NCBI GenBank assembly: GCA_024803745.1
Contig: JANJXV010000129.1
Location: 558,001-622,000 of the forward strand
Direction of reading: 5' to 3'
Length of the DNA stretch: 64,000 nucleotides
Source: Megascapheus bottae
Taxonomy: Eukaryota > Chordata > Mammalia > Rodentia > Geomyidae
Position numbers and translations under genes: made by a program. Position 1 is the first letter of the stretch. Every line of letters begins with the position of its first letter. The notes under the pieces were generated by a model. It did not search any database, was not told the DNA's origin, and saw nothing but the letters and a program-made list of their open reading frames with translations. This document shows positions 1 to 64,000 of the stretch, piece by piece.

Positions 1-2952
1 CAGAGGAAAATTTATAGCGCGGAGTGCCTACAACAGCAAGTTGGAAAAATGGCAAACCAACTAGTTAATGTCTCACCTTAACCTCCTGGAAAAAGAGCAA
101 CAAACCAACCCTAAACCCATTAGGAGAAAGAAAATTATTAAAATCAAAGCAGAATTAAATGATTTGGAATAAAAAAACTATAGAAAGAATCAACAAAACA
201 AGGAGTTGGTTCTTGAAAGAATTAACAAAATTGACAAGCCCTTAGCAAATCTTACCGAAAAAAGAAGAGAGCATATCGAAATAAACAAAATCGCCGATGA
301 AAATGGTAATATCACGACAAAAATTACCAAGATCCAGAATATCATGAGGGAATACTTCTCAAACCTTTACGCCAACAAATTTGAGAATCTAGAAGAAATG
401 GATGAATTCCTAGACAATATTAACATACACACACTGAACCAAAAAGAGCTAACCCAACTCAACAGGCCTATGTCAAGCTCTGAAATAGAAATGGAAATTA
501 GACAACTTCCACTTAAAAAGAGCCCAGGGCCAGATGGATTCACAGCTGAATTCTATAAGGTCTTCAAAGCAGAGCTCACACCAATACTCCTCAAGCTCTT
601 CAACGAAATTGAAAATGAAGGTTCTTTACTAAACTGATTCTGTGAAGCCAGCATATCCCTCATCCCCAAACCAGACAGAGATTCATCAAAGTAAGAGATC
701 TATAGCCCCATTTCTTTGATGAACATCGATGCAAAACTTCTCAACAAAATACTGGCCAAACGTCTATAACAACTCATCAAAAAAATATACACTATGATCA
801 AACTGGATTCATCACAGGGAGGCAAAGCTGGTTCAACATACACAAATCAATTAATATAATTCAACACATCAACAGGAGCAGGGATAAAATCACATGATTG
901 TCTCAATAGATGCGGAAAAGGCATTTGACAAGATCCAAAACCCCTTTATGTAAAAAGATGTGGAGAAACTAGGAATCCATGGAACATTTCTCAATGTAAT
1001 AAAGGCTGTGTATGAGAAACCCACTGCTAGTATTATACTTAATGGTGAAAATCTAAAGCCATTCCCTCTAAAATCAGGAACGAGACAAGGATGCCCACTC
1101 TCTCCACTCCTTTTTAACATAGTACTAGAATTCCTACGCAGTGCAATATGGCAAGAAGCAAGCATAAAGGGGATCCAAGTAGGGAAAGAGGAAATAAAAT
1201 TATCCCTCTTTGCAGATGACATGATTCTGTATTTAAAGAATCCTATAGACTCTACTCCCAAGCTCCTTGAGCTGATTCAAAGCTTTGGAAGGGTAGCAGG
1301 CCATAAAATCAACCCTCACAAATCCACTGCCTTACTTTCCGCCAACACTGAGAGGAACGAGGCAATAATCAGGAAAGAAAATCCTTTCACAATAGCCTCA
1401 AAGAAAATAAAGTACCTAGCAATTAGCTTAACTAAGAATGTAAAGGACCGTTTAGATGAAAATTTTAAAACCCTAAAAAAGGAAATTAAAGCAGAAGTAA
1501 GGAAATGGAAAAACCTCCCATGCTCCTGGATTGGAAGAATCAACATTGTGAAAATGACAACCTTGCCAAGGGCTATCTACAAATTTAAAGTAATACCCAT
1601 CAACATCCCAATGTCATTCTTTAAAGACATAGAAGAGGCAATTCAAAATTTCATATGGAATAATAAAAGACCCCGTATAGCAAAAACACTTCTTAGCAGA
1701 AAGAACAGCGCTGGAGTAATTTCAATTCCAAACTTAAGACTCTATTACAGAGCTATAATTCTCAAAACAGCTTGGTACTGGCACAAGAACAGGCCTGAAG
1801 TCCAATGGAGTAGAACTGCGGACCCAGATATTAAACCACAGACCTATGGCCACCTAATCTTTGACCAGGGAGCCAAAAAAATAGAATGGAAGAAAGATAG
1901 CCTCTTCAACAAGTTGTGCTGGCAGAACTGGTTAAACACCTGCAGAAAACTAAAGTTGGATCCTTCTTTGTCCCCTTACACTAGAATTAACTCCAAATTG
2001 ATCAAAGACGTGGAGGTAAAAGCTGACACACTGAAAAGTTTACAGGAAGGAATAGGAGATACACTAGGCCTCCTTGGTACAGGTCGAAACTTTCTTAATA
2101 AGGACCAAGAATCACAACAAATCAGAGAAAGGCTGGATAAGTGGGACTGCATTAAACTGCAGAGCTTTTGTATGGCAACGGATATAGCTAGTAAACTAAT
2201 CAGGAAGCCTACAGAGTGGGAGAAGATCTTCACCACCCAAACAACGGAACAAGGCCTCATATCTAAAATATATCAACAACTCAAAAAATTGAATCACTCC
2301 AAAACTAACCTCCAAAGTAACACCCATCCCATTACAAAATGGGCCAAAGACTTAAAGAGAGTCTTCTCTGAAGAAGAAACAAAAATGGCCTATAGACACA
2401 TGAAGAAATGCTCAACATCTCTGGTCATAAAAGAAATGCAAATCAAAACAAGTCTAAGATTCCACCTAACTCCAGTTAGAATGGCCAGGATCAGGAAAAC
2501 GAATGACAACAGATGCTGGAGGGGATGTGCCCAGGAGGGATCACTACTACACTGTTGGTGGGAGTGCAAACTCGTTCAACCACTATGGAAAGCAGTGTGG
2601 CATTGCCTCAAAAGGCTAAACATAGAACTCCCCTATGACCCAGCAATTCCACTACTTGGCATTTACCCAACAATCCAGAAACAAGGGCATATTAACCCAC
2701 TAGCACAACAATGTTCATTGCAGCACTATTCACCATAGCAAAGATATGGAACCAACCCAGATGTCCCTCAGTTGATGAGTGGACAAATTGTGGTATTTGT
2801 ACACTATGGAATTCTATGCTGCTGTCAGAAAGAATGACATCGCCCCATTTGTTAGGAAATGGAAAGCCTTAAAACAAATCATATTAAGTGAAGTAAGCCA
2901 GACTCAAAGGAACTTAGGCTCAGTGGTTTCCCTCATTCGTCATAATCAGTAG
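1..2952 (+). pseudogene. L1 ORF2 pseudogene (L1-A), reverse transcriptase and C-terminal region
   Basis: ORF2 of L1 encodes an endonuclease/reverse transcriptase that copies L1 RNA at a nicked chromosomal target. Visible here are [13 protein letters not shown] (about 520-556), [12 protein letters not shown] (1084-1119), the catalytic FADDMILYL (about 1208-1234) and the Cys/His-rich C-terminal motif with HCWWECKL (about 2550). The frame is broken several times: a missing T at about 209 (ggttcttgaaag), TGA at 635-637, TAA inside LQQL near 766, the A-deletion at about 888 shared by A-E, and TAA at about 950 in place of Leu in MLKDV. The longest open stretch is 960-2738, after which the frame shifts again. 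The terminal stop is TAG at 2950-2952. Confidence 0.93.
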
Positions 2953-3371
2953 AAACCTTGGGCTCTACTAGCAGAGATGGGCAATAGAGCAAAAGGCCAT
3001 ATATAAGGCCATATAATGTGAAGCTAATTGAAAGGACCTCCAGGATATTGACACAAAAGCCATATAATGAATGATTGTTGTCCTTAATGTACTATGTTGT
3101 CCCTCATCTCGCTTGCTGTCCCTTGGTTATCCCATATTGGTATAGTATCTCACTTTGTTATCTGATATATTGAATTTATTTGTATTTGGATATTTGAAAT
3201 TTGATAGGGAAGGGGGGAAAACCAAGACAGGTGGGGGGTGTGGGGTTGGAGGGAAATGGGTACCAAGACATGTGAAAGTGTATCAGTGTATGTGAATTAA
3301 TGCACCTTCTACCTGGCAAATATCATCTAACCCTTTTACTAATTACAATAAAAAATGAAAAAAAAAAGAAA
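2953..3371 (+). other. L1-A 3' UTR with G-rich tract and A-rich tail
   Basis: The 3' UTR follows the ORF2 stop. It holds a purine-rich, G-run block at about 3206-3260 (gggaaggggggaaaacc, ggtggggggtgtgggg), as is usual for mammalian L1 3' UTRs, where such tracts can form G-quadruplexes. An AATAAA-containing stretch lies just before the short impure A tail. The same UTR follows ORF2 in units B, C, D and F. In E it is lost after about 55 bases. Confidence 0.85.
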
Positions 3372-4739
3372 GTTGTAGTGTGTGGGGAGGATGATGGGGT
3401 CAAATACATTTCTTCTTAGAAATTTACCTCATCTGGTTGCCCTGGATTTTCCTGGCCTTCTTCTTAGAGAAAGTTCTGTTATACTGGATTTGTGGCTTGG
3501 CAATGATCTAGCATGTACATCTTCGAGTAAGACATCCACAACTTCCATGCCTGAGACTCGAGTTTCCTGACCTTTGGCAACAGCACAGCAACATCTTTCT
3601 TCCTCCTGAGCCACAGGCCAAGTGAGCTGGCTTGAGCTGATTGTTAGTTACAGTGGCTTGGTTACCAGGGTTCCATATTCTGTTCCATTGTGAGGGAGGC
3701 ATGGTCACCTTTCAGGGCCCAATGACCAAAGATCCTTGCTCACAAAAGACCTCACCAAAGACATACTGGAGGCTGAATCTCTCCTCCAGTCTCACAATAT
3801 ACATGTGGATGTAGTATACAGCACACCTTATTTGTCCAATCCCAATGTCTTCCACTAGGCCCAACTACCAGTCTGGTCTCAGGCTCAAGGAGCCTTTCTT
3901 AGGTAAGATCCAAACTTAAGGGTCAATATTACCCTCATCCTTTACAAAACATTTGCTTCACAGTGCCTTCTCTGCCTGCATTTTGCCACTTGTCGATTTT
4001 TTTTGTTTTTGCTAGTCTTGGGACTTGACCTCAGAGTGTGAACATTGTTCTTGGGCTTTCTTTAGGCTTTAGCTGTCCCACCGAGCCACAGCACCACTTG
4101 CAGCGTTTTCTAAGTATGTGGTAATGAGGAATCAAACCTGAGGCTTACTGCTTGGTAGCCAAGGACTCTCCCACTAGGTCAAACACACAGGGCATCTTGC
4201 ACATATTTTTGACGTCAATCTACTAGGATATTATTAGGTTTCTGTATCCTAATCAATTTTTTCCTGATGATTAGCTTTGCTGTCATGTGTAAAAAATGCA
4301 AGAGGGAAAACCACAGAAGAATTAGTGATATTAAAAAAAAGCATTAGACACAGTTAAGTGTTCATTCTTTGTAGGAGAAAGGATATTTGGATATGATGAT
4401 GATGATGATGACTTTATAATTACTATGTCAGGGTGGAGAGTTTGGCATAGTGGTAGAGTGCTTGCCTAGCATCCATGAAGATCTGGGTTTGATTGCTCAG
4501 TACCACATAGATAGAAAATCTAGATGTGGCACTGTGGCTCAAGTGGCAGAGGGCTAGACTTGAGAAAACCCGAGGACAGTGCTCAGGCCCTGAATTCAAG
4601 CCCCAAGACTGGCAGAAAGATAAAAGAAAATAAAAATGCTTTTTATGAACTAATTCACTCACAGCATTTGCTTCTGAAATCTTCGCTTCTGCATCTTGTG
4701 AAATACCCCTTTCCCTCAACGTAGACAAGAAAAACAGAT
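3372..4739. repeat. Segment S of unit B (non-L1 part of the repeat), with two SINEs
   Basis: This 1.37 kb block precedes every L1 in the array and is not L1 coding sequence. It holds a reverse-oriented dimeric SINE at about 3994-4190, a (TGA)6 run at 4394-4411 and a forward SINE at about 4430-4640. A diverged inverted copy without L1 lies at 43730-45090 and contains both SINEs at the same positions, so S was a genomic segment before it joined L1. Read on the minus strand, about 3430-3710 contains a Cys-rich MLLCCCQRSG stretch that may be the N-terminal exon of a RalGDS-like gene. It could instead be a recruited L1 5' UTR, but the empty inverted copy argues against that. Confidence 0.85.
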
Positions 4740-5299
4740 CCATCCCATGGTCCACTGTGAGGCCACTGGTTGGGCTAAGAGCTAGTCGTGCAGCAACACA
4801 TAAGTTTTATTCTAATACTTTCCAAACTTTGTACTCAAATATGCTACCTACTTACCAACTTATGTCAGTTATCCTTATGCTATAACTTTTCTTCATTACT
4901 ACTATATTCTTACACTCCTACGTTAATCCTCTTGCACCTCCCCTGACCTCTCTCATTCTTTTTTTCTATCTCTGGACCTCTGCTCGTCTTTCAACCCTTA
5001 TACTGCACGGATCTACACTTTATGGCTGTTGAGCAATACTGTATATGTAGGTGGTTAATTATTCTCTAGGCTCAGAGGGACTTAAAGACAATAGAGATTG
5101 GATTGAGAGGATTATTGTTTTGGGTATAAATCGCCTATCAGTGGTTGTATTAGACTGGTCTGTAAGTGCACAAAAAGAAAGAGTGATAATACCAATCAAA
5201 ACTTGTGAACATCTAGAGTCTGCCACCTACAGAGGTCTAGGTTGGTTATATCTGAAAAACTATAATCGTATTTAGTAGTAACCTTGCTCCCATTTTCAA
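4740..5299 (+). other. L1-B 5' UTR, probably truncated
   Basis: This sequence begins where homology to the solitary S copy stops (after aaaaacagat) and runs to the ORF1 ATG at 5300. It is present in units B, C, D, E and G at the same place. It contains no coding frame that I can support. Its start is inferred only from the loss of similarity to 43730-45090. The missing promoter end suggests either a 5'-truncated insertion or a short 5' UTR. Confidence 0.6.
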
Positions 5300-6487
5300 A
5301 TGGGCAGAACAAGAAACTCAAGAAAAATGTCAAATCAAGAAAAAACATCCCCGACTCAATGTAAACAGACAATGGAACAGTCACTGGCAAACCTAGAGGA
5401 GAGTCTTCCAAGTGCTACACAAATGCAATTGATAAACATCATTAATGAAAAATGTGAAAATATAAAGAAAGAGATAATGAAGGAAGCCATACCTGAACGA
5501 GAGGAAAGCAAAAACAAGGTGATAAGTGAAAAAGAAGAAGCCATACAGGAGGCCATAATAAAGGTTTTTCAAAGAAAGATGGATGAATTCAAAGAATCCA
5601 CAAATAAAAACGTGACCAAACTCCAGCAAATGTCCAAAGAAAATAAAGCTACTGAGCTAACCACTCAAAAGGAAATCGTGGAGATAAAGAAATCCATACA
5701 TGATCTAAAACAAGAGATGCAAGGCATCAAAAGTGAGCAATTAAAAGCAAGGGAGATGAAAAATGAAGTAGACAGCTTTGATAGCAGGTTAGACAATGCA
5801 GAGGAGAGAATTTCCGTGGCTGAAGATAATTTAGGTATTATAGAGAAAGAACAGAAAATGAGTCAATCCAAATCTAGGAAATATGAGAGAGCGCTTCAGG
5901 AGGTCCAAGATACAATTAGGAAGCCTAATTTAAGGCTAGTTGGTATGGAGGAGGGCGTGGAGAAAGAGGTCAATGGTATTGGAAATATACTTCAGGGAAT
6001 CATCTCAGAGAATTTCCCAAATATCCAGAAGGGCAGGCCCATCCACATACGAGAAGCTTTTAGAACCCCAAACAGACCTGACCAGAAAAGAACATCCCAC
6101 CGCCACATTGTGATCCGAACTGGATCAATAGAAACGAAGGGAAAGATCCTAAAGGCAGCCAGGGAAAAGGGATCAGTAACCTACAAAAGCAAACCAATCA
6201 GAATAACCCCAGATTTCTCAGCAGAGACCATGCAAGCACGAAGTGACTGGAAGCATATATGTCATGCCCTTATATCAAATAACTACCAACCAAGAATACT
6301 GTAGCCAGCTAAGCTCTCATTCATAACTGAGGGAACAATAAAAACATTCCATTCCAGGGAAAAGCTGCAACAATATGTCAAAACAAAACCAACACTACAG
6401 AGAATTCTCAAAGATGCTCTATACATAGAACACCAAAATAAATGCAATATAGGGAAAGAAAAGGCACCTAAACAGCATACCATCTAA
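5300..6487 (+). pseudogene. L1 ORF1 (L1-B), open for 334 codons, then a nonsense codon
   Basis: ORF1 encodes the L1 RNA-binding chaperone that coats L1 RNA as trimers. From the ATG at 5300 the frame is open to TAG at 6302-6304. The N-terminal part to about residue 180 is a Lys/Glu-rich coiled coil. An RRM-like core follows (RKPNLRLVG at about 209-217), then the C-terminal domain (KILKAAREKG, about 279-288). The TAG sits in the conserved ILYPAKLSF segment, replacing Tyr. The frame stays open for 60 more codons to TAA at 6485-6487, still matching the family. So the full gene would be about 395 codons, and this copy lacks about 61 of them. All other copies in the window share the same TAG. This is the best-preserved ORF1 here. 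Confidence 0.93.
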
Positions 6488-6535
6488 GGACCACAAGAAC
6501 TGTCAAGACACAGGCCCTACTAAAAGCTTTTAAAA

Positions 6536-9500
6536 ATGGTAGGAACTAATAAATATCTCTCAATCCTAACTCTCAATATCAATGGACTTAACTCTCCAAT
6601 TAAAGGCATAGGTTGTCTAGTTGGATCAAAAAGCAAGAGCCATCGTTCTGCTGTCTTCGAGAGACACATCTTACCCCAAAAAAATCATCTTTTGAAAGGG
6701 AGAGGTTGGAATAAACTCTATCAAGCTAACTGCCCCCATAAACAGGCTGGAGTTGCCATCCTCCTATCAGATACAATAGACTTCAAACTAAAATTAGTAA
6801 GAAAAGACAAAGAAGGTTACTACATACTACTAAAGGGATCTTTCCTCCCGGAAGACATAACAATCCTAAATATTTACACACCCAATCTCGGAGCTCCAAA
6901 CTTCATCAAGCAAACTTTACTTACACTGAAACCATACATAGATCGAAATACAGTGGTTGTTGGTGAGTTTAACACACCACTCTCACCTATGGACAGACCA
7001 TCAAGGCAAAAACTCAAAAGAGAAACCTTAGAACTGAACAACTATATAGACCAACTAGATCTAACAGACATCTGCAGAATATTCCACCCAGTAACACCAC
7101 AATATATGTTTTTCTCAGCAGCACATGGAACATTTTCCAAAATAGACCACATCTTAGGCCATAAAGCAAACCTGGACAGATTCAGAAACACTGAAATTAT
7201 TCCATGCACACTCTCAGACCATAAAGGCATCAAATTGGAGCTGAACACACATCTCCACCAAAGAAAACCCTGTAACTCATGGAGACTGAACAACACATTG
7301 TTGAATCAAAATCAATGAGTCATCGAAGAGATCAGAACAGATATCCAACTGTTTATGAAATTTAACAATAAGGAGCACACAAATATCAACTCCTTAGGGA
7401 CACAACAAAGGCAGTACTCACAGGAAAATTTATAGCGCTGAGTGCCTACAACAGCAAGTTGGAAAAATGGCAAACCAACTAGTTAATGTCTCACCTTAAC
7501 CTCATGGAAAAAGAGCAACAAACCAACCCTAAACCCATTAGGAGAAAGCAAATTATTAAAATCAAAGCAGAATTAAATGATTTGGAGTAAAAAAAATCTA
7601 TAGAAAGAATCAACAAAACAAGGAGTTGGTTCTTTGAAAGAATTAACAAAATTGACAAGCCCTTAGCAAATCTTACCAAAAAAAGAAGAGAGCATATCGA
7701 AATAAACAAAATCGCAGATGAAAATGGTGATATCACTACAGAAATTACCAAGATCCAGAATAACATGAGAGAATACTTCTCTCATGCCAACAAATTTGAG
7801 AATCTAGAAGAAATGGATGAATTCCTAGACAATATTAACATACCCACACTGAACCAAGAAGGGCTAACCCAACTCAACAGACCTATTTCAAGCTCTGAAA
7901 TAGAAATGGAAATTAGACAACTTCCACTTAAAAAGAGCCCAGGGCCAGATGGATTCACAGCTGAATTCTATAAGGTCTTCAAAGCAGAGCTCACACCAAT
8001 ACTCCTCAAGCTCTTCAACGAAATTGGAAATGAAGGCCCTTTACCAAACTCATTCTGTGAAGCCAGCATATCCCTCATCCCCAAACCAGACAGAGATTCA
8101 TCAAAGAAAGAGATCTATAGACCCATTTCTTTGATGAACATCGATGCAAAACTTCTCAACAAAATACTGGCCAACCGTCTACAACAATTCATCAAAAAAA
8201 ATATACACTATGATTAAACTGGATTCATCACAGGGAGGCAAAGCTGGTTCAACATACACAAATCAATTAATATAATTCAACACATCAACAGGAGCAGGGA
8301 TAAAATCACATGATTGTCTCAATAGATGCGGAAAAGGCATTTGACAAGATCCAAAACCCCTTTATGTTAAAAGATGTGGAGAAACTAGGAATCCATGGAA
8401 CATTTCTCAATGTAATAAAGGCTGTGTATGAGAATCCCACTGCTAGTATTATACTTAATGGTGAAAATCTAAAGCCATTCCCTCTAAAATCAGGAACGGG
8501 ACAAGGATGCCCACTCTCTCCACTCCTTTTTAACATAGTACTAGAATTCCTAGACAGTGCAATAAGGCAAGAAGCAAGCATAAAGTGGATCCCAGTAGGG
8601 AAAGAGGAAATAACACTATCCCTCTTTGCAGATGACATGATTCTGTATTTAAAGAATCCTACAGACTCTACTCCCAAGCTCCTTGAGGTGATTCAAAGCT
8701 TTGGAAGGGTAGCAGGCCATAAAATCAACCCTCACATATCAGCTGCCTTACTTTACGCCAACACTGAGAGGAACGAGGCAATAATCAGGAAAGAAAATCC
8801 TTTCACAATAGCCTCAAAGAAAATAAAGTACCTAGCAATTACCTTAACTAAGAATGTAAAGGACCTTTTAGATGAAAACTTTAAAACGATAAAAAAGGAA
8901 ATTAAAGCAGAACTAAGGAAATGGAAAAACCTCCCATGCTCCTGGATTGGAAGAGTCAACATTGTGAAAATGACAATCTTGCCAAGGGCTATCTACAAAC
9001 TCAATGTAATACCCATCAACATCCCAATGTCATTCTTTAAAGACATAGAAGAGGCAATTCAAAATTTCATATGGAATAATAAAAGACCCCGTATAGCAAA
9101 AACACTTCTTAGCAGAAAGAACAGCGCTGAAGGAATTTCAATTACAAACTTAAGACTCTATTACAGAGCTATAATTCTCAAAACAGCTTGGTACTGGCAC
9201 AAGAACAGGCCTGAAGTCCAATGGAGTAGAACTGCGGACCCAGATATTAAACCACAGACCTATGGCCACCTAATCTTTGACCAGGGAGCCAAAAAAATAG
9301 AATGGAAGAAAGATAGCCTCTTCAACAAGTTGTGCTGGCAGAACTGGTTAAACACCTGCAGAAAACTAAAGTTGGATCCTTCTTTGTCCCCTTGCACTAG
9401 AATTAACTCCAAATGGATCAAAGACGTGGAGGTAAAAGCTGACACACTGAAAAGTTTACAGGAAGGAATAGGAGATACACTAGGCCTCCTTGGCACAGGT

Positions 9501-10371
9501 CGAAACTTTCTTAATAAGGACCAAGAATCACAACAAATCAGAGAAAGGCTGGATAAGTGGGACTGCATTAAACTGCAGAGCTTTTGTATGGCAACGGATA
9601 TAGCTAGTAAACTAATCAGGAAGCCTACAGAGTGGGAGAAGATCTTCACCAACCAAACAACGGACCAAGGCCTCATATCTAAAATATATCAACAACTCAA
9701 AAAATTGAATCACTCCAAAACTAACCTCCAAAGTAACACCCATCCCATTAAAAATGGGCCAAAGACTTAAAGAGAGTCTTCTCTGAAGAAGAAACAAAAA
9801 TGGCCTATAGACACATGAAGAAATACTCAACATCTCTGGTCATAAAAGAAATGCAAATCAAAACAAGTCTAAGATTCCACCTAACTCCAGTTAGAATGGC
9901 CAGGATCAGGAAAACGAATGACAACAGATGCTGCAGGGGATGTGGCCAGAAGGGATCACAACTACACTGTTGGTGGGAGTGCAAACTCGTTCAACCACTA
10001 TGGAAAGCAGTGCGGCAGTGCTTCAAAGGTTAAACATCCAACTCCCTTATGACCCAGCAATTCCACTACTTGGCATTTACCCAACAATCCAGAAACAAGG
10101 GCATACTAAACCCACTAGCACAACAATGTTCATTGCAGCACTATTCACCATAGCAAAGACATGGAACCAACCCAGATGTCCCTCAGTTGATGAGTGGATC
10201 AACAAGTTGTGGTATTTGTACACAATGGAATTCTATGCTGCTGCCAGAAAGAATGACATCGCCCCATTTGTTAGGAAATGGAAAGACTTAAAACAAATCA
10301 TATTAAGTGAAGTAAGCCAGACTCAAAGGAACTTAGGCTCAGTGGTTTCCCTCATTCGTCATAATCAGTAG
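6536..10371 (+). pseudogene. L1 ORF2 pseudogene (L1-B)
   Basis: The ATG at 6536 starts the family N terminus (NKYLSILTLNINGLNSPIK). A missing C at about 6604 throws 30-odd residues out of frame, and a second indel in the A-run at about 6676-6683 restores the reading frame of the endonuclease. The endonuclease shows FSKIDHILGH and the SDHK motif, but its catalytic Asp in GDFN is Glu (VGEFN, about 6958). Later breaks are TGA at about 7316, TAG in the linker near 7480, TAA at about 8215, the A-deletion at about 8304 common to A-E, and a frameshift at about 9750. RT motifs [11 protein letters not shown] and FADDMILYL survive. The stop is TAG at 10369-10371. Confidence 0.93.
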
Positions 10372-10788
10372 AAACCTTGGGCTCTACTAGCAGAGCTTGG
10401 CAATAGAGCAAAAGGCCATATATAAGGCCATATAATGTGAAGGTAATTGAAAGGTCCTCCAGGATATTGAAACAAAAGCCATATAATGAATGATTGTTGT
10501 CCTTAATGTACTATGTTGTCTCTCATCTCGTTTGCTGTCCTTGGTTATCCCATATTGGTATAGTATCTCACTTTGTTATCTGATATATTGAATTTATTTG
10601 TATTTGGATATTTGAAATTTGATAGGGAAGGGGAGAAAACCAAAAAGGGTGGAGGGTGTGGGGTTGGAGGGAAATGGGTACCAAGACATGTGAAAGGGTA
10701 TCAATGTATGTGAATTAATGCACCTTCTATCTGGCAAATATCATCTAACCCTTTTACTAATTACAATAAAAAAATGAAAAAAAAAGAA

Positions 10789-12159
10789 GTTGTAGTGTGT
10801 GGGGAGGATGATGGGGTCAAATACATTTCTTCTTAGAAATTTACCTCATCTGGTTGCCCTGGATTTTCCTGGCCTTCTTCTTAGAGAAAGTTCTGTTATA
10901 CTGGATTTGTGACTTGGCAATGATCTAGCATGTACATCTTCGTGTAATACATCCACAACTTCAATGCCTGAGACTCGAGTTTCCCGACCTTTGGCAACAG
11001 CACAGCAACATCTTTCTTCCTCCTGAGCCACAGGCCAAGTGAGCTGGCTTGAGCTGGTTGTTAGTTACAGTGGCTTGGTTACCAGGGTTCCATATTCTGT
11101 TCCATTGTGAGGGAGGCAGGGTCACCTTTCAGGGCCCAATGACCAAAGATCCTTGCTCACAGAAGACCTCACCAAAGACGTACTGGAGGCTGAATCTCTC
11201 CTCCAATCTCACAATATACATGTGGATGTAGTATACAGCACACGTTATTTGTCCAATCTCAATGTCTTCCACTAGGCCCAAGTACCAGTCTGGTCTCAGG
11301 CTCAAGGAGCCTTTCTTAGGTAAGATCCAGACTTAAGGGTCAATATTGCCCTCATCCTTTACAAAACATTTGCTTCACAGTGCCTTCTCTGCCTGCATTT
11401 TGCCCCTTGTCGAATTTTTTTTTGTTTTTGGTAGTTTTGGGACTTGACCTCAGAGTGTGAACATTGTTCTTGGGCTTTCTTTAGGCTTTAGCTGTCCCAC
11501 CGATCCACAGCACCACTTGCAGCGTTTTCTGTGTATGTGGTAATGAGGAATCAAACCTGAGGCTTATTGCTTGGTAGCCAAGTACTCTACCACTAGGTCA
11601 AACACACAGGGCATCTTGCACATATTTTTGTCGTCAATCTACTAGGATATTATTAGGTTTCTGTATCCTAATCAATTTTTTCCTGATGATTAGCTTTGCT
11701 GTCATGTGTAAAAAATGCAAGAGGGAAAAACACAGAAGAATTAGTGAAATTAAAAAAAAAGCATTAGACACAGTTATGTGTTCATTCTTTGTAGGAGAAA
11801 GGATATTTGGATATGATGATGATGATGATGACTTTATAATTACTATGTAAGGGTTGAGAGTTTGGCATAGTGGTAGAGTGCTTGCCTAGCATCCATGAAG
11901 ATCTGGGTTTGATTGCTCAGTATCACATAGATAGAAAATCTAGATGTGGCACTGTGGCTCAAGTGGCAGAGGGCTAGACTTGAGAAAACCCGAGGACAGT
12001 GCTCAGGCCCTGAATTCAAGCCCCAAGACTGGCAGAAAGATAAAAGAAAATAAAAATGCTTTTTACGAGCTAATTCACTCACAGCATTTGCTTCTGAAAT
12101 CTTCGCTTCTGCATCTTGTGAAATACCCCTTTCCCTCAACGTAGACAAGAAAAACAGAT
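10789..12159. repeat. Segment S of unit C
   Basis: Same block as in unit B, with a reverse SINE at about 11411-11606, (TGA)6 at about 11814-11831 and a forward SINE at about 11847-12057. It matches unit B in the length of the TGA run, while D and E have eight repeats. Confidence 0.85.
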
Positions 12160-12719
12160 CCATCCCATGGTCCACTGTGAGGCCACTGGTTGGGCTAAGA
12201 GCTAGTCGTGCAGCAACACATAAGTTTTATTCTAATACTTTCCAAACTTTGTACTCAAATATGCTACCTACTTACCAACTTATGTCAGTTATCCTTATGC
12301 TATAACTTTTGTTCATTACTACAATATTCTTACACTCCTACGTTAATCCTCTTGTACCTTCCCTGACCTCTCTCATTCATTTTTTCTATCTCTGGACCTC
12401 TGCTCGTCTTTCAACCCTTATACTGCACGGATCTACACTTTATGGCTGTTGAGCAATACTGTATATGTAGGTGGTTAATTATTCTCTAGGCTCAGAGGGA
12501 CTTAAAGACAATAGAGATTGGATTGAGAGGATTATTGTTTTGGGTATAAATCGCCTATCAGTGGTTGTATTAGGCTGGTCTGTAAGTGCACAAAAAGAAA
12601 GAGTGATAATACCAATCAAAACTTGTGAACATCTAGAGTCTGCCACCTACAGAGGTCTAGGTTGGTTATATCTGAAAAACTATAATCGTATTTAGTAGTA
12701 ACCTTGCTCCCATTTTCAA

Positions 12720-13892
12720 ATGGGCAGAACAAGAAACTCAAGAAAAATGTCAAATCAAGAAAAAACATCCCCGACTCAATGTAAACAGACAATGGAACAG
12801 TCACTGGCAAACCTAGAGGAGAGTCTTCCAAGTGCTACACAAATGCAATTGATAAACATCATTAATGAAAAATGTGAAAATATAAAGAAAGAGATAATGG
12901 AGGAAGCCATACCTGAACGAGAGGAAAGCAAAAACAAGGTGATAAGTGAAAAAGAAGAAGCCATAAAGGAGGCCATAATAAAGGTTTTTCAAAGAAAGAT
13001 GGATGAATTCATAGAATCCACAAATAAAAACGTGACCAAACTCCAGCAAATGTCCAAAGAAAATAAAGCTACTGAGCTAACCACTCAAAAGGAAATCAAG
13101 GAGATAAAGAAATCCATACATGATCTAAAACAAGAGATGCAAGGCATAAAAAGTGAGCAATTAGAAGCAAGGGAGATGAAAAATAAAGTAGATAGCTTTG
13201 GTAGCAGGTTAGACATTGCAGAAGAGAGTTTTTCCGTGGCTGAAGATAATTTAGGTATTATAAAGAACAGAAAATGAGTCAATCCAAATCTAGGAAATAT
13301 GAGAGAGCGCTTCAGGAGGTCCAAGATACAATTAGGAAGCCTAATTTAAGGATAGTTGGTATTGAGGAGGGAGTGGAGAAAGAGGTCAATGGTATTGGAA
13401 ATATACTTCAGGGAATCATCTCAGAGAATTTCCCAAATATCCAGAACGGCAGGCCATCCAGATACGAGAAGCTTTTAGAACCTCAAAGAGACCTGACCAG
13501 AAAAGAACATGCCACCGCCACATTGTGATTCGAACTGGATCAACAGAAACGAAAGGAAAGATCCTAAAGGCATCCAGGGAAAAGGGATCAGTAACCTACA
13601 AAGGCAAACCAATCAGAATAACCCCAGATTTCTCAGTAGAGACCATGCAAGCACAAAGTGACTGGAAGCATATATGTCATGCCCTTAAATCAAACCAAGA
13701 ATACTGTAGCCAGCTAAGCTCTCATTCATAACTGAGGGAACAATAAAATCATTCCATTCCAGGGAAAAGCTGCAACAATATGTCGAAACAAAACCAACAC
13801 TACAGAGAATTCTCAAAGATGCTCTATAAATAGAAAACCAAAATAAATGCAATATAAGGAAAGAAATGGCACCTAAAGAGCATACCATCTAA
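12720..13892 (+). pseudogene. L1 ORF1 pseudogene (L1-C)
   Basis: The coiled-coil half is open from the ATG at 12720 to about 13277. There, a four-base deletion (attataaagaacag in place of attatagagaaagaacag) shifts the frame and ends it at IIKNRK. The RRM-like and C-terminal parts continue in other frames (13274-13528, 13525-13731). A one-base loss near 13452 and a ten-base deletion near 13694 add further breaks. The shared TAG is at 13707-13709. The four-base deletion is common to C, D and E but absent from B and G. Confidence 0.92.
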
Positions 13893-13940
13893 GGACCACA
13901 AGAACTGTCAAGACACAGGCCCTACTAAAAGCTTTTAAAA

Positions 13941-16900
13941 ATGCTAGGAACTAATAAATATCTCTCAATCCTAACTCTCAATATCAATGGACTGAACTCT
14001 CCAATTAAACGGCATAGGCTGTCTAGTTGGATCAAAAAGCAAGAGCCATCGTTCTGCTGTCTTCAAGAGACACATCTTACCCAAAAACAATCATCTTTTG
14101 AAAGTGAGAGGTTGGAATAAACTCTATCAAGCTAACTGCCCCCATAAACAGGCTGGAGTTGCCATCCTCATATCAGATACAACAGACTTCAAACTAAAAT
14201 TAGTAAGAAAAGACAAAGAAGGTTACTACATACAACTAAAGGGATCTTTCCTCCAGGAAGACATAACGATCCTAAATATTTACACACCCAATCTCGGAGC
14301 TCCAAACTTCATCAAGCAAACTTTACTTACACTGAAACCATACATAGATCGAAATACAGTGATTGTTGGTGAGGTTAACACACCACTCTCACCTATGGAC
14401 AGATCAACAAGGCAAAAACTCAACAGAGAAACCTTAGAACTGAACAACTATATAGACCAACTAGATGTAACAGACATCTGCAGAATATTCCACCCAGTAA
14501 CACCACAATATAGGTTTTTCTCAGCAGCACATGGAACATTTTCCAAAATAGACCACATCTTAGGCCATAAAGCAAACCTGGACTTATTCAGAATCACTGA
14601 AATTATTCCATGCACACTCTCAGACCATAAAGGCATCAAATTGGAGCTGAACACACATCTCCACCAAAGAAAATCCTGTAAATCATGGAGACTGAACAAC
14701 ACATTGTTTAATCAAAAACAATGGGTAATCGAAGAGATCAGAACAGATATCCAACTGTTTATGAAATTTAACAATAAGGAGCACACAAATATCAACTCCT
14801 TAGGGACACAACAAAGGCAGTACTCAGAGGAAAATTTATAGCGCGGAGTGCCTACAACAGCAAGTTGGAAAAATGGCAAACCAACTAGTTAATGTCTCAC
14901 CTTAACCTCCTGGAAAAAGAGCAACAAACCAACCCTAAACCCATTAGGAGAAAGCAAATTATTAAAATCAAAGCAGAATTAAATGATTTGGAATAAAAAA
15001 ATCTATAGAAAGAATCAACAAAACAAAGAGTTGGTTCTTTGAAAGAATTAACAAAATTGACAAGCCCTTAGGAAATCTTACCAAGAAAAGAACAGAGCAT
15101 ATCGAAATAAACAAAATCGCAGATGAAAATGGTAATATCACGACAGAAATTACCAAGATCCAGAATATCATGAGGGAATACTTCTCAAACCTTTATGCCA
15201 ACAAATTTGAGAATCTAGAAGAAATGGATGAATTCCTAGACATTATTAACATACCCACACTGAACCAAGAAGAGATAACCCAACTCAACAGGCCTATTTC
15301 AAGCTCTGAAATAGAAATGGAAATTAGACAACTTCCACTTAAAAAGAGCCCAGGGCCAGATGGATTCACAGCTGAATTCTATAAGGTCTTCAAAGCAGAG
15401 CTCACACCAATACCCCTCAAACTCTTCAACGAAATTAAAAATGAAGGTTCTTTACCAAAGTCATTCTGTGAAGCCAGTATATCCCTCATCCCCAAACCAG
15501 ACAGAGATTCATCAAAGAAAGAGATCTATAGACCCATTTCTTTGATGAACATCGATGCAAAACTTCTCAACAAAATACGGGCCAACGGTCTACAACAACT
15601 CATCAAAAAAATTATACACTATGATAAAACTGGATTCATCACAGGGAGGCAAAGCTGGTTCAACATACACAAATCAAGTAATATAATTCAACACATCAAC
15701 AGGAGCAGGGATAAAATCACATGATTGTCTCAATAAATGCAGAAAAGTCATTTGACAAGATCCAAAACCCCTTTATGTAAAAAGATGTGGAGAAACTAGG
15801 AATCCATGGAACATTTCTCAATGTAATAAAGGCTGTGTATGAGAAACCCACTGCTAGTATTATACTTAGTGGTGAAAATCTAAAGCCAGTCCCTCTAAAA
15901 TCAGGAACGAGACAAGGATGCCCACTCTCTCCACTCCTTTTTAACATAGTACTAGAATTCCTAGGCAGTGCAATAAGGCAAGAAGCAAGCATAAAGGGGA
16001 TCCAAGTAGGGAAAGAGGAAATAAAACTATCCCTCTTTGCAGATGACATGATTCTGTATTTAAAGAATGCTATAGACTCTAGTCCCAAGCTCCTTGAGCT
16101 GATTCAAAGCTTTGGAAGGGTAGCAGGCCATAAAATCAACCCTCACAAATCAACTGCCTTACTTTACGCCAACACTGAGAGGAACGAGGCAATAATCAGG
16201 AAAGAAATTCCTTTCACAGTAGCCTCAAAGAAAATAAAGTACCTAGCAATTAGCTTAACTAAGAATGTAATGGACCGTTTAGATGAAAATATTAAAACCA
16301 TAAAAAAGGAAATAAAAGCAGAACTAAGGAAATGGAAAAACCTCCCATGCTCCTGGATTGGAAGAATCAACATTGTGAAAATGACAATCTTGCCAAGGGC
16401 TATCTACAAATTCAATGTAATACCCATCAACATCCCAATGTCATTCTTTAAAGAAATAGAAGAGGCAATTCAAAATTTCATATGGAATAATAAAAGACCC
16501 CGTATAGCAAAAATTCTTCTTAGCAGAAAAAACAAGAATTTCAATTCAAAACTTAAGACTCTCTTACAGAGCTATAATTCTCAAAACATCTTGGTACTGG
16601 CACAAGAACAGGCCTGAAGTCCAATGGAGTAGAACTGCGGACCCAGATATTAAACCTCAGACCTATGGCCACCTAATCTTTGACCAGGGAGCCAAAAAAA
16701 TAGAATGGAAGAAAGATAGCCTCTTCAACAAGTTGTGCTGGCAGAACTGGTTAAACACCTGCAGAAAATTAAAGTTGGATCCTTCTTTGTCCCCTTGCAC
16801 TAGAATTAACTCCAAATGGATCAAAGACGTGGAGGTAAAAGCTGACACACTGAAAAGTTTACAGGAAGGAATAGGAGATACACTAGGCCTCCTTGGTACA

Positions 16901-17776
16901 GGTCGAAACTCTCTTAATAAGGACCAAGAATCACAACAAATCAGAGAAAGGCTGGATAAGTGGGACTGCATTAAACTGCAGAGCTTTTGTATGGCAACGG
17001 ATATAGCTAGTAAACTAATCAGGAAGCCCACAGAGTGGGAGAAGATCTTCACCACCCAAACAACGGAACAAGGCCTCATATCTAAAATATATCAACAACT
17101 CAAAAAATTGAATCACTCCAAAACTAACCTCCAAAGTAACACCCATCCCATTACAAAATGGGCCAATGACTTAAAGAGAGTCTTCTCTAAAGAAGAAACA
17201 AAAATGGCCTATAGACACATGAAGAAATGCTCAACATCTCTGGTCATAAAAGAAATGCAAATCAAAACAAGTCTAAGATTCCACCTAACTCCAGTTAGAA
17301 TGGCCAGGATCAGGAAAACGAATGACAACAGATGCTGGAGGGGATGTGCCCAGGAGGGATCACTACTACACTGTTGGTGGGAGTGCAAACTCGTTCAACC
17401 ACTATGGAAAGCAGTGCGGCAGTGCCTCAAAACGCTAAACATACAACTCCCCTATGACCCAGCAATTCCAGTACTTGGCATTTACCCAACAATCCAGAAA
17501 CAAGGGCATACTAAACCCACTAGCACAACAATGTTCATTGCAGCACTATTCACCATAGCAAAGATATGGAACCAACCCAGATGTCCCTCAGTTGATGAGT
17601 GGATCAACAAGTTGTGGTATTTGTACACAATGGAATTCTATGCTGCTGTCAGAAAGAATGACATCGCCCCATTTGTTAGGAAATGGAAAGACTTAGAACA
17701 AATCATATTAAGTGAAGTAAGCCAGACTCAAAGGAACTTAGGCTCAGTGGTTTCCCTCATTCGTCATAATCAGTAG
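13941..17776 (+). pseudogene. L1 ORF2 pseudogene (L1-C)
   Basis: Unlike B, this copy keeps the C in aaacggcat, so the canonical frame runs from 13941 through ETHLT before the frameshift that all copies share in the following A-run (about 14078-14090). The endonuclease continues from about 14098 to 14841 in the shifted frame. Its GDFN motif reads VGEVN, with both Asp and Phe changed. The linker and RT start run 15170-15724 and end at the A-deletion shared by A-E. TAA at about 15777 (MLKDV site) is shared with L1-A only. A deletion near 16530 removes part of the RKNSAGG region. The C-terminal part is open 16733-17776, ending at TAG 17774-17776. Confidence 0.92.
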
Positions 17777-18195
17777 AAACCTTGGGCTCTACTAGCAGAG
17801 ATTGGCAATAGAGCAAAAGGCCATATATAAGGCCATATAATGTGAAGCTAATTGAAAGGACCTCCAGGATATTGACACAAAAGCCATATCATGAATGATT
17901 GTTGTCCTTAATGTACTATGTTGTCTCTCATCTCGCTTGCTGTCCCTTGGTTATCCCATATTGGTATAGTATCTCACTTTGTTATCTGATATATTGAATT
18001 TATTTGTATTTGGATATTTGAAATTTGATAGGGAAGCGGGGAAAACCAAGACGGGTGGGGGGTGTGGGGTTGGAGGGACATGGGTACCAAGACATGTGAA
18101 AGGGTATCAATGTATGTGAATTAATGCACCTTCTATCTGGCAAATATCATCTAACCCTTTTACTAATTACAATAAAAAAATGAAAAAAAAAGAAA

Positions 18196-19569
18196 GTTGT
18201 AGTGTGTGGGGAGGATGATGGGGTCAAATACATTTCTTCTTAGAAATTTACCTCATCTGGTTGCCCTGGATTTTCCTGGCCTTCTTCTTAGAGAAAGTTC
18301 TGTTATACTGGATTTGTGGCTTGGCAATGATCTAGCATGTACATCTTCGAGTAAGACATCCACAACTTCCATGCCTGAGACTCGAGTTTCCTGACCTTTG
18401 GCAACAGCACAGCAACATCTTTCTTCCTCCTGAGCCACAGGCCAAGTGAGCTGGCTTGAGCTGGTTGTTAGTTACAGTGGCTTGGTTACCAGGGTTCCAT
18501 ATTCTGTTCCATTGTGAGGGAGGCAGGGTCACCTTTCAGGGCCCAATGACCAAAGATCCTTGCTCACAAAAGACCTCACCAAAGACATACTGGAGGCTGA
18601 CTCTCTCCTCCAGTCTCACAATATACATGTGGATGAAGTATACAGCACACCTTATTTGTCCAATCCCAATGTCTTCCACTAGGCCCAACTACCAGTCTGG
18701 TCTCAGGCTCAAGGAGCCTTTCTTAGGTAAGATCCAAACTTAAGGGTCAATATTGCCCTCATCCTTTACAAAACATTTGCTTCACAGTGCCTTCTCTGCC
18801 TGCATTTTGCCCCTTGTCGAATTTTTTTTGTTTTTGCTAGTCTTGGGACTTGACCTCAGAGTGTGAACATTGTTCTTGGGCTTTCTTTAGGCTTTAGCTG
18901 TCCCACCGAGCCACAGCACCACTTGCAGCGTTTTCTATGTATGTGGTAATGAGGAATCAAACCTGAGGCTTACTGCTTGGTAGCCAAGGACTCTCCCACT
19001 AGGTCAAACACACAGGGCATCTTGCACATATTTTTGACGTCAATCTACTAGGATATTATTAGGTTTCTGTATCCTAATCAATTTTTTCCTGATGATTAGC
19101 TTTGCTGTCATGTGTAAAAAATGCAAGAGGGAAAAACACAGAAGAATTAGTGAAATTAAAAAAAGCATTAGACACAGTTAAGTGTTCATTCTTTGTAGGA
19201 GAAAGGATATTTGGATATGATGATGATGATGATGATGATGACTTTATAATTACTATGTCAGGGTGGAGAGTTTGACATAGTGGTAGAGTGCTTGCCTAGC
19301 ATCCATGAAGATCTGGGTTTGATTGCTCAGTACCACATAGATAGAAAATCTAGATGTGGCACTGTGGCTCAAGTGGCAGAGGGCTAGACTTGAGAAAACC
19401 CGAGGACAGTGCTCAGGCCCTGAATTCAAGCCCCAAGACTGGCAGAAAGATAAAAGAAAATAAAAATGCTTTTTACGAGCTAATTCACTCATAGCATTTG
19501 CTTCTGAAATCTTCGCTTCTGCATCTTGTGAAATACCCCTTTCCCTCAACGTAGACAAGAAAAACAGAT
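18196..19569. repeat. Segment S of unit D
   Basis: Same block, with a reverse SINE at about 18818-19013, a (TGA)8 run at about 19218-19241 and a forward SINE at about 19260-19470. The eight-repeat TGA run is shared with unit E. Confidence 0.85.
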
Positions 19570-20128
19570 CCATCCCATGGTCCACTGTGAGGCCACTGGT
19601 TGGGCTAAGAGCTAGTCGTGCAGCAACACATAAGTTTTATTCTAATACTTTCCAAACTTTGTACTCAAATATGCCACCTACTTACCAACTTATGTCAGTT
19701 ATCCTTATGCTATAACTTTTTTCATTACTACAATATTCTTACACTCCTACGTTAATCCTCTTGCACCTCCCCTGACCTCTCTCATTCTTTTTTTCTATCT
19801 CTGGACCTCTGCTCGTCTTTCAACCCTTATACTGCACGGATCTACACTTGATGGCTGTTGAGCAATATTGTATATGTAGGTGGTTAATTATTCTCTAGGC
19901 TCAGAGGGACTTAAAGACAACAGAGATTGGATTGAGAGGCTTATTGTTTTGGGTATAAATCGCTTATCAGTGGTTGTATTAGGCTGGTCTGTAAGTGCAC
20001 GAAAAGAAAGAGTGATAATACCAATCAAAACTTGTGAACATCTAGTGTCTGCCAGCTACAGAGGTCTAGGTTGGTTATATCTGAAAAACTATAATCGTAT
20101 TTAGTAGTAATCTTGCTCCCATTTTCAA

Positions 20129-21304
20129 ATGGGCAGAACAAGAAACTCAAGAAAAATGTCAAATCAAGAAACAACATCCCCCACCCAATGTAAACAGACA
20201 ATGGAACAGTCACTGGCAAACCTAGAGTAGAGTCTTCCAATTGCTACACAAATGCAATTGATAAACATCATTAATGAAAAATGTGAAAATATAAAGAAAG
20301 AGATAATGGAGGAAGCCATACCTGAACAAGAGGAAAGCAAAAACCAGGTGATAAGTGAAAAAGAAGAAGCCATAAAGGAGGCTATAATAAAGGTTTTTCA
20401 AAGAAAGATGGATGAATTCAAAGAATCTACAAATAAAAACGTGACCAAACTCCAGCAAAGGTCCAAAGAAAATAAAGCTAATGAGCTAACCACTCAAAAG
20501 GAAATCAAGGAGATAAAGAAATCCATACATGATCTAAAACAAGGGATGCAAGGCATCAAAAGTGAGCAATTAGAAGCAAGGGAGATGAAAAATAAAGTAG
20601 ATAGCTTTGATAGCAGGTTAGACATTGCAGAGGAGAGAATTTCCGTGGCTGAAGATAATTTAGGTATTATAAAGAACAGAAAATGAGTCAATCCAAATCT
20701 AGGAAATATGAGAGAGCGCTTCAGGAGGTCCAAGATACAATTATAAAGCCTAATTTAAGGCTAGTTGGTATTGAGGAGGGCGTGGAGAAAGAGGTCAATG
20801 GTATTGGAAATATACTTCAGGGAATCATCTCAGAGAATTTCCCAAATATCCAGAAGGGCAGGCCCATCCAGATACGAGAAGCTTTTAGAACCCCAAACAG
20901 ACCTGACCAGAAAAGAACATCCCACCGCGATCCGAACTGGATCAATAGAAACGAAAGGAAAGATCCTAAAGGCAGCCAGGGAAAAGGGATCAGTAACCTA
21001 CAAAGGCAAACCAATCAGAATAACCCCAGATTTCTCAGCAGAGACCATGCAAGCACGAAGTGACTGGAAGCATATATGTCATGCCCTTATATCAAATAAC
21101 TACCAACCAAGAATACTGTAGCCAGCTAAGCTCTCATTCATAACTGAGGGAACAATAAAAACATTCCATTCCAGGGAAAAGCTGCAACAATATGTCGAAA
21201 CAAAACCAACACTACAGAGAATTCTCAAAGATGCTCTATACATAGAAAACCAAAATAAATGCAATACAGGGAAAGAAATGGCACCTAAACAGCATACCAT
21301 CTAA
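20129..21304 (+). pseudogene. L1 ORF1 pseudogene (L1-D)
   Basis: TAG at 20228-20230 (Glu to stop, codon 34) cuts this copy early. It also carries the four-base deletion near 20672 shared with C and E and an eight-base deletion near 20927 (accgcgatcc in place of accgccacattgtgatcc). The shared ILY-to-stop TAG is at 21119-21121. The C-terminal domain is readable in frames 20683-21063 and 20765-21121. The family end is TAA at 21302-21304. Confidence 0.92.
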
Positions 21305-21352
21305 GGACCACAAGAACTGTCAAGACACAGGCCCTACTAAAAGCTTTTAAAA

Positions 21353-24300
21353 ATGGTAGGAACTAATTAATATCTCTCAATCCTAACTCTCAATATCAAT
21401 GGACTTTACTCTCCAATTAAACGACATAGGTCGTCTAGTTGGATCAAAAAGCAAGAGCCATCGTTCTGCTGACTTCAAGAGACACATCTTACCCCAAAAC
21501 AATCATCTTTTGAAAGGGAGAGGTTGGAATAAACTCTATCAAGCTAACTGCCCCCATAAACAGGCTAGAGTTGCCATCCTCATATCAGATACAATAGACA
21601 TCAAACTAAAATTAGTAAGAAAAGACAAAGAAGGTTACTACATACTACTAAAGGGATCTTTCCTCCCAGAAGACATAACAATCCTAAATATTTACACACC
21701 CAATCCCGGAGCTCCAAACTTCATCAAGCAAACTTTACTTACACTGAAACCATACATAGATCGAAACACAGTCATTGTTGGTGAGTTTAACACACCACTC
21801 TCACCTATGGACAGATCAACAAGGCAAAAACTCAACAGAGAAACCTTAGAACTGAACAACTATATAGACCAACTAGATCTAACAGACATCTGCAGAATAT
21901 TCCACCCAGTAACACCACAATATACGTTTTTCTCAGCATCACATGGAACATTTTCCAAAATAGACCACATCTTAGGCCATAAAGCAAACCTGGACAGATT
22001 CAGAAACACTGAAATTATTCCATGCACACTCTCAGACCATAAAGGCATCAAATTGGAGCTGAACACACATCTCCACCAAAGAAAACCCTGTAACTCATGG
22101 AGACTGAACCACACATTGTTGAATCAAAAACAATGGGTAATCGAAGAGATCAGAACAGATATCCAACTGTTTATGAAATTTAACAATAAGGAGCACACAA
22201 ATATCAACTCCTTAGGGACACAACAAAGGCAGTACTCAGAGGAAAATTTATAGCACTGAGTGCCTACAACAGCAAGTTGGAAAAATGGCAAACCAACTAG
22301 TTAATGTCTCACCTTAACCTCCTGGAAAAAGAGCAACAAACCAACCCTAAACCCATTAGGAGAAAGCAAATTATTAAAATCAAAGCAGAATTAAATGATT
22401 AGGAATAAAAAAAACTATAGAAAGAATCAACAAAACAGGGAGTTGGTTCTTGAAAGAATTAACAAAATTGACAAGCCCTTAGCAAATCTTACCAAAAAAA
22501 GAAGAGAGCATATCGAAATAAACAAAATCGCAGATGAAAATGGTAATATCACGACAGAAATTACCAAGATCCAGAATATCATGAGGGAATACTTCTCAAA
22601 CCTTTACGCCAACAAATTTGAGAATCTAGAAGAAATGGATGAATTCCTAGACAATATTAACATACACACACTGAACCATGAAGAGCTAACCCAACTCAAC
22701 AGGCCTATTTCAAGCTCTGAAATAGAAATGGAAATTAGACAACTTCCACTTAAAAAGAGCCCAGGGCCAGATGGATTCACAGCTGAATTCTATAAGGTCT
22801 TCAAAGCAGAGCACACACCAATACTCCTCAAGCTCTTCAACGAAATTGAAAATGAAGGTTCTTTACTAAACTGATTCTGTGAAGCCAGCATATCCCTCAT
22901 CCCCAAACCAGACAGAGATTCATCAAAGAAAGAGATCTATGGACCCATTTCTTTGATGAACATCGATGCAAAACTTCTCAACAAAATACTGGCCAACCGT
23001 CTACAACAACTCATCAAAAAAAATATACACTATGATCAAACTGGATTCATCACAGGGAGGCAAAGCTGGTTCAACATACACAAATCAATTAATATAATTC
23101 AACACATCAACAGCAGCAGGGATAAAATCACATGATTGTCTCAATAGATGCGGAAAAGGCATTTGACAAGATCCAAAACCCCTTCATGTTAAAAGATGTG
23201 GAGAAACTAGGAATCCATGGAACATTTCTCAATGTAATAAAGGCTGTGTATGAGAATCCCACTGCTGGTATTATACTTAATGGTGAAAATCTAAAGCCAT
23301 TCCCTCTAAAATCAGGAACGAGACAAGGATGCCCACTCTCTCCACTCCTTTTTAACATAGTACTAGAATTCCTAGGCAGTGCAATAAGGCAAGAAGGAAG
23401 CATAAAGGGGATCCAAGTAGGGAAAGAGGAAATAAAACTATCCCTCTTTGCAGATGACATGATTCTGTATTTAAAGAATCCTATAGACTCTACTCCCAAG
23501 CTCTTGAGCTGATTCAAAGCTTTGGAAGGGTAGCAGGCCATAAAATCAACCCTCACAAATCAACTGCCTTACTTTCCGCCAACACTGAGAGGAACGAGGC
23601 AATAATCAGGAAAGAAAATCCTTTCACAATAGCCTCAAAGAAAAAAAAGTACCTAGCAATTAGCTTAACTAAGAATGTAAAGGACCGTTTAGATGAAAAC
23701 TTTAAAACCCTAAAAAAGGAAATTAAAGCAGAACTAAGGAAATGGAAAAACCTCCCATGCTCCTGGATTGGAAGAATCAACATTGTGAAAATGACAATCT
23801 TGCCAAGGGCTATCTACAAATTCAATGTAATACCCATCAACATCCCAATGTCATTCTTTAAAGACATAGAAGAGGCAATTCAAAATTTCATATGGAATAA
23901 TAAAAGTCCCCGTATAGCAAAAACACTTCTTAGCAGAAAGAACAGCGCTGGAGGAATTTCAATTCCAAACTTAACGCTCTATTACAGAGCTATAATTCTC
24001 AAAACAGCTTGGTACTGGCACAAGAACAGGCCTGAAGTCTAATGGAGTAGAACTGCGGACCCAGATATTAAACCACAGACCTATGGCCACCTAATCTTTG
24101 ACCAGGGAGCCAAAAAAATAGAATGGAAGAAAGATAGTCTCTTCAACAAGTTGTGCTGGCAGAACTGGTTAAACACCTGCAGAAAACTAAAGTTGGATCC
24201 TTCTTTGTCCCCTTGCACTAGAATTAACTCCAAATGGATCAAAGACGTGGAGGTAAAAGCTGACACACTGAAAAGTTTACAGGAAGGAATAGGAGATACA

Positions 24301-25194
24301 CTAGGCCTCCTTGGTACAGGTCGAAACTTTCTTAATAAGGACCAAGAATCACACCAAATCAGAGAAAGGCTGGATAAGTGGGACTGCATTAAACTGCAGA
24401 GCTTTTGTATGGCAACGGATATAGCTAGTAAACTAATCAGGAAGCCTACAGAGTGGGAGAAGATCTTCACCACCCAAACAACGGAACAAGGCCTCATATC
24501 TAAAATATATCAACAACTCAAAAAATTGAATCACTCCAAAACTAACCTCCAAAGTAACACCCATCCCATTACAAAATGGGCCAAAGACTTAAAGAGAGTC
24601 TTCTCTGAAGAAGAAACAAAAATGGCCTATAGACACATGAAGAAATGCTCAACATCTCTGGTCATAAAAGAAATGCAAATCAAAACAAGTCTAAGATTCC
24701 ACCTCACTCCAGTTAGAATGGCCAGGATCAGGAAAACGAATGACAACAGGTGCTGGAGGGGATGTGGTCAGGAGGGATCACTACTACACTGTTGGTGGGA
24801 GTGCAAACTCGTTCAACCACTATGGAAAGCAGTGCGGCAGTGCCTCAAAACGCTAAACATACAACTCCCCTATGACCCAGCAATTCCAGTACTTGGCATT
24901 TACCCAACAATCCAGAAACAAGGGCATACTAAACCCACTAGCACAACAATGTTCATTGCAGCACTATTCACCATAGCAAAGATATGGAACCAACCCAGAT
25001 GTCCCTCAGTTGATGAGTGGATCAACAAGTTGTGGTATTTGTTCACAATGGAATTCTATGCTGCTGTCAGAAAGAATGACATCGCCCCATTTGTTAGGAA
25101 ATGGAAAGACTTAGAACAAATCATATTAAGTGAAGTAAGCCAGACTCAAAGGAACTTAGGCTCAGTGGTTTCCCTCATTCGTCATAATCAGTAG
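21353..25194 (+). pseudogene. L1 ORF2 pseudogene (L1-D)
   Basis: The endonuclease is readable from about 21399 to 22253, with the common Glu in VGEFN. A missing T at about 22450 and TGA at about 22872 are both shared with A and E but not B, C or F. The A-deletion of A-E lies at about 23127. The RT part 23132-23512 contains [11 protein letters not shown] and FADDMILYL, then loses a C (aagctcttgag) and shifts frame. TAA at about 24040 follows in EVQW. The C-terminal 347 codons are open, 24151-25194. Confidence 0.92.
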
Positions 25195-25613
25195 AAACCT
25201 TGGGCTCTACGAGCAGAGATTGGCAATAGAGCAAAAGGCCATATATAAGGCCATATAATGTGAAGCTAATTGAAAGGACCTCCAGGATATTGACACAAAA
25301 GCCATATCATGAATGATTGTTGTCCTTAATGTACTATGTTGTCTCTCATCTCGCTTGCTGTCCCTTGGTTATCCCATATTGGTATAGTATCTCACTTTGT
25401 TATCTGATATATTGAATTTATTTGTATTTGGATATTTGAAATTTGATAGGGAAGCGGGGAAAACCAAGACGGGTGGGGGGTGTGGCGTTGGAGGGAAATG
25501 GGTACCAAGACATGTGAAAGGGTATCAATGTATGTGAATTAATGCACCTTCTATCTGGCAAATATCATCTAACCCTTTTACTAATTACAATAAAAAAATG
25601 AAAAAAAAAGAAA

Positions 25614-26987
25614 GTTGTAGTGTGTGGGGAGGATGATGGGGTCAAATACATTTCTTCTTAGAAATTTACCTCATCTGGTTGCCCTGGATTTTCCTGGCCT
25701 TCTTCTTAGAGAAAGTTCTGTTATACTGGATTTGTGGCTTGGCAATGATCTAGCATGTACATCTTCGAGTAAGACATCCACAACTTCCATGCCTGAGACT
25801 CGAGTTTCCTGACCTTTGGCAACAGCACAGCAACATCTTTCTTCCTCCTGAGCCACATTCCAAGTGAGCTGGCTTGAGCTGATTGTTAGTTACAGTGGCT
25901 TGGTTACCAGGGTTCCATATTCTGTTCCATTGTGAGGGAGGCAGGGTCACCTTTCAGGGCCCAATGACCAAAGATCCTTGCTCACAAAAGACCTCACCAA
26001 AGACATACTGGAGGCTGAATCTCTCCTCCAGTCTCACAATATACATGTGGATGTAGTATACAGCACACCTTATTTGTCCAATCCCAATGTCTTCCACTAG
26101 GCCCAACTACCAGTCTGGTCTCAGGCTCAAGGTGCCTTTCTTAGGTAAGATCCAAACTTAAGGGTCAATATTGCCCTCATCCTTTACAAAAAATTTGCTT
26201 CACAGTGCCTTCTCTGCCTGCATTTTGCCCCTTGTCCATTTTTTTTTGTTTTTGCTAGTCTTGGGACTTGACCTCAGAGTGTGAACATTGTTCTTGGGCT
26301 TTCTTTAGGCTTTAGCTGTCCCACAGAGCCACAGCACCACTTGCAGCGTTTTCTATGTATGTGGTAATGAGGAATCAAACCTGAGGCTTACTGCTTGGTA
26401 GCCAAGGACTCTCCCACTAGGTCAAACACACAGGGCATCTTGCACATATTTTTGACGTCAATCTACTAGGATATTATTAGGTTTCTGTATCCTAATCAAT
26501 TTTTTCCTGATGATTAGCTTTGCTGTCATGTGTAAAAAATGCAAGAGGGAAAAACACAGAAGAATTAGTGAAATTAAAAAAAAGCATTAGACACAGTTAA
26601 GTGTTCATTCTTTGTAGGAGAAAGGATATTTGGATATGATGATGATGATGATGATGATGACTTTATAATTACTATGTCAGGGTGGAGAGTTTGGCATAGT
26701 GGTAGAGTGCTTGCCTAGCATCCATGAAGATCTGGGTTTGATTGCTCAGTACCACATAGATAGAAAATCTAGATGTGGCACTGTGGCTCAAGTGGCAGAG
26801 GGCTAGACTTGAGAAAACCCGAGGACAGTGCTCAGGCCCTGAATTCAAGCCCCAAGACTGGCAGAAAGATAAAAGAAAATAAAAATGCTTTTTACGAGCT
26901 TATTCACTCACAGCATTTGTTCTGAAATCTTCGCTTCTGCATCTTGTGAAATACCCCTTTCCCTCAACGTAGACAAGAAAAACAGAT
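25614..26987. repeat. Segment S of unit E
   Basis: Same block, with a reverse SINE at about 26240-26437, (TGA)8 at about 26637-26660 and a forward SINE at about 26680-26885. Confidence 0.85.
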
Positions 26988-27548
26988 CCATCCCATGGTC
27001 CACTGTGAGGCCACTGGTTGGGCTAAGAGCTAGTCGTGCAGCAACACATAAGTTTTATTCTAATACTTTCCAAATTTTGTACTCAAATATGCTACCTACT
27101 TACCAACTTATGTCAGTTATCCTTATGCTATAATTTTTCTTCATTACTACAATATTCTTACACTTCTACGTTAATCCTCTTGCACCTCCCCTGACCTCTC
27201 TCATTCTTTTTTTTCTATCTCTGGACCTCTGCTCATCTTTCAACCCTTATACTGCACGGATCTACACTTGATGGCTGTTGAGCAATATTGTATATGTAGG
27301 TGGTTAATTATTCTCTAGGCTCAGAGGGACTTAAAGACAACAGAGATTGGATTGAGAGGCTTATTGTTTTGGGTATAAATCGCTTATCAGTGGTTGTATT
27401 AGGCTGGTCTGTAAGTGCACAAAAAGAAAGAGTGATAATACCAATCAAAACTTGTGAACATCTAGTGTCTGCCAGCTACAGAGGTCTAGGTTGGTTATAT
27501 CTGAAAAACTATAATCGTATTTAGTAGTAATCCTGCTCCCATTTTCAA

Positions 27549-28731
27549 ATGGGCAGAACATGAAACTCAAGAAAAATGTCAAATCAAGAAACAACATCCC
27601 CCACCCAATGTAAACAGACAATGGAACAGTCACTGGCAAACATAGAGGAGAGTCTTCCAATTGCTACACAAATGCAATTGATAAACATCATTAATGAAAA
27701 TGTGAAAATATAAAGAAAGAGATAATGGAGGAAGCCATACCTGAACAAGAGGAAAGCAAAAACAAGGTGATAAGTGAAAAAGAAGAAGCCATAAAGGAGG
27801 CCATAATAAAGGTTTTTCAAAGAAAGATGGATGAATTCAAAGAATCCACAAATAAAAACGTGACCAAACTCCAGCAAATGTCCAAAGAAAATAAAGCTAC
27901 TGAGCTAACCACTCAAAAGGAAATCAAGGAGATAAAGAAATCCATACATGATCTAAAACAAGGGATGCAAGGCATCAAAAGTGAGCAATTAGAAGCAAGG
28001 GAGATGAAAAATAAAGTAGATAGCTTTGATAGCAGGTTAGACATTGCAGAGGAGAGAATTTCCATGGCTGAAGATAATTTAGGTATTATAAAGAACAGAA
28101 AATGAGTCAATCCAAATCTAGGAAATATGAGAGAGCGCTTCAGGAGGTCCAAGATACAATTAGGAAGCCTAATTTAAGGCTAGTTGGTATTGAGGAGGGC
28201 GTGGAGAAAGAGGTCAATGGTATTGGAAATATACTTCAGGGAATCATCTCAGAGAATTTCCCAAATATCCAGAAGGGCAGGCCCATCCAGATACGAGAAG
28301 CTTTTAGAACCCCAAACAGACCTGACCAGAAAAGAACATCCCACCGCCACATTGTGATCCGAACTGGATCAATATAAACGAAAGGAAAGATCCTAAAGGC
28401 AGCCAGGGAAAAGGGATCAGTAACCTACAAAGGCAAACCAATCAGAATAACCCCAGATTTCTCAGCAGAGACCATGCAAGCACGAAGTGACTGGAAGCAT
28501 ATATGTCATGCCCTTATATCAAATAACTACCAACCAAGAATACTGTAGCCAGCTAAGCTCTCATTCATAACTGAGGGAACAATAAAAACATTCCATTCCA
28601 GGGAAAAGCTGCAACAATATGTCGAAACAAAACCAACACTACAGAGAATTCTCAAAGATGCTCTATACATAGAAAACCAAAATAAATGCAATATAAGGAA
28701 AGAAATGGCACCTAAACAGCATACCATCTAA
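27549..28731 (+). pseudogene. L1 ORF1 pseudogene (L1-E)
   Basis: A one-base loss near 27698 (aatgaaaatgtg in place of aatgaaaaatgtg) shifts the frame after about 50 codons. The coiled coil is then open 27725-28105 up to the four-base deletion shared with C and D. The RRM-like part is open 28102-28377 and ends at a private TAA (aatataaacg in place of aatagaaacg). The shared TAG in ILYPAK and the family TAA at 28729-28731 follow. Confidence 0.92.
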
Positions 28732-28779
28732 GGACCACAAGAACTGTCAAGACACAGGCCCTACTAAAAGCTTTTAAAA

Positions 28780-31700
28780 ATGGTAGGAACTAATAAATAT
28801 CTCTCAATCCTAACTCTCAATATCAATGGACTTAACTCTCCAATTAAACGGCATAGGTTGTCTAGTTGGATCAAAAAGCAAGAGCCATCGTTCTGCTGAC
28901 TTCAAGAGACACATCTTACCCAAAAACAATCATCTTTTGAAAGGGAGAGGTTGGAATAAACTCTATCAAGCTAACTGCCCCCATAAACAGGCTAGAGTTG
29001 CCATCCTCATATCAGATACAATAGACTTCAAACTAAAATTAGTAAGAAAAGACAAAGAAGGTTACTACATACTACTAAAGGGATCTTTCCTCCCGGAAGA
29101 CATAACAATCCTAAGTATTTACACACCCAATCCCGGAGCTCCAAACTTCATCAAGCAAACTTTACTTACACTGAAACCATACATAGATCGAAACACAGTC
29201 ATTGTTGGTGAGTTTAACACACCACTCTCACCTATGGACAGATCAACAAGGCAAAAACTCAACAGAGAAACCTTAGAACTGAACAACTATATAGACCAAC
29301 TAGATCTAACAGACATCTGCAGAATATTCCACCCAGTAACACCACAATATATGTTTTTCTCAGCAGCACATGGAACATTTTCCAAAATAGACCACATCTT
29401 AGGCCATAAAGCAAACCTGGACAGATTCAGAAACACTGAAATTATTCCATGCACACTCTCAGACCATAAAGGCATCAAATTGGAGCTGAACACACATCTC
29501 CACCAAAGAAAACCCTGTAACTCATGGAGACTGAACCACATATTGTTGAATCAAAAACAATGGGTAATCGAAGAGATCAGAACAGATATCCAACTGTTTA
29601 TGAAATTTAACAATAAGGACCACACAAATATCAACTCCTTAGGGACACAACAAAGGCAGTACTCAGAGGAAAATTTATAGCGTGGAGTGCCTACAACAGC
29701 AAGTTGGAAAAATGGCAAACCAACTAGTTAATGTCTCACCTTAACCTCCTGGAAAAAGAGCAACAAACCAACCCTAAACCCATTAGGAGAAAGCAAATTA
29801 TTAAAATCAAAGCAGAATTAAATGATTTGGAATAAAAAAAAACTATAGAAAGAATCAACAAATCAAGGAGTTGGTTCTTGAAAGAATTAACAAAATTGAC
29901 AAGCCCTTAGCAAATCTTACCAAAAAAAGAAGAGAGCATATCGAAATAAACAAAATCGCAGATGAAAATGGTAATATCACGACAGAAATTACCAAGATCC
30001 AGAATATCATGAGGGAATACTTCTCAAACCTTTACGCCAACAAATTTGAGAATCTAGAAGAAATGGATGAATTCCTAGACAATATTAACATACACACACT
30101 GAACCAAGAAGAGCTAACCCAACTCAACAGGCCTATTTCAAGCTCTGAAATAGAAATGGAAATTAGACAACTTCCACTTAAAGAGAGCCCAGGGCCAGAT
30201 GGATTCACAGCTGAATTCTATAAGGTCCTCAAAGCAGAGCTCACACCAATACTCCTCAAGCTCTTCAACAAAATTGAAAATGAAGGTTCTTTACTAAACT
30301 GATTCTGTGAAGCCAGCATATCCCTCATCCCCAAACCAGACAGAGATTCATCAAAGAAAGAGATCTATAGACCCATTTCTTTGATGAACATCGATGCAAA
30401 ACTTCTCAACAAAATACTGGCCAACCGTCTACAACAACTCATCAAAAAAAATATACACTATGATCAAACTGGATTCATCACAGGGAGGCAAAGCTGGTTC
30501 AACATACACAAATCAATTAATATAATTCAACACATCAACAGGAGCAGGGATAAAATCACATGATTGTCTCAATAGATGCGGAAAAGGCATTTGACAAGAT
30601 CCAAAACCCCTTTATGTTAAAAGATGTGGAGAAACTAGGAATCCATGGAACATTTCTCAATGTAATTAAGGCTGTGTATGAGAAACCCACTGCTAGTATT
30701 ATACTTAATGGTGAAAATCTAAAGCCATTCCCTCTAAAATCAGGAACGAGACAAGGATGCCCACTCTCTCCACTCCTTTTTAACATAGTACTAGAATTCC
30801 TAGGCAGTGCAATATGGCAAGAAGCAAGCATAAAGGTGATCCAAGTGGAGAAGGAGGAAATAAAACTATCCCTCTTTGCAGATGACATGATTCTGTATTT
30901 AAAGAATCCTATAGACTCCACTCCCAAGCTCCTTGAGCTGATTCAAAGCTTTGGAAGGGTAGCAGGCCATAAAATCATCCCTCAAAAATCAACTGCCTTC
31001 CTTTACGCCAACAGTGAGAGGAACGAGGCAATAATCAGGAAAGAAACTCCTTTCCAAATAGCCTCAAAGAAAATAAAGTACCTAGGAATTAGCTTAACTA
31101 AGAATGTAAAGGACAGTTTAGATGAAAACTTTAAAACACTAAAAAAGGAAATTAAAGCAGAACTAAGGAAATGGAAAAACCTCCCATGCTCCTGGATTGG
31201 AAGAAGCAACATTGTGAAAATGACAATCTTGCCAAGGGCTATCTACAAATTCAATGCAATACCCATCAACATCCCAATATCATTCTTTAAAGAAATAGAA
31301 GAGGCAATTCAAAATTTCATATGGAATAGTAAAAGAGCCGTATAGCAAAAAAACGTCTTAGCAGAAAGAACAGCGCTGGAGGAATTTCAATTCCAAACTT
31401 TAGACTCTATTACAGAGCTATAATTCTTAAAACAGATTGGTACTGGCACAAGAACAGGCCTGAAGTCCAATGGAATAGAACTGCGGATCCAGATATTAAA
31501 CCACAGACCTAGGGCCACCTAATCTTTGACAAGGGAGCCAAAAAAATAGAATGGAAGAAAGATAGCCTCTTCAACAAGTTGTGCTGGCAGAACTGGTTAA
31601 GCACCTGCAGAAAACTAAGGTTGGGTCCTTCTTTGTCACCTTGCACTAGAATTAACTCCAAATGGATCAAAGACCTGGAGGTAAAAGCTGACACACTGAA

Positions 31701-32622
31701 ACGTTTACAGGAAGGAATAGGAGATACACTAGGCCTCCTTGGCACAGGTCGAAACTTTCTTAATAAGGACCAAGAATCACAACAAATCAGAGAAAGGCTG
31801 GATAAGTGGGACTGCATTAAACTGCAGAGCTTTTGTATGGCAACGGATATAGCTAGTAAACTAATCAGGAAGCCTACAGAGTGGGAGAAGATCTTCACCA
31901 CCCAAACAACGGAACAAGGCCTCATATCTAAAATATATCAACAACTCAAAAAATTGAATCACTCCAAAACTAACCTCCAAAGTATCACCCATCCCATTAA
32001 AAAATGGGCCAAAGCCTTAAAGAGAGTCTTCTCTGAAGAAGAAACAAAAATGGCCTATAGACACATGAAGAAATGCTCCACATCTCTGGTCATAAAAGAA
32101 ATGCACATCAAAACAACTCTAAGATTCCACCTCACTCCAGTTAGAATGGCCAGGATCAGGAAAACGAATGACAACGGACGCTGGAGGGGTTGTGGCCAGG
32201 AGGGATAACTACTACACTGTTGGTGAGAGTGCAAACTCGTTCAACCCCTATGGAAAGCAGGGTGGCAGTGCCTCAAAAGGCTAAACATAGAACTCCCCTA
32301 TGACCCAGCAATTCCACTACTTGGCATTTACCCAACAATCCAGAAACAAGGGCATACTAAACCCACTAGCACAACAATGTTCATTGCAGCACTATTCACC
32401 ATAGCAATGATATGGAACCAACCCAGATGTCCCTCAGTTGATGAGTGGATCAACAAGTTGTGGTATTTGTACACAATGGAATTCTATGCTGCTGTCAGAA
32501 AGAATGACATCGCCCCATTTGTTAGGAAATGGAAAGACTTAGAACAAATCATATTAAGTGAAGTAAGCCAGACTCAAAGGAACTTAGGCTCAGTGGATTC
32601 CCTCATTCTTCATAATCAGTAG
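28780..32622 (+). pseudogene. L1 ORF2 pseudogene (L1-E)
   Basis: The endonuclease is readable 28826-29680 with VGEFN, FSKIDHILGH and SDHK. The T-deletion at about 29877 and TGA at 30300-30302 are shared with A and D. The A-deletion of A-E is at about 30555. RT is open 30560-31345 with both RT motifs, then broken by loss of bases in the NKRPRIAK segment near 31335. TAA at 32206-32208 cuts the Cys-rich C-terminal motif. The last 81 codons are open to TAG at 32620-32622. Confidence 0.92.
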
Positions 32623-32784
32623 AAACTTTGGGCTGTACTAGCAGTGATTTGCAATAGAGCAAAAGGCCATATATAAGGCCTTGAACTCTGGGCCTAGGCA
32701 CCATCCCTAAGCTTTTCAGGTCAATATTTCATGTAAGTCTAAAGATTTAAGTAAAGGAATACAATTCCAACAAAAAAAGAATAA

Positions 32785-33042
<258 letters not shown>

Positions 33043-33304
33043 TAAACTTTCAATACTATTTAAATGAAAGATTCCAGGCCCTGAGAAGTATCATTACTTT
33101 CTAAAGAAAACCTAAGGTAATTTTGTACTCATTCTTCAGGATACCTTCAGGATACTTTGACAACAGTTCTAAATTATGTTTCCTCTAATGGAGACGACAT
33201 TCCAAACTTACACAGTAATTGTAAGTGGATAAACCATCCAGAATAGAATATATATCATTATTGGAAATAGGATCTACAAATCACTAAACAGTGAGTTTAT
33301 AATG

Positions 33305-33575
33305 GAAACCTGGCACTAGGTGCAATGTTTCATGCCTGTAATCTTAAAATATTCAGGAGGAAGAAATCTAAGAATTCTAATTTGAAGCCAGCAATGGCAT
33401 AAAAATTGCCATGAAACTCTATAACTCCAAGTAACCCCTCAAAAATGTTAGTGGAGTGTCAAGAGTTTGACTTTGTGGTTGAGTGCTTGCCTAGCATGCA
33501 TGAAGACCTATGCATGTAAGTGGAGCTGGGACTCAAACTGGTATTTTTCTAGCCTTGAGCAAGACAGCTAAGTTT
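33305..33575 (+). mobile_element. SINE fragments in KRAB intron
   Basis: A left B1-like part (atgcctgtaatcttaaaatattcagg) is followed by a tRNA-derived ID-like part (gttgagtgcttgcctagcatgcatgaag). The same insertions are in the right duplicate at about 63061-63331, so they predate the duplication. Confidence 0.7.
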
Positions 33576-33737
33576 ATGCCATACAAAATGAATCCAGAGC
33601 TGGGGAAAAGTCAACCATGGAGCCAGTGAGAAATGAGAGAAAAGATTTAATAGATAACTTGTGAGTAGGATGTCTGCGAACTTAAATCAATGATGACACA
33701 GCATAAGCAATAATTCTCTACTGTTTCTAATTTACAG

Positions 33738-33827
33738 GGCCCTGTGTTCCCAAACATGTATTAATTGACAAGCTAGAGCACTGTGCAGAACTCTGGATAG
33801 GAAATTCCTCTGACAAGAATATCACAG
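33738..33827 (+). CDS. KRAB-B-like exon (left copy)
   Basis: This 90 bp exon lies between tttacag and gtgagt and preserves phase. It encodes PCVPKHVLIDKLEHC and AELWIGNSSDKNIT, which matches the KRAB-B pattern (KLEQG, E-W). It is 763 bp downstream of KRAB-A. The right copy at 63494-63583 has His for the first Pro and Pro for the His. Confidence 0.85.
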
Positions 33828-33979
33828 GTGAGTGAATGCATCTTCATATTGATGTTGGAGCCTGAGCCCCATTGGTAAGTTCATGTTGTGATGTACTGAG
33901 CAATAATATTCTTAGTAACCCTAAATCCTGTGTGGAACCTATGGAATTCTTTGTGAATGAATCAAGAATCCTTTTCTTT

Positions 33980-34145
33980 TCCCAAGCCTATGCTTGGTCT
34001 CAGGGCCTGAGCATGGTCCTTGGGTTTTCTCAAGGCTAGCTCTCTACTTCTTGAGTCATAGCACCACTTCTGGCTTTTTCTTTGTATGTAGTACAAAGGA
34101 ACTGAACCAGGTCTTTGTGCATGCTAGCCCAAACCCCCGGCACCA
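33980..34145 (-). mobile_element. IDL-Geo-like SINE
   Basis: On the minus strand this reads as the dimeric SINE (gtgctatgactcaagaagtag, gaaaacccaaggaccatgctcagg). It is also present in the right duplicate at about 63736-63901. Confidence 0.7.
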
Positions 34146-34239
34146 AGAATCATAGGGTGATATGATGAATTCTATGTGGCAGTAGAGTTAAAGTTAGATT
34201 TCTCTGTAGAAATCACTGTGAAACAAAATAAAATGAGAA

Positions 34240-34470
34240 AGCCATGAGCCCGTGGCTCATGCCTGTAATCCTACCTACTTAGGAGGCTGAGATCTGAGGA
34301 TCAAGGTTCAAAGACTGACCTATCACAAAAACACCTTAGACTCTTCTCTCCAATGAACCAATAGAAAATGAGAAGTGTGGTTGAGTCTAAAGACATAGGA
34401 CAGTAGCCTTGAGCTGAAGAGCTCAGGAAGAACAGCCAGGTCTAGAATTCAAGTCCCATGACCGCAAAAC

Positions 34471-34530
<60 letters not shown>

Positions 34531-34600
34531 AGAAAGAGGGAAGAAAGAGGGAAGGAAGGAAAGGAAAAAAGAAAGAAAGAAAGAAAGAAAGATCATTCTT
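34240..34600 (+). mobile_element. Compound SINE (B1-like plus Geo half) with (GAAA)n tail
   Basis: The left part is ggctcatgcctgtaatcctacctacttaggagg. The right part has cagtagccttgagctgaagagctcagg and ends in ccatgaccgcaaaac. The tail has grown into a pure GAAA microsatellite, 34471-34530, with impure continuation to about 34592. Confidence 0.8.
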
Positions 34601-34734
34601 TCATTTCTTTAAAACTAAGACTATAAATGATTGAGCAAACAAGGAATAAGTCAGGGCATTATTCTCTGATAAGGATAATATCTTTATGCTGGTAGGAAGA
34701 GACTGGTATTCAAAACCAGACGTTTCCACCAGAA

Positions 34735-34915
34735 ATTGAGCCTAGTGGTAGAGTGCTTGCCTAGCATGCACAAAGACACAGGTTTTATTCCTTATTACAA
34801 CAAACGTAGAAAAAGCCAGAAGTAATGAATTCATTGGTAGGGTTCTAGTCTTGAGAAAACCCAAGGACAGTGGTTAGGTCCTAAGTTCAAACCCAGGAAT
34901 GGAAGGAAAAAAAAC
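34735..34915 (+). mobile_element. IDL-Geo-like SINE
   Basis: The left half is agtggtagagtgcttgcctagcatgcacaaag. The right half reads ggttctagtcttgagaaaacccaaggacagtgg and ends in an A-rich tail. Confidence 0.75.
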
Positions 34916-35825
34916 AACAAAGTTTCAATCAACATAAGAAAATTAACTAGACAATGAGCTGGGGATTTTCTGGTCTTCCATGGTTCTGAGGGACAGGAGT
35001 GTTAGAAAAGGAATTTTTATAAGACTTCAAATGGAAAGAAATAAATTTCAAAATTCCCACAAATACCTAAATTGAGACTTTAGTGAGAAGTTGTAACTGA
35101 AGGGATATAGGTGTAAGACCTTACTCTCAAGAATCGTTCTTCCTTGGATCAAAGGCAAACAGACATATAAACCAAACTTGTGGCCGCTGAATCTAGAAAA
35201 AATTCGTGTTCCTCACTTAATGGTTAATAAGCAAACAGCATTGAAACTGGGTAAGGTAATCCTATCTGGTACTCAGGACTTGAGACTCTTATCAGTAGTT
35301 AACTCTAGAAAACAGGAAGTGGGGCTGTAGCTCAAGGATAGGGGTTATAGTCTTCTGCTGAAGTGTTCAGGGACAGGACCGAGGCCTATGAACTACAAAA
35401 AAAAAAGAAAAGAAAAGAAAAGAAAGTTTTAAAAAGATGCAAAACAGCACAATATTTAGAGTATTTCTCAAAAATAAAAGAAAGGCAGCTATTCCTCAAT
35501 GTATAAACAAAACAGTATTTGAAAAAAAACAGCTGCAGGTATATTATAGGTAGTATTCAGCTTAAAACTGTAGCAATACATAGATGGGTAATTTCAATAA
35601 ATATTTCCTGTGATATAAAAAGAGAACTAAAACACAGAAAAACATTATTGGTCATTGTAAAATATCATTTTCTTAATATGTTAGGGAGAAAAGCATATAT
35701 TTCTCACAAATCAATTTCCACTTTTATATTTTAAAATATCTAACACTTAGGATGGGAAAGTAAAATCATTATCTTTACAGTAAGGAATATTTGTATCTCA
35801 TGTATGTTTGTGTCTTTTTTTCTAG
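34916..35825. other. Intron sequence upstream of zinc-finger exon
   Basis: Apart from the SINE half at 35320-35430, I see no coding or structural feature here. The polypyrimidine stretch tgtctttttttctag at 35811-35825 is the acceptor of the terminal exon. Confidence 0.6.
35320..35430 (+). mobile_element. Geo half of a SINE with A-rich tail
   Basis: It reads gtggggctgtagctcaaggataggggttatagtc, then gttcagggacaggacc, and ends in A-rich (AAAAG)n at about 35397-35427. Confidence 0.65.
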
Positions 35826-36154
35826 GACTCATTTTAGATGTCCAGGTAATGGAAAATGTGTTCAAGACATGCCAGGAAAGTCCACATGAATGTCTTTGTG
35901 AAATAGCAGTTGCAAGTAGTATCGAAGTGGAAGAAAACGTGAGATTTGCAACAACTTTAAATTTGAGCTCTACACATAATCCAGAGCTGATTAGTAATAA
36001 CGGTAACAACTTAGGGGTGAGGACTGAGGAGTTCATAAAGTGTCAGAACATGCTTCTGTCTCCTAAGCCTGATGAGATGCATACTGCATATAGATCTCGT
36101 ATGTCTCCTGTTCTTAAAAAAATCCATCGGATATTCAGAGCATTTTATTCATGA
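35826..36154 (+). pseudogene. Terminal exon of KRAB zinc-finger pseudogene, spacer part
   Basis: Joined in phase to KRAB-B, the exon opens GLILDVQVMENVFKTC and reads through a hydrophilic spacer without fingers to FRAFYS and TGA at 36152-36154. Beyond it, the frame starting HDCDSPKDL continues the expected spacer to about 36248. A single net base change near 36140-36150 is therefore the likeliest cause. The fingers at 36543-37315 are back in the frame of the first part, so at least two frame changes or stops separate KRAB from the fingers. Confidence 0.75.
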
Positions 36155-36287
36155 TTGTGACAGTCCAAAAGATCTGCAGTATCATAATTCTGTTCTCCCT
36201 GCCCAAGAAATTCTTCAGGGAGGGAGGAAAACTGCTAAATGTACTGTGTGATGAAAAATATTGTACTTAACACCGACCATCACTACA

Positions 36288-37315
36288 TATCCGAAAATGT
36301 ACACAGGAGAGACTCCTCATATATGTAGTGAATGTGAGAAATCTTTCAGTAATGAAATACGCCTTACAATACCTCAGAGCAAATATCCTGAGATATGTGA
36401 TGCGTATATCAAGTGTGAAAATTAATTTCTGAGAAGTCAGACCTGACGCTCCAACCTCGATCTCCAAGAGAAGACAAACCTTATGAATATGAGGAACGTA
36501 ATAAAATTTCTGCCCAGAATTCAGCAATCAGCACACATCAGAGATCTCACACAGAAGAGAAATCTTATGAATGGGATAAATGTGGGAAGACTTTTAGACT
36601 GAAATCATACCTCACTTTGCACCAGAGAAGACACACAGAAGAGAAACCTTATGAATGTAACAAATGTGAAAAGTCTTTCACCCAGAAGATACACCTTCGA
36701 GTTCATCAAATAACACACACAGGAGAGAAATCTTATAAGTGTAATGAATGTGGAAAGTCTTTCCAAGGGAAGGGAAAACTTCGTGTTCATCAGAGAATAC
36801 ACACAGGAGTGAAACCTTATGAATGTAACCAATGTGTAAAGTCTTTCAGACAGAAATCTTCCCTCAAATTGCATCAAAGAACACACACAGGAGAGAAACC
36901 TTATGTGTGCAACAAATGTGGAAAGACCTTCAAGTGGAAGTCATATCTTGATGGGAATAATAGAACACACACAGGAGAGAAAACTTCTGCATGTAGTGAA
37001 TGCGGAAAGTCTTTCAAATGGAAGGTAAAACTCCATGTTCATCAGAGAATATACTCAGGAGAAACACCTTATGAGTGTAACATATGTGAAAAGTCCTTCA
37101 CACAGAAGCCAAACCTCAACATGCATAAGACAATTCAAACAGGAGAAAAACCTTATGAAGGTAACCGATGTGGAATGTCTTTCAAATGGAAGTCTTCCCT
37201 CAAATTGCATCAGAGAACACACACAGGAGAGAAACTGTACAAGTGCATCAAATGTGGTAAGACCTTCAGATGGAAGTCACATTACAGGAGGCATAACAGA
37301 ATTCACACATATTAG
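36288..37315 (+). pseudogene. C2H2 zinc-finger array, partly decayed
   Basis: Nine finger repeats with TGEKP-type linkers run in one frame from about 36543 to TAG at 37313-37315, after an older decayed finger at 36297-36390. Fingers 2, 3, 4 and 9 keep all four zinc ligands. Finger 1 has Trp for the first Cys (YEWDKC), 5 has Asn for the first His, 6 has Tyr for the last His (QRIYSG), 7 has Gln for the last His (KTIQTG), and 8 has Gly for the first Cys (YEGNRC). Several fingers have Trp at the -1 DNA-contact position (FKWKS). The damage agrees with loss of constraint. Confidence 0.85.
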
Positions 37316-38040
37316 AAACCTTAGGAATATAACCAAAGTTGAAAGTCTTTCGTGCAGTATTCACCCTTCAGGAAGCGTAAGAGAGTTCACACATATGAGA
37401 AGCCTTAGCAATGTAATAAATAGGAAAGACTTTTTAGTCTGTGGAAGAAAACTCAGCTTGTGTCACAGAACCAACACAAGATAAAACCCTTAATGAATGT
37501 AGCAAATGTTCAGTCTTTTCCCCAGAAGGCACAAGTCAAGATTTATCACTAAACACCCACAGGATAGAATCCTATGAATAAAATGAAAGGGAAATTTTTT
37601 TGAAGAACTCATAGTTGAGTTTGCATGATACCACACAGACACAGGATAAAAATCATATGAATATAAGAATATGAAAAATCCATCATGAACGTATGACTAA
37701 GTATAAAATGCACATAGGAGAGAAAAACCTTATGAATATTACAAATGTGGAAAGTTTTTGACCTGGAAGGCATACTTCTGTGTTCATCACAAACCTGATT
37801 CCCATAGAAGAAAAGAAAACTAATGAATAGAACAAATGTGCAATGACTTTTAATCAGAAGTCAGTCTTCAGTACATTTCAGAACATAGACAATAGAGAAA
37901 TTCTGAGTAATGAAAAACATTCAGCTATATATAGAATCTCTGTATATGGGAGCATTAGGGTAAGTCTTCTAAACAAAGTCAACCTTCAGCAAGCATTAAG
38001 AGCACTCACAGAAGAAATAATAGCATGTAGGAAAACCTTT
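37316..38040 (+). pseudogene. Decayed tail of the zinc-finger array
   Basis: Finger-like pieces continue after the stop in shifting frames: gaatataaccaaagttg, gaatgtagcaaatgttc and gaatattacaaatgtggaaag at repeat-like spacing, with His-region remnants such as agagttcacacatatgagaagcc. There is no open frame longer than about 70 codons in the finger sense. The array was thus longer once, perhaps by six to eight fingers. Confidence 0.6.
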
Positions 38041-38056
38041 GTCAGGAACCTCTAAA

Positions 38057-38227
38057 AGCTGACTGTGTGGCTTAGTGGTAGAGTGCTAACCTATCAAGGA
38101 TGAAGGCCTGGGTTAGATTCCTCAATACTACGTGAAAAGAGCAAGCCAGAAGCAGCACTGTGGTTCAAATGGTAGAGTGCTAACCTTGAGCAAAAGTAGC
38201 TCAGGCCCTGAGTTCAAGCCTAAGGAT

Positions 38228-38230
<3 letters not shown>
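38057..38230 (+). mobile_element. IDL-Geo-like SINE
   Basis: Both halves are clear: tggcttagtggtagagtgctaacc and then gcagcactgtggttcaaatgg with gctcaggccctgagttcaag. The element ends in a GA-rich tail that continues as the next feature. Confidence 0.85.
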
Positions 38231-38303
<73 letters not shown>

Positions 38304-38470
38304 GAGACAGAGAGAGAGACAGAGAGAGAGACAGAGAGAGAGACAGAGAGAGACAGAAAGAGAGAGACAGAAAGAGAGAGACAGAAAGAGAGAGAGAAAG
38401 AGAGAAAAGAGAGAGAAACAGGAACTTCTAAATTTTACAGAGATAGAGAAGGAGAGAGAGAAGGAGACAG
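38230..38470. repeat. Long GA-rich simple repeat
   Basis: A pure (GA)n block at 38231-38295 grades into (GAGACAGA)-type higher-order repeats to about 38420, then gaaggagagagag to 38470. It probably grew from the SINE tail. Long Arg/Glu-dipeptide reading frames across it are compositional artefacts. Confidence 0.9.
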
Positions 38471-38497
38471 AAACTAATTTCTAAACTTTACAGTCTT

Positions 38498-39378
38498 TCT
38501 ATTTCCTTACAAATTCGTCTATGTCATTCTTTCTGACAGAAGCACAGAATTCCATTGTGCAAAAATACCATATTTGATCTACCCATCAACTGACGGGCAT
38601 CTGGGTTGGTTCCATACCTTTGTTATAGTAAATAGTGCTGTGATAAATGTTATTGTTCTAGTGAATTTAGTGTGTCCTATCTGGACGATTGGCAAGTAGT
38701 GAAATTGCTGGATCACAGGGGAGCTCTATGTTTCGTCTTTTTGGGATACTGCCATAGTGCTTTCCATAGTGGTTGAACGAGTTTGCAATCCCACCAGCAG
38801 TGTAGTAGTGATCCCTCCTGGCCACATCCCCTCCAGCATAAGTTATTAGATTTCTGGATCTTGGCCATTCTAACTGGAGTGAGGAGAAAAAGGGAAAGAG
38901 GAACTGAAATTTCTCTCCTTACAGATGACATGATTCTGTATTTAAAGAACCCTATAGACTCTACTCCGAAGCTGCTTGAGCTGATATAAAACTTTGGTAA
39001 GGTAGCAGGGTATAAAATTAACCCTCAATGTCAACTGCCTTCCTATATGCCAACAAATGAGAGGAATGAGGCAAGAATCAGGATAGCAACTCATTTTGCT
39101 ATCAAAGAAAATAAAATACCTAGGAATTAACTTAGAATGTAAAGCATCTTTTTGATGGAACTATAAACTCTGGAGAAGGAAATTAACGCAGAACTGAGGA
39201 AATGCAAAAACCTATGCTCCTGGTTTGGAAGAAGTAATATTGTAAAAATGGCAATCTTGATAGGGACTATCTACAAATTCAGTGCAATATTCATCAATAT
39301 CCCAATGTTATTCTTTAAAGAAACAGAAGAGGAAATCCAAAACTTCACTTGGAATAACAAAAGACCCCTTATAGCCTG
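38498..39378 (-). mobile_element. L1 fragment with internal inversion
   Basis: 38498-38880 is ORF2 C-terminal sequence on the minus strand (from the RKND region back to LTPVRMA). 38893-39378 is ORF2 on the plus strand, from the TDDMILYL site through the NNKRP site. The upstream part is thus inverted, and its more 5' end is joined to the C-terminal part. This is the arrangement expected from twin priming of one minus-strand insertion. The copy is more diverged from the array L1s than they are from each other, and it lacks the 3' UTR. Confidence 0.8.
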
Positions 39379-39764
39379 TCTTCTGGCATGATACATAATG
39401 TTTAATCTCACCTTCTCCACCAAAATCTCACCTTTCTCATTGAGACATAGGTGGCCCTGTTTACTAGCAGCAAAGGCTCAAACGCGCAGTTTCAGGTGTC
39501 ACCACTGCCTCTGTTACTGGGTAGATCCAACTCTGTCATTGATTCTGAGGTCTGCTCTGGGAGTCTTGGTCACAAGTTGTTCTGTGGCATCTGCTGCCAG
39601 CCTGTGCCTATTTGCTTCCTTTTCCTCCAGCAGCCTACAACAGGGAATGAAGTTCAGGCGCTGATGCTCTCCTTCATATGCAGGGCAGGATGAGCCCAAC
39701 CCTCCCACATCTTCCTCTTCTAATTTTTGGGAAAAAATGTGCTGGCAAAAGTCCTCAGGTGTGG
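39379..39764. other. Unassigned sequence
   Basis: Moderately GC-rich sequence with short open frames on both strands (about 88 codons at most). None shows a domain I recognise. Confidence 0.4.
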
Positions 39765-39985
39765 CGCATGGCTGATCCACACTTTTAATCCAGGCTGGTC
39801 AGGAGGCTGAGATCTGAGTATGGAAGTTCCAAGTCACCTAGAACAGGAAAGTCTGATAGATTCTTACTACCAAAAATAAAAACAACTGGGAATGGAATTT
39901 GGGCTCAAGTGGTAAAGGGCTAGTCTTGAGTACAAATGCTTAGTGCCCAGGCCCTGAGTTCAGGCTCCAGCACTGCCAACAACCT
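39765..39985 (+). mobile_element. Compound SINE (B1-like plus Geo half)
   Basis: It begins with a diverged B1-like part (cacttttaatccaggctggtcagg) and continues into tgggctcaagtggtaaagggctagtcttgag and gtgcccaggccctgagttc. Confidence 0.75.
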
Positions 39986-40920
39986 CACTTTAGTGAGATT
40001 TTAGCTTTATCCATGTAGGCACATCTCACTGGAATCTTTGCTGGTAGAGATAGTCTTCATAATTTTGTCTCAAGGTAAAGGTCCTCCTGGGGTAGTACAC
40101 AAAAGATGTCATGGAGAGAGGAGCCCCACTTGCTCCCGGTTTGAAGATGGCATAGGTCAAGCCAGCATGGAGTTGGCACATCAGTCTTTTTCCTAGCACC
40201 ACCTACCAGTGAATGTCAAATGACAGTGATTGTTGTGGGATTGTGTGATTGAAGTGCCCCATTAAGGGCAGTGTAAGCACATCCAAACTTGGATACCAGG
40301 AATGCTGAAATCTCAAAGCTAAGATTTCTGTTGGCTACAGAAATGCTGGTGTGTCTGTGATTCACTAAAAGTTCAGGTGCAAAGATTCTGAAGCTTGATG
40401 CCATGTGTTTATTCCATTTAGTAAAATTATTTTAATGCACTGTATAAGTTAAAACATTTGATAAGAGTCAGGGGTAGTGAAAACATTGTCCTTGAATTCA
40501 GGTGTCTGGCAGGGTAATGGGGGGGGTGTTGGTGGCTGGGACTATGAAGCTGGAGCTGCTATCAAACCATGGATCATGTTCCTCTTTGTCTGGGAGAAAT
40601 GACTCCAAAGATGAAATTTGAATGGTGAGGAAAAGATGATGATGTACTCAGGAAATTTCTCCTAAACAAATGCTCATGTGGAAGTGGGATGGGGGCTGGG
40701 CATGTCTGAGGCAGAGCTTAAGGGGGCTTCTCATGGCGTTGAGAACGTTCCTTGCGACTTCAGGCATGCAGCAGGGTGTTTTAGATGACCATTGTGAGAT
40801 GGATGGAATAAGACTGGAGACAAGATGAATGCTGGGATCCTGCAATGCTCTTGCATGAGTGGCTGGTGGCTCACCTGAAAGAACTAATTATGTCTAAAAA
40901 AGAAATCAGGAATTTGTTTT
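39986..40920. other. Unassigned sequence
   Basis: I see no gene, repeat family or regulatory motif that can be supported. A short G-run lies at about 40519-40527. Confidence 0.4.
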
Positions 40921-40924
40921 GATT

Positions 40925-41150
40925 AGATAATACCTGTAATCCGAGGCATATTCAGGATCCTGATCTTAGTATTGTGGTTTAAGACCAACCCAGCAAAGGG
41001 AAAAATGCATGAGACTCATACTCCCAGTTTAGAGCAAGAACAAAGATTGAAGTAGAGCTGTGGCTCAAGAGCTAGAGTGCTACCTTGAGCAAAGAAAAGC
41101 TAAGAAAAAGCTCCAGGTCTTGAGTTCAAGGCCAGGAATGAAAGAAGGAA
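40925..41150 (+). mobile_element. Compound SINE, diverged
   Basis: A B1-like start (taatacctgtaatccgaggc) is followed by gtagagctgtggctcaagagctagagtgctaccttgagc and an A/G-rich tail. Confidence 0.7.
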
Positions 41151-42384
41151 GGTAAAAAAAGGGAAGTATTTGAGGAAGGAAAATAATAAATGAAAGAGAG
41201 AAGGAACTAGAAATTTAAAACTAGAGAATATTTAAAAGTCATCAGTCCTTCTAAGAAAAGTGTTGGAGTATGGGTTCTATATGTGGTGAACTGGAAGCCC
41301 AGCAGTGACTTGTTAACCAAAGAGTCACCATGATGAGCAAAGGATAGAAATCTGCATGAGCCTCTTAGCGGATGGAGTCACAGAAGAGAACCTCAGCTCC
41401 CATCCCATAGTTAGAACTATATAGAGATGGGGAAGTTGGCATCACCTTGATGTCATTGTGTCCATGGAGACTGGAAGCCATGGCTCTGTGAAAGCACAAT
41501 GTTCTGGTTACTGAGCTGGGAGGCTGAGGAGAGCCAAGTCCTGGCCATGAAGAAATCAGGGTGGCAGCAGAGCAACTCTGCTGCAGTGTGTGCCTGCTTG
41601 GCTGTTCTTATTCTGTGGTGGATCAGGCCGGAGCGGGTGATAGTAACTGTTTTGTGGTCACATGCCCTTCACCAAGAGCTTCCTCTGGGATCCTCATAAG
41701 CTACAGGGTGGCTGGTGTTGGGATGTGTGTGGGGTGGAAGTGACAGAGGGATGGACGCATGGCAAGGTGGGTGAAGAGATGAGAGGAATGATGAGAGCCC
41801 AGTTCACTGGTTTCCAAGGTTAATGGGTGGGAGGTAGAGAGGCATGATGGAGGAATGATGGAGGCAGGGGAAGGTGGTGACAGAGTGAGGCCATCTGTAG
41901 TGCCAGCCTGGCCATCATCTGAAGCCCATAGGCAGCTTCCTGATCCTTCACTTAGTCCTGCTCCTTGTGGAGGGAATGTCACGTGTACCCAGAGCTAGGG
42001 GTGGGGCAATGTTAGTAGCACCTGGAGAACCATTGGCCTCTACCTGGGTGAGGGGTGGTTATGGCTCCCATGCTGGGTGGCCTGATAGCTATTGAACAGA
42101 TCTCTCCTTAGCTACCACAGTCAGTGGCTGCTCTCCATCTAGGGTTAGGGCACCTGCTCAGCCATCAGGACACCCCATGCCAGGACAGAGGCCTACAATT
42201 CAGATGGCAGCACAGGGGTGAAGATGATCTCACCGTAGCCCTAGTTACATGGCTGCCCCAGCATGCAGGACAGGATGAGCTGGGGGAAGATGTTCTCTGT
42301 GTTTTTCCACAGCCTATCCCGGCCTCTTCTTGTGTCTGATTAGACCAAGAGAGTACCAGGTTCCCTCTCATAGTCCTGGTTCTT
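41151..42384. other. Unassigned sequence, GC-richer than the array
   Basis: Open frames here are short (up to about 93 codons) and on both strands, with no recognised domain. I assign no gene. Confidence 0.4.
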
Positions 42385-42505
42385 TTTCTTTTACAGTCAT
42401 GAGGCTTGAACTCAGGTCCTGGGTACTGTCCCTGAGCTCTTTTGCTCAAGGTTGATGCTCTACCATTTGAACCATAGTGCCATTTCCAGCTTTTCCTTTT
42501 CATGT
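42385..42505 (-). mobile_element. Geo half of a SINE
   Basis: The minus strand reads aaatggcactatggttcaaatggtagagcatcaaccttgagc and ends with gacctgagttcaagcctc. The flanking GC-rich sequence is not part of it. Confidence 0.75.
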
Positions 42506-43214
42506 GGATCTCTGATATGTCCAGTGCTGTGCCTGCAGGGAGGCACTCACCCCACAGACAGAGCCACCTCTGCCGTGACTGTGACTGCCCACAACCCTCA
42601 CACCCACTCCTTGCACACCCCTCGACTCCAGTTTTAGCTCCTCTTGGACTGGGTGTCCAGCCTACCCCTTCCTACACTCACAAAGGGTCTACAATTGTCT
42701 TCCCAGGGTCCTTTCTTCTGCCAGCCAGAGTACAGACTGTGCACATCTTGACGATCACAGAGCTCAAAGCCAAAGGCTGAGATGCAGAAGGGGGTGACCC
42801 AGTAGCTGCACAGGGCCCATGGATCATCCTGTGCATCCCCCAGCCTGTGACTTCCCCCACCCCCTTGGCAGTTAACTGGAAAAAAGAGTTTCATGGACTT
42901 TCCTTTCTGGACTGGCTTCAAACAGAAGCTATGCACAGTTTTCAAACCATACCCTACTGAAGAAGGGAAGCTTGATCTGGTGCTTAACTGGGTTGCACTT
43001 TGGCTCTGTTTGCTATGCCTCACGGGAGGGGGCTCATCATTTGTTTTGTGGATGGCTATCTCTGTTTAAGAAAGATAGAAAATATGTAAATATCTTTAAA
43101 AAAACTTGAAAAAAATATACAGAGACATAAGCTCTTGAGGGAATCTGAAATGACAAGGTTATTCACAGGCACGGTTATCCTTATGGATTCCTCAGCAAGT
43201 TTTAATTTTTTTCA
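42506..43214. other. Unassigned sequence
   Basis: The longest frame is 129 codons on the minus strand (42634-43023). It shows no motif that I recognise, and base composition alone could allow it. Confidence 0.35.
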
Positions 43215-43729
43215 TTATTTTCTTTCTTTTTTTTGAACCAGTGCTAAGGATTTCTCTCAGGGACCAGGTGCTGCCAATTACTAATTTTCTCATGGCTGGT
43301 ACAAGAGGAACTGAGCCACAGTTCCACTTTTGCCTTATTTATTCGTGCTTAACTGAAGATAAAGATTTCTATCAGTGACTTTCTTTCAGGGGCTGGATTC
43401 TAACGAGGGTCCCCAGACCTCAGGCTTCTCTATAGCTACAATTAACAATATGAGAACCCAGCACTGGGTTCCAATGCACAGGGCAAGAAATTGAGTGAAT
43501 CTCTCAACTCCAATTAGCTATAATAAGCTAGAAGTGAAAGACCAATACCTTTGAGGAAAAGATGCTAAGGGTTATCACACAGGCCCTATGAGTAAGCCCT
43601 AAACCCTGTACACATGTGTGCATGCACACATTGGCAGATACACACACACATGCACACACACAATATCTCAGGCAATATTGTATTTTGAATTAATATCCAA
43701 AGATTGGACAAAGGATAGCAAGTAATAAA
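43215..43729. other. SINE-like remnant, CA-rich stretch and flank of solitary S
   Basis: About 43215-43440 resembles a diverged reverse SINE (gaactgagccacagttccac). A CA-rich tract lies at about 43625-43662. No coding feature is visible. Confidence 0.5.
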
Positions 43730-45090
43730 ATCTGTTTTTCTTGTCTACATTGAGGGAAAGGGATAAGTCACAAGATGCAGAAGCGAAGAATTCAGAGGCA
43801 AATGCTGTGAGTGAATAACTTGTAAAAAGCACATTTCTTTTCTTTTCTTTTCTTTTGTTTTTTCTGCCATTCCTGGGGCTTGAACTCAGGGCCTGAGCAC
43901 TGCTCTTGGCTTTTCCCAAGTCTAGCCCTCTGCCACTTGAGCCACATTGCCATATGGATTTTTATATCTGTGTGATATTAAGGACTCAAACCTAGATCTT
44001 CATGGATGCTAGGCAAGCACTCTACCACTGGGCCAAACTCTAAACCCAGATAAAGTATTTATAAATAGTCATCATCATCATATCAAAATATCCTTTCTCC
44101 TACAAAGAATGAACACTTATCTATGTCTGTAAGACTTTTTTTATGTCACCAATGCTTCTGTGATTTTCCCACTTGCATTTTTACAGATGACAGCACAGAT
44201 ATTCATCAGGAAGAAAAATAGATTAGGATACAGAAACCTAACAGCGTCGTAGTAGATTGAGGTGAATAATATGTGCAAGATGGCCTGGGTGTTTCATCTA
44301 TTTGTAGAGTGCTTGGCTACCACACAAAAACTCTGGTTTGATTCTGGAGTACTATATACATAGAAAACGCTGGAAGTGGTGCTGTGGCTTGGTGGGACAG
44401 CTACAGCCTAAAGAAAGCCTAAGAACAATGGTCAGGTTCTGAGGTGAAGTCCCAGGACTAGCAAAGAAAATGTGCAAGAGGCAAAATGCAAGCTGAGAAG
44501 GCACTGTGAAGCAAAATGTCTTGTGAAGGCTAAGGGGAATAGTGACAGTTAAGTTTGGATCTTACCTAAGAAAGGCTCCTTTAGGCTGAAACCAGGCTAG
44601 CACTTACGCCTAGTTAATGACTTGGGATTTGAACAAAAAGGTGTGCTGTTTACTACATCCATATGTGAGGTGGGAAGGGAGATTCAGCCTCCAGTATGTC
44701 TTTGGGGAGGTGTTCTGTGAGCAAGGAGCTTTGGTCATTGGGCCTTGAAAGGTGATCCTACCTACCTCACAATGGAACAGAATATGGAACCCTGGTAACC
44801 AAGCCACTGTATGTGACAACCAGCTCAAGCCAGCTCCCTTGGCCTGTGGCTCAGGAGGAAGAAAGATGTTGCTGTGCTGTTGCCAAAGGTCAGGAGGCTC
44901 GGATCTCAGGCGGGAGAGATATGGATCTCTCACTTGAAGAAGTAGATTCTGGACCAGTGCCAAGCCAAAATTCCCGTATATCAGGCATTTCTCTAGGAAG
45001 AAAGCCAGGAAACTCCAGGGCAACTCAGATGAGGTATATTGAGAGGAAACCTATTTGAACCCATCATCCTGCCCACACACTACAACCTTC
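43730..45090 (-). repeat. Solitary inverted copy of segment S without L1 (empty-site-like)
   Basis: The minus strand aligns to array segment S along its whole length, from gttgtagtgtgtggg (45086 leftward) to gacaagaaaaacagat (ending 43730). It includes both SINEs at the same positions (about 43835-44040 and 44270-44475) and a four-repeat TGA run at about 44070. Past 43730 it continues as tttattacttgctatcc, whereas the array copies switch to L1 5' UTR at exactly this point. It is more diverged than the array units are from each other. It therefore looks like a paralogue of the site before L1 insertion. Confidence 0.85.
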
Positions 45091-46560
45091 TTGTGTACTT
45101 TCAAGTGAGTATACTGAGATTAGAGTGTGTCATTTCCAATCTACTCTATTCCAATTCCTCAGTGTGAAGTGTGGTCCCATTCCTACGTTTGAAATATCCA
45201 CTGTTTTGCCAACATAATGTGATGGTAAGTCAGCTCAGACTCTGAATGAGCCTTGTAACCAATGGATCCTGGAGGAAGGCCTGTTGGAGATGCTGCTGAC
45301 AAAGCTGATCGCTGCCTACCAGAAAGGTGATCTCTTTTATGTGGGAAACTTCCTGCACAATTTCAAATAGTGGAGGACAATGTAGTAGTTGCTGGAAATT
45401 CTCTTGAAAAAGTGAGTGTTCCCCCCCAAACCCAGGTTTGCTCACCCCTCATGGCCAAGCCTTGGAATACTTGGCTCCTGTCTGAGCCTGTTTGTTTCAC
45501 TGGGGTGTTCACAGGGGAGCTAAGCATGATACAAGTGCACAAACTACTTCATTATGACTGGGACACCATGCCATTTCATTTCCCTCACAAGCTACTGGAG
45601 TCTCAACAGTGTGCTTACTGAGAAGTTGGATTTCAGGCATGAGTAAGTGGCTCCCAACTGCAGCCCTCACCTAGGTGACATCCTAGGAAATCCCATTTCC
45701 CAGTAAGAAATGAGGTGTCAGTACTAATGGCGCAGGCCTGTGAAATACTGGCGTCAGAGGAAAAGCTGGGGGCTGAATCACTTTTGAGCCATCAGGGAGG
45801 GATTGTGATAGCTTTGCCTGTTAGAACCTGAAAGCATTTACATTTTGGTGTGTGGTCCAGTGCTGCCACTTGAACCTGAACCAGGTCTAAATACCATTCG
45901 TTTGGTGTTCAAAAATTAGCACTGTACCATTTGAGTCATAGGTCAAGTTCTGGCTTTTTGCTGCCTAATTGAAGACAAGTGCCTTTAGACTTTTACTGAC
46001 TAGACTGGCTTTCCACTGTGATCTTCAGAGCTCAGCCTGCTGGGTGGCTAAGATTAGAGGAATGAGCATTTAGTTCTTTATTTAGAGCATTCACTTATTG
46101 ATTTATTTAGAGCATTTACTTAGTTAATTTAAGGTGCGTTTACTTTGGACAGATGCATAGAGGCCTCTCTCAGAAGCTTCTGGAAGTGGGGTGTAAAAGT
46201 CATCCTGTTCTCGAGTGTCTCTTACCCCCCTCCCAGCACATAAGTGCACATCTCTGCAGGACAGCCACAGCATTAGAGTCCTGCAAGAAAGCAGCTTTGG
46301 TAAAAGGCTCAGGATGGAGAGAGAGGGCTCTCACTTTCCTTGTACCGAATGTGCCCACAGCATCATGTGTTCCATCTATACGATGTGAATGGACTTCTAC
46401 CCCAGTGATTTCTACGAGTTCAAGAACTGCCACACCCTGACACAACTCAAGCTCTATATGAGGCTCCACATGCCGGCTTTGGACCTGCTCTTCTAAACAC
46501 ATACTTTTTGACCAGCTGGAGGATTGTGCGACCAGTAAGACCAAGAAAAAGTAGAAGTCC
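44600..46560 (+). pseudogene. RalGDS-like pseudogene, N-terminal part (tentative)
   Basis: Proteins of the RalGDS family activate Ral GTPases through a REM plus CDC25-type module. Here, 45248-45370 reads LIAAYQKGDLFYVGNFL, which resembles the REM start of that family (LVPAF-GD-SYV--FL as I recall it), then hits TAG. 46389-46496 reads DFYPSDFYEF and LKLYMRLHMPALDL, resembling the following REM helix region (EDF, Y--LNMPGSDL). After a frameshift, ILFDQLEDCATSKTKKK follows to about 46556. Upstream, ATG at 44866 opens MLLCCCQRSG, perhaps the Cys-rich N-terminal exon. Stops, frameshifts and a SINE at 45850-46070 break it. I saw no CDC25 catalytic part. Identity rests on remembered family patterns. 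Confidence 0.45.
45850..46070 (-). mobile_element. Diverged compound SINE
   Basis: The minus strand contains gccagaacttgacctatgactcaaatggtacagtgc. The left part is poorly preserved. It separates the two RalGDS-like pieces. Confidence 0.6.
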
Positions 46561-47530
46561 TGGTGTGGGTGCCTCAGAGCCTGTGAGTAGGAAGCCCATG
46601 TGGTCTAGATATTGGTTGGCCCTTACTTCTACAGAGCTTGGCAAAATGCCCTTTATGGCTGGTGTCAGCCAGGTAATGTCTGTCCTCTGAAAGGACTCGG
46701 GAATAAGCACTCATTAGAAAGACCCTACACCTCCTCAGTGTTCAGACCAAACTCCAGTTCTACAGGTTCCTCCATTAGATCCTCATGGAAGTTGAGTGAC
46801 ACTTCAACTTGCAGAGTCCACTCTGTCCACTCTGTACCTATTTCCATTCTTAGGTTTGGGTCATCGTGGAAGAGCTTATCCTGAACTCCGGATGAAAAAC
46901 CCACCAATGGAGCTGGTGACTGATGGAGACTGAGAATCATCACTGCACTCCAGAAAGCATGGGCCTTCTGTAGAAATTACCAAACATGTTTAGAGTCCTG
47001 TGGATATACCTTTTGCTCTGAACCCCATGTGTGACACAGTTGAACCTGCAGATACTATGGAGGAAGAAAAAGATCAGCCAGATTTCCTTCCGTTTCCTTT
47101 CACACTCTACCCAGAGTCAGTCCATCTGAATCAGAGTAACACTCCACTTATTGTGCAAGCTGAAGGGGCACACGCTGGGCTCATGGAAAATGTCCCCATG
47201 GGAAGCAGCAAGTGTACTCTCAATACTGGATTCATTGGAGGAAAATGAATCCATCCTCACAGAATATCCAGACCCATCCATCTCACTAAAAGAGACTCAA
47301 TCTCCATTCGACAAACCAGAATCCATCCCCCTCTTAACTCAGGAAGGACATTCTGTTTCTCATGAGGAAGGAGACCCTTCTGAGGACTCTGAAGTAGAAT
47401 TACTGTCTGAAGGCAACTTGGAGGCCAGTCTGGATTTAGAGCTTCCCTGTCCCCTTCCTAAAAAGACATCTCTTTATCTTGCTCTCATGATTCTTGTCAA
47501 GTATTCATTGTATTTACTTTGCTAACTATT
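46561..47530 (+). other. Coding-like remnant of unknown identity
   Basis: Two overlapping frames, 47000-47248 and 47151-47525, look protein-like (acidic, Ser/Pro-rich; LDSLEENESILTEYPDPS, SEDSEVELLSEGNLEASLDL) and seem joined by one frameshift near 47220-47240. It follows the RalGDS-like pieces on the same strand and could be the next part of that pseudogene or something separate. I do not recognise it. Confidence 0.3.
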
Positions 47531-47819
47531 AAACTCTCATTGTTAATATTATGGTGTGCAGTTCTTCAGTGCTTATTATACTGTGTTTTATTTTCCACTT
47601 ATAATGTGAGACCTCAGACACATAGGTCCTGGGTGGGCCAAAAACCAGACAGGTCTGGTCCCATAGAAGACAACCTTACTGGATATACAGGGAACTATGA
47701 AATGCATGGAATCACCAGGAATCCAGGCCAGGCCTCCATGGAAAGACAAGTCAGCTACCAAAGCTTAAGGACAGAGCAGATGCCTGGAAATGTGTTTTGT
47801 CAATCGGGAGAAGTGCCCA

Positions 47820-48300
47820 GAGTTCATGGTTTCCCTCATTTGTAACAATTAGTTCACATCTAGGACTCTCCTAGCAGAGGATTACAATAACTCAAAAACC
47901 TAGGTATATAAGGTCATATAGGATGAGACTAAATGAAAGGATCTCTAGGATATGGGAACAAGAGCTATATCTTGTGTCATCGTTGCTCTTAATCTTGTGT
48001 GATTTTTGTCCTTAAACTACAATGTTATTTCTCATCTCTTATTTTGCCCTTTGGTTAATGTCAGATTGTTACTGTATCTGATTTTTTCCCTGGCATATTG
48101 TATATATGTTTATTTGTTTATGTCAAATAGGAAAGGGTAGGGGGGAAACAAGATGATTGGGAAGGGGAGGGGAGAGGGAACTGGGGACAAAAACATGTGG
48201 AGTGGAATAAATGTGTGACAAGTAATGCAGTCCACTACCTGTAAATGTAATCGTAACCTCTCTATACATTACCCTGAAAATAAAAAAGAGACTATAAAAA
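47820..48300 (+). mobile_element. Older L1 3' end (first of three)
   Basis: The sequence parallels the array 3' UTR (ggtttccctcatttgtaac, actctcctagcagagg, ggtatataaggtcatatagg, gtccttaaactacaatgtt, then a G-rich block at 48130-48190). It ends in an AATAAA-like A-rich stretch at about 48280-48300. It is clearly more diverged than array copies. Only the 3' end is present. Confidence 0.85.
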
Positions 48301-48363
48301 TATCTGTAGAAAATGAGGCTGGATGATGGAAACAACCAGATGCCCTACTACAAAAAATGTGAT

Positions 48364-48416
<53 letters not shown>

Positions 48417-48972
48417 GGAATGATACATAGCCAACCGACAAGATAAAATAATGGCATTCTCGGGGAAGTGGATGAAAAGGAAAAAAATCATATTAAGTGA
48501 AGTAAGCCAAACTCAAAGGAACATAGGCCCAAGAGTCTCCCTCATTTGTCAAATTCAGTAGAAACCTTGGGCTCTGCTACCAGAGATTTATAATAGAACA
48601 AAATCTAGAGACATCGTGACAAATAGTATGACACTAAATGTAAGGACCTCCAAGATAAAGAAACAAAACTCATATAATGAGTGATTGTTGTCCTTAATGA
48701 ACTATGTGATCTTTTATCTCTTTTGCTATCCCTTGGTTATATCATATTGTTACAATATTTCACCTTGTTTTCTGATATATTTCATATGTGCCTAATTGGT
48801 TATTTGAAATTGGATAGGGAAGGGGAGAAATGAACATGAGTGGGGGTAGGGGAAGGGAAATGGGGACCATATCATTACATGGGGTATCAAAGTTTGAGAA
48901 GTAATGCACCTTCTATCTGGTGAATATAATGTAAACCTTCTATAAATTACAATAAAAATAAATACATAAAAA
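48301..48972 (+). mobile_element. Second L1 3' end with internal (CA)n
   Basis: This starts in the ORF2 C-terminal region (gcaccaaccagatgccc-like sequence near 48337). A pure CA run at 48365-48414 interrupts it where array copies read ttgtacacaatgg. It continues with atcatattaagtgaagtaagcc and a 3' UTR to acaataaaaataaa at about 48960. Confidence 0.85.
48365..48414. repeat. (CA)n microsatellite inside L1
   Basis: About 24 CA units lie at the position corresponding to tacacaatgg of L1 ORF2, so the run probably expanded from the short ACACA there. Confidence 0.9.
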
Positions 48973-49412
48973 GAAGATCTGCACAGAAAAAAATAATAAT
49001 GGCATTTTGGGGATAGTGGATGAAATTAGAGTGAATCCTGTTGAGTGAGATAAGTCAAGACCAAGGAACAAAAGGTACATGGTATCCTTAATATATAGAT
49101 ATTAGTTTCAAACAGTAGTAGAGCGATGATTGAATAGTTGATACCCAAAGTTCTGGACATAATTTTGGAGATATAAACATAACTACATAGACATAAAAAT
49201 CTAGGATAGACTATACACTCTATAGACATGTGTTTTATTATAGATTAATCTGTATCTATGACATACAATGACTCAGCTTAACTTTTACTATATTCTAAAA
49301 TCTATGTGCCAGTGATTGTATAGCGATTCCCTTCTTGAATACTTGTTGGTTAAACATGACATTTGAAATATGATGTAAATTTCAATGTTAATAAATTTTT
49401 TTAAAAAAGAGG
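48973..49412 (+). mobile_element. Third, older L1 3' end of another subfamily
   Basis: It has the ORF2 end (aatggcattttggggatagtggatgaaattagag, gtgagataagtcaagacc), then a 3' UTR unlike the array type, and ends aataaatttttttaaaaaaga at about 49412. Confidence 0.75.
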
Positions 49413-50684
49413 CTAGAGGTAAATACCACTAATGTACTTGCTCTAAGTGGTACAGAAATTTTCTTAATGAATCAAGGGGTTTTATTACATCTTTATGCAA
49501 TTATTTTAGTTCTGAGTGTTCTACACTCAATGATACTTCTTGAAAGATGATATAGCTGACTGTGTAGATGGTATGAAGACATACTGGCCTAAACGTAAAA
49601 TAAAGCATTGGTAAGTGGCTGTTAGCTGTCAAGATTCTACTGGAATATGTGGAATGAATTTATTAAGCACAATGCAGGCTCTTAGTCAGATCAGGATCAA
49701 GATTATGTGGTTCCATGAGATGAATGAGGAAAGATCAGAAAAATCTACTAAGATATCCAGATATACTTTTTAAACTAAGGTATCTGGACTCCTTTTTTTT
49801 ATTTCTTGGTGGGGAGCTTGAACTTTGGACCTGGGCAAGGTCTCTTAGTTCTTTTTCCTCAAGGCTAATGCTGTACCAGTTTTAGCCACAACTCCACTTA
49901 GTTTTTGGGTGGATAAGTGGAGAGTAGAATCTTACAGTTTTTTTTGTTTTCGTTTTTTTGCTTGCAAAGGCTTTGATTCACCTTCTCCCTGGCTAGTAGA
50001 ATGACAATTATGACCCTCCAGCGCCTGGCTAGTGATTCTTTGAAAATTGGACTTTCTTCCAAATCACATAACTGGTTCCTAGCAAAGTTTTGAAGCCTGA
50101 CTTAAATGTGACAGATTTTTGTCACTTGGAGACACTCTGTGCTGAACATTAGAAATCTACCAGCTGAGTCACAGTGGCACTTCCAGTTTTTTGTTTATGT
50201 GGTGCTGAGGAATGGAATCCAGGGTTTCATACATGCTAGGCAAGCTTCATTTTCACCCCAAGGTTTTGTGTTTTGTTTTTTCAGTGTTGTTGATTCTAAG
50301 GTACTGTATGATGTTCTTTCATTTTCTTTGCTTTTTACCTCTTTTCTTCTTTTTCCCTTTAGTTTTATTCTCTGTAGTCACTGTGTTGAATTCGGGTACC
50401 CTGTGTCTTGTACATAGGTTTATGTGATTTGGAATGGAGAGGGTATAATAAAATAGTAAAAAAAAAATAAAGGAAAAAGGGTGAACCAATTGAACAGTGA
50501 CACTTGGAGGACACTAAACGGAAATGAACTGAACAATCTGGGTGGAGAGGGGGCTGAGGGTAGGAAAACAGAGAAAATGAGGGAGGGGATAACAATTTTC
50601 TTAAGAAATGTGTTCATTACTTATGTAACCCTATGCCAACTATATATTGACTTAACAAACAAAAATTAACTTAAAAAATAATTT
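49413..50684. other. Unassigned sequence with two reverse SINE pieces
   Basis: Reverse SINE pieces lie at about 49792-50030 (aaactaagtggagttgtggc on the minus strand) and 50157-50255 (minus-strand tagcatgtatgaaaccctgg). The rest, including T-rich 50260-50360, shows nothing that I can name. Confidence 0.6.
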
Positions 50685-51145
50685 AGCTGGGTATGGTGGC
50701 TCACACTTGTAAATGTAGCTACTCAAGAGGCTGGGATCCAAGGATAGCAGTTCAAAGTCAGCCTGGGCACTGAAGTCCATGTGACTCTTATCTCCAATTA
50801 ACCACCAGAAACCCAGAAGTGGCCCTATGGCTCAAGGGATAGGGCAGTAGTCTTGAGCTGAAAAGCTCAGTGACAAGACCCAGGTACAGAATTGCAGTCC
50901 CATGACTTGAATGATGAATGATACTAGCCAGGCTCTGTGCGCTCACACTTGGAATCCTATCTACACAGAATCAGGTTTGAATCCAGCCCAAACAAATTGC
51001 ATGATATTATGATTTACAGTTCATTACCAAAAATCTGGAAGTGGAGCTGTGGATAAAGTGGTAGAACACTAGCCTGAAGCAAAAAAAAACTTTTAAGGAC
51101 AGTTCCCAGGCCCTGGGTTCAAGTCCCAAGACTTGCATAAAACAA
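50685..51145 (+). mobile_element. Two adjacent compound SINEs
   Basis: The first (50685-50915) starts gctgggtatggtggctcacacttgtaa and has gtggccctatggctcaagg. The second (about 50930-51145) starts ggctctgtgcgctcacacttgg and has gtggagctgtggataaagtgg, ending gggttcaagtcccaagac. Confidence 0.8.
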
Positions 51146-52427
51146 ACAAAATGTGACGCTGAGTCGTCCATCATTTGGTGTTATAGTTCAATATTCTTGA
51201 TATGCGTCTTAGAAATTAAGTCCCTAGCAAATACTCTCCCCTGAAATTCTGCTTCATAGCTGATTCATAGAATTTCAGCATCATTACTATCACCTTCCCG
51301 TTAGCATAGCAGTCTACTACTGCAAATTTGAACAAAACTTTTGAGTAATCCTAATTAATCTGTGTACCATCTGCACACACATCAAATCAGCAGCAGCTAT
51401 GATCTACTATTATCTAAATGTATTTAATCCCTTCTTGAGTTAATGAGCCTTAAAGAGTAAAACATATGAAATAGTTATGAAACTAACAGTCACCATTCTT
51501 CTACCTAATATTGTAATATAAGTTTATAAATGCAAGGACTATTCTGAAGTGTGCAGAAGATAGCTTCTAATTATAATATTCTCATGAAGTATAGTTTTTA
51601 AGAAACATGTTGTTTGCTTTGGGAAAGCAAAGGCAAGGAAAAATGATATAAGTAAGTTCCCTATTTATCAGAAGGAAAATACTATTGGGTTTAGATCAAC
51701 TTTCATTCATTCCGTGCTGATGAAACAAATATTTGCAATTCCTGAGGCCAATCACTTCATTGTGATGCACAATCAGCCAGCTTAGATCAATCTTCCAAAA
51801 AAGGAAAGGAACAAATGAGAAGCAATTAAGGTTTCCAAAATGAACCAGGTGGTGGTGGCAGCTCACACTTGTAATTCTATCTACTCAAGGCCTGAAATCC
51901 AAGGATCTGGACTAAGTCTGTCTGTTATGAAAATATTCCTGTTTGAAACATCATCTCTGTTATCACAGCCCAGCTGATACACTCTGCCCAACAGGTTCCA
52001 AACACCAACGTCCATCTCCTATCTGAAATACTAGCAAACGTACTCACACATTATTTCCTCTTTGGGAGATAGTTGAAACAAGTACCAAAAACATTTCCCT
52101 GGCTTCAGAGTGGAAGTGGAAATATATACTGACTAGAAGCCCATCTAGTAAACTACAGTCAATCATCTTTCCTCACATCTTGTTAGTTAAATTGAAAATG
52201 AGTGTTTGGATCAGAAGAGATGTGTATGAGCATACAGGTTGTAAAAGTACTGTAATCCTAGCTACTCAAGATAAGCTGAGACCTGAGGATTCCAGTTCAA
52301 AATCAGCCACGCAATAAATTCCATAAGATTTTTACCTCTAATTAACCAGCAAAAAACAGAGCGTTGAATTGTGCGTAAAATGCCACAGGCCTAAGCTTTG
52401 CATAAAAGTGGTAAGGGGTAGCATTCA
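51146..52427. other. Unassigned AT-rich sequence with SINE fragments
   Basis: Partial B1-like SINE pieces lie at about 51849-51925 and 52245-52400. No gene is supported elsewhere. Confidence 0.55.
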
Positions 52428-55400
52428 GGATGCCCACTCTCTCCACTCCTTTTAAACATAGTACTAGAATTCCTAGGCAGTGCAATAAGGCAAGAAGCAA
52501 GCATAAAGGGGATCCAAGTGGAGAAGGAGGAAAAAAAACTATCCCTCTTTGCAGATGACATGATTCTGTATTTAACAACTATATAGACCAACTAGATCTA
52601 ACAGACATCTGCAAAATATTCCACCCAGTAACAACACAATATACGTTTTCTTCAGCATCAAATGGAACATTTTCTAAAATAGACCACATCTTAGGCCATA
52701 AAACAAACCTGGACAGATTCAGAAACACTGAAATCATTTAATGCACAATCTCAGACCATAAAGGCATCAAATTGGATCGAAAACCCTGTAACTAATGGAG
52801 ACTGAACAACACATTGTTGAATCAAAAACAATGGGTAATCGAAGAGATCAGAACAGATATCCAACTGTTTATGAAATTTAACAATAAGGAGCACACAAAT
52901 ATCAACTCCTTAGGGACACAACAAAGGCAGTACTCAGAGGAAAATTTATAGCACTGAGTGCCTACAACACCAAGTTGGAAAAATGGCAAACCAACTAGTT
53001 AATGTTTCACCTTAACCTCCTGGAAAAAGAGCAACAAACCAACCCTAAACCCATTAGGAGAAAGCAAATTATTAAAATCAAAGCAGAATTAAATGATTTG
53101 AAATAAAAAAAATTATAGAAAGAATGAACAAAACAAGGAGTTGGTTCTTTGAAAGAATTAATAAAATTGACAAGCCCTTAGCAAATCTTACCAAAAATAG
53201 GAGAGAGCATATCGAAATGAACAAAATCGCAGATGAAAATGGTAATATCATGACAGAAATTACCAAGATCCAGAATATCATGACGGAATACTTTTCAAAA
53301 CTTTACGCCAACAAATTTGAGAATCTAGTAGAAATGGATGAATTCCTAGACAATATTAACATAACCACACTGAACCAAGAAGAGCTAACCCAACTCAACA
53401 GGCCTATTTCAAGCTCTGAAATAGAAATGGAAATTAGACAACTTCCACTTAAAAAGAGCCCAGGGCCAGATGGATTCACAGCTGAATTCTATAAGGTCTT
53501 TAAAGCAGAGCTCACACCAATACACCTCAAGCTCTTCAACGAAATTGAAAATGAAGGTTCTTTACCAAACTCATTCTGTGAAGCCAGTATATCCCTCATC
53601 CCCAAACCAGACAGAGATTCATCAAAGAAAGAGAACTATAGACCCATTTCTTTGATGAACATCGATGCAAAACTTCTCAACAAAATACTGGCCAACCGTC
53701 TACAACAACTCATCAAAAAAATTATACATTATGATCAAACTGGATTCATCACAGGGAAGCAAAGCTGGTTCAACATACACAAATCAATTAATATAATGCA
53801 ACACATCAACAGGAGCAAGGACAAAAATCACATGATTGTCTCAATAGATGCAGAAAAGGCATTTGACAAGATCCAAAACCCCTTTATGTTAAAAGATGTG
53901 GAGAAACTAGGAATCCATGGAACATTTCTCAATGTAATAAAGGCTGTGTATGAGAAACCTACTGCTAGTAGTATACTTAATGGTGAAAAACTAAAGCCAT
54001 TCCCTCTAAAATCAGGAACAAGACAAGGATGCCCACTCTCTCCACTCCTTTTTAACATAGTACAAGAATTCCTAGGCAGTGCAATAAGGCAAGAAGCAAG
54101 CATAAAGGTGATCAAAGTAGGGAAAGAGGAAATAAAACTATCCCTCTTTGCAGATGACATGATTCTGTATTTAAAGAATCCTATAGACTCTACTCCCAAG
54201 CTCCTTGAGCTGATTCAAAGCTTTGGAAGGGTAGCAGGCCATAAAATCAACCCTCACAAATCAACTGCCTTCCTTTACGCCAACACTGAGAGGAACGTGG
54301 CAATAATCAGGAAAGAAACTCGTTTCACAATAGCCTCAAAGAAAATAAAGTACCTAGCAATTAGCTTAACTAAGAATGTAAAGGAAGGTTTAGATGAAAA
54401 CTTTAAAAATCTAAAAAAAGAAATTAAAGCAGAACTAAGGAAATGGAAAAGCCTCCCATGCTCCTGGATTGGAAGAATCAACATTGTCAAAATGACAGTC
54501 TTGCCAAGGTCTATCTACTAATTCAATGCAATACCGATCAACATCCCAATGTCATTCTTTAAAGAAATAGAAGAGGCAATTCAGAATTTCATATGGAATA
54601 ATAACAGACCCCGCAGAGCAAAAACACTTCTTAGCAGAAAGAACAGCGCTGGAGGAATTTCAATTCCAAACTTAAGACTCTGTTACAGAGCTATAATTCT
54701 CAAAACAGCTTGGTACTGGCACAGGAACAGGCCTGAAGTCCATTGGAGTAGAACTGCGGACCCAGATATTAAACCACAGACCTATGGCCACCTAATCTTT
54801 GACCAGGGAGCCAAAAAAATAGAATGGAAGAAAGATAGCCTCTTCAACAAGTTGTGCTGGCAGAACTGGTTAAACACCTGCAGAAAACTAAAGTTGGATC
54901 CTTCTTTGTCACCTTGCACTAGAATTAACTCCAAATGGATCAAAGACCTGGAGGTAAAAGCTGACACACTGAAAAGTTTACAGGAAGGAATAGGAGATAC
55001 ACTAGTCCTCTTTGGCACAGGTCGAAACTTTCTTAATAAGGACCAAGAATCACAACAAATCAGAGAAAGGCTGGATAAGTGGGACTGCATTAAACTGCAG
55101 AGCTTTTGTATGGCAACGGATATAGCTAGTAAACTAATCAGGAAGCCTACAGAGTGGGAGAAGATCTTCACCAACCAAACAACGGACAAAGGCCTCATAA
55201 CTAAATTATATCAACAACTCAAAAAATTGAATCACTCCAAAACTATCCTCCAAAGTAACACCCATCCTATTACAAATGGGCCAAAGACTTAAGAGAGTCT
55301 TCTCTGAAGAAGAAACAAAAATGGCGTATAGACACATGAAGAAATGCTCCACATCTCTGGTCATAAAGAAATGCAAATCAAAACAACTCTAAGATTCCAC

Positions 55401-55892
55401 CTCACTCCAGTTAGAATGGCCAGGATCAGGAAAATGAATGACAACAGATGCTGGAGGCGATGTGGCCAGGAGGGATCAGTACTACACTGTTGATGGGAGT
55501 GCAAACTCGTTCAACCACTATGGAAAGCAGTGCGGCAGTGCCTCAAAAGGCAAAAAATAGAACTCCCCTATGACCCAGCTATTCCACTACTTGGCATTTA
55601 CCCAACAATCCAGAAACAAGGGCATACTAAACCCACTAGCACAACAATGTTCATTGCAGCACTATTCACCATAGCAAAGATATGGAACCAACCCAGATGT
55701 CCCTCAGTTGATGAGTGGATCAACAAGTTGTGGTGTTTGTATACAATGGAATTCTATGCTGCTGTCAGAAAGAATGACATCGCCCCATTTGTTAGGAAAT
55801 GGAAAGACTTAGAACAAATCATATTAAGTGAAGTAAGCCAGACTCAAAGGAACTTAGGCTCAGTGGTTTCCCTCATTCGTCATAATCAGTAG
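52428..55892 (+). pseudogene. L1-F ORF2, rearranged pseudogene
   Basis: A GCPLSPLL to FADDMILYL fragment (52428-52575) is fused at ctgtattta/acaactatatag to mid-endonuclease ([11 protein letters not shown]), which is normally far upstream. The simplest origin is a deletion from one unit's RT into the next unit's endonuclease. A 25-base-scale deletion follows near 52772. The linker-RT frame 53124-54521 is the longest ORF2 stretch of the window and has five A's at about 53823-53827, so the break seen in A-E is absent. It ends at a private TAA (ctatctactaattc, 54519-54521). 54549-55292 and 55530-55892 complete the C-terminal region with further frameshifts near 55275 and 55365. Confidence 0.9.
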
Positions 55893-56311
55893 AAACTTTG
55901 GGCTCTACTAGCAGAGATTTGCAATAGAGAAAAAGGCCATATATAAGGCCATATAATGTGAAGCTAAATGAAAGGACCTCCAGGATATTGAAACAAAAGC
56001 CACATAATGAATGATTGTTGTCCTTAATGTACTATGTTGTCTCTCATCTCGTTTGCTGTCCCTTGGTTATCCCATATTGGTATAGTATCTCACTTTGTTA
56101 TCTGTTATATTGAATTTATTTGTATATGGATATTTGAAATTTGATAGGGAAGGGGGGAAAACCAAGACGGGTGGGGGGGTGTGGGGTTGGAGGGAAATGG
56201 GTACCAAGACATGTGAATGGGTATCAATGTATGTGAATTAATGCACCTTCTATCTGGCAAATATCATCTAACCCTTTTACTAATTACAATAAAAAATTTA
56301 AAAAACAGAAA
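55893..56311 (+). other. L1-F 3' UTR and tail
   Basis: Same 3' UTR as in A-D, with G-rich block at about 56150-56200. The tail reads caataaaaaatttaaaaaacagaa before S begins at 56312. Confidence 0.85.
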
Positions 56312-57676
56312 GTTGTAGTGTGTGGGGAGGATGATGGGGTCAAATACATTTCTTCTTAGAAATATACCTCATCTGGTAGCCCTGGATTTTCCTGGACTTC
56401 TTCTTAGAGAAAGTCCTGTTATACTGGATTTGTGGCTTGGCAATGATCTAGCATGTACATCTTCGAGTAAGACATCCATAACTTCCATGCCTGAGACTCG
56501 AGTTTCCTGACCTTTGGCAACAGCACAGGAACATCTTTCTTCCTCCTGAGCCAAAGGCCAAGTGAGCTGGCTTGAGTTGGTTGTTAGTTACAGTGGCTTG
56601 GTTGCCAGGGTTCCATATTCTGTTCCATTTTGAGGGAGGCAGGGTCACCTTTCAGGGCCCAATGACCAAAGATCCTTGCTCAGAGAAGACCTCACCAAAG
56701 ACATACTGGAGGCTGAATCTCTCCTCCAATCTCACAATATACATGTGGATGTAGTAAACAGCACACCTTATTTGTCCAATCCCAATGTCTTCCACTAGGC
56801 CCAACTACCAGTCTGGTCTCAGGCTCAAGGAGCCTTTCTTAGGTAACATCCAGACTTAAGGGTCAATATTGCCCTCATCCTTTACAAAACATTTGCTTCA
56901 CAGTGCCTTCTCTTTCTGTATTTTGCCCCTTGTCGAATTTTTTTTGTTTTTGCTAGTCTTGGAACTTGACCTCAGAGTGTGAACATGGTTCTTGGGCTTT
57001 TTTTAGGCTTTAGCTGTCCCACCGAGCCACAGCACCACTTGCAGCGTTTTCTATGTATGTGGTAATGAGGAATCAAACCTGAGTCTTTTTGCGTGGTAGC
57101 CAAGGACTCTACCACTAGGTCAAACACACAGGGCATCTTGCACATATTTTTGACGTCAATCTACTAGGATATTATTAGGTTTCTGTATCCTAATCACTTT
57201 TTTATTGATGATTTGCTTTGCTGTCATGTGTAAAATATGCAAGAGGGAAAAACACAGAAGAATTAGTGAAATTTAAAAAAAAGCATTACACACATAGATA
57301 AATGTTCATTCTTTGTAGGAGAAAGGATATTTTGATATGATGATGATGACTTTATAATTACTATGTCAGCGTTGAGAGTTTGGCATAGTTGTAGAGTGCT
57401 TGCCTAGCATCCATGAAGATCTGGGATTGATTGCTCAGTATCACATAGATAGAAAATCTAGATGTGGCACTGTGGCTCAAGTGGCAGAGGGCTAGACTTG
57501 AGAAAACCCGAGGACAGTGCTCAGGCCCTGAATTCAAGCCCCAAAACTGGTAGAAAATAAAAGAAAATCAAAATGCTTTTTACGAGCTAATTCACTCACA
57601 GCATTTGCTTCTGAAATCTTCGCTTCTGCATCTTGTGAAATACCCCTTTCCCTCAACGTAGACAAGAAAAACAGAT
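56312..57676. repeat. Segment S of unit G
   Basis: The reverse SINE lies at about 56935-57130 and the forward SINE at about 57367-57575. The TGA run has four repeats, as in the solitary copy at 43730-45090, against six in B and C and eight in D and E. So four is probably ancestral. Confidence 0.85.
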
Positions 57677-58235
57677 CCATCCCATGGTTCACTGTGAGGC
57701 CACTGGTTAGGCTAAGAGCTAGACGTGCAGCAACACATGAGTTTTATTCTAATACTTTCCAAACTTTGTACTCAAATATGCTACCTACTTACCAACTTAT
57801 TTCAGTTATCCTTATTCTATACCTTTTCTTCTTTACTACAATATTCTTACACTCCTACGTTAATCCTCTTGTACCACCCCTGAACTCTCTCATTCTTTTT
57901 TTCTATCTCTGGACCTCTGCTGGTCTTTCAACCCTTATACTGCACGGATCTACACTTGATGGCTGTTGAGCAATATTGTATATGTAGGTGGTTAATTATT
58001 CTCTAGGCTCAGAGGGACTTAAAACAATAGAGATTGGATTGAGAGGCTTATTGCTTTGGGTATAAATCGCTTATCAGTGGTTGTATTAGACTGGTCTGTA
58101 AGTGCACAAAAAGAAAGAGTGATAATAACAATCAAAGCTTGCGAACATCTAGTGTCTGCCAGCTACAGAGGTCTAGGTTGGTTATATCTGAAAAACTATA
58201 ATCGTAGTTAGTAGTAATCTTGCTCCCATTGTCAA

Positions 58236-59439
58236 ATGGGCAGAACAAGAAACTCAAGAAAAATTTCAAATCAAGAAACAACATCCCCCACACAATGTAA
58301 ACAGACAATGGAACAGTCACTGGCAAACCTAGAGGAGAGTCTTCCAAGTGCTACACAAATGCAATTGATAAACATCCTTAATGGAAAATGTGAAAATATA
58401 AAGAAAGAGATAATAGAGGAAGACATAGCTGAACAAGAGGAAAGCATAAACAAAGTGATAAGTGAAAAAGAAGAAGCCATAAAGGAGGCCATAATAAAGG
58501 TTTTTCAAAGAAAGATGGATGAATTCATAGAATCCACAAATAAAAACGTGACCAAACTCCAGCAAATGTCCAAAGAAAATAAAGCTACTGAGCTAACCAC
58601 TCAAAAGGAAATCAAGGAGATAAAGAAATCCATACATGATCTAAAACAAGAGATGCAAGGCATCAAAAATGAGCAATTAGAAGCAAGGGAGATGAAAAAT
58701 AAAGTAGATAGTTTTGATAGCAGGTTAGACAATGCAGAGGAGAGAATTTCCGGGGCTGAAGATAATTTAGTTATTATAGAGAATGAACAGAAAATGAGTC
58801 AATCCAAATCTAGGAAATATGAGAGAGCGCTTCAGGAGTTCCAAGATACAATTAGGAAGCCTAATTTAAGGCTAGTTGGTATTGAGGAGGGTGTGGAGAA
58901 AGAGGTCAATGGTATTGGAAATATACTTCAGGGAATCATCTCAGAGAATTTCCCAAATATCCAGAAGGGCAGGTCCATCCAGAAACGAGAAGCTTTTCGA
59001 ACCCCAAACAGGCCTGACCAGAAAAGAACATCCCACTGCCACATTGTGATCCGAACTGGATCAATAGAAACGAAAGAAAAGATCCTAAAGGCAGCCAGGA
59101 AAAGGGATCAGTAACCTATAAAGGCAAACCAATCAGAATAACCCCAGATTTCAAAGCAGAGACCATGCAAGCACGAAGTGACTGGAAGCATATATGTCAT
59201 GCCCTTAAATCAAATAACTACCAACCAAGAATACTGTAGCCAGCTAAGCTCTCATTCATAACTGAGGGAACAATAAAAACATTCCATTCCAGGGAAAAGC
59301 TGCAACAATATGTCGAAACAAAACCAACACTACAGAGAATTCTCAAAGATGCTCTATACATAGAAAACCAAGATAAATGCAACATAGGGAAAGAAATGGC
59401 ACCTAAACAGCATACCATCTATGGACCACAAGAACTGTC
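58236..59439 (+). pseudogene. L1 ORF1 pseudogene (L1-G)
   Basis: ORF1 is open from the ATG at 58236 for 292 codons and lacks the four-base deletion of C-E, as in B (IIENEQKMSQ). A one-base loss near 59100 (gccaggaaaaggg in place of gccagggaaaaggg) shifts it into TAA at 59112-59114. The family-wide TAG is at 59237-59239. The normal TAA has become TAT (accatctatgg), so even a restored frame would run on. Confidence 0.92.
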
Positions 59440-59470
59440 AAGACACAGGCCCTACTAAAAGCTTTTAAAA

Positions 59471-59820
59471 ATGGTAGGAACTAATAAATATCTCTCAATC
59501 CTAACTCTCAATATCAATGGACTTAACTCTCCAATTAAACGGCATAGGCTGTCTAGTTGGTTCAAAAAGCAAGAGCCATCGTTCTGCTGTCTTCAATAGA
59601 CACATCTTACCCAAAAACAATCATCTTTTGAGAGTGAGAGGTTGGAATAAACTCTATCAAGCTAACTGCCCCCATAAACAGGCTGGAGTTGCCATCCTCA
59701 TATCAGATACAATAGACTTCAAACTAAAAATAGTAAGAAAAGACAAAGAAGGTTACTACATACTACTAAAGGGATCTCTCCTCCAGGAAGACATAACGAT
59801 CCTAAATATTTACACACCCT
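59471..59820 (+). pseudogene. L1-G ORF2, endonuclease start only
   Basis: It begins with ATG at 59471 and the NKYLSILTLNINGL start, keeps aaacggcat, then has the shared frameshift after ETHLT-like sequence. It is readable again to ITILNIYTP before truncation. The catalytic GDFN site lies beyond the cut. Confidence 0.9.
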
Positions 59821-60254
59821 TTTGAAGATTCTCAAAAGATTGAAGATTCTGCCAGTGTAAGTTAGATTCCGGCATTGATATTAAATAATGCAATGAGTAG
59901 GGATTTATATTTGAAATATCACTGTTGACAAAATCTAACACACATTTGCTTAGTATTTGCTTTTGATTTCCCAAGAAATTCAGTACAAGCTAACATGTGT
60001 GGCATATATCGACTGGGAGAAATAATTCAGAATATGTGACTCATTTGAACAGGAGTCAGTGAAAAGATACAAAAGCAGGATACCCATATTGTGATAATTT
60101 GTATCTTTTGCATATTTTGTGTTTGTTATTAATTCCATTTGTGGTGTACATTTCTAGGTAAAAACTTTTAAAATGTTTCCATACAATTTGTTATTTCAAC
60201 AGCAAAAAAAGACATTTATATGCCTGATAAAATTCATAGAATCCAAATTTTTCC
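59821..60254. other. Unassigned sequence
   Basis: AT-rich, no coding or repeat feature that I can support. Confidence 0.5.
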
Positions 60255-60712
60255 ATATTATTTTTTGTTTTTTCTTTTTCTTTGGTGGGTCATAGATCTT
60301 GAACTCAGCTTGGGCACTATCCCTGAGCTCTTCAGCTCCAGGCTACCACCTTACCCTGGAGCCAAGCCCCACTTCCCATTTTCTAAAGGTAAATTGGAGA
60401 TAAGTGTCTCAGGTCTTTTTGTGCCAGGATGGCTTTAAACCTTGATCCTCAGATCTCAGCCTCCTGAGTAGTTAGGACTATAGAAGTGAGCCACCACCCC
60501 ATCATGCTCAGCTTTCTGGTTTTTTTTAAACAAGCCCTTTGGCTGGAACTCGGTCTGAGCACTGTCCTTCAGCTTTCCTCAAGCCTAGTGATCTTCTACT
60601 TGAGCCACAGCACTACTTCTGGTTTTTTCTGTGTATGTGGTACTGCGGAATTGAACCTTCGTCTTCATACAAGCACTCTACAACTATGCCAAACTCCCAG
60701 CCCCTCCACATT
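60255..60712 (-). mobile_element. Two reverse SINEs, compound plus IDL-Geo-like
   Basis: 60255-60500 is a compound SINE on the minus strand (tggtggctcacttctatagtcc). 60508-60712 is a dimeric SINE (gtagagtgcttgtatgaagac, gtagtgctgtggctcaagtag). Confidence 0.8.
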
Positions 60713-61554
60713 AGTTTTTATGATAGATCTTTCCATGCATCTAGGATGGCTAGAAATCCTTCTTGAGTTTCCCAAGATCAGGGAGTATAGGTGTGTCCCT
60801 TCCTGTGTGGCTACATAACCATTGTTTAGGGTACAGTTCTCTCTTCATCCTATCCATCTAGAGCAATTTTCATCTTCCATGTATAATCATTAAACATTCA
60901 GCTCCTGTTCCTCTCTACTCCATTGTCTGGAACCATCGTGCTTTTTGGCTCTAAGGGTTTGTTGATCCTTGGAAGCTCTGGAAGGGAAAACATACCCTAG
61001 CTCTTCCTTTATGACTGCTGTATTTTTAGTTTACTGTAATCAAGATTCATCTGTAAAATATAGTAAAATGTTCTTCCTTTTCAATGCATTGTTTTGCATA
61101 TTTCTATCTTTTGATTATTATTAATAGTTGTGAATGGATTCTCCACATATTTGTTCTAGTCTCTGCTTTCTCTTCCATTAGGTACAAATCTAGAAATAGA
61201 AGTGTTGGACCATATTTCTATGTACTTCTATATTTAGCACTTTTTTAGCACTCTCCACGCAATTTTTGATTGCTTTATATTCCTTACAGGACTATTCCAA
61301 AGTTCTACTTCTTCTCACTACCTTCCCAGTAATAGACTTTGAAAGTTGTTTTATTGTATGCGTGTGTGTGTGTGTTTGTCTGTGTGTATGTGGATCTTTT
61401 TGTTTAAAACTATATTTATATTAACATATTTAAAGTAATGATTTCATTGTAATTTTAATTTTTCTCATGACTGTTAATATTGAACTTCTTTCTACATTTT
61501 GAACCACTATTTCTATATATTCTTTTTAGAAAATCATCTCCAATCTCCAATTTT
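60713..61554. other. Unassigned sequence with a GT-rich tract
   Basis: Nothing supported except the short (GT)n run at about 61361-61390. Phrases such as tattgaacttctttctacat are AT-rich, and I could not place them. Confidence 0.45.
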
Positions 61555-61740
61555 TTTCCCTTTTTTTTGTGGGGTAGTGGGGAAAGTCATGGGGCTTGGA
61601 TCTTGGGCCGTGAGCTCTTTAGTTTAAGGCTATTGTCCTACCCTGAGTATTGCCCCTCAGTTCTTCTGCTCACAGCTCCCTACCCCTCTTCCCATTATAT
61701 ACAGAACAAAGGTCATCCTCAGTCTTTTTGAAAAAGTAAA
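61555..61740 (-). mobile_element. Diverged SINE
   Basis: The plus strand reads cttggatcttgggccgtgagctctttagtttaagg, as in reversed Geo halves. Confidence 0.55.
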
Positions 61741-61784
61741 ACATACAGTAAATTTGTAGTATAAAACAGCAAGAAATAAATTTC

Positions 61785-62035
61785 TTGCCAGGTGCAGTGA
61801 CTTCTACCTGTAATCCTAGCTACTCAGATATCAGGCTGATATCTAAAGATTTGGTTCAGCCAGCCTGCGCATTAGAAAGTCTATGAGACTCTCATCTACA
61901 GTTAACCACTAGAATATGGGAAATGGCACTGTGGCTTCATCGGTAGGGTGATAGCCTTGAGTTGAAGAGCTCAGGAACAGTGCCCAGGCCCAGAGTTCAA
62001 GCCTTACAAATCCCCCAGCCAAAAAAAAGAAAAAA
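61785..62035 (+). mobile_element. Compound SINE
   Basis: A B1-like start (gccaggtgcagtgacttctacctgtaatcc) and a Geo half (atggcactgtggcttcatcgg, gtgcccaggcccagagttcaagcc) end in an A-rich tail. Confidence 0.85.
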
Positions 62036-62284
62036 AAAGTTTCTTCCCCAAGTGATTATTATGCCAGACATAGAACATTAACATTCTGGGTGTACTTCAT
62101 AGTATTATTACTTGATACCCTAAGATTTTGCAATATTCTCACAGTACCAGCATATGTCATCATATAATGTAGTTCCTTTTCAATGGAATAATTCCATTTA
62201 TAACCTAAATCTACTCCCTCGACTTATTTTTGTCGATACCACAATTGCTCTCCCATGATATGCCACAAGCCATTAAACATTTTA

Positions 62285-62460
62285 TGGTGGGTAATTGGAA
62301 AGGAGTGTCATGGAATTTTGTGCCAGGCTGGCTTTGAACCATGGTCCTCAGATCTCAGTCTCCTGAGTAGCTAGGATGACAGGCGTGAGCCACCAACACG
62401 TGGCTTGCCTTTTTATTTTTTTGTGGGTCTTGGGACTTGAACTCTGGGCCTAGGCCCCAT
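62285..62460 (-). mobile_element. Compound SINE crossing the duplication edge
   Basis: The plus strand reads gtgccaggctggctttgaacc, agtctcctgagtagctagg and gtgagccaccaacacgtgg, then cttgggacttgaactctgggcc. The last part is where similarity to 32678 begins, so the left KRAB copy keeps only the end of this SINE. Confidence 0.8.
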
Positions 62461-62576
62461 CCCTAAGCTTTTCAGGTCAATATTTCATGTAAGTCTAAAC
62501 ATTTAAGTAAAGGAATACAATTCCAACAAAAAAAGAATAAAATTCCAGACATTGTGTGTTTATAACTCAGTGCTAA

Positions 62577-62816
<240 letters not shown>

Positions 62817-63493
62817 TAAATGAAAGATTCCAGGCCCTGAGAATTATCATTACTTTCTAAAGAAAACCTAAGGTAATTTTGTACTCATTCTTCAGGATAC
62901 ATTCAGGATCCTTTGACAACAGTACTAAATTATGTTTCCTCTAATGGAGATGACATTCCAAACTTACACAGTAATTGTAAGTGGATAAACCATCCAGAAT
63001 TAAATATATATCATTATTGGAAATAGGATCTACAAATCACTAAACAGTGAGTTTACAATGGAAACCTGGCACTAGGTGCAATGTTTCATGCCTGTAATCT
63101 TAAAATATTCAGGAGGAAGAAATCTAAGAATTCTAATTTGAAGCCAGCAATGGCATAAAAATTGCCATGAAACTCTATAACTCCAAGTAAACCCTCAAAA
63201 ATGTTAGTGGAGTGTCAAGAGTTTGACTTTGTGGTTGAGTGCTTGCCTAGCATGCATGAAGACCTATGCATGTAAGTGGAGCTGGGACTCAAACTGGTAT
63301 TTTTCTAGCCTTGAGCAAGACAGCTAAGTTTATGCCATAGAAAATGAATCCAGAGCTGGGGAAGAGTCAACCATGGAGCCAGTGAGAAATGAGAAAAAAG
63401 ATTTAATACATAACATGTGAGTAGGATGTCTGCGAACTTAAAGCAATGATGACACAGCATAAGCAATAATTCTCTACTGTTTCTAATTTACAG

Positions 63494-63583
63494 GGCACTG
63501 TGTTCCCAAACCTGTATTAATTGACAAGCTAGAGCACTGTGCAGAACTCTGGATAGGAAATTCCTCTGACAAGAATATCACAG
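63494..63583 (+). CDS. KRAB-B-like exon (right copy)
   Basis: A 90 bp exon between tttacag and gtgagt, in phase with KRAB-A, encoding HCVPKPVLIDKLEHC and the AELWIG end. The finger exon should lie about 2 kb further on, outside the window. Confidence 0.85.
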
Positions 63584-64000
63584 GTGAGTGAATGCATCTT
63601 CATATTGATGTTGGAGCCTGAGCCCCATTGGTAAGTTCATGTTGTGATGTACTGAGTAATAATATTCTTAGTTACCCTAAATCCTGTGTGGAACCTATGG
63701 AATTCTTTGTGAATGAATCAAGAATCATTTTCTTTTCCCAAGCCTATGCTTGGTCTCAGGGCCTGAGCATGGTCCTTGGGTTTTCTCAAGTCTAGCTCTC
63801 TACTTCTTGAGTCATAGCACCACTTCTCGCTTTTTCTTTGTATGTAGTACCAAGGAACTGAACCTGGTCATTGTGCATGCTAGCCCAAACCCCCGGCACC
63901 AAGAATCATAGGGTGATATGTTGAATTCTATGTGGCAGTAGAGTTAAAGTTAGATTTCTCTGTAGAAATCACTGTGAAACAAAATAAAATGAGAAAGCCA

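Follow-up and report, generated by a model that had tools for sequence, protein, structure and literature searches.

LINE-LINE-mediated non-allelic homologous recombination was reportedly treated by Startek in 2015. Chimeric LINEs occur in the mouse Chr4 KRAB-ZFP cluster (PMC12575710), and L1-derived satellites include PROsat of Phodopus (L1 ORF2), Pvc 20 and the common cetacean satellite (PMC9659126). How many full-length L1s a genome contains is usually taken as a record of retrotransposition; in the genome of Megascapheus bottae, a single broken L1 is present in thousands of near-identical copies that have apparently arisen from DNA duplication. We consider it probable that two L1 insertions around a non-L1 segment, S, were followed by L1-L1 recombination, which gave rise to a chimeric L1 plus S tandem unit that was then amplified by unequal exchange and segmental duplication. 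This mechanism is of a known kind, while its scale is unusual.

The window, that is, the whole stretch of 64,000 nucleotides analysed here, was surveyed together with a further 110 kb as a 174-kb region (C129:488001-662000) containing four blocks, A to D. Self-BLAST established a head-to-tail array at 1..32680 of the window (forward strand, as are all features below unless stated otherwise), with a unit of approximately 7.41 kb that comprises one full-length L1 and the 1.37-kb spacer S. In this assembly the complete array spans C129:521969-590680, its left start lying 36 kb outside the window, and consists of eight complete units, a partial unit at either end and nine S copies. Complete units are 96.9-98.2% identical to U4 (22237-29663), and U1 (1-7418), U2 (7419-14824), U3 (14825-22236) and U4 are 97.1-98.3% identical among themselves, with partial U5 at 29664-32680; such head-to-tail, near-identical units constitute a macrosatellite or tandem array, in this case located inside a duplicated KRAB-zinc-finger block. 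The first S copy of the window (3366..4739), identified by BLAST with an L1 poly(A) end and an L1 5' end as borders, is accompanied by others at 10784-12159, 18190-19569, 25608-26987 and 56306-57676. A complete, apparently chimeric L1, from 5' end to poly(A), was delineated at 4740..10783 by Pfam domains and 5' end match, the latter within 5 bases of the 5' end of an L1 on C12 whose flank is unrelated, and complete L1s of like layout lie at 12160-18189 and 19570-25607. Membership of the L1 family is indicated by a Transposase_22 ORF1 and by an AP-like endonuclease and reverse transcriptase in ORF2 (PF02994 and PF03372 in the frames of U1, PF00078 in those of other copies), and by relatives among L1 ORF1p and ORF2p structures in the PDB; the window yielded no matches in Rfam or tRNA scans, and an IMG/VR scan gave no relative. 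The SINE type is reminiscent of geomyoid rodents. The truncated array is joined to a KRAB-exon segment, X (32677..34244; KRAB read by eye), of which a second copy with 97.6% identity is present at 62433-64000. The next block retains a remnant unit, copy C (52427..59819), in which unit phase 1088-1236 (52427-52575) is fused to phase 7037 onward, followed by S and by L1 sequence to about ORF2 nt 303.

With L003, a further L1 of this genome whose ORF2 is open, as the frame reference, five lesions were found in every copy of the 174-kb region that covers the respective site: a stop at ORF1 codon 338 (12/12), a -2 frameshift in the ORF2 endonuclease, within the A-run that follows ETHLT (12/12), Asp129Glu in GDFN (10/10), a -1 frameshift at ORF2 codon 267 near NKEHTN (11/11) and a TAG at codon 300 in the ORF2 linker (11/11). 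All four blocks contain the ORF1 stop and the -2; the remaining three lesions occur in each block copy long enough to include them. In the first complete copy, ORF1 up to the common stop at 6302 occupies 5300..6304, the -2 site was placed at 6662..6710 by frame comparison, GEFNTP at 6962..6979 carries Glu at the Asp of GDFN when aligned to L1 ORF2p 9k6g, and 7372..7482 holds the -1 and, approximately 100 bases later, the TAG. These are the breaks that the initial annotation had described as common to all readable copies, and the window bears this out: the TAG of the ILYPAK segment lies at 6302, 13707, 21119, 28546 (noted as about 28542) and 59237, in five of five copies, and GE[F/V]NTPL is found at 6962, 14368 (as GEVN), 21780 and 29207, in all four copies that reach it. 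With these universal stops and frameshifts, none of these elements has the open ORF1 and ORF2 of an autonomous L1. Further lesions are partly shared, namely a -4 at ORF1 codon 184 (10/12), an ORF2 -1 at 576 (10/11), ORF2 stop 492 and a -1 at 351 (8/11 each) and a stop at codon 24 (7/12). Among the private changes of single array copies 223 of 295 alter or stop a codon (75.6% as compared to an expected 73%), a make-up that is near neutral.

The manner of multiplication is reflected in the flanks. S lies between the same two L1 ends in 12/12 copies of the region: its left border consists of L1 poly(A) followed by sequence like AAGAAAGTTGTAG, its right border of ACAAGAAAAACAGAT followed by L1, with single copies varying at either border by 1-2 bases or a base gap. 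Among the best S matches on other contigs, L1 was found on both sides in 29/29 loci. These constant flanks and the position of the array in a duplicated zinc-finger block support the earlier proposal that an already broken element was multiplied as DNA rather than by retrotransposition. Both L1 target sites are unoccupied in S' (43730..45092, reverse strand), an inverted paralogue of S with 84% identity and not the empty allele, and S' paralogues are uninterrupted and free of L1 in 2/2 cases that extend to the left site and in 3/3 for the right site; only paralogues with both sites unoccupied were seen, and no locus with a single insertion. The L1 poly(A) end is present and its two flanks differ in 12/12 copies, as expected for a recombinant, which is not proof of one. 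At the block edges, no outer partner was found for either of the two presumed target-site duplications. The idea of a plain 5'-truncated L1a bearing a target duplication of its own was set aside after a search of the left block edges turned up no such duplication, the best candidate having 4 mismatches of 13.

Under the proposed origin, two L1s in the same orientation would have inserted to the left and right of the 1.37-kb S, the unoccupied sites being directly visible in S', and the right-hand element (L1b) would have lost its ORF1 and ORF2 endonuclease through ordinary decay. A tandem unit of an L1b/L1a hybrid plus S may then have been generated when L1a and L1b underwent non-allelic homologous recombination, switching from one to the other in ORF2 near nt 1990-2022. 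Unequal exchange would have lengthened the array, and repeated duplication of the surrounding KRAB zinc-finger block, a route suggested by flanks and spacing, would have raised the copy number of the dead L1 into the thousands, such that after the two insertions no L1 protein from array copies would be required. In blocks A, C and D the block edges have L1a starting at ORF2 nt 1929 and L1b ending at about nt 303; as the two L1 pieces of block D do not overlap, the L1b that took part in the recombination must have extended further, as it does in block B. The last L1 of the array (26988..32680, its 3' UTR cut at 32680) is a mosaic that resembles the other copies in its 5' part and a more distant lineage from about ORF2 nt 2022. 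Before nt 1930 it has all 44 of 44 founder sites in common with them and 7 private changes; from nt 2022 it is ancestral at 7 founder sites (0-1 in each of 12 other copies) and carries 30 private changes (1-19 in the others), it keeps 19 sites that are derived in all other copies, and its 3' part differs by 3.8-4.4% from inner array copies, which average 2.3% difference. Copy C is ancestral at 5 founder sites in its 5' part, and its 3' part is 2.8-4.1% from inner copies. A lineage switch near ORF2 nt 2000 is as predicted by the L1-L1 recombination model, though, given how far copy C itself stands from the inner copies, the switch could also stem from exchange with an old unit or with an L1 from elsewhere. 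The five universal lesions are all located 5' of this switch; the founder looks like a chimera of two L1s with all five in the part derived from the right-hand L1.

Genome-wide, the S/L1 junction was found at 17,551 places (≤2 mismatches), the exact ORF1-stop string at 12,482 and the exact codon-300 string at 11,595, reversed control strings giving 0 matches; as these counts derive from a single assembly, both haplotypes may be represented in them, as may collapsed copies. On C52, with 64 junction places among the matches listed, 34 of 63 gaps between junctions measure 7.3-7.5 kb, and 49 of the 62 codon-300 sites compared stand at unit offset from an exact ORF1-stop site or junction. We regard the chances as about even that the dead L1 sandwich is a chromosome-scale macrosatellite of some 17,500 fused L1 plus spacer units (provided that every unit is whole, ~130 Mb or ~4.6% of the assembly), which arose solely through recombination, along with a KRAB zinc-finger amplicon, and that a large share of the full-length L1s of this genome owe their number to host DNA duplication and not to retrotransposition.

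The same lesions in dispersed L1s would point to a defective subfamily that spread in trans, the array being a local tandem duplication of one member. Eight further L1s from this genome were compared (L001-L008, together with their upstream stretches, L050-L057); only the -2 recurs there, in 1/8, the -1 at 267, the codon-300 TAG, the Glu and the ORF1 stop each being at 0/8. The -2 alone is weak evidence because this homopolymer slip recurs in L008, whose 99% sister L005 lacks it; at the codon-267 site both have lost 7 bases, a change unlike that of the array. Trans spread draws some support from this -2 and from exact lesion strings outside the array, of which the ORF1 stop accounts for 12 on C2-C34 and four on C38, C43 (twice) and C47, and codon 300 for one among the matches listed on C1-C51, in a full-length L1 on C12 with another 5' flank. 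However, the 12 elements on C2-C34 lack the other four lesions where assessable, as does the C12 element, and the 13 examined L1s show the -2 in 0/13, the Glu in 0/12, the -1 at 267 in 0/11 and the other stop in 0/10 and 0/1; beside the -2 site, another small deletion is present in the C12 element and a -1 in a C16 element. The refuting observation envisaged by the initial annotation, dispersed copies with the same lesions and separate target-site duplications, was sought in part and did not appear in these 13. As S is flanked by L1 at all 29 loci on other contigs, and no exact junction was present on C1-C37 among the matches listed, trans spread appears very improbable.

It is also conceivable, if unlikely, that lesions of different ages were homogenised across the duplicated array by gene conversion and that the first duplicated L1 was less broken. 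That copies have exchanged sequence or retain old polymorphism is shown by the partly shared lesions and by mosaic alleles, B6 and B7 having ancestral alleles in common with copy C at neighbouring sites. Moreover, fixed array differences are less often codon-changing than private ones (28/47 versus 223/295, P = 0.032), thereby indicating that part of the shared change predates the death of the L1. Conversion within the array could indeed have helped to fix some universal lesions, but their presence in every block copy that covers them and the exact stop strings genome-wide are too uniform for late local conversion. Tandem duplication of a single L1 insertion and its flanks by end joining, without L1-L1 recombination, would need one insertion, and would accord with the missing outer target-site copies and with the other possible cause of the switch in the last L1. 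S is, however, contiguous over its full length in S', and no duplication breakpoint therefore lies inside it; as the last L1 moreover changes lineage within ORF2, we consider this explanation quite unlikely, the conversion scenario being somewhat less so. The preferred chain, in which two insertions gave a hybrid L1 and this in turn a macrosatellite within a zinc-finger amplicon, is testable in related species. As these L1s were apparently multiplied by DNA duplication, a flank test is needed wherever L1s of such genomes are counted, dated or assessed for activity.

A literature search on tandem L1 arrays, macrosatellites, related rodents and zinc-finger clusters gave no description of this amplicon by title or start of abstract, which does not prove it unpublished. 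In the mouse Chr4 study, recombination between L1s has left chimeric elements in zinc-finger clusters whose growth is due to segmental duplication (PMC12575710), as appears to be the case at this locus, whereas here one event apparently became a tandem unit whose junction is matched at 17,551 places. That study portrays young KRAB-zinc-finger clusters as growing rapidly by large segmental duplications that include transposons, a further likeness, and the mouse clusters as ERV-rich, while dead L1 arrays form much of the block described here (PMC12575710). With the L1-derived satellites the array apparently has in common that L1 sequence was tandemly multiplied through recombination and not retrotransposition; their monomers are described as resembling parts of L1 (PMC9659126), whereas the monomer here is a whole L1 together with 1.37 kb of other DNA.

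Self-comparison established that window positions 1-32,680 represent the right-hand portion of a head-to-tail array, each unit of approximately 7,412 bases comprising a single L1 and a non-L1 spacer, S, of 1,374 bases. The window begins within the array, which in its entirety occupies positions 521969-590680 of contig C129 and contains eight complete units (as matches to U4, a complete unit of the window, itself counted), a partial unit at either end and nine S copies. Within the unit the L1 5′ end lies near phase 4740, ORF1 starts at 5300, ORF2 runs from approximately 6.5 kb over the unit boundary, and the poly(A) lies near 3366. The array ends at 32680 in an L1 3′ UTR joined to a KRAB-exon segment, X, a second copy of which (97.6% identity) occupies 62433-64000, while a remnant unit is located at 52427-59819. 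The zinc-finger gene between array and remnant has a KRAB exon, recognised by eye, at 32860-32975 and a C2H2 finger region at 36459-37774, with an open finger frame at 36617-37315. Four duplicated blocks (A-D) were present in the 174 kb around the window, every one with X and L1-S-L1; block edges fall at ORF2 nt 1929 and approximately nt 303, and the right end of block B is the join into X.

The initial annotation proposed that one set of lesions is common to all readable copies, and five lesions were indeed found in every copy of this region covering the respective site, with L003, an L1 whose ORF2 stretch has 1,256 open codons, supplying the reading frame. These are a stop at ORF1 codon 338 (12/12 copies), and, in ORF2, a -2 frameshift after ETHLT at codon 33 (12/12), Asp to Glu at codon 129 (10/10), a -1 frameshift at codon 267 (11/11) and TAG at codon 300 (11/11). 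The lesion positions proposed were correct apart from 28542, which is 28546. The Asp of codon 129, which we take to be catalytic, aligns to GDFN of the solved L1 ORF2p.

The annotation further held that duplication of DNA, and not retrotransposition of an autonomous master, would multiply such a set. Among the 13 dispersed L1s examined for it single lesions recur, and the set was not found outside arrays. Twelve of these carry the exact ORF1-stop string on contigs C2-C34, the string places apparently being in contig order with large contigs first; four more strings, on C38, C43 (twice) and C47, lie outside the examined set. By eye, the -2 was seen in 0/12 (C16 has a -1 there), Glu in 0/11, the -1 at codon 267 in 0/10 and the codon-300 TAG in 0/10, as C12 has lost the latter three regions and C14 and C15 one each. 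On C1-C51 the codon-300 string occurs once, at C12:4787571, in an L1 with another 5′ flank and without S; this element has an unbroken ORF1 site, a small deletion of another kind next to the -2 site, and 0/4 of the other universal lesions. It has the TAG and one neighbouring base in common with the arrays, a match due either to chance or to conversion. Eight further L1s, which head the list of 150 scored RVT_1 matches and whose ORF2 is 93-95% identical to that of the array L1, had the -2 in one case and the other four lesions in none; ADFN, with Asp retained, occurs in three, and an ORF1 open frame of approximately 400 codons in four. Five lie on contigs >50 Mb, one on C43, L005 on C183 and L008 on C182, and as the last two are 99% sisters the set represents approximately seven independent elements. 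The codon-267 site of L005 and L008 carries another deletion, of 7 bases. This pair, with the respective upstream stretches L055 and L056, has its own ORF1 lesions in common (codons 8, 53, 259 and 307), and probably represents a second dead L1 multiplied as DNA.

The S/L1 junction was located at 17,551 places in the assembly (≤2 mismatches; reversed control 0), a 35-mer across the ORF1 stop at 12,482 exact places and a codon-300 28-mer at 11,595 (control 0 for each). At 7.4 kb per unit, 17,551 units would amount roughly to 130 Mb, on counts that the assembly may inflate or deflate. On C52, 34 of the 63 successive gaps between 64 listed junctions measure 7.3-7.5 kb, and for 49 of 62 codon-300 sites an exact ORF1-stop or junction site is present at the distance expected from the unit, the remaining 13 being without a partner because exact strings miss mutated ones. 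The mean difference between S copies is 1.65% (41 copies). X is likewise high-copy, the 40 candidates scored (of 1,826) all being 99-100% identical. Copies of X at C71:444684, 467461 and 490238, spaced by 22,777 bases, mark a tandem zinc-finger block apparently shorter than those around the window. RVT_1 matches also occur in inverted pairs on C62, C64, C137, C403, C700, C2132 and C301, mostly 17-23 kb apart (168 kb on C301), both members of a pair having open frames of the same length (1136, 935 or 798 aa); these are another recent high-copy segment with L1s. At C14:54601873 an RVT_1 match lies within a 9047-aa open frame.

For each of the 12 S copies of the region, an L1 poly(A) directly precedes S and an L1 5′ end directly follows it, and L1 flanks S on both sides in 29/29 loci cut from other contigs (from the best S matches, 40 scored). 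The position of this L1 5′ end agrees within 5 bases with that of an L1 on C12 whose flank is unrelated. Three inverted paralogues, S′, one each in blocks B, C and D of the stretch seen, are contiguous with S along its full length at a mean divergence of 14.6%. The left junction point is present without L1 as ACAAGAAGGTTGTAG in both S′ reaching that end, and the right as ACAAGAAAAACAGAT in 3/3; S therefore lay between two L1 insertions, presumably L1a on the left and L1b on the right, unless S′ lost them. At the block edges, no outer copy of either presumed target duplication was detected.

Exchange between L1a and L1b would give inner L1s an L1b front and an L1a back, while the last L1 would retain its own L1b end. 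Before ORF2 nt 1930 the last L1 shares 44/44 sites derived in all other copies and has 7 private changes, whereas from nt 2022 it is derived at 19 such sites and ancestral at 7, with 30 private changes, as compared to 0-1 ancestral sites and 1-19 private changes in the 12 other copies. It differs from the inner copies by 3.8-4.4%, these differing among themselves by 2.3% on average. The switch, between nt 1990 and 2022, lies just inside the start (nt 1929) of the L1a remnant that blocks B and D have on their left edge, as such an exchange predicts. An old unit may instead have donated the 3′ part of the last L1: copy C, the L1 of the remnant, has the ancestral state at 5 such sites of its 5′ part and differs by 2.8-4.1% from the inner copies in its 3′ part. 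Each of the five universal lesions lies on the 5′ side of the switch, and no lesion on its 3′ side is universal.

Further lesions are nested among the copies: a -4 at ORF1 codon 184 (10/12), and in ORF2 a -1 at codon 576 (10/11), stop 492 and a -1 at 351 (8/11 each), while stop 24 (7/12) occurs only within the block B array. Decay thus started before amplification and continued during it. The changes that only a single array copy carries (211 missense, 12 stop, 72 silent) are near neutral expectation, as compared to 27 missense, 1 stop and 19 silent among fixed array differences (P = 0.032), indicating that some fixed changes date from a lineage still under constraint; some lesions may owe their fixation partly to gene conversion. 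B6 and B7, the L1 copies of U1-U2, and copy C (52574-56306) have ancestral alleles in common at neighbouring ORF2 sites, a sign of exchange or of old polymorphism within the array.

Mouse KRAB-ZFP clusters are described as growing via segmental duplication, and TE-mediated non-allelic recombination is given as the origin of their chimeric LINEs (PMC12575710); L1-derived satellites have been reviewed with NAHR as a route (PMC9659126). The amplicon described here agrees with both (PMC12575710, PMC9659126), at a seemingly larger scale and with a whole L1 as part of the unit.
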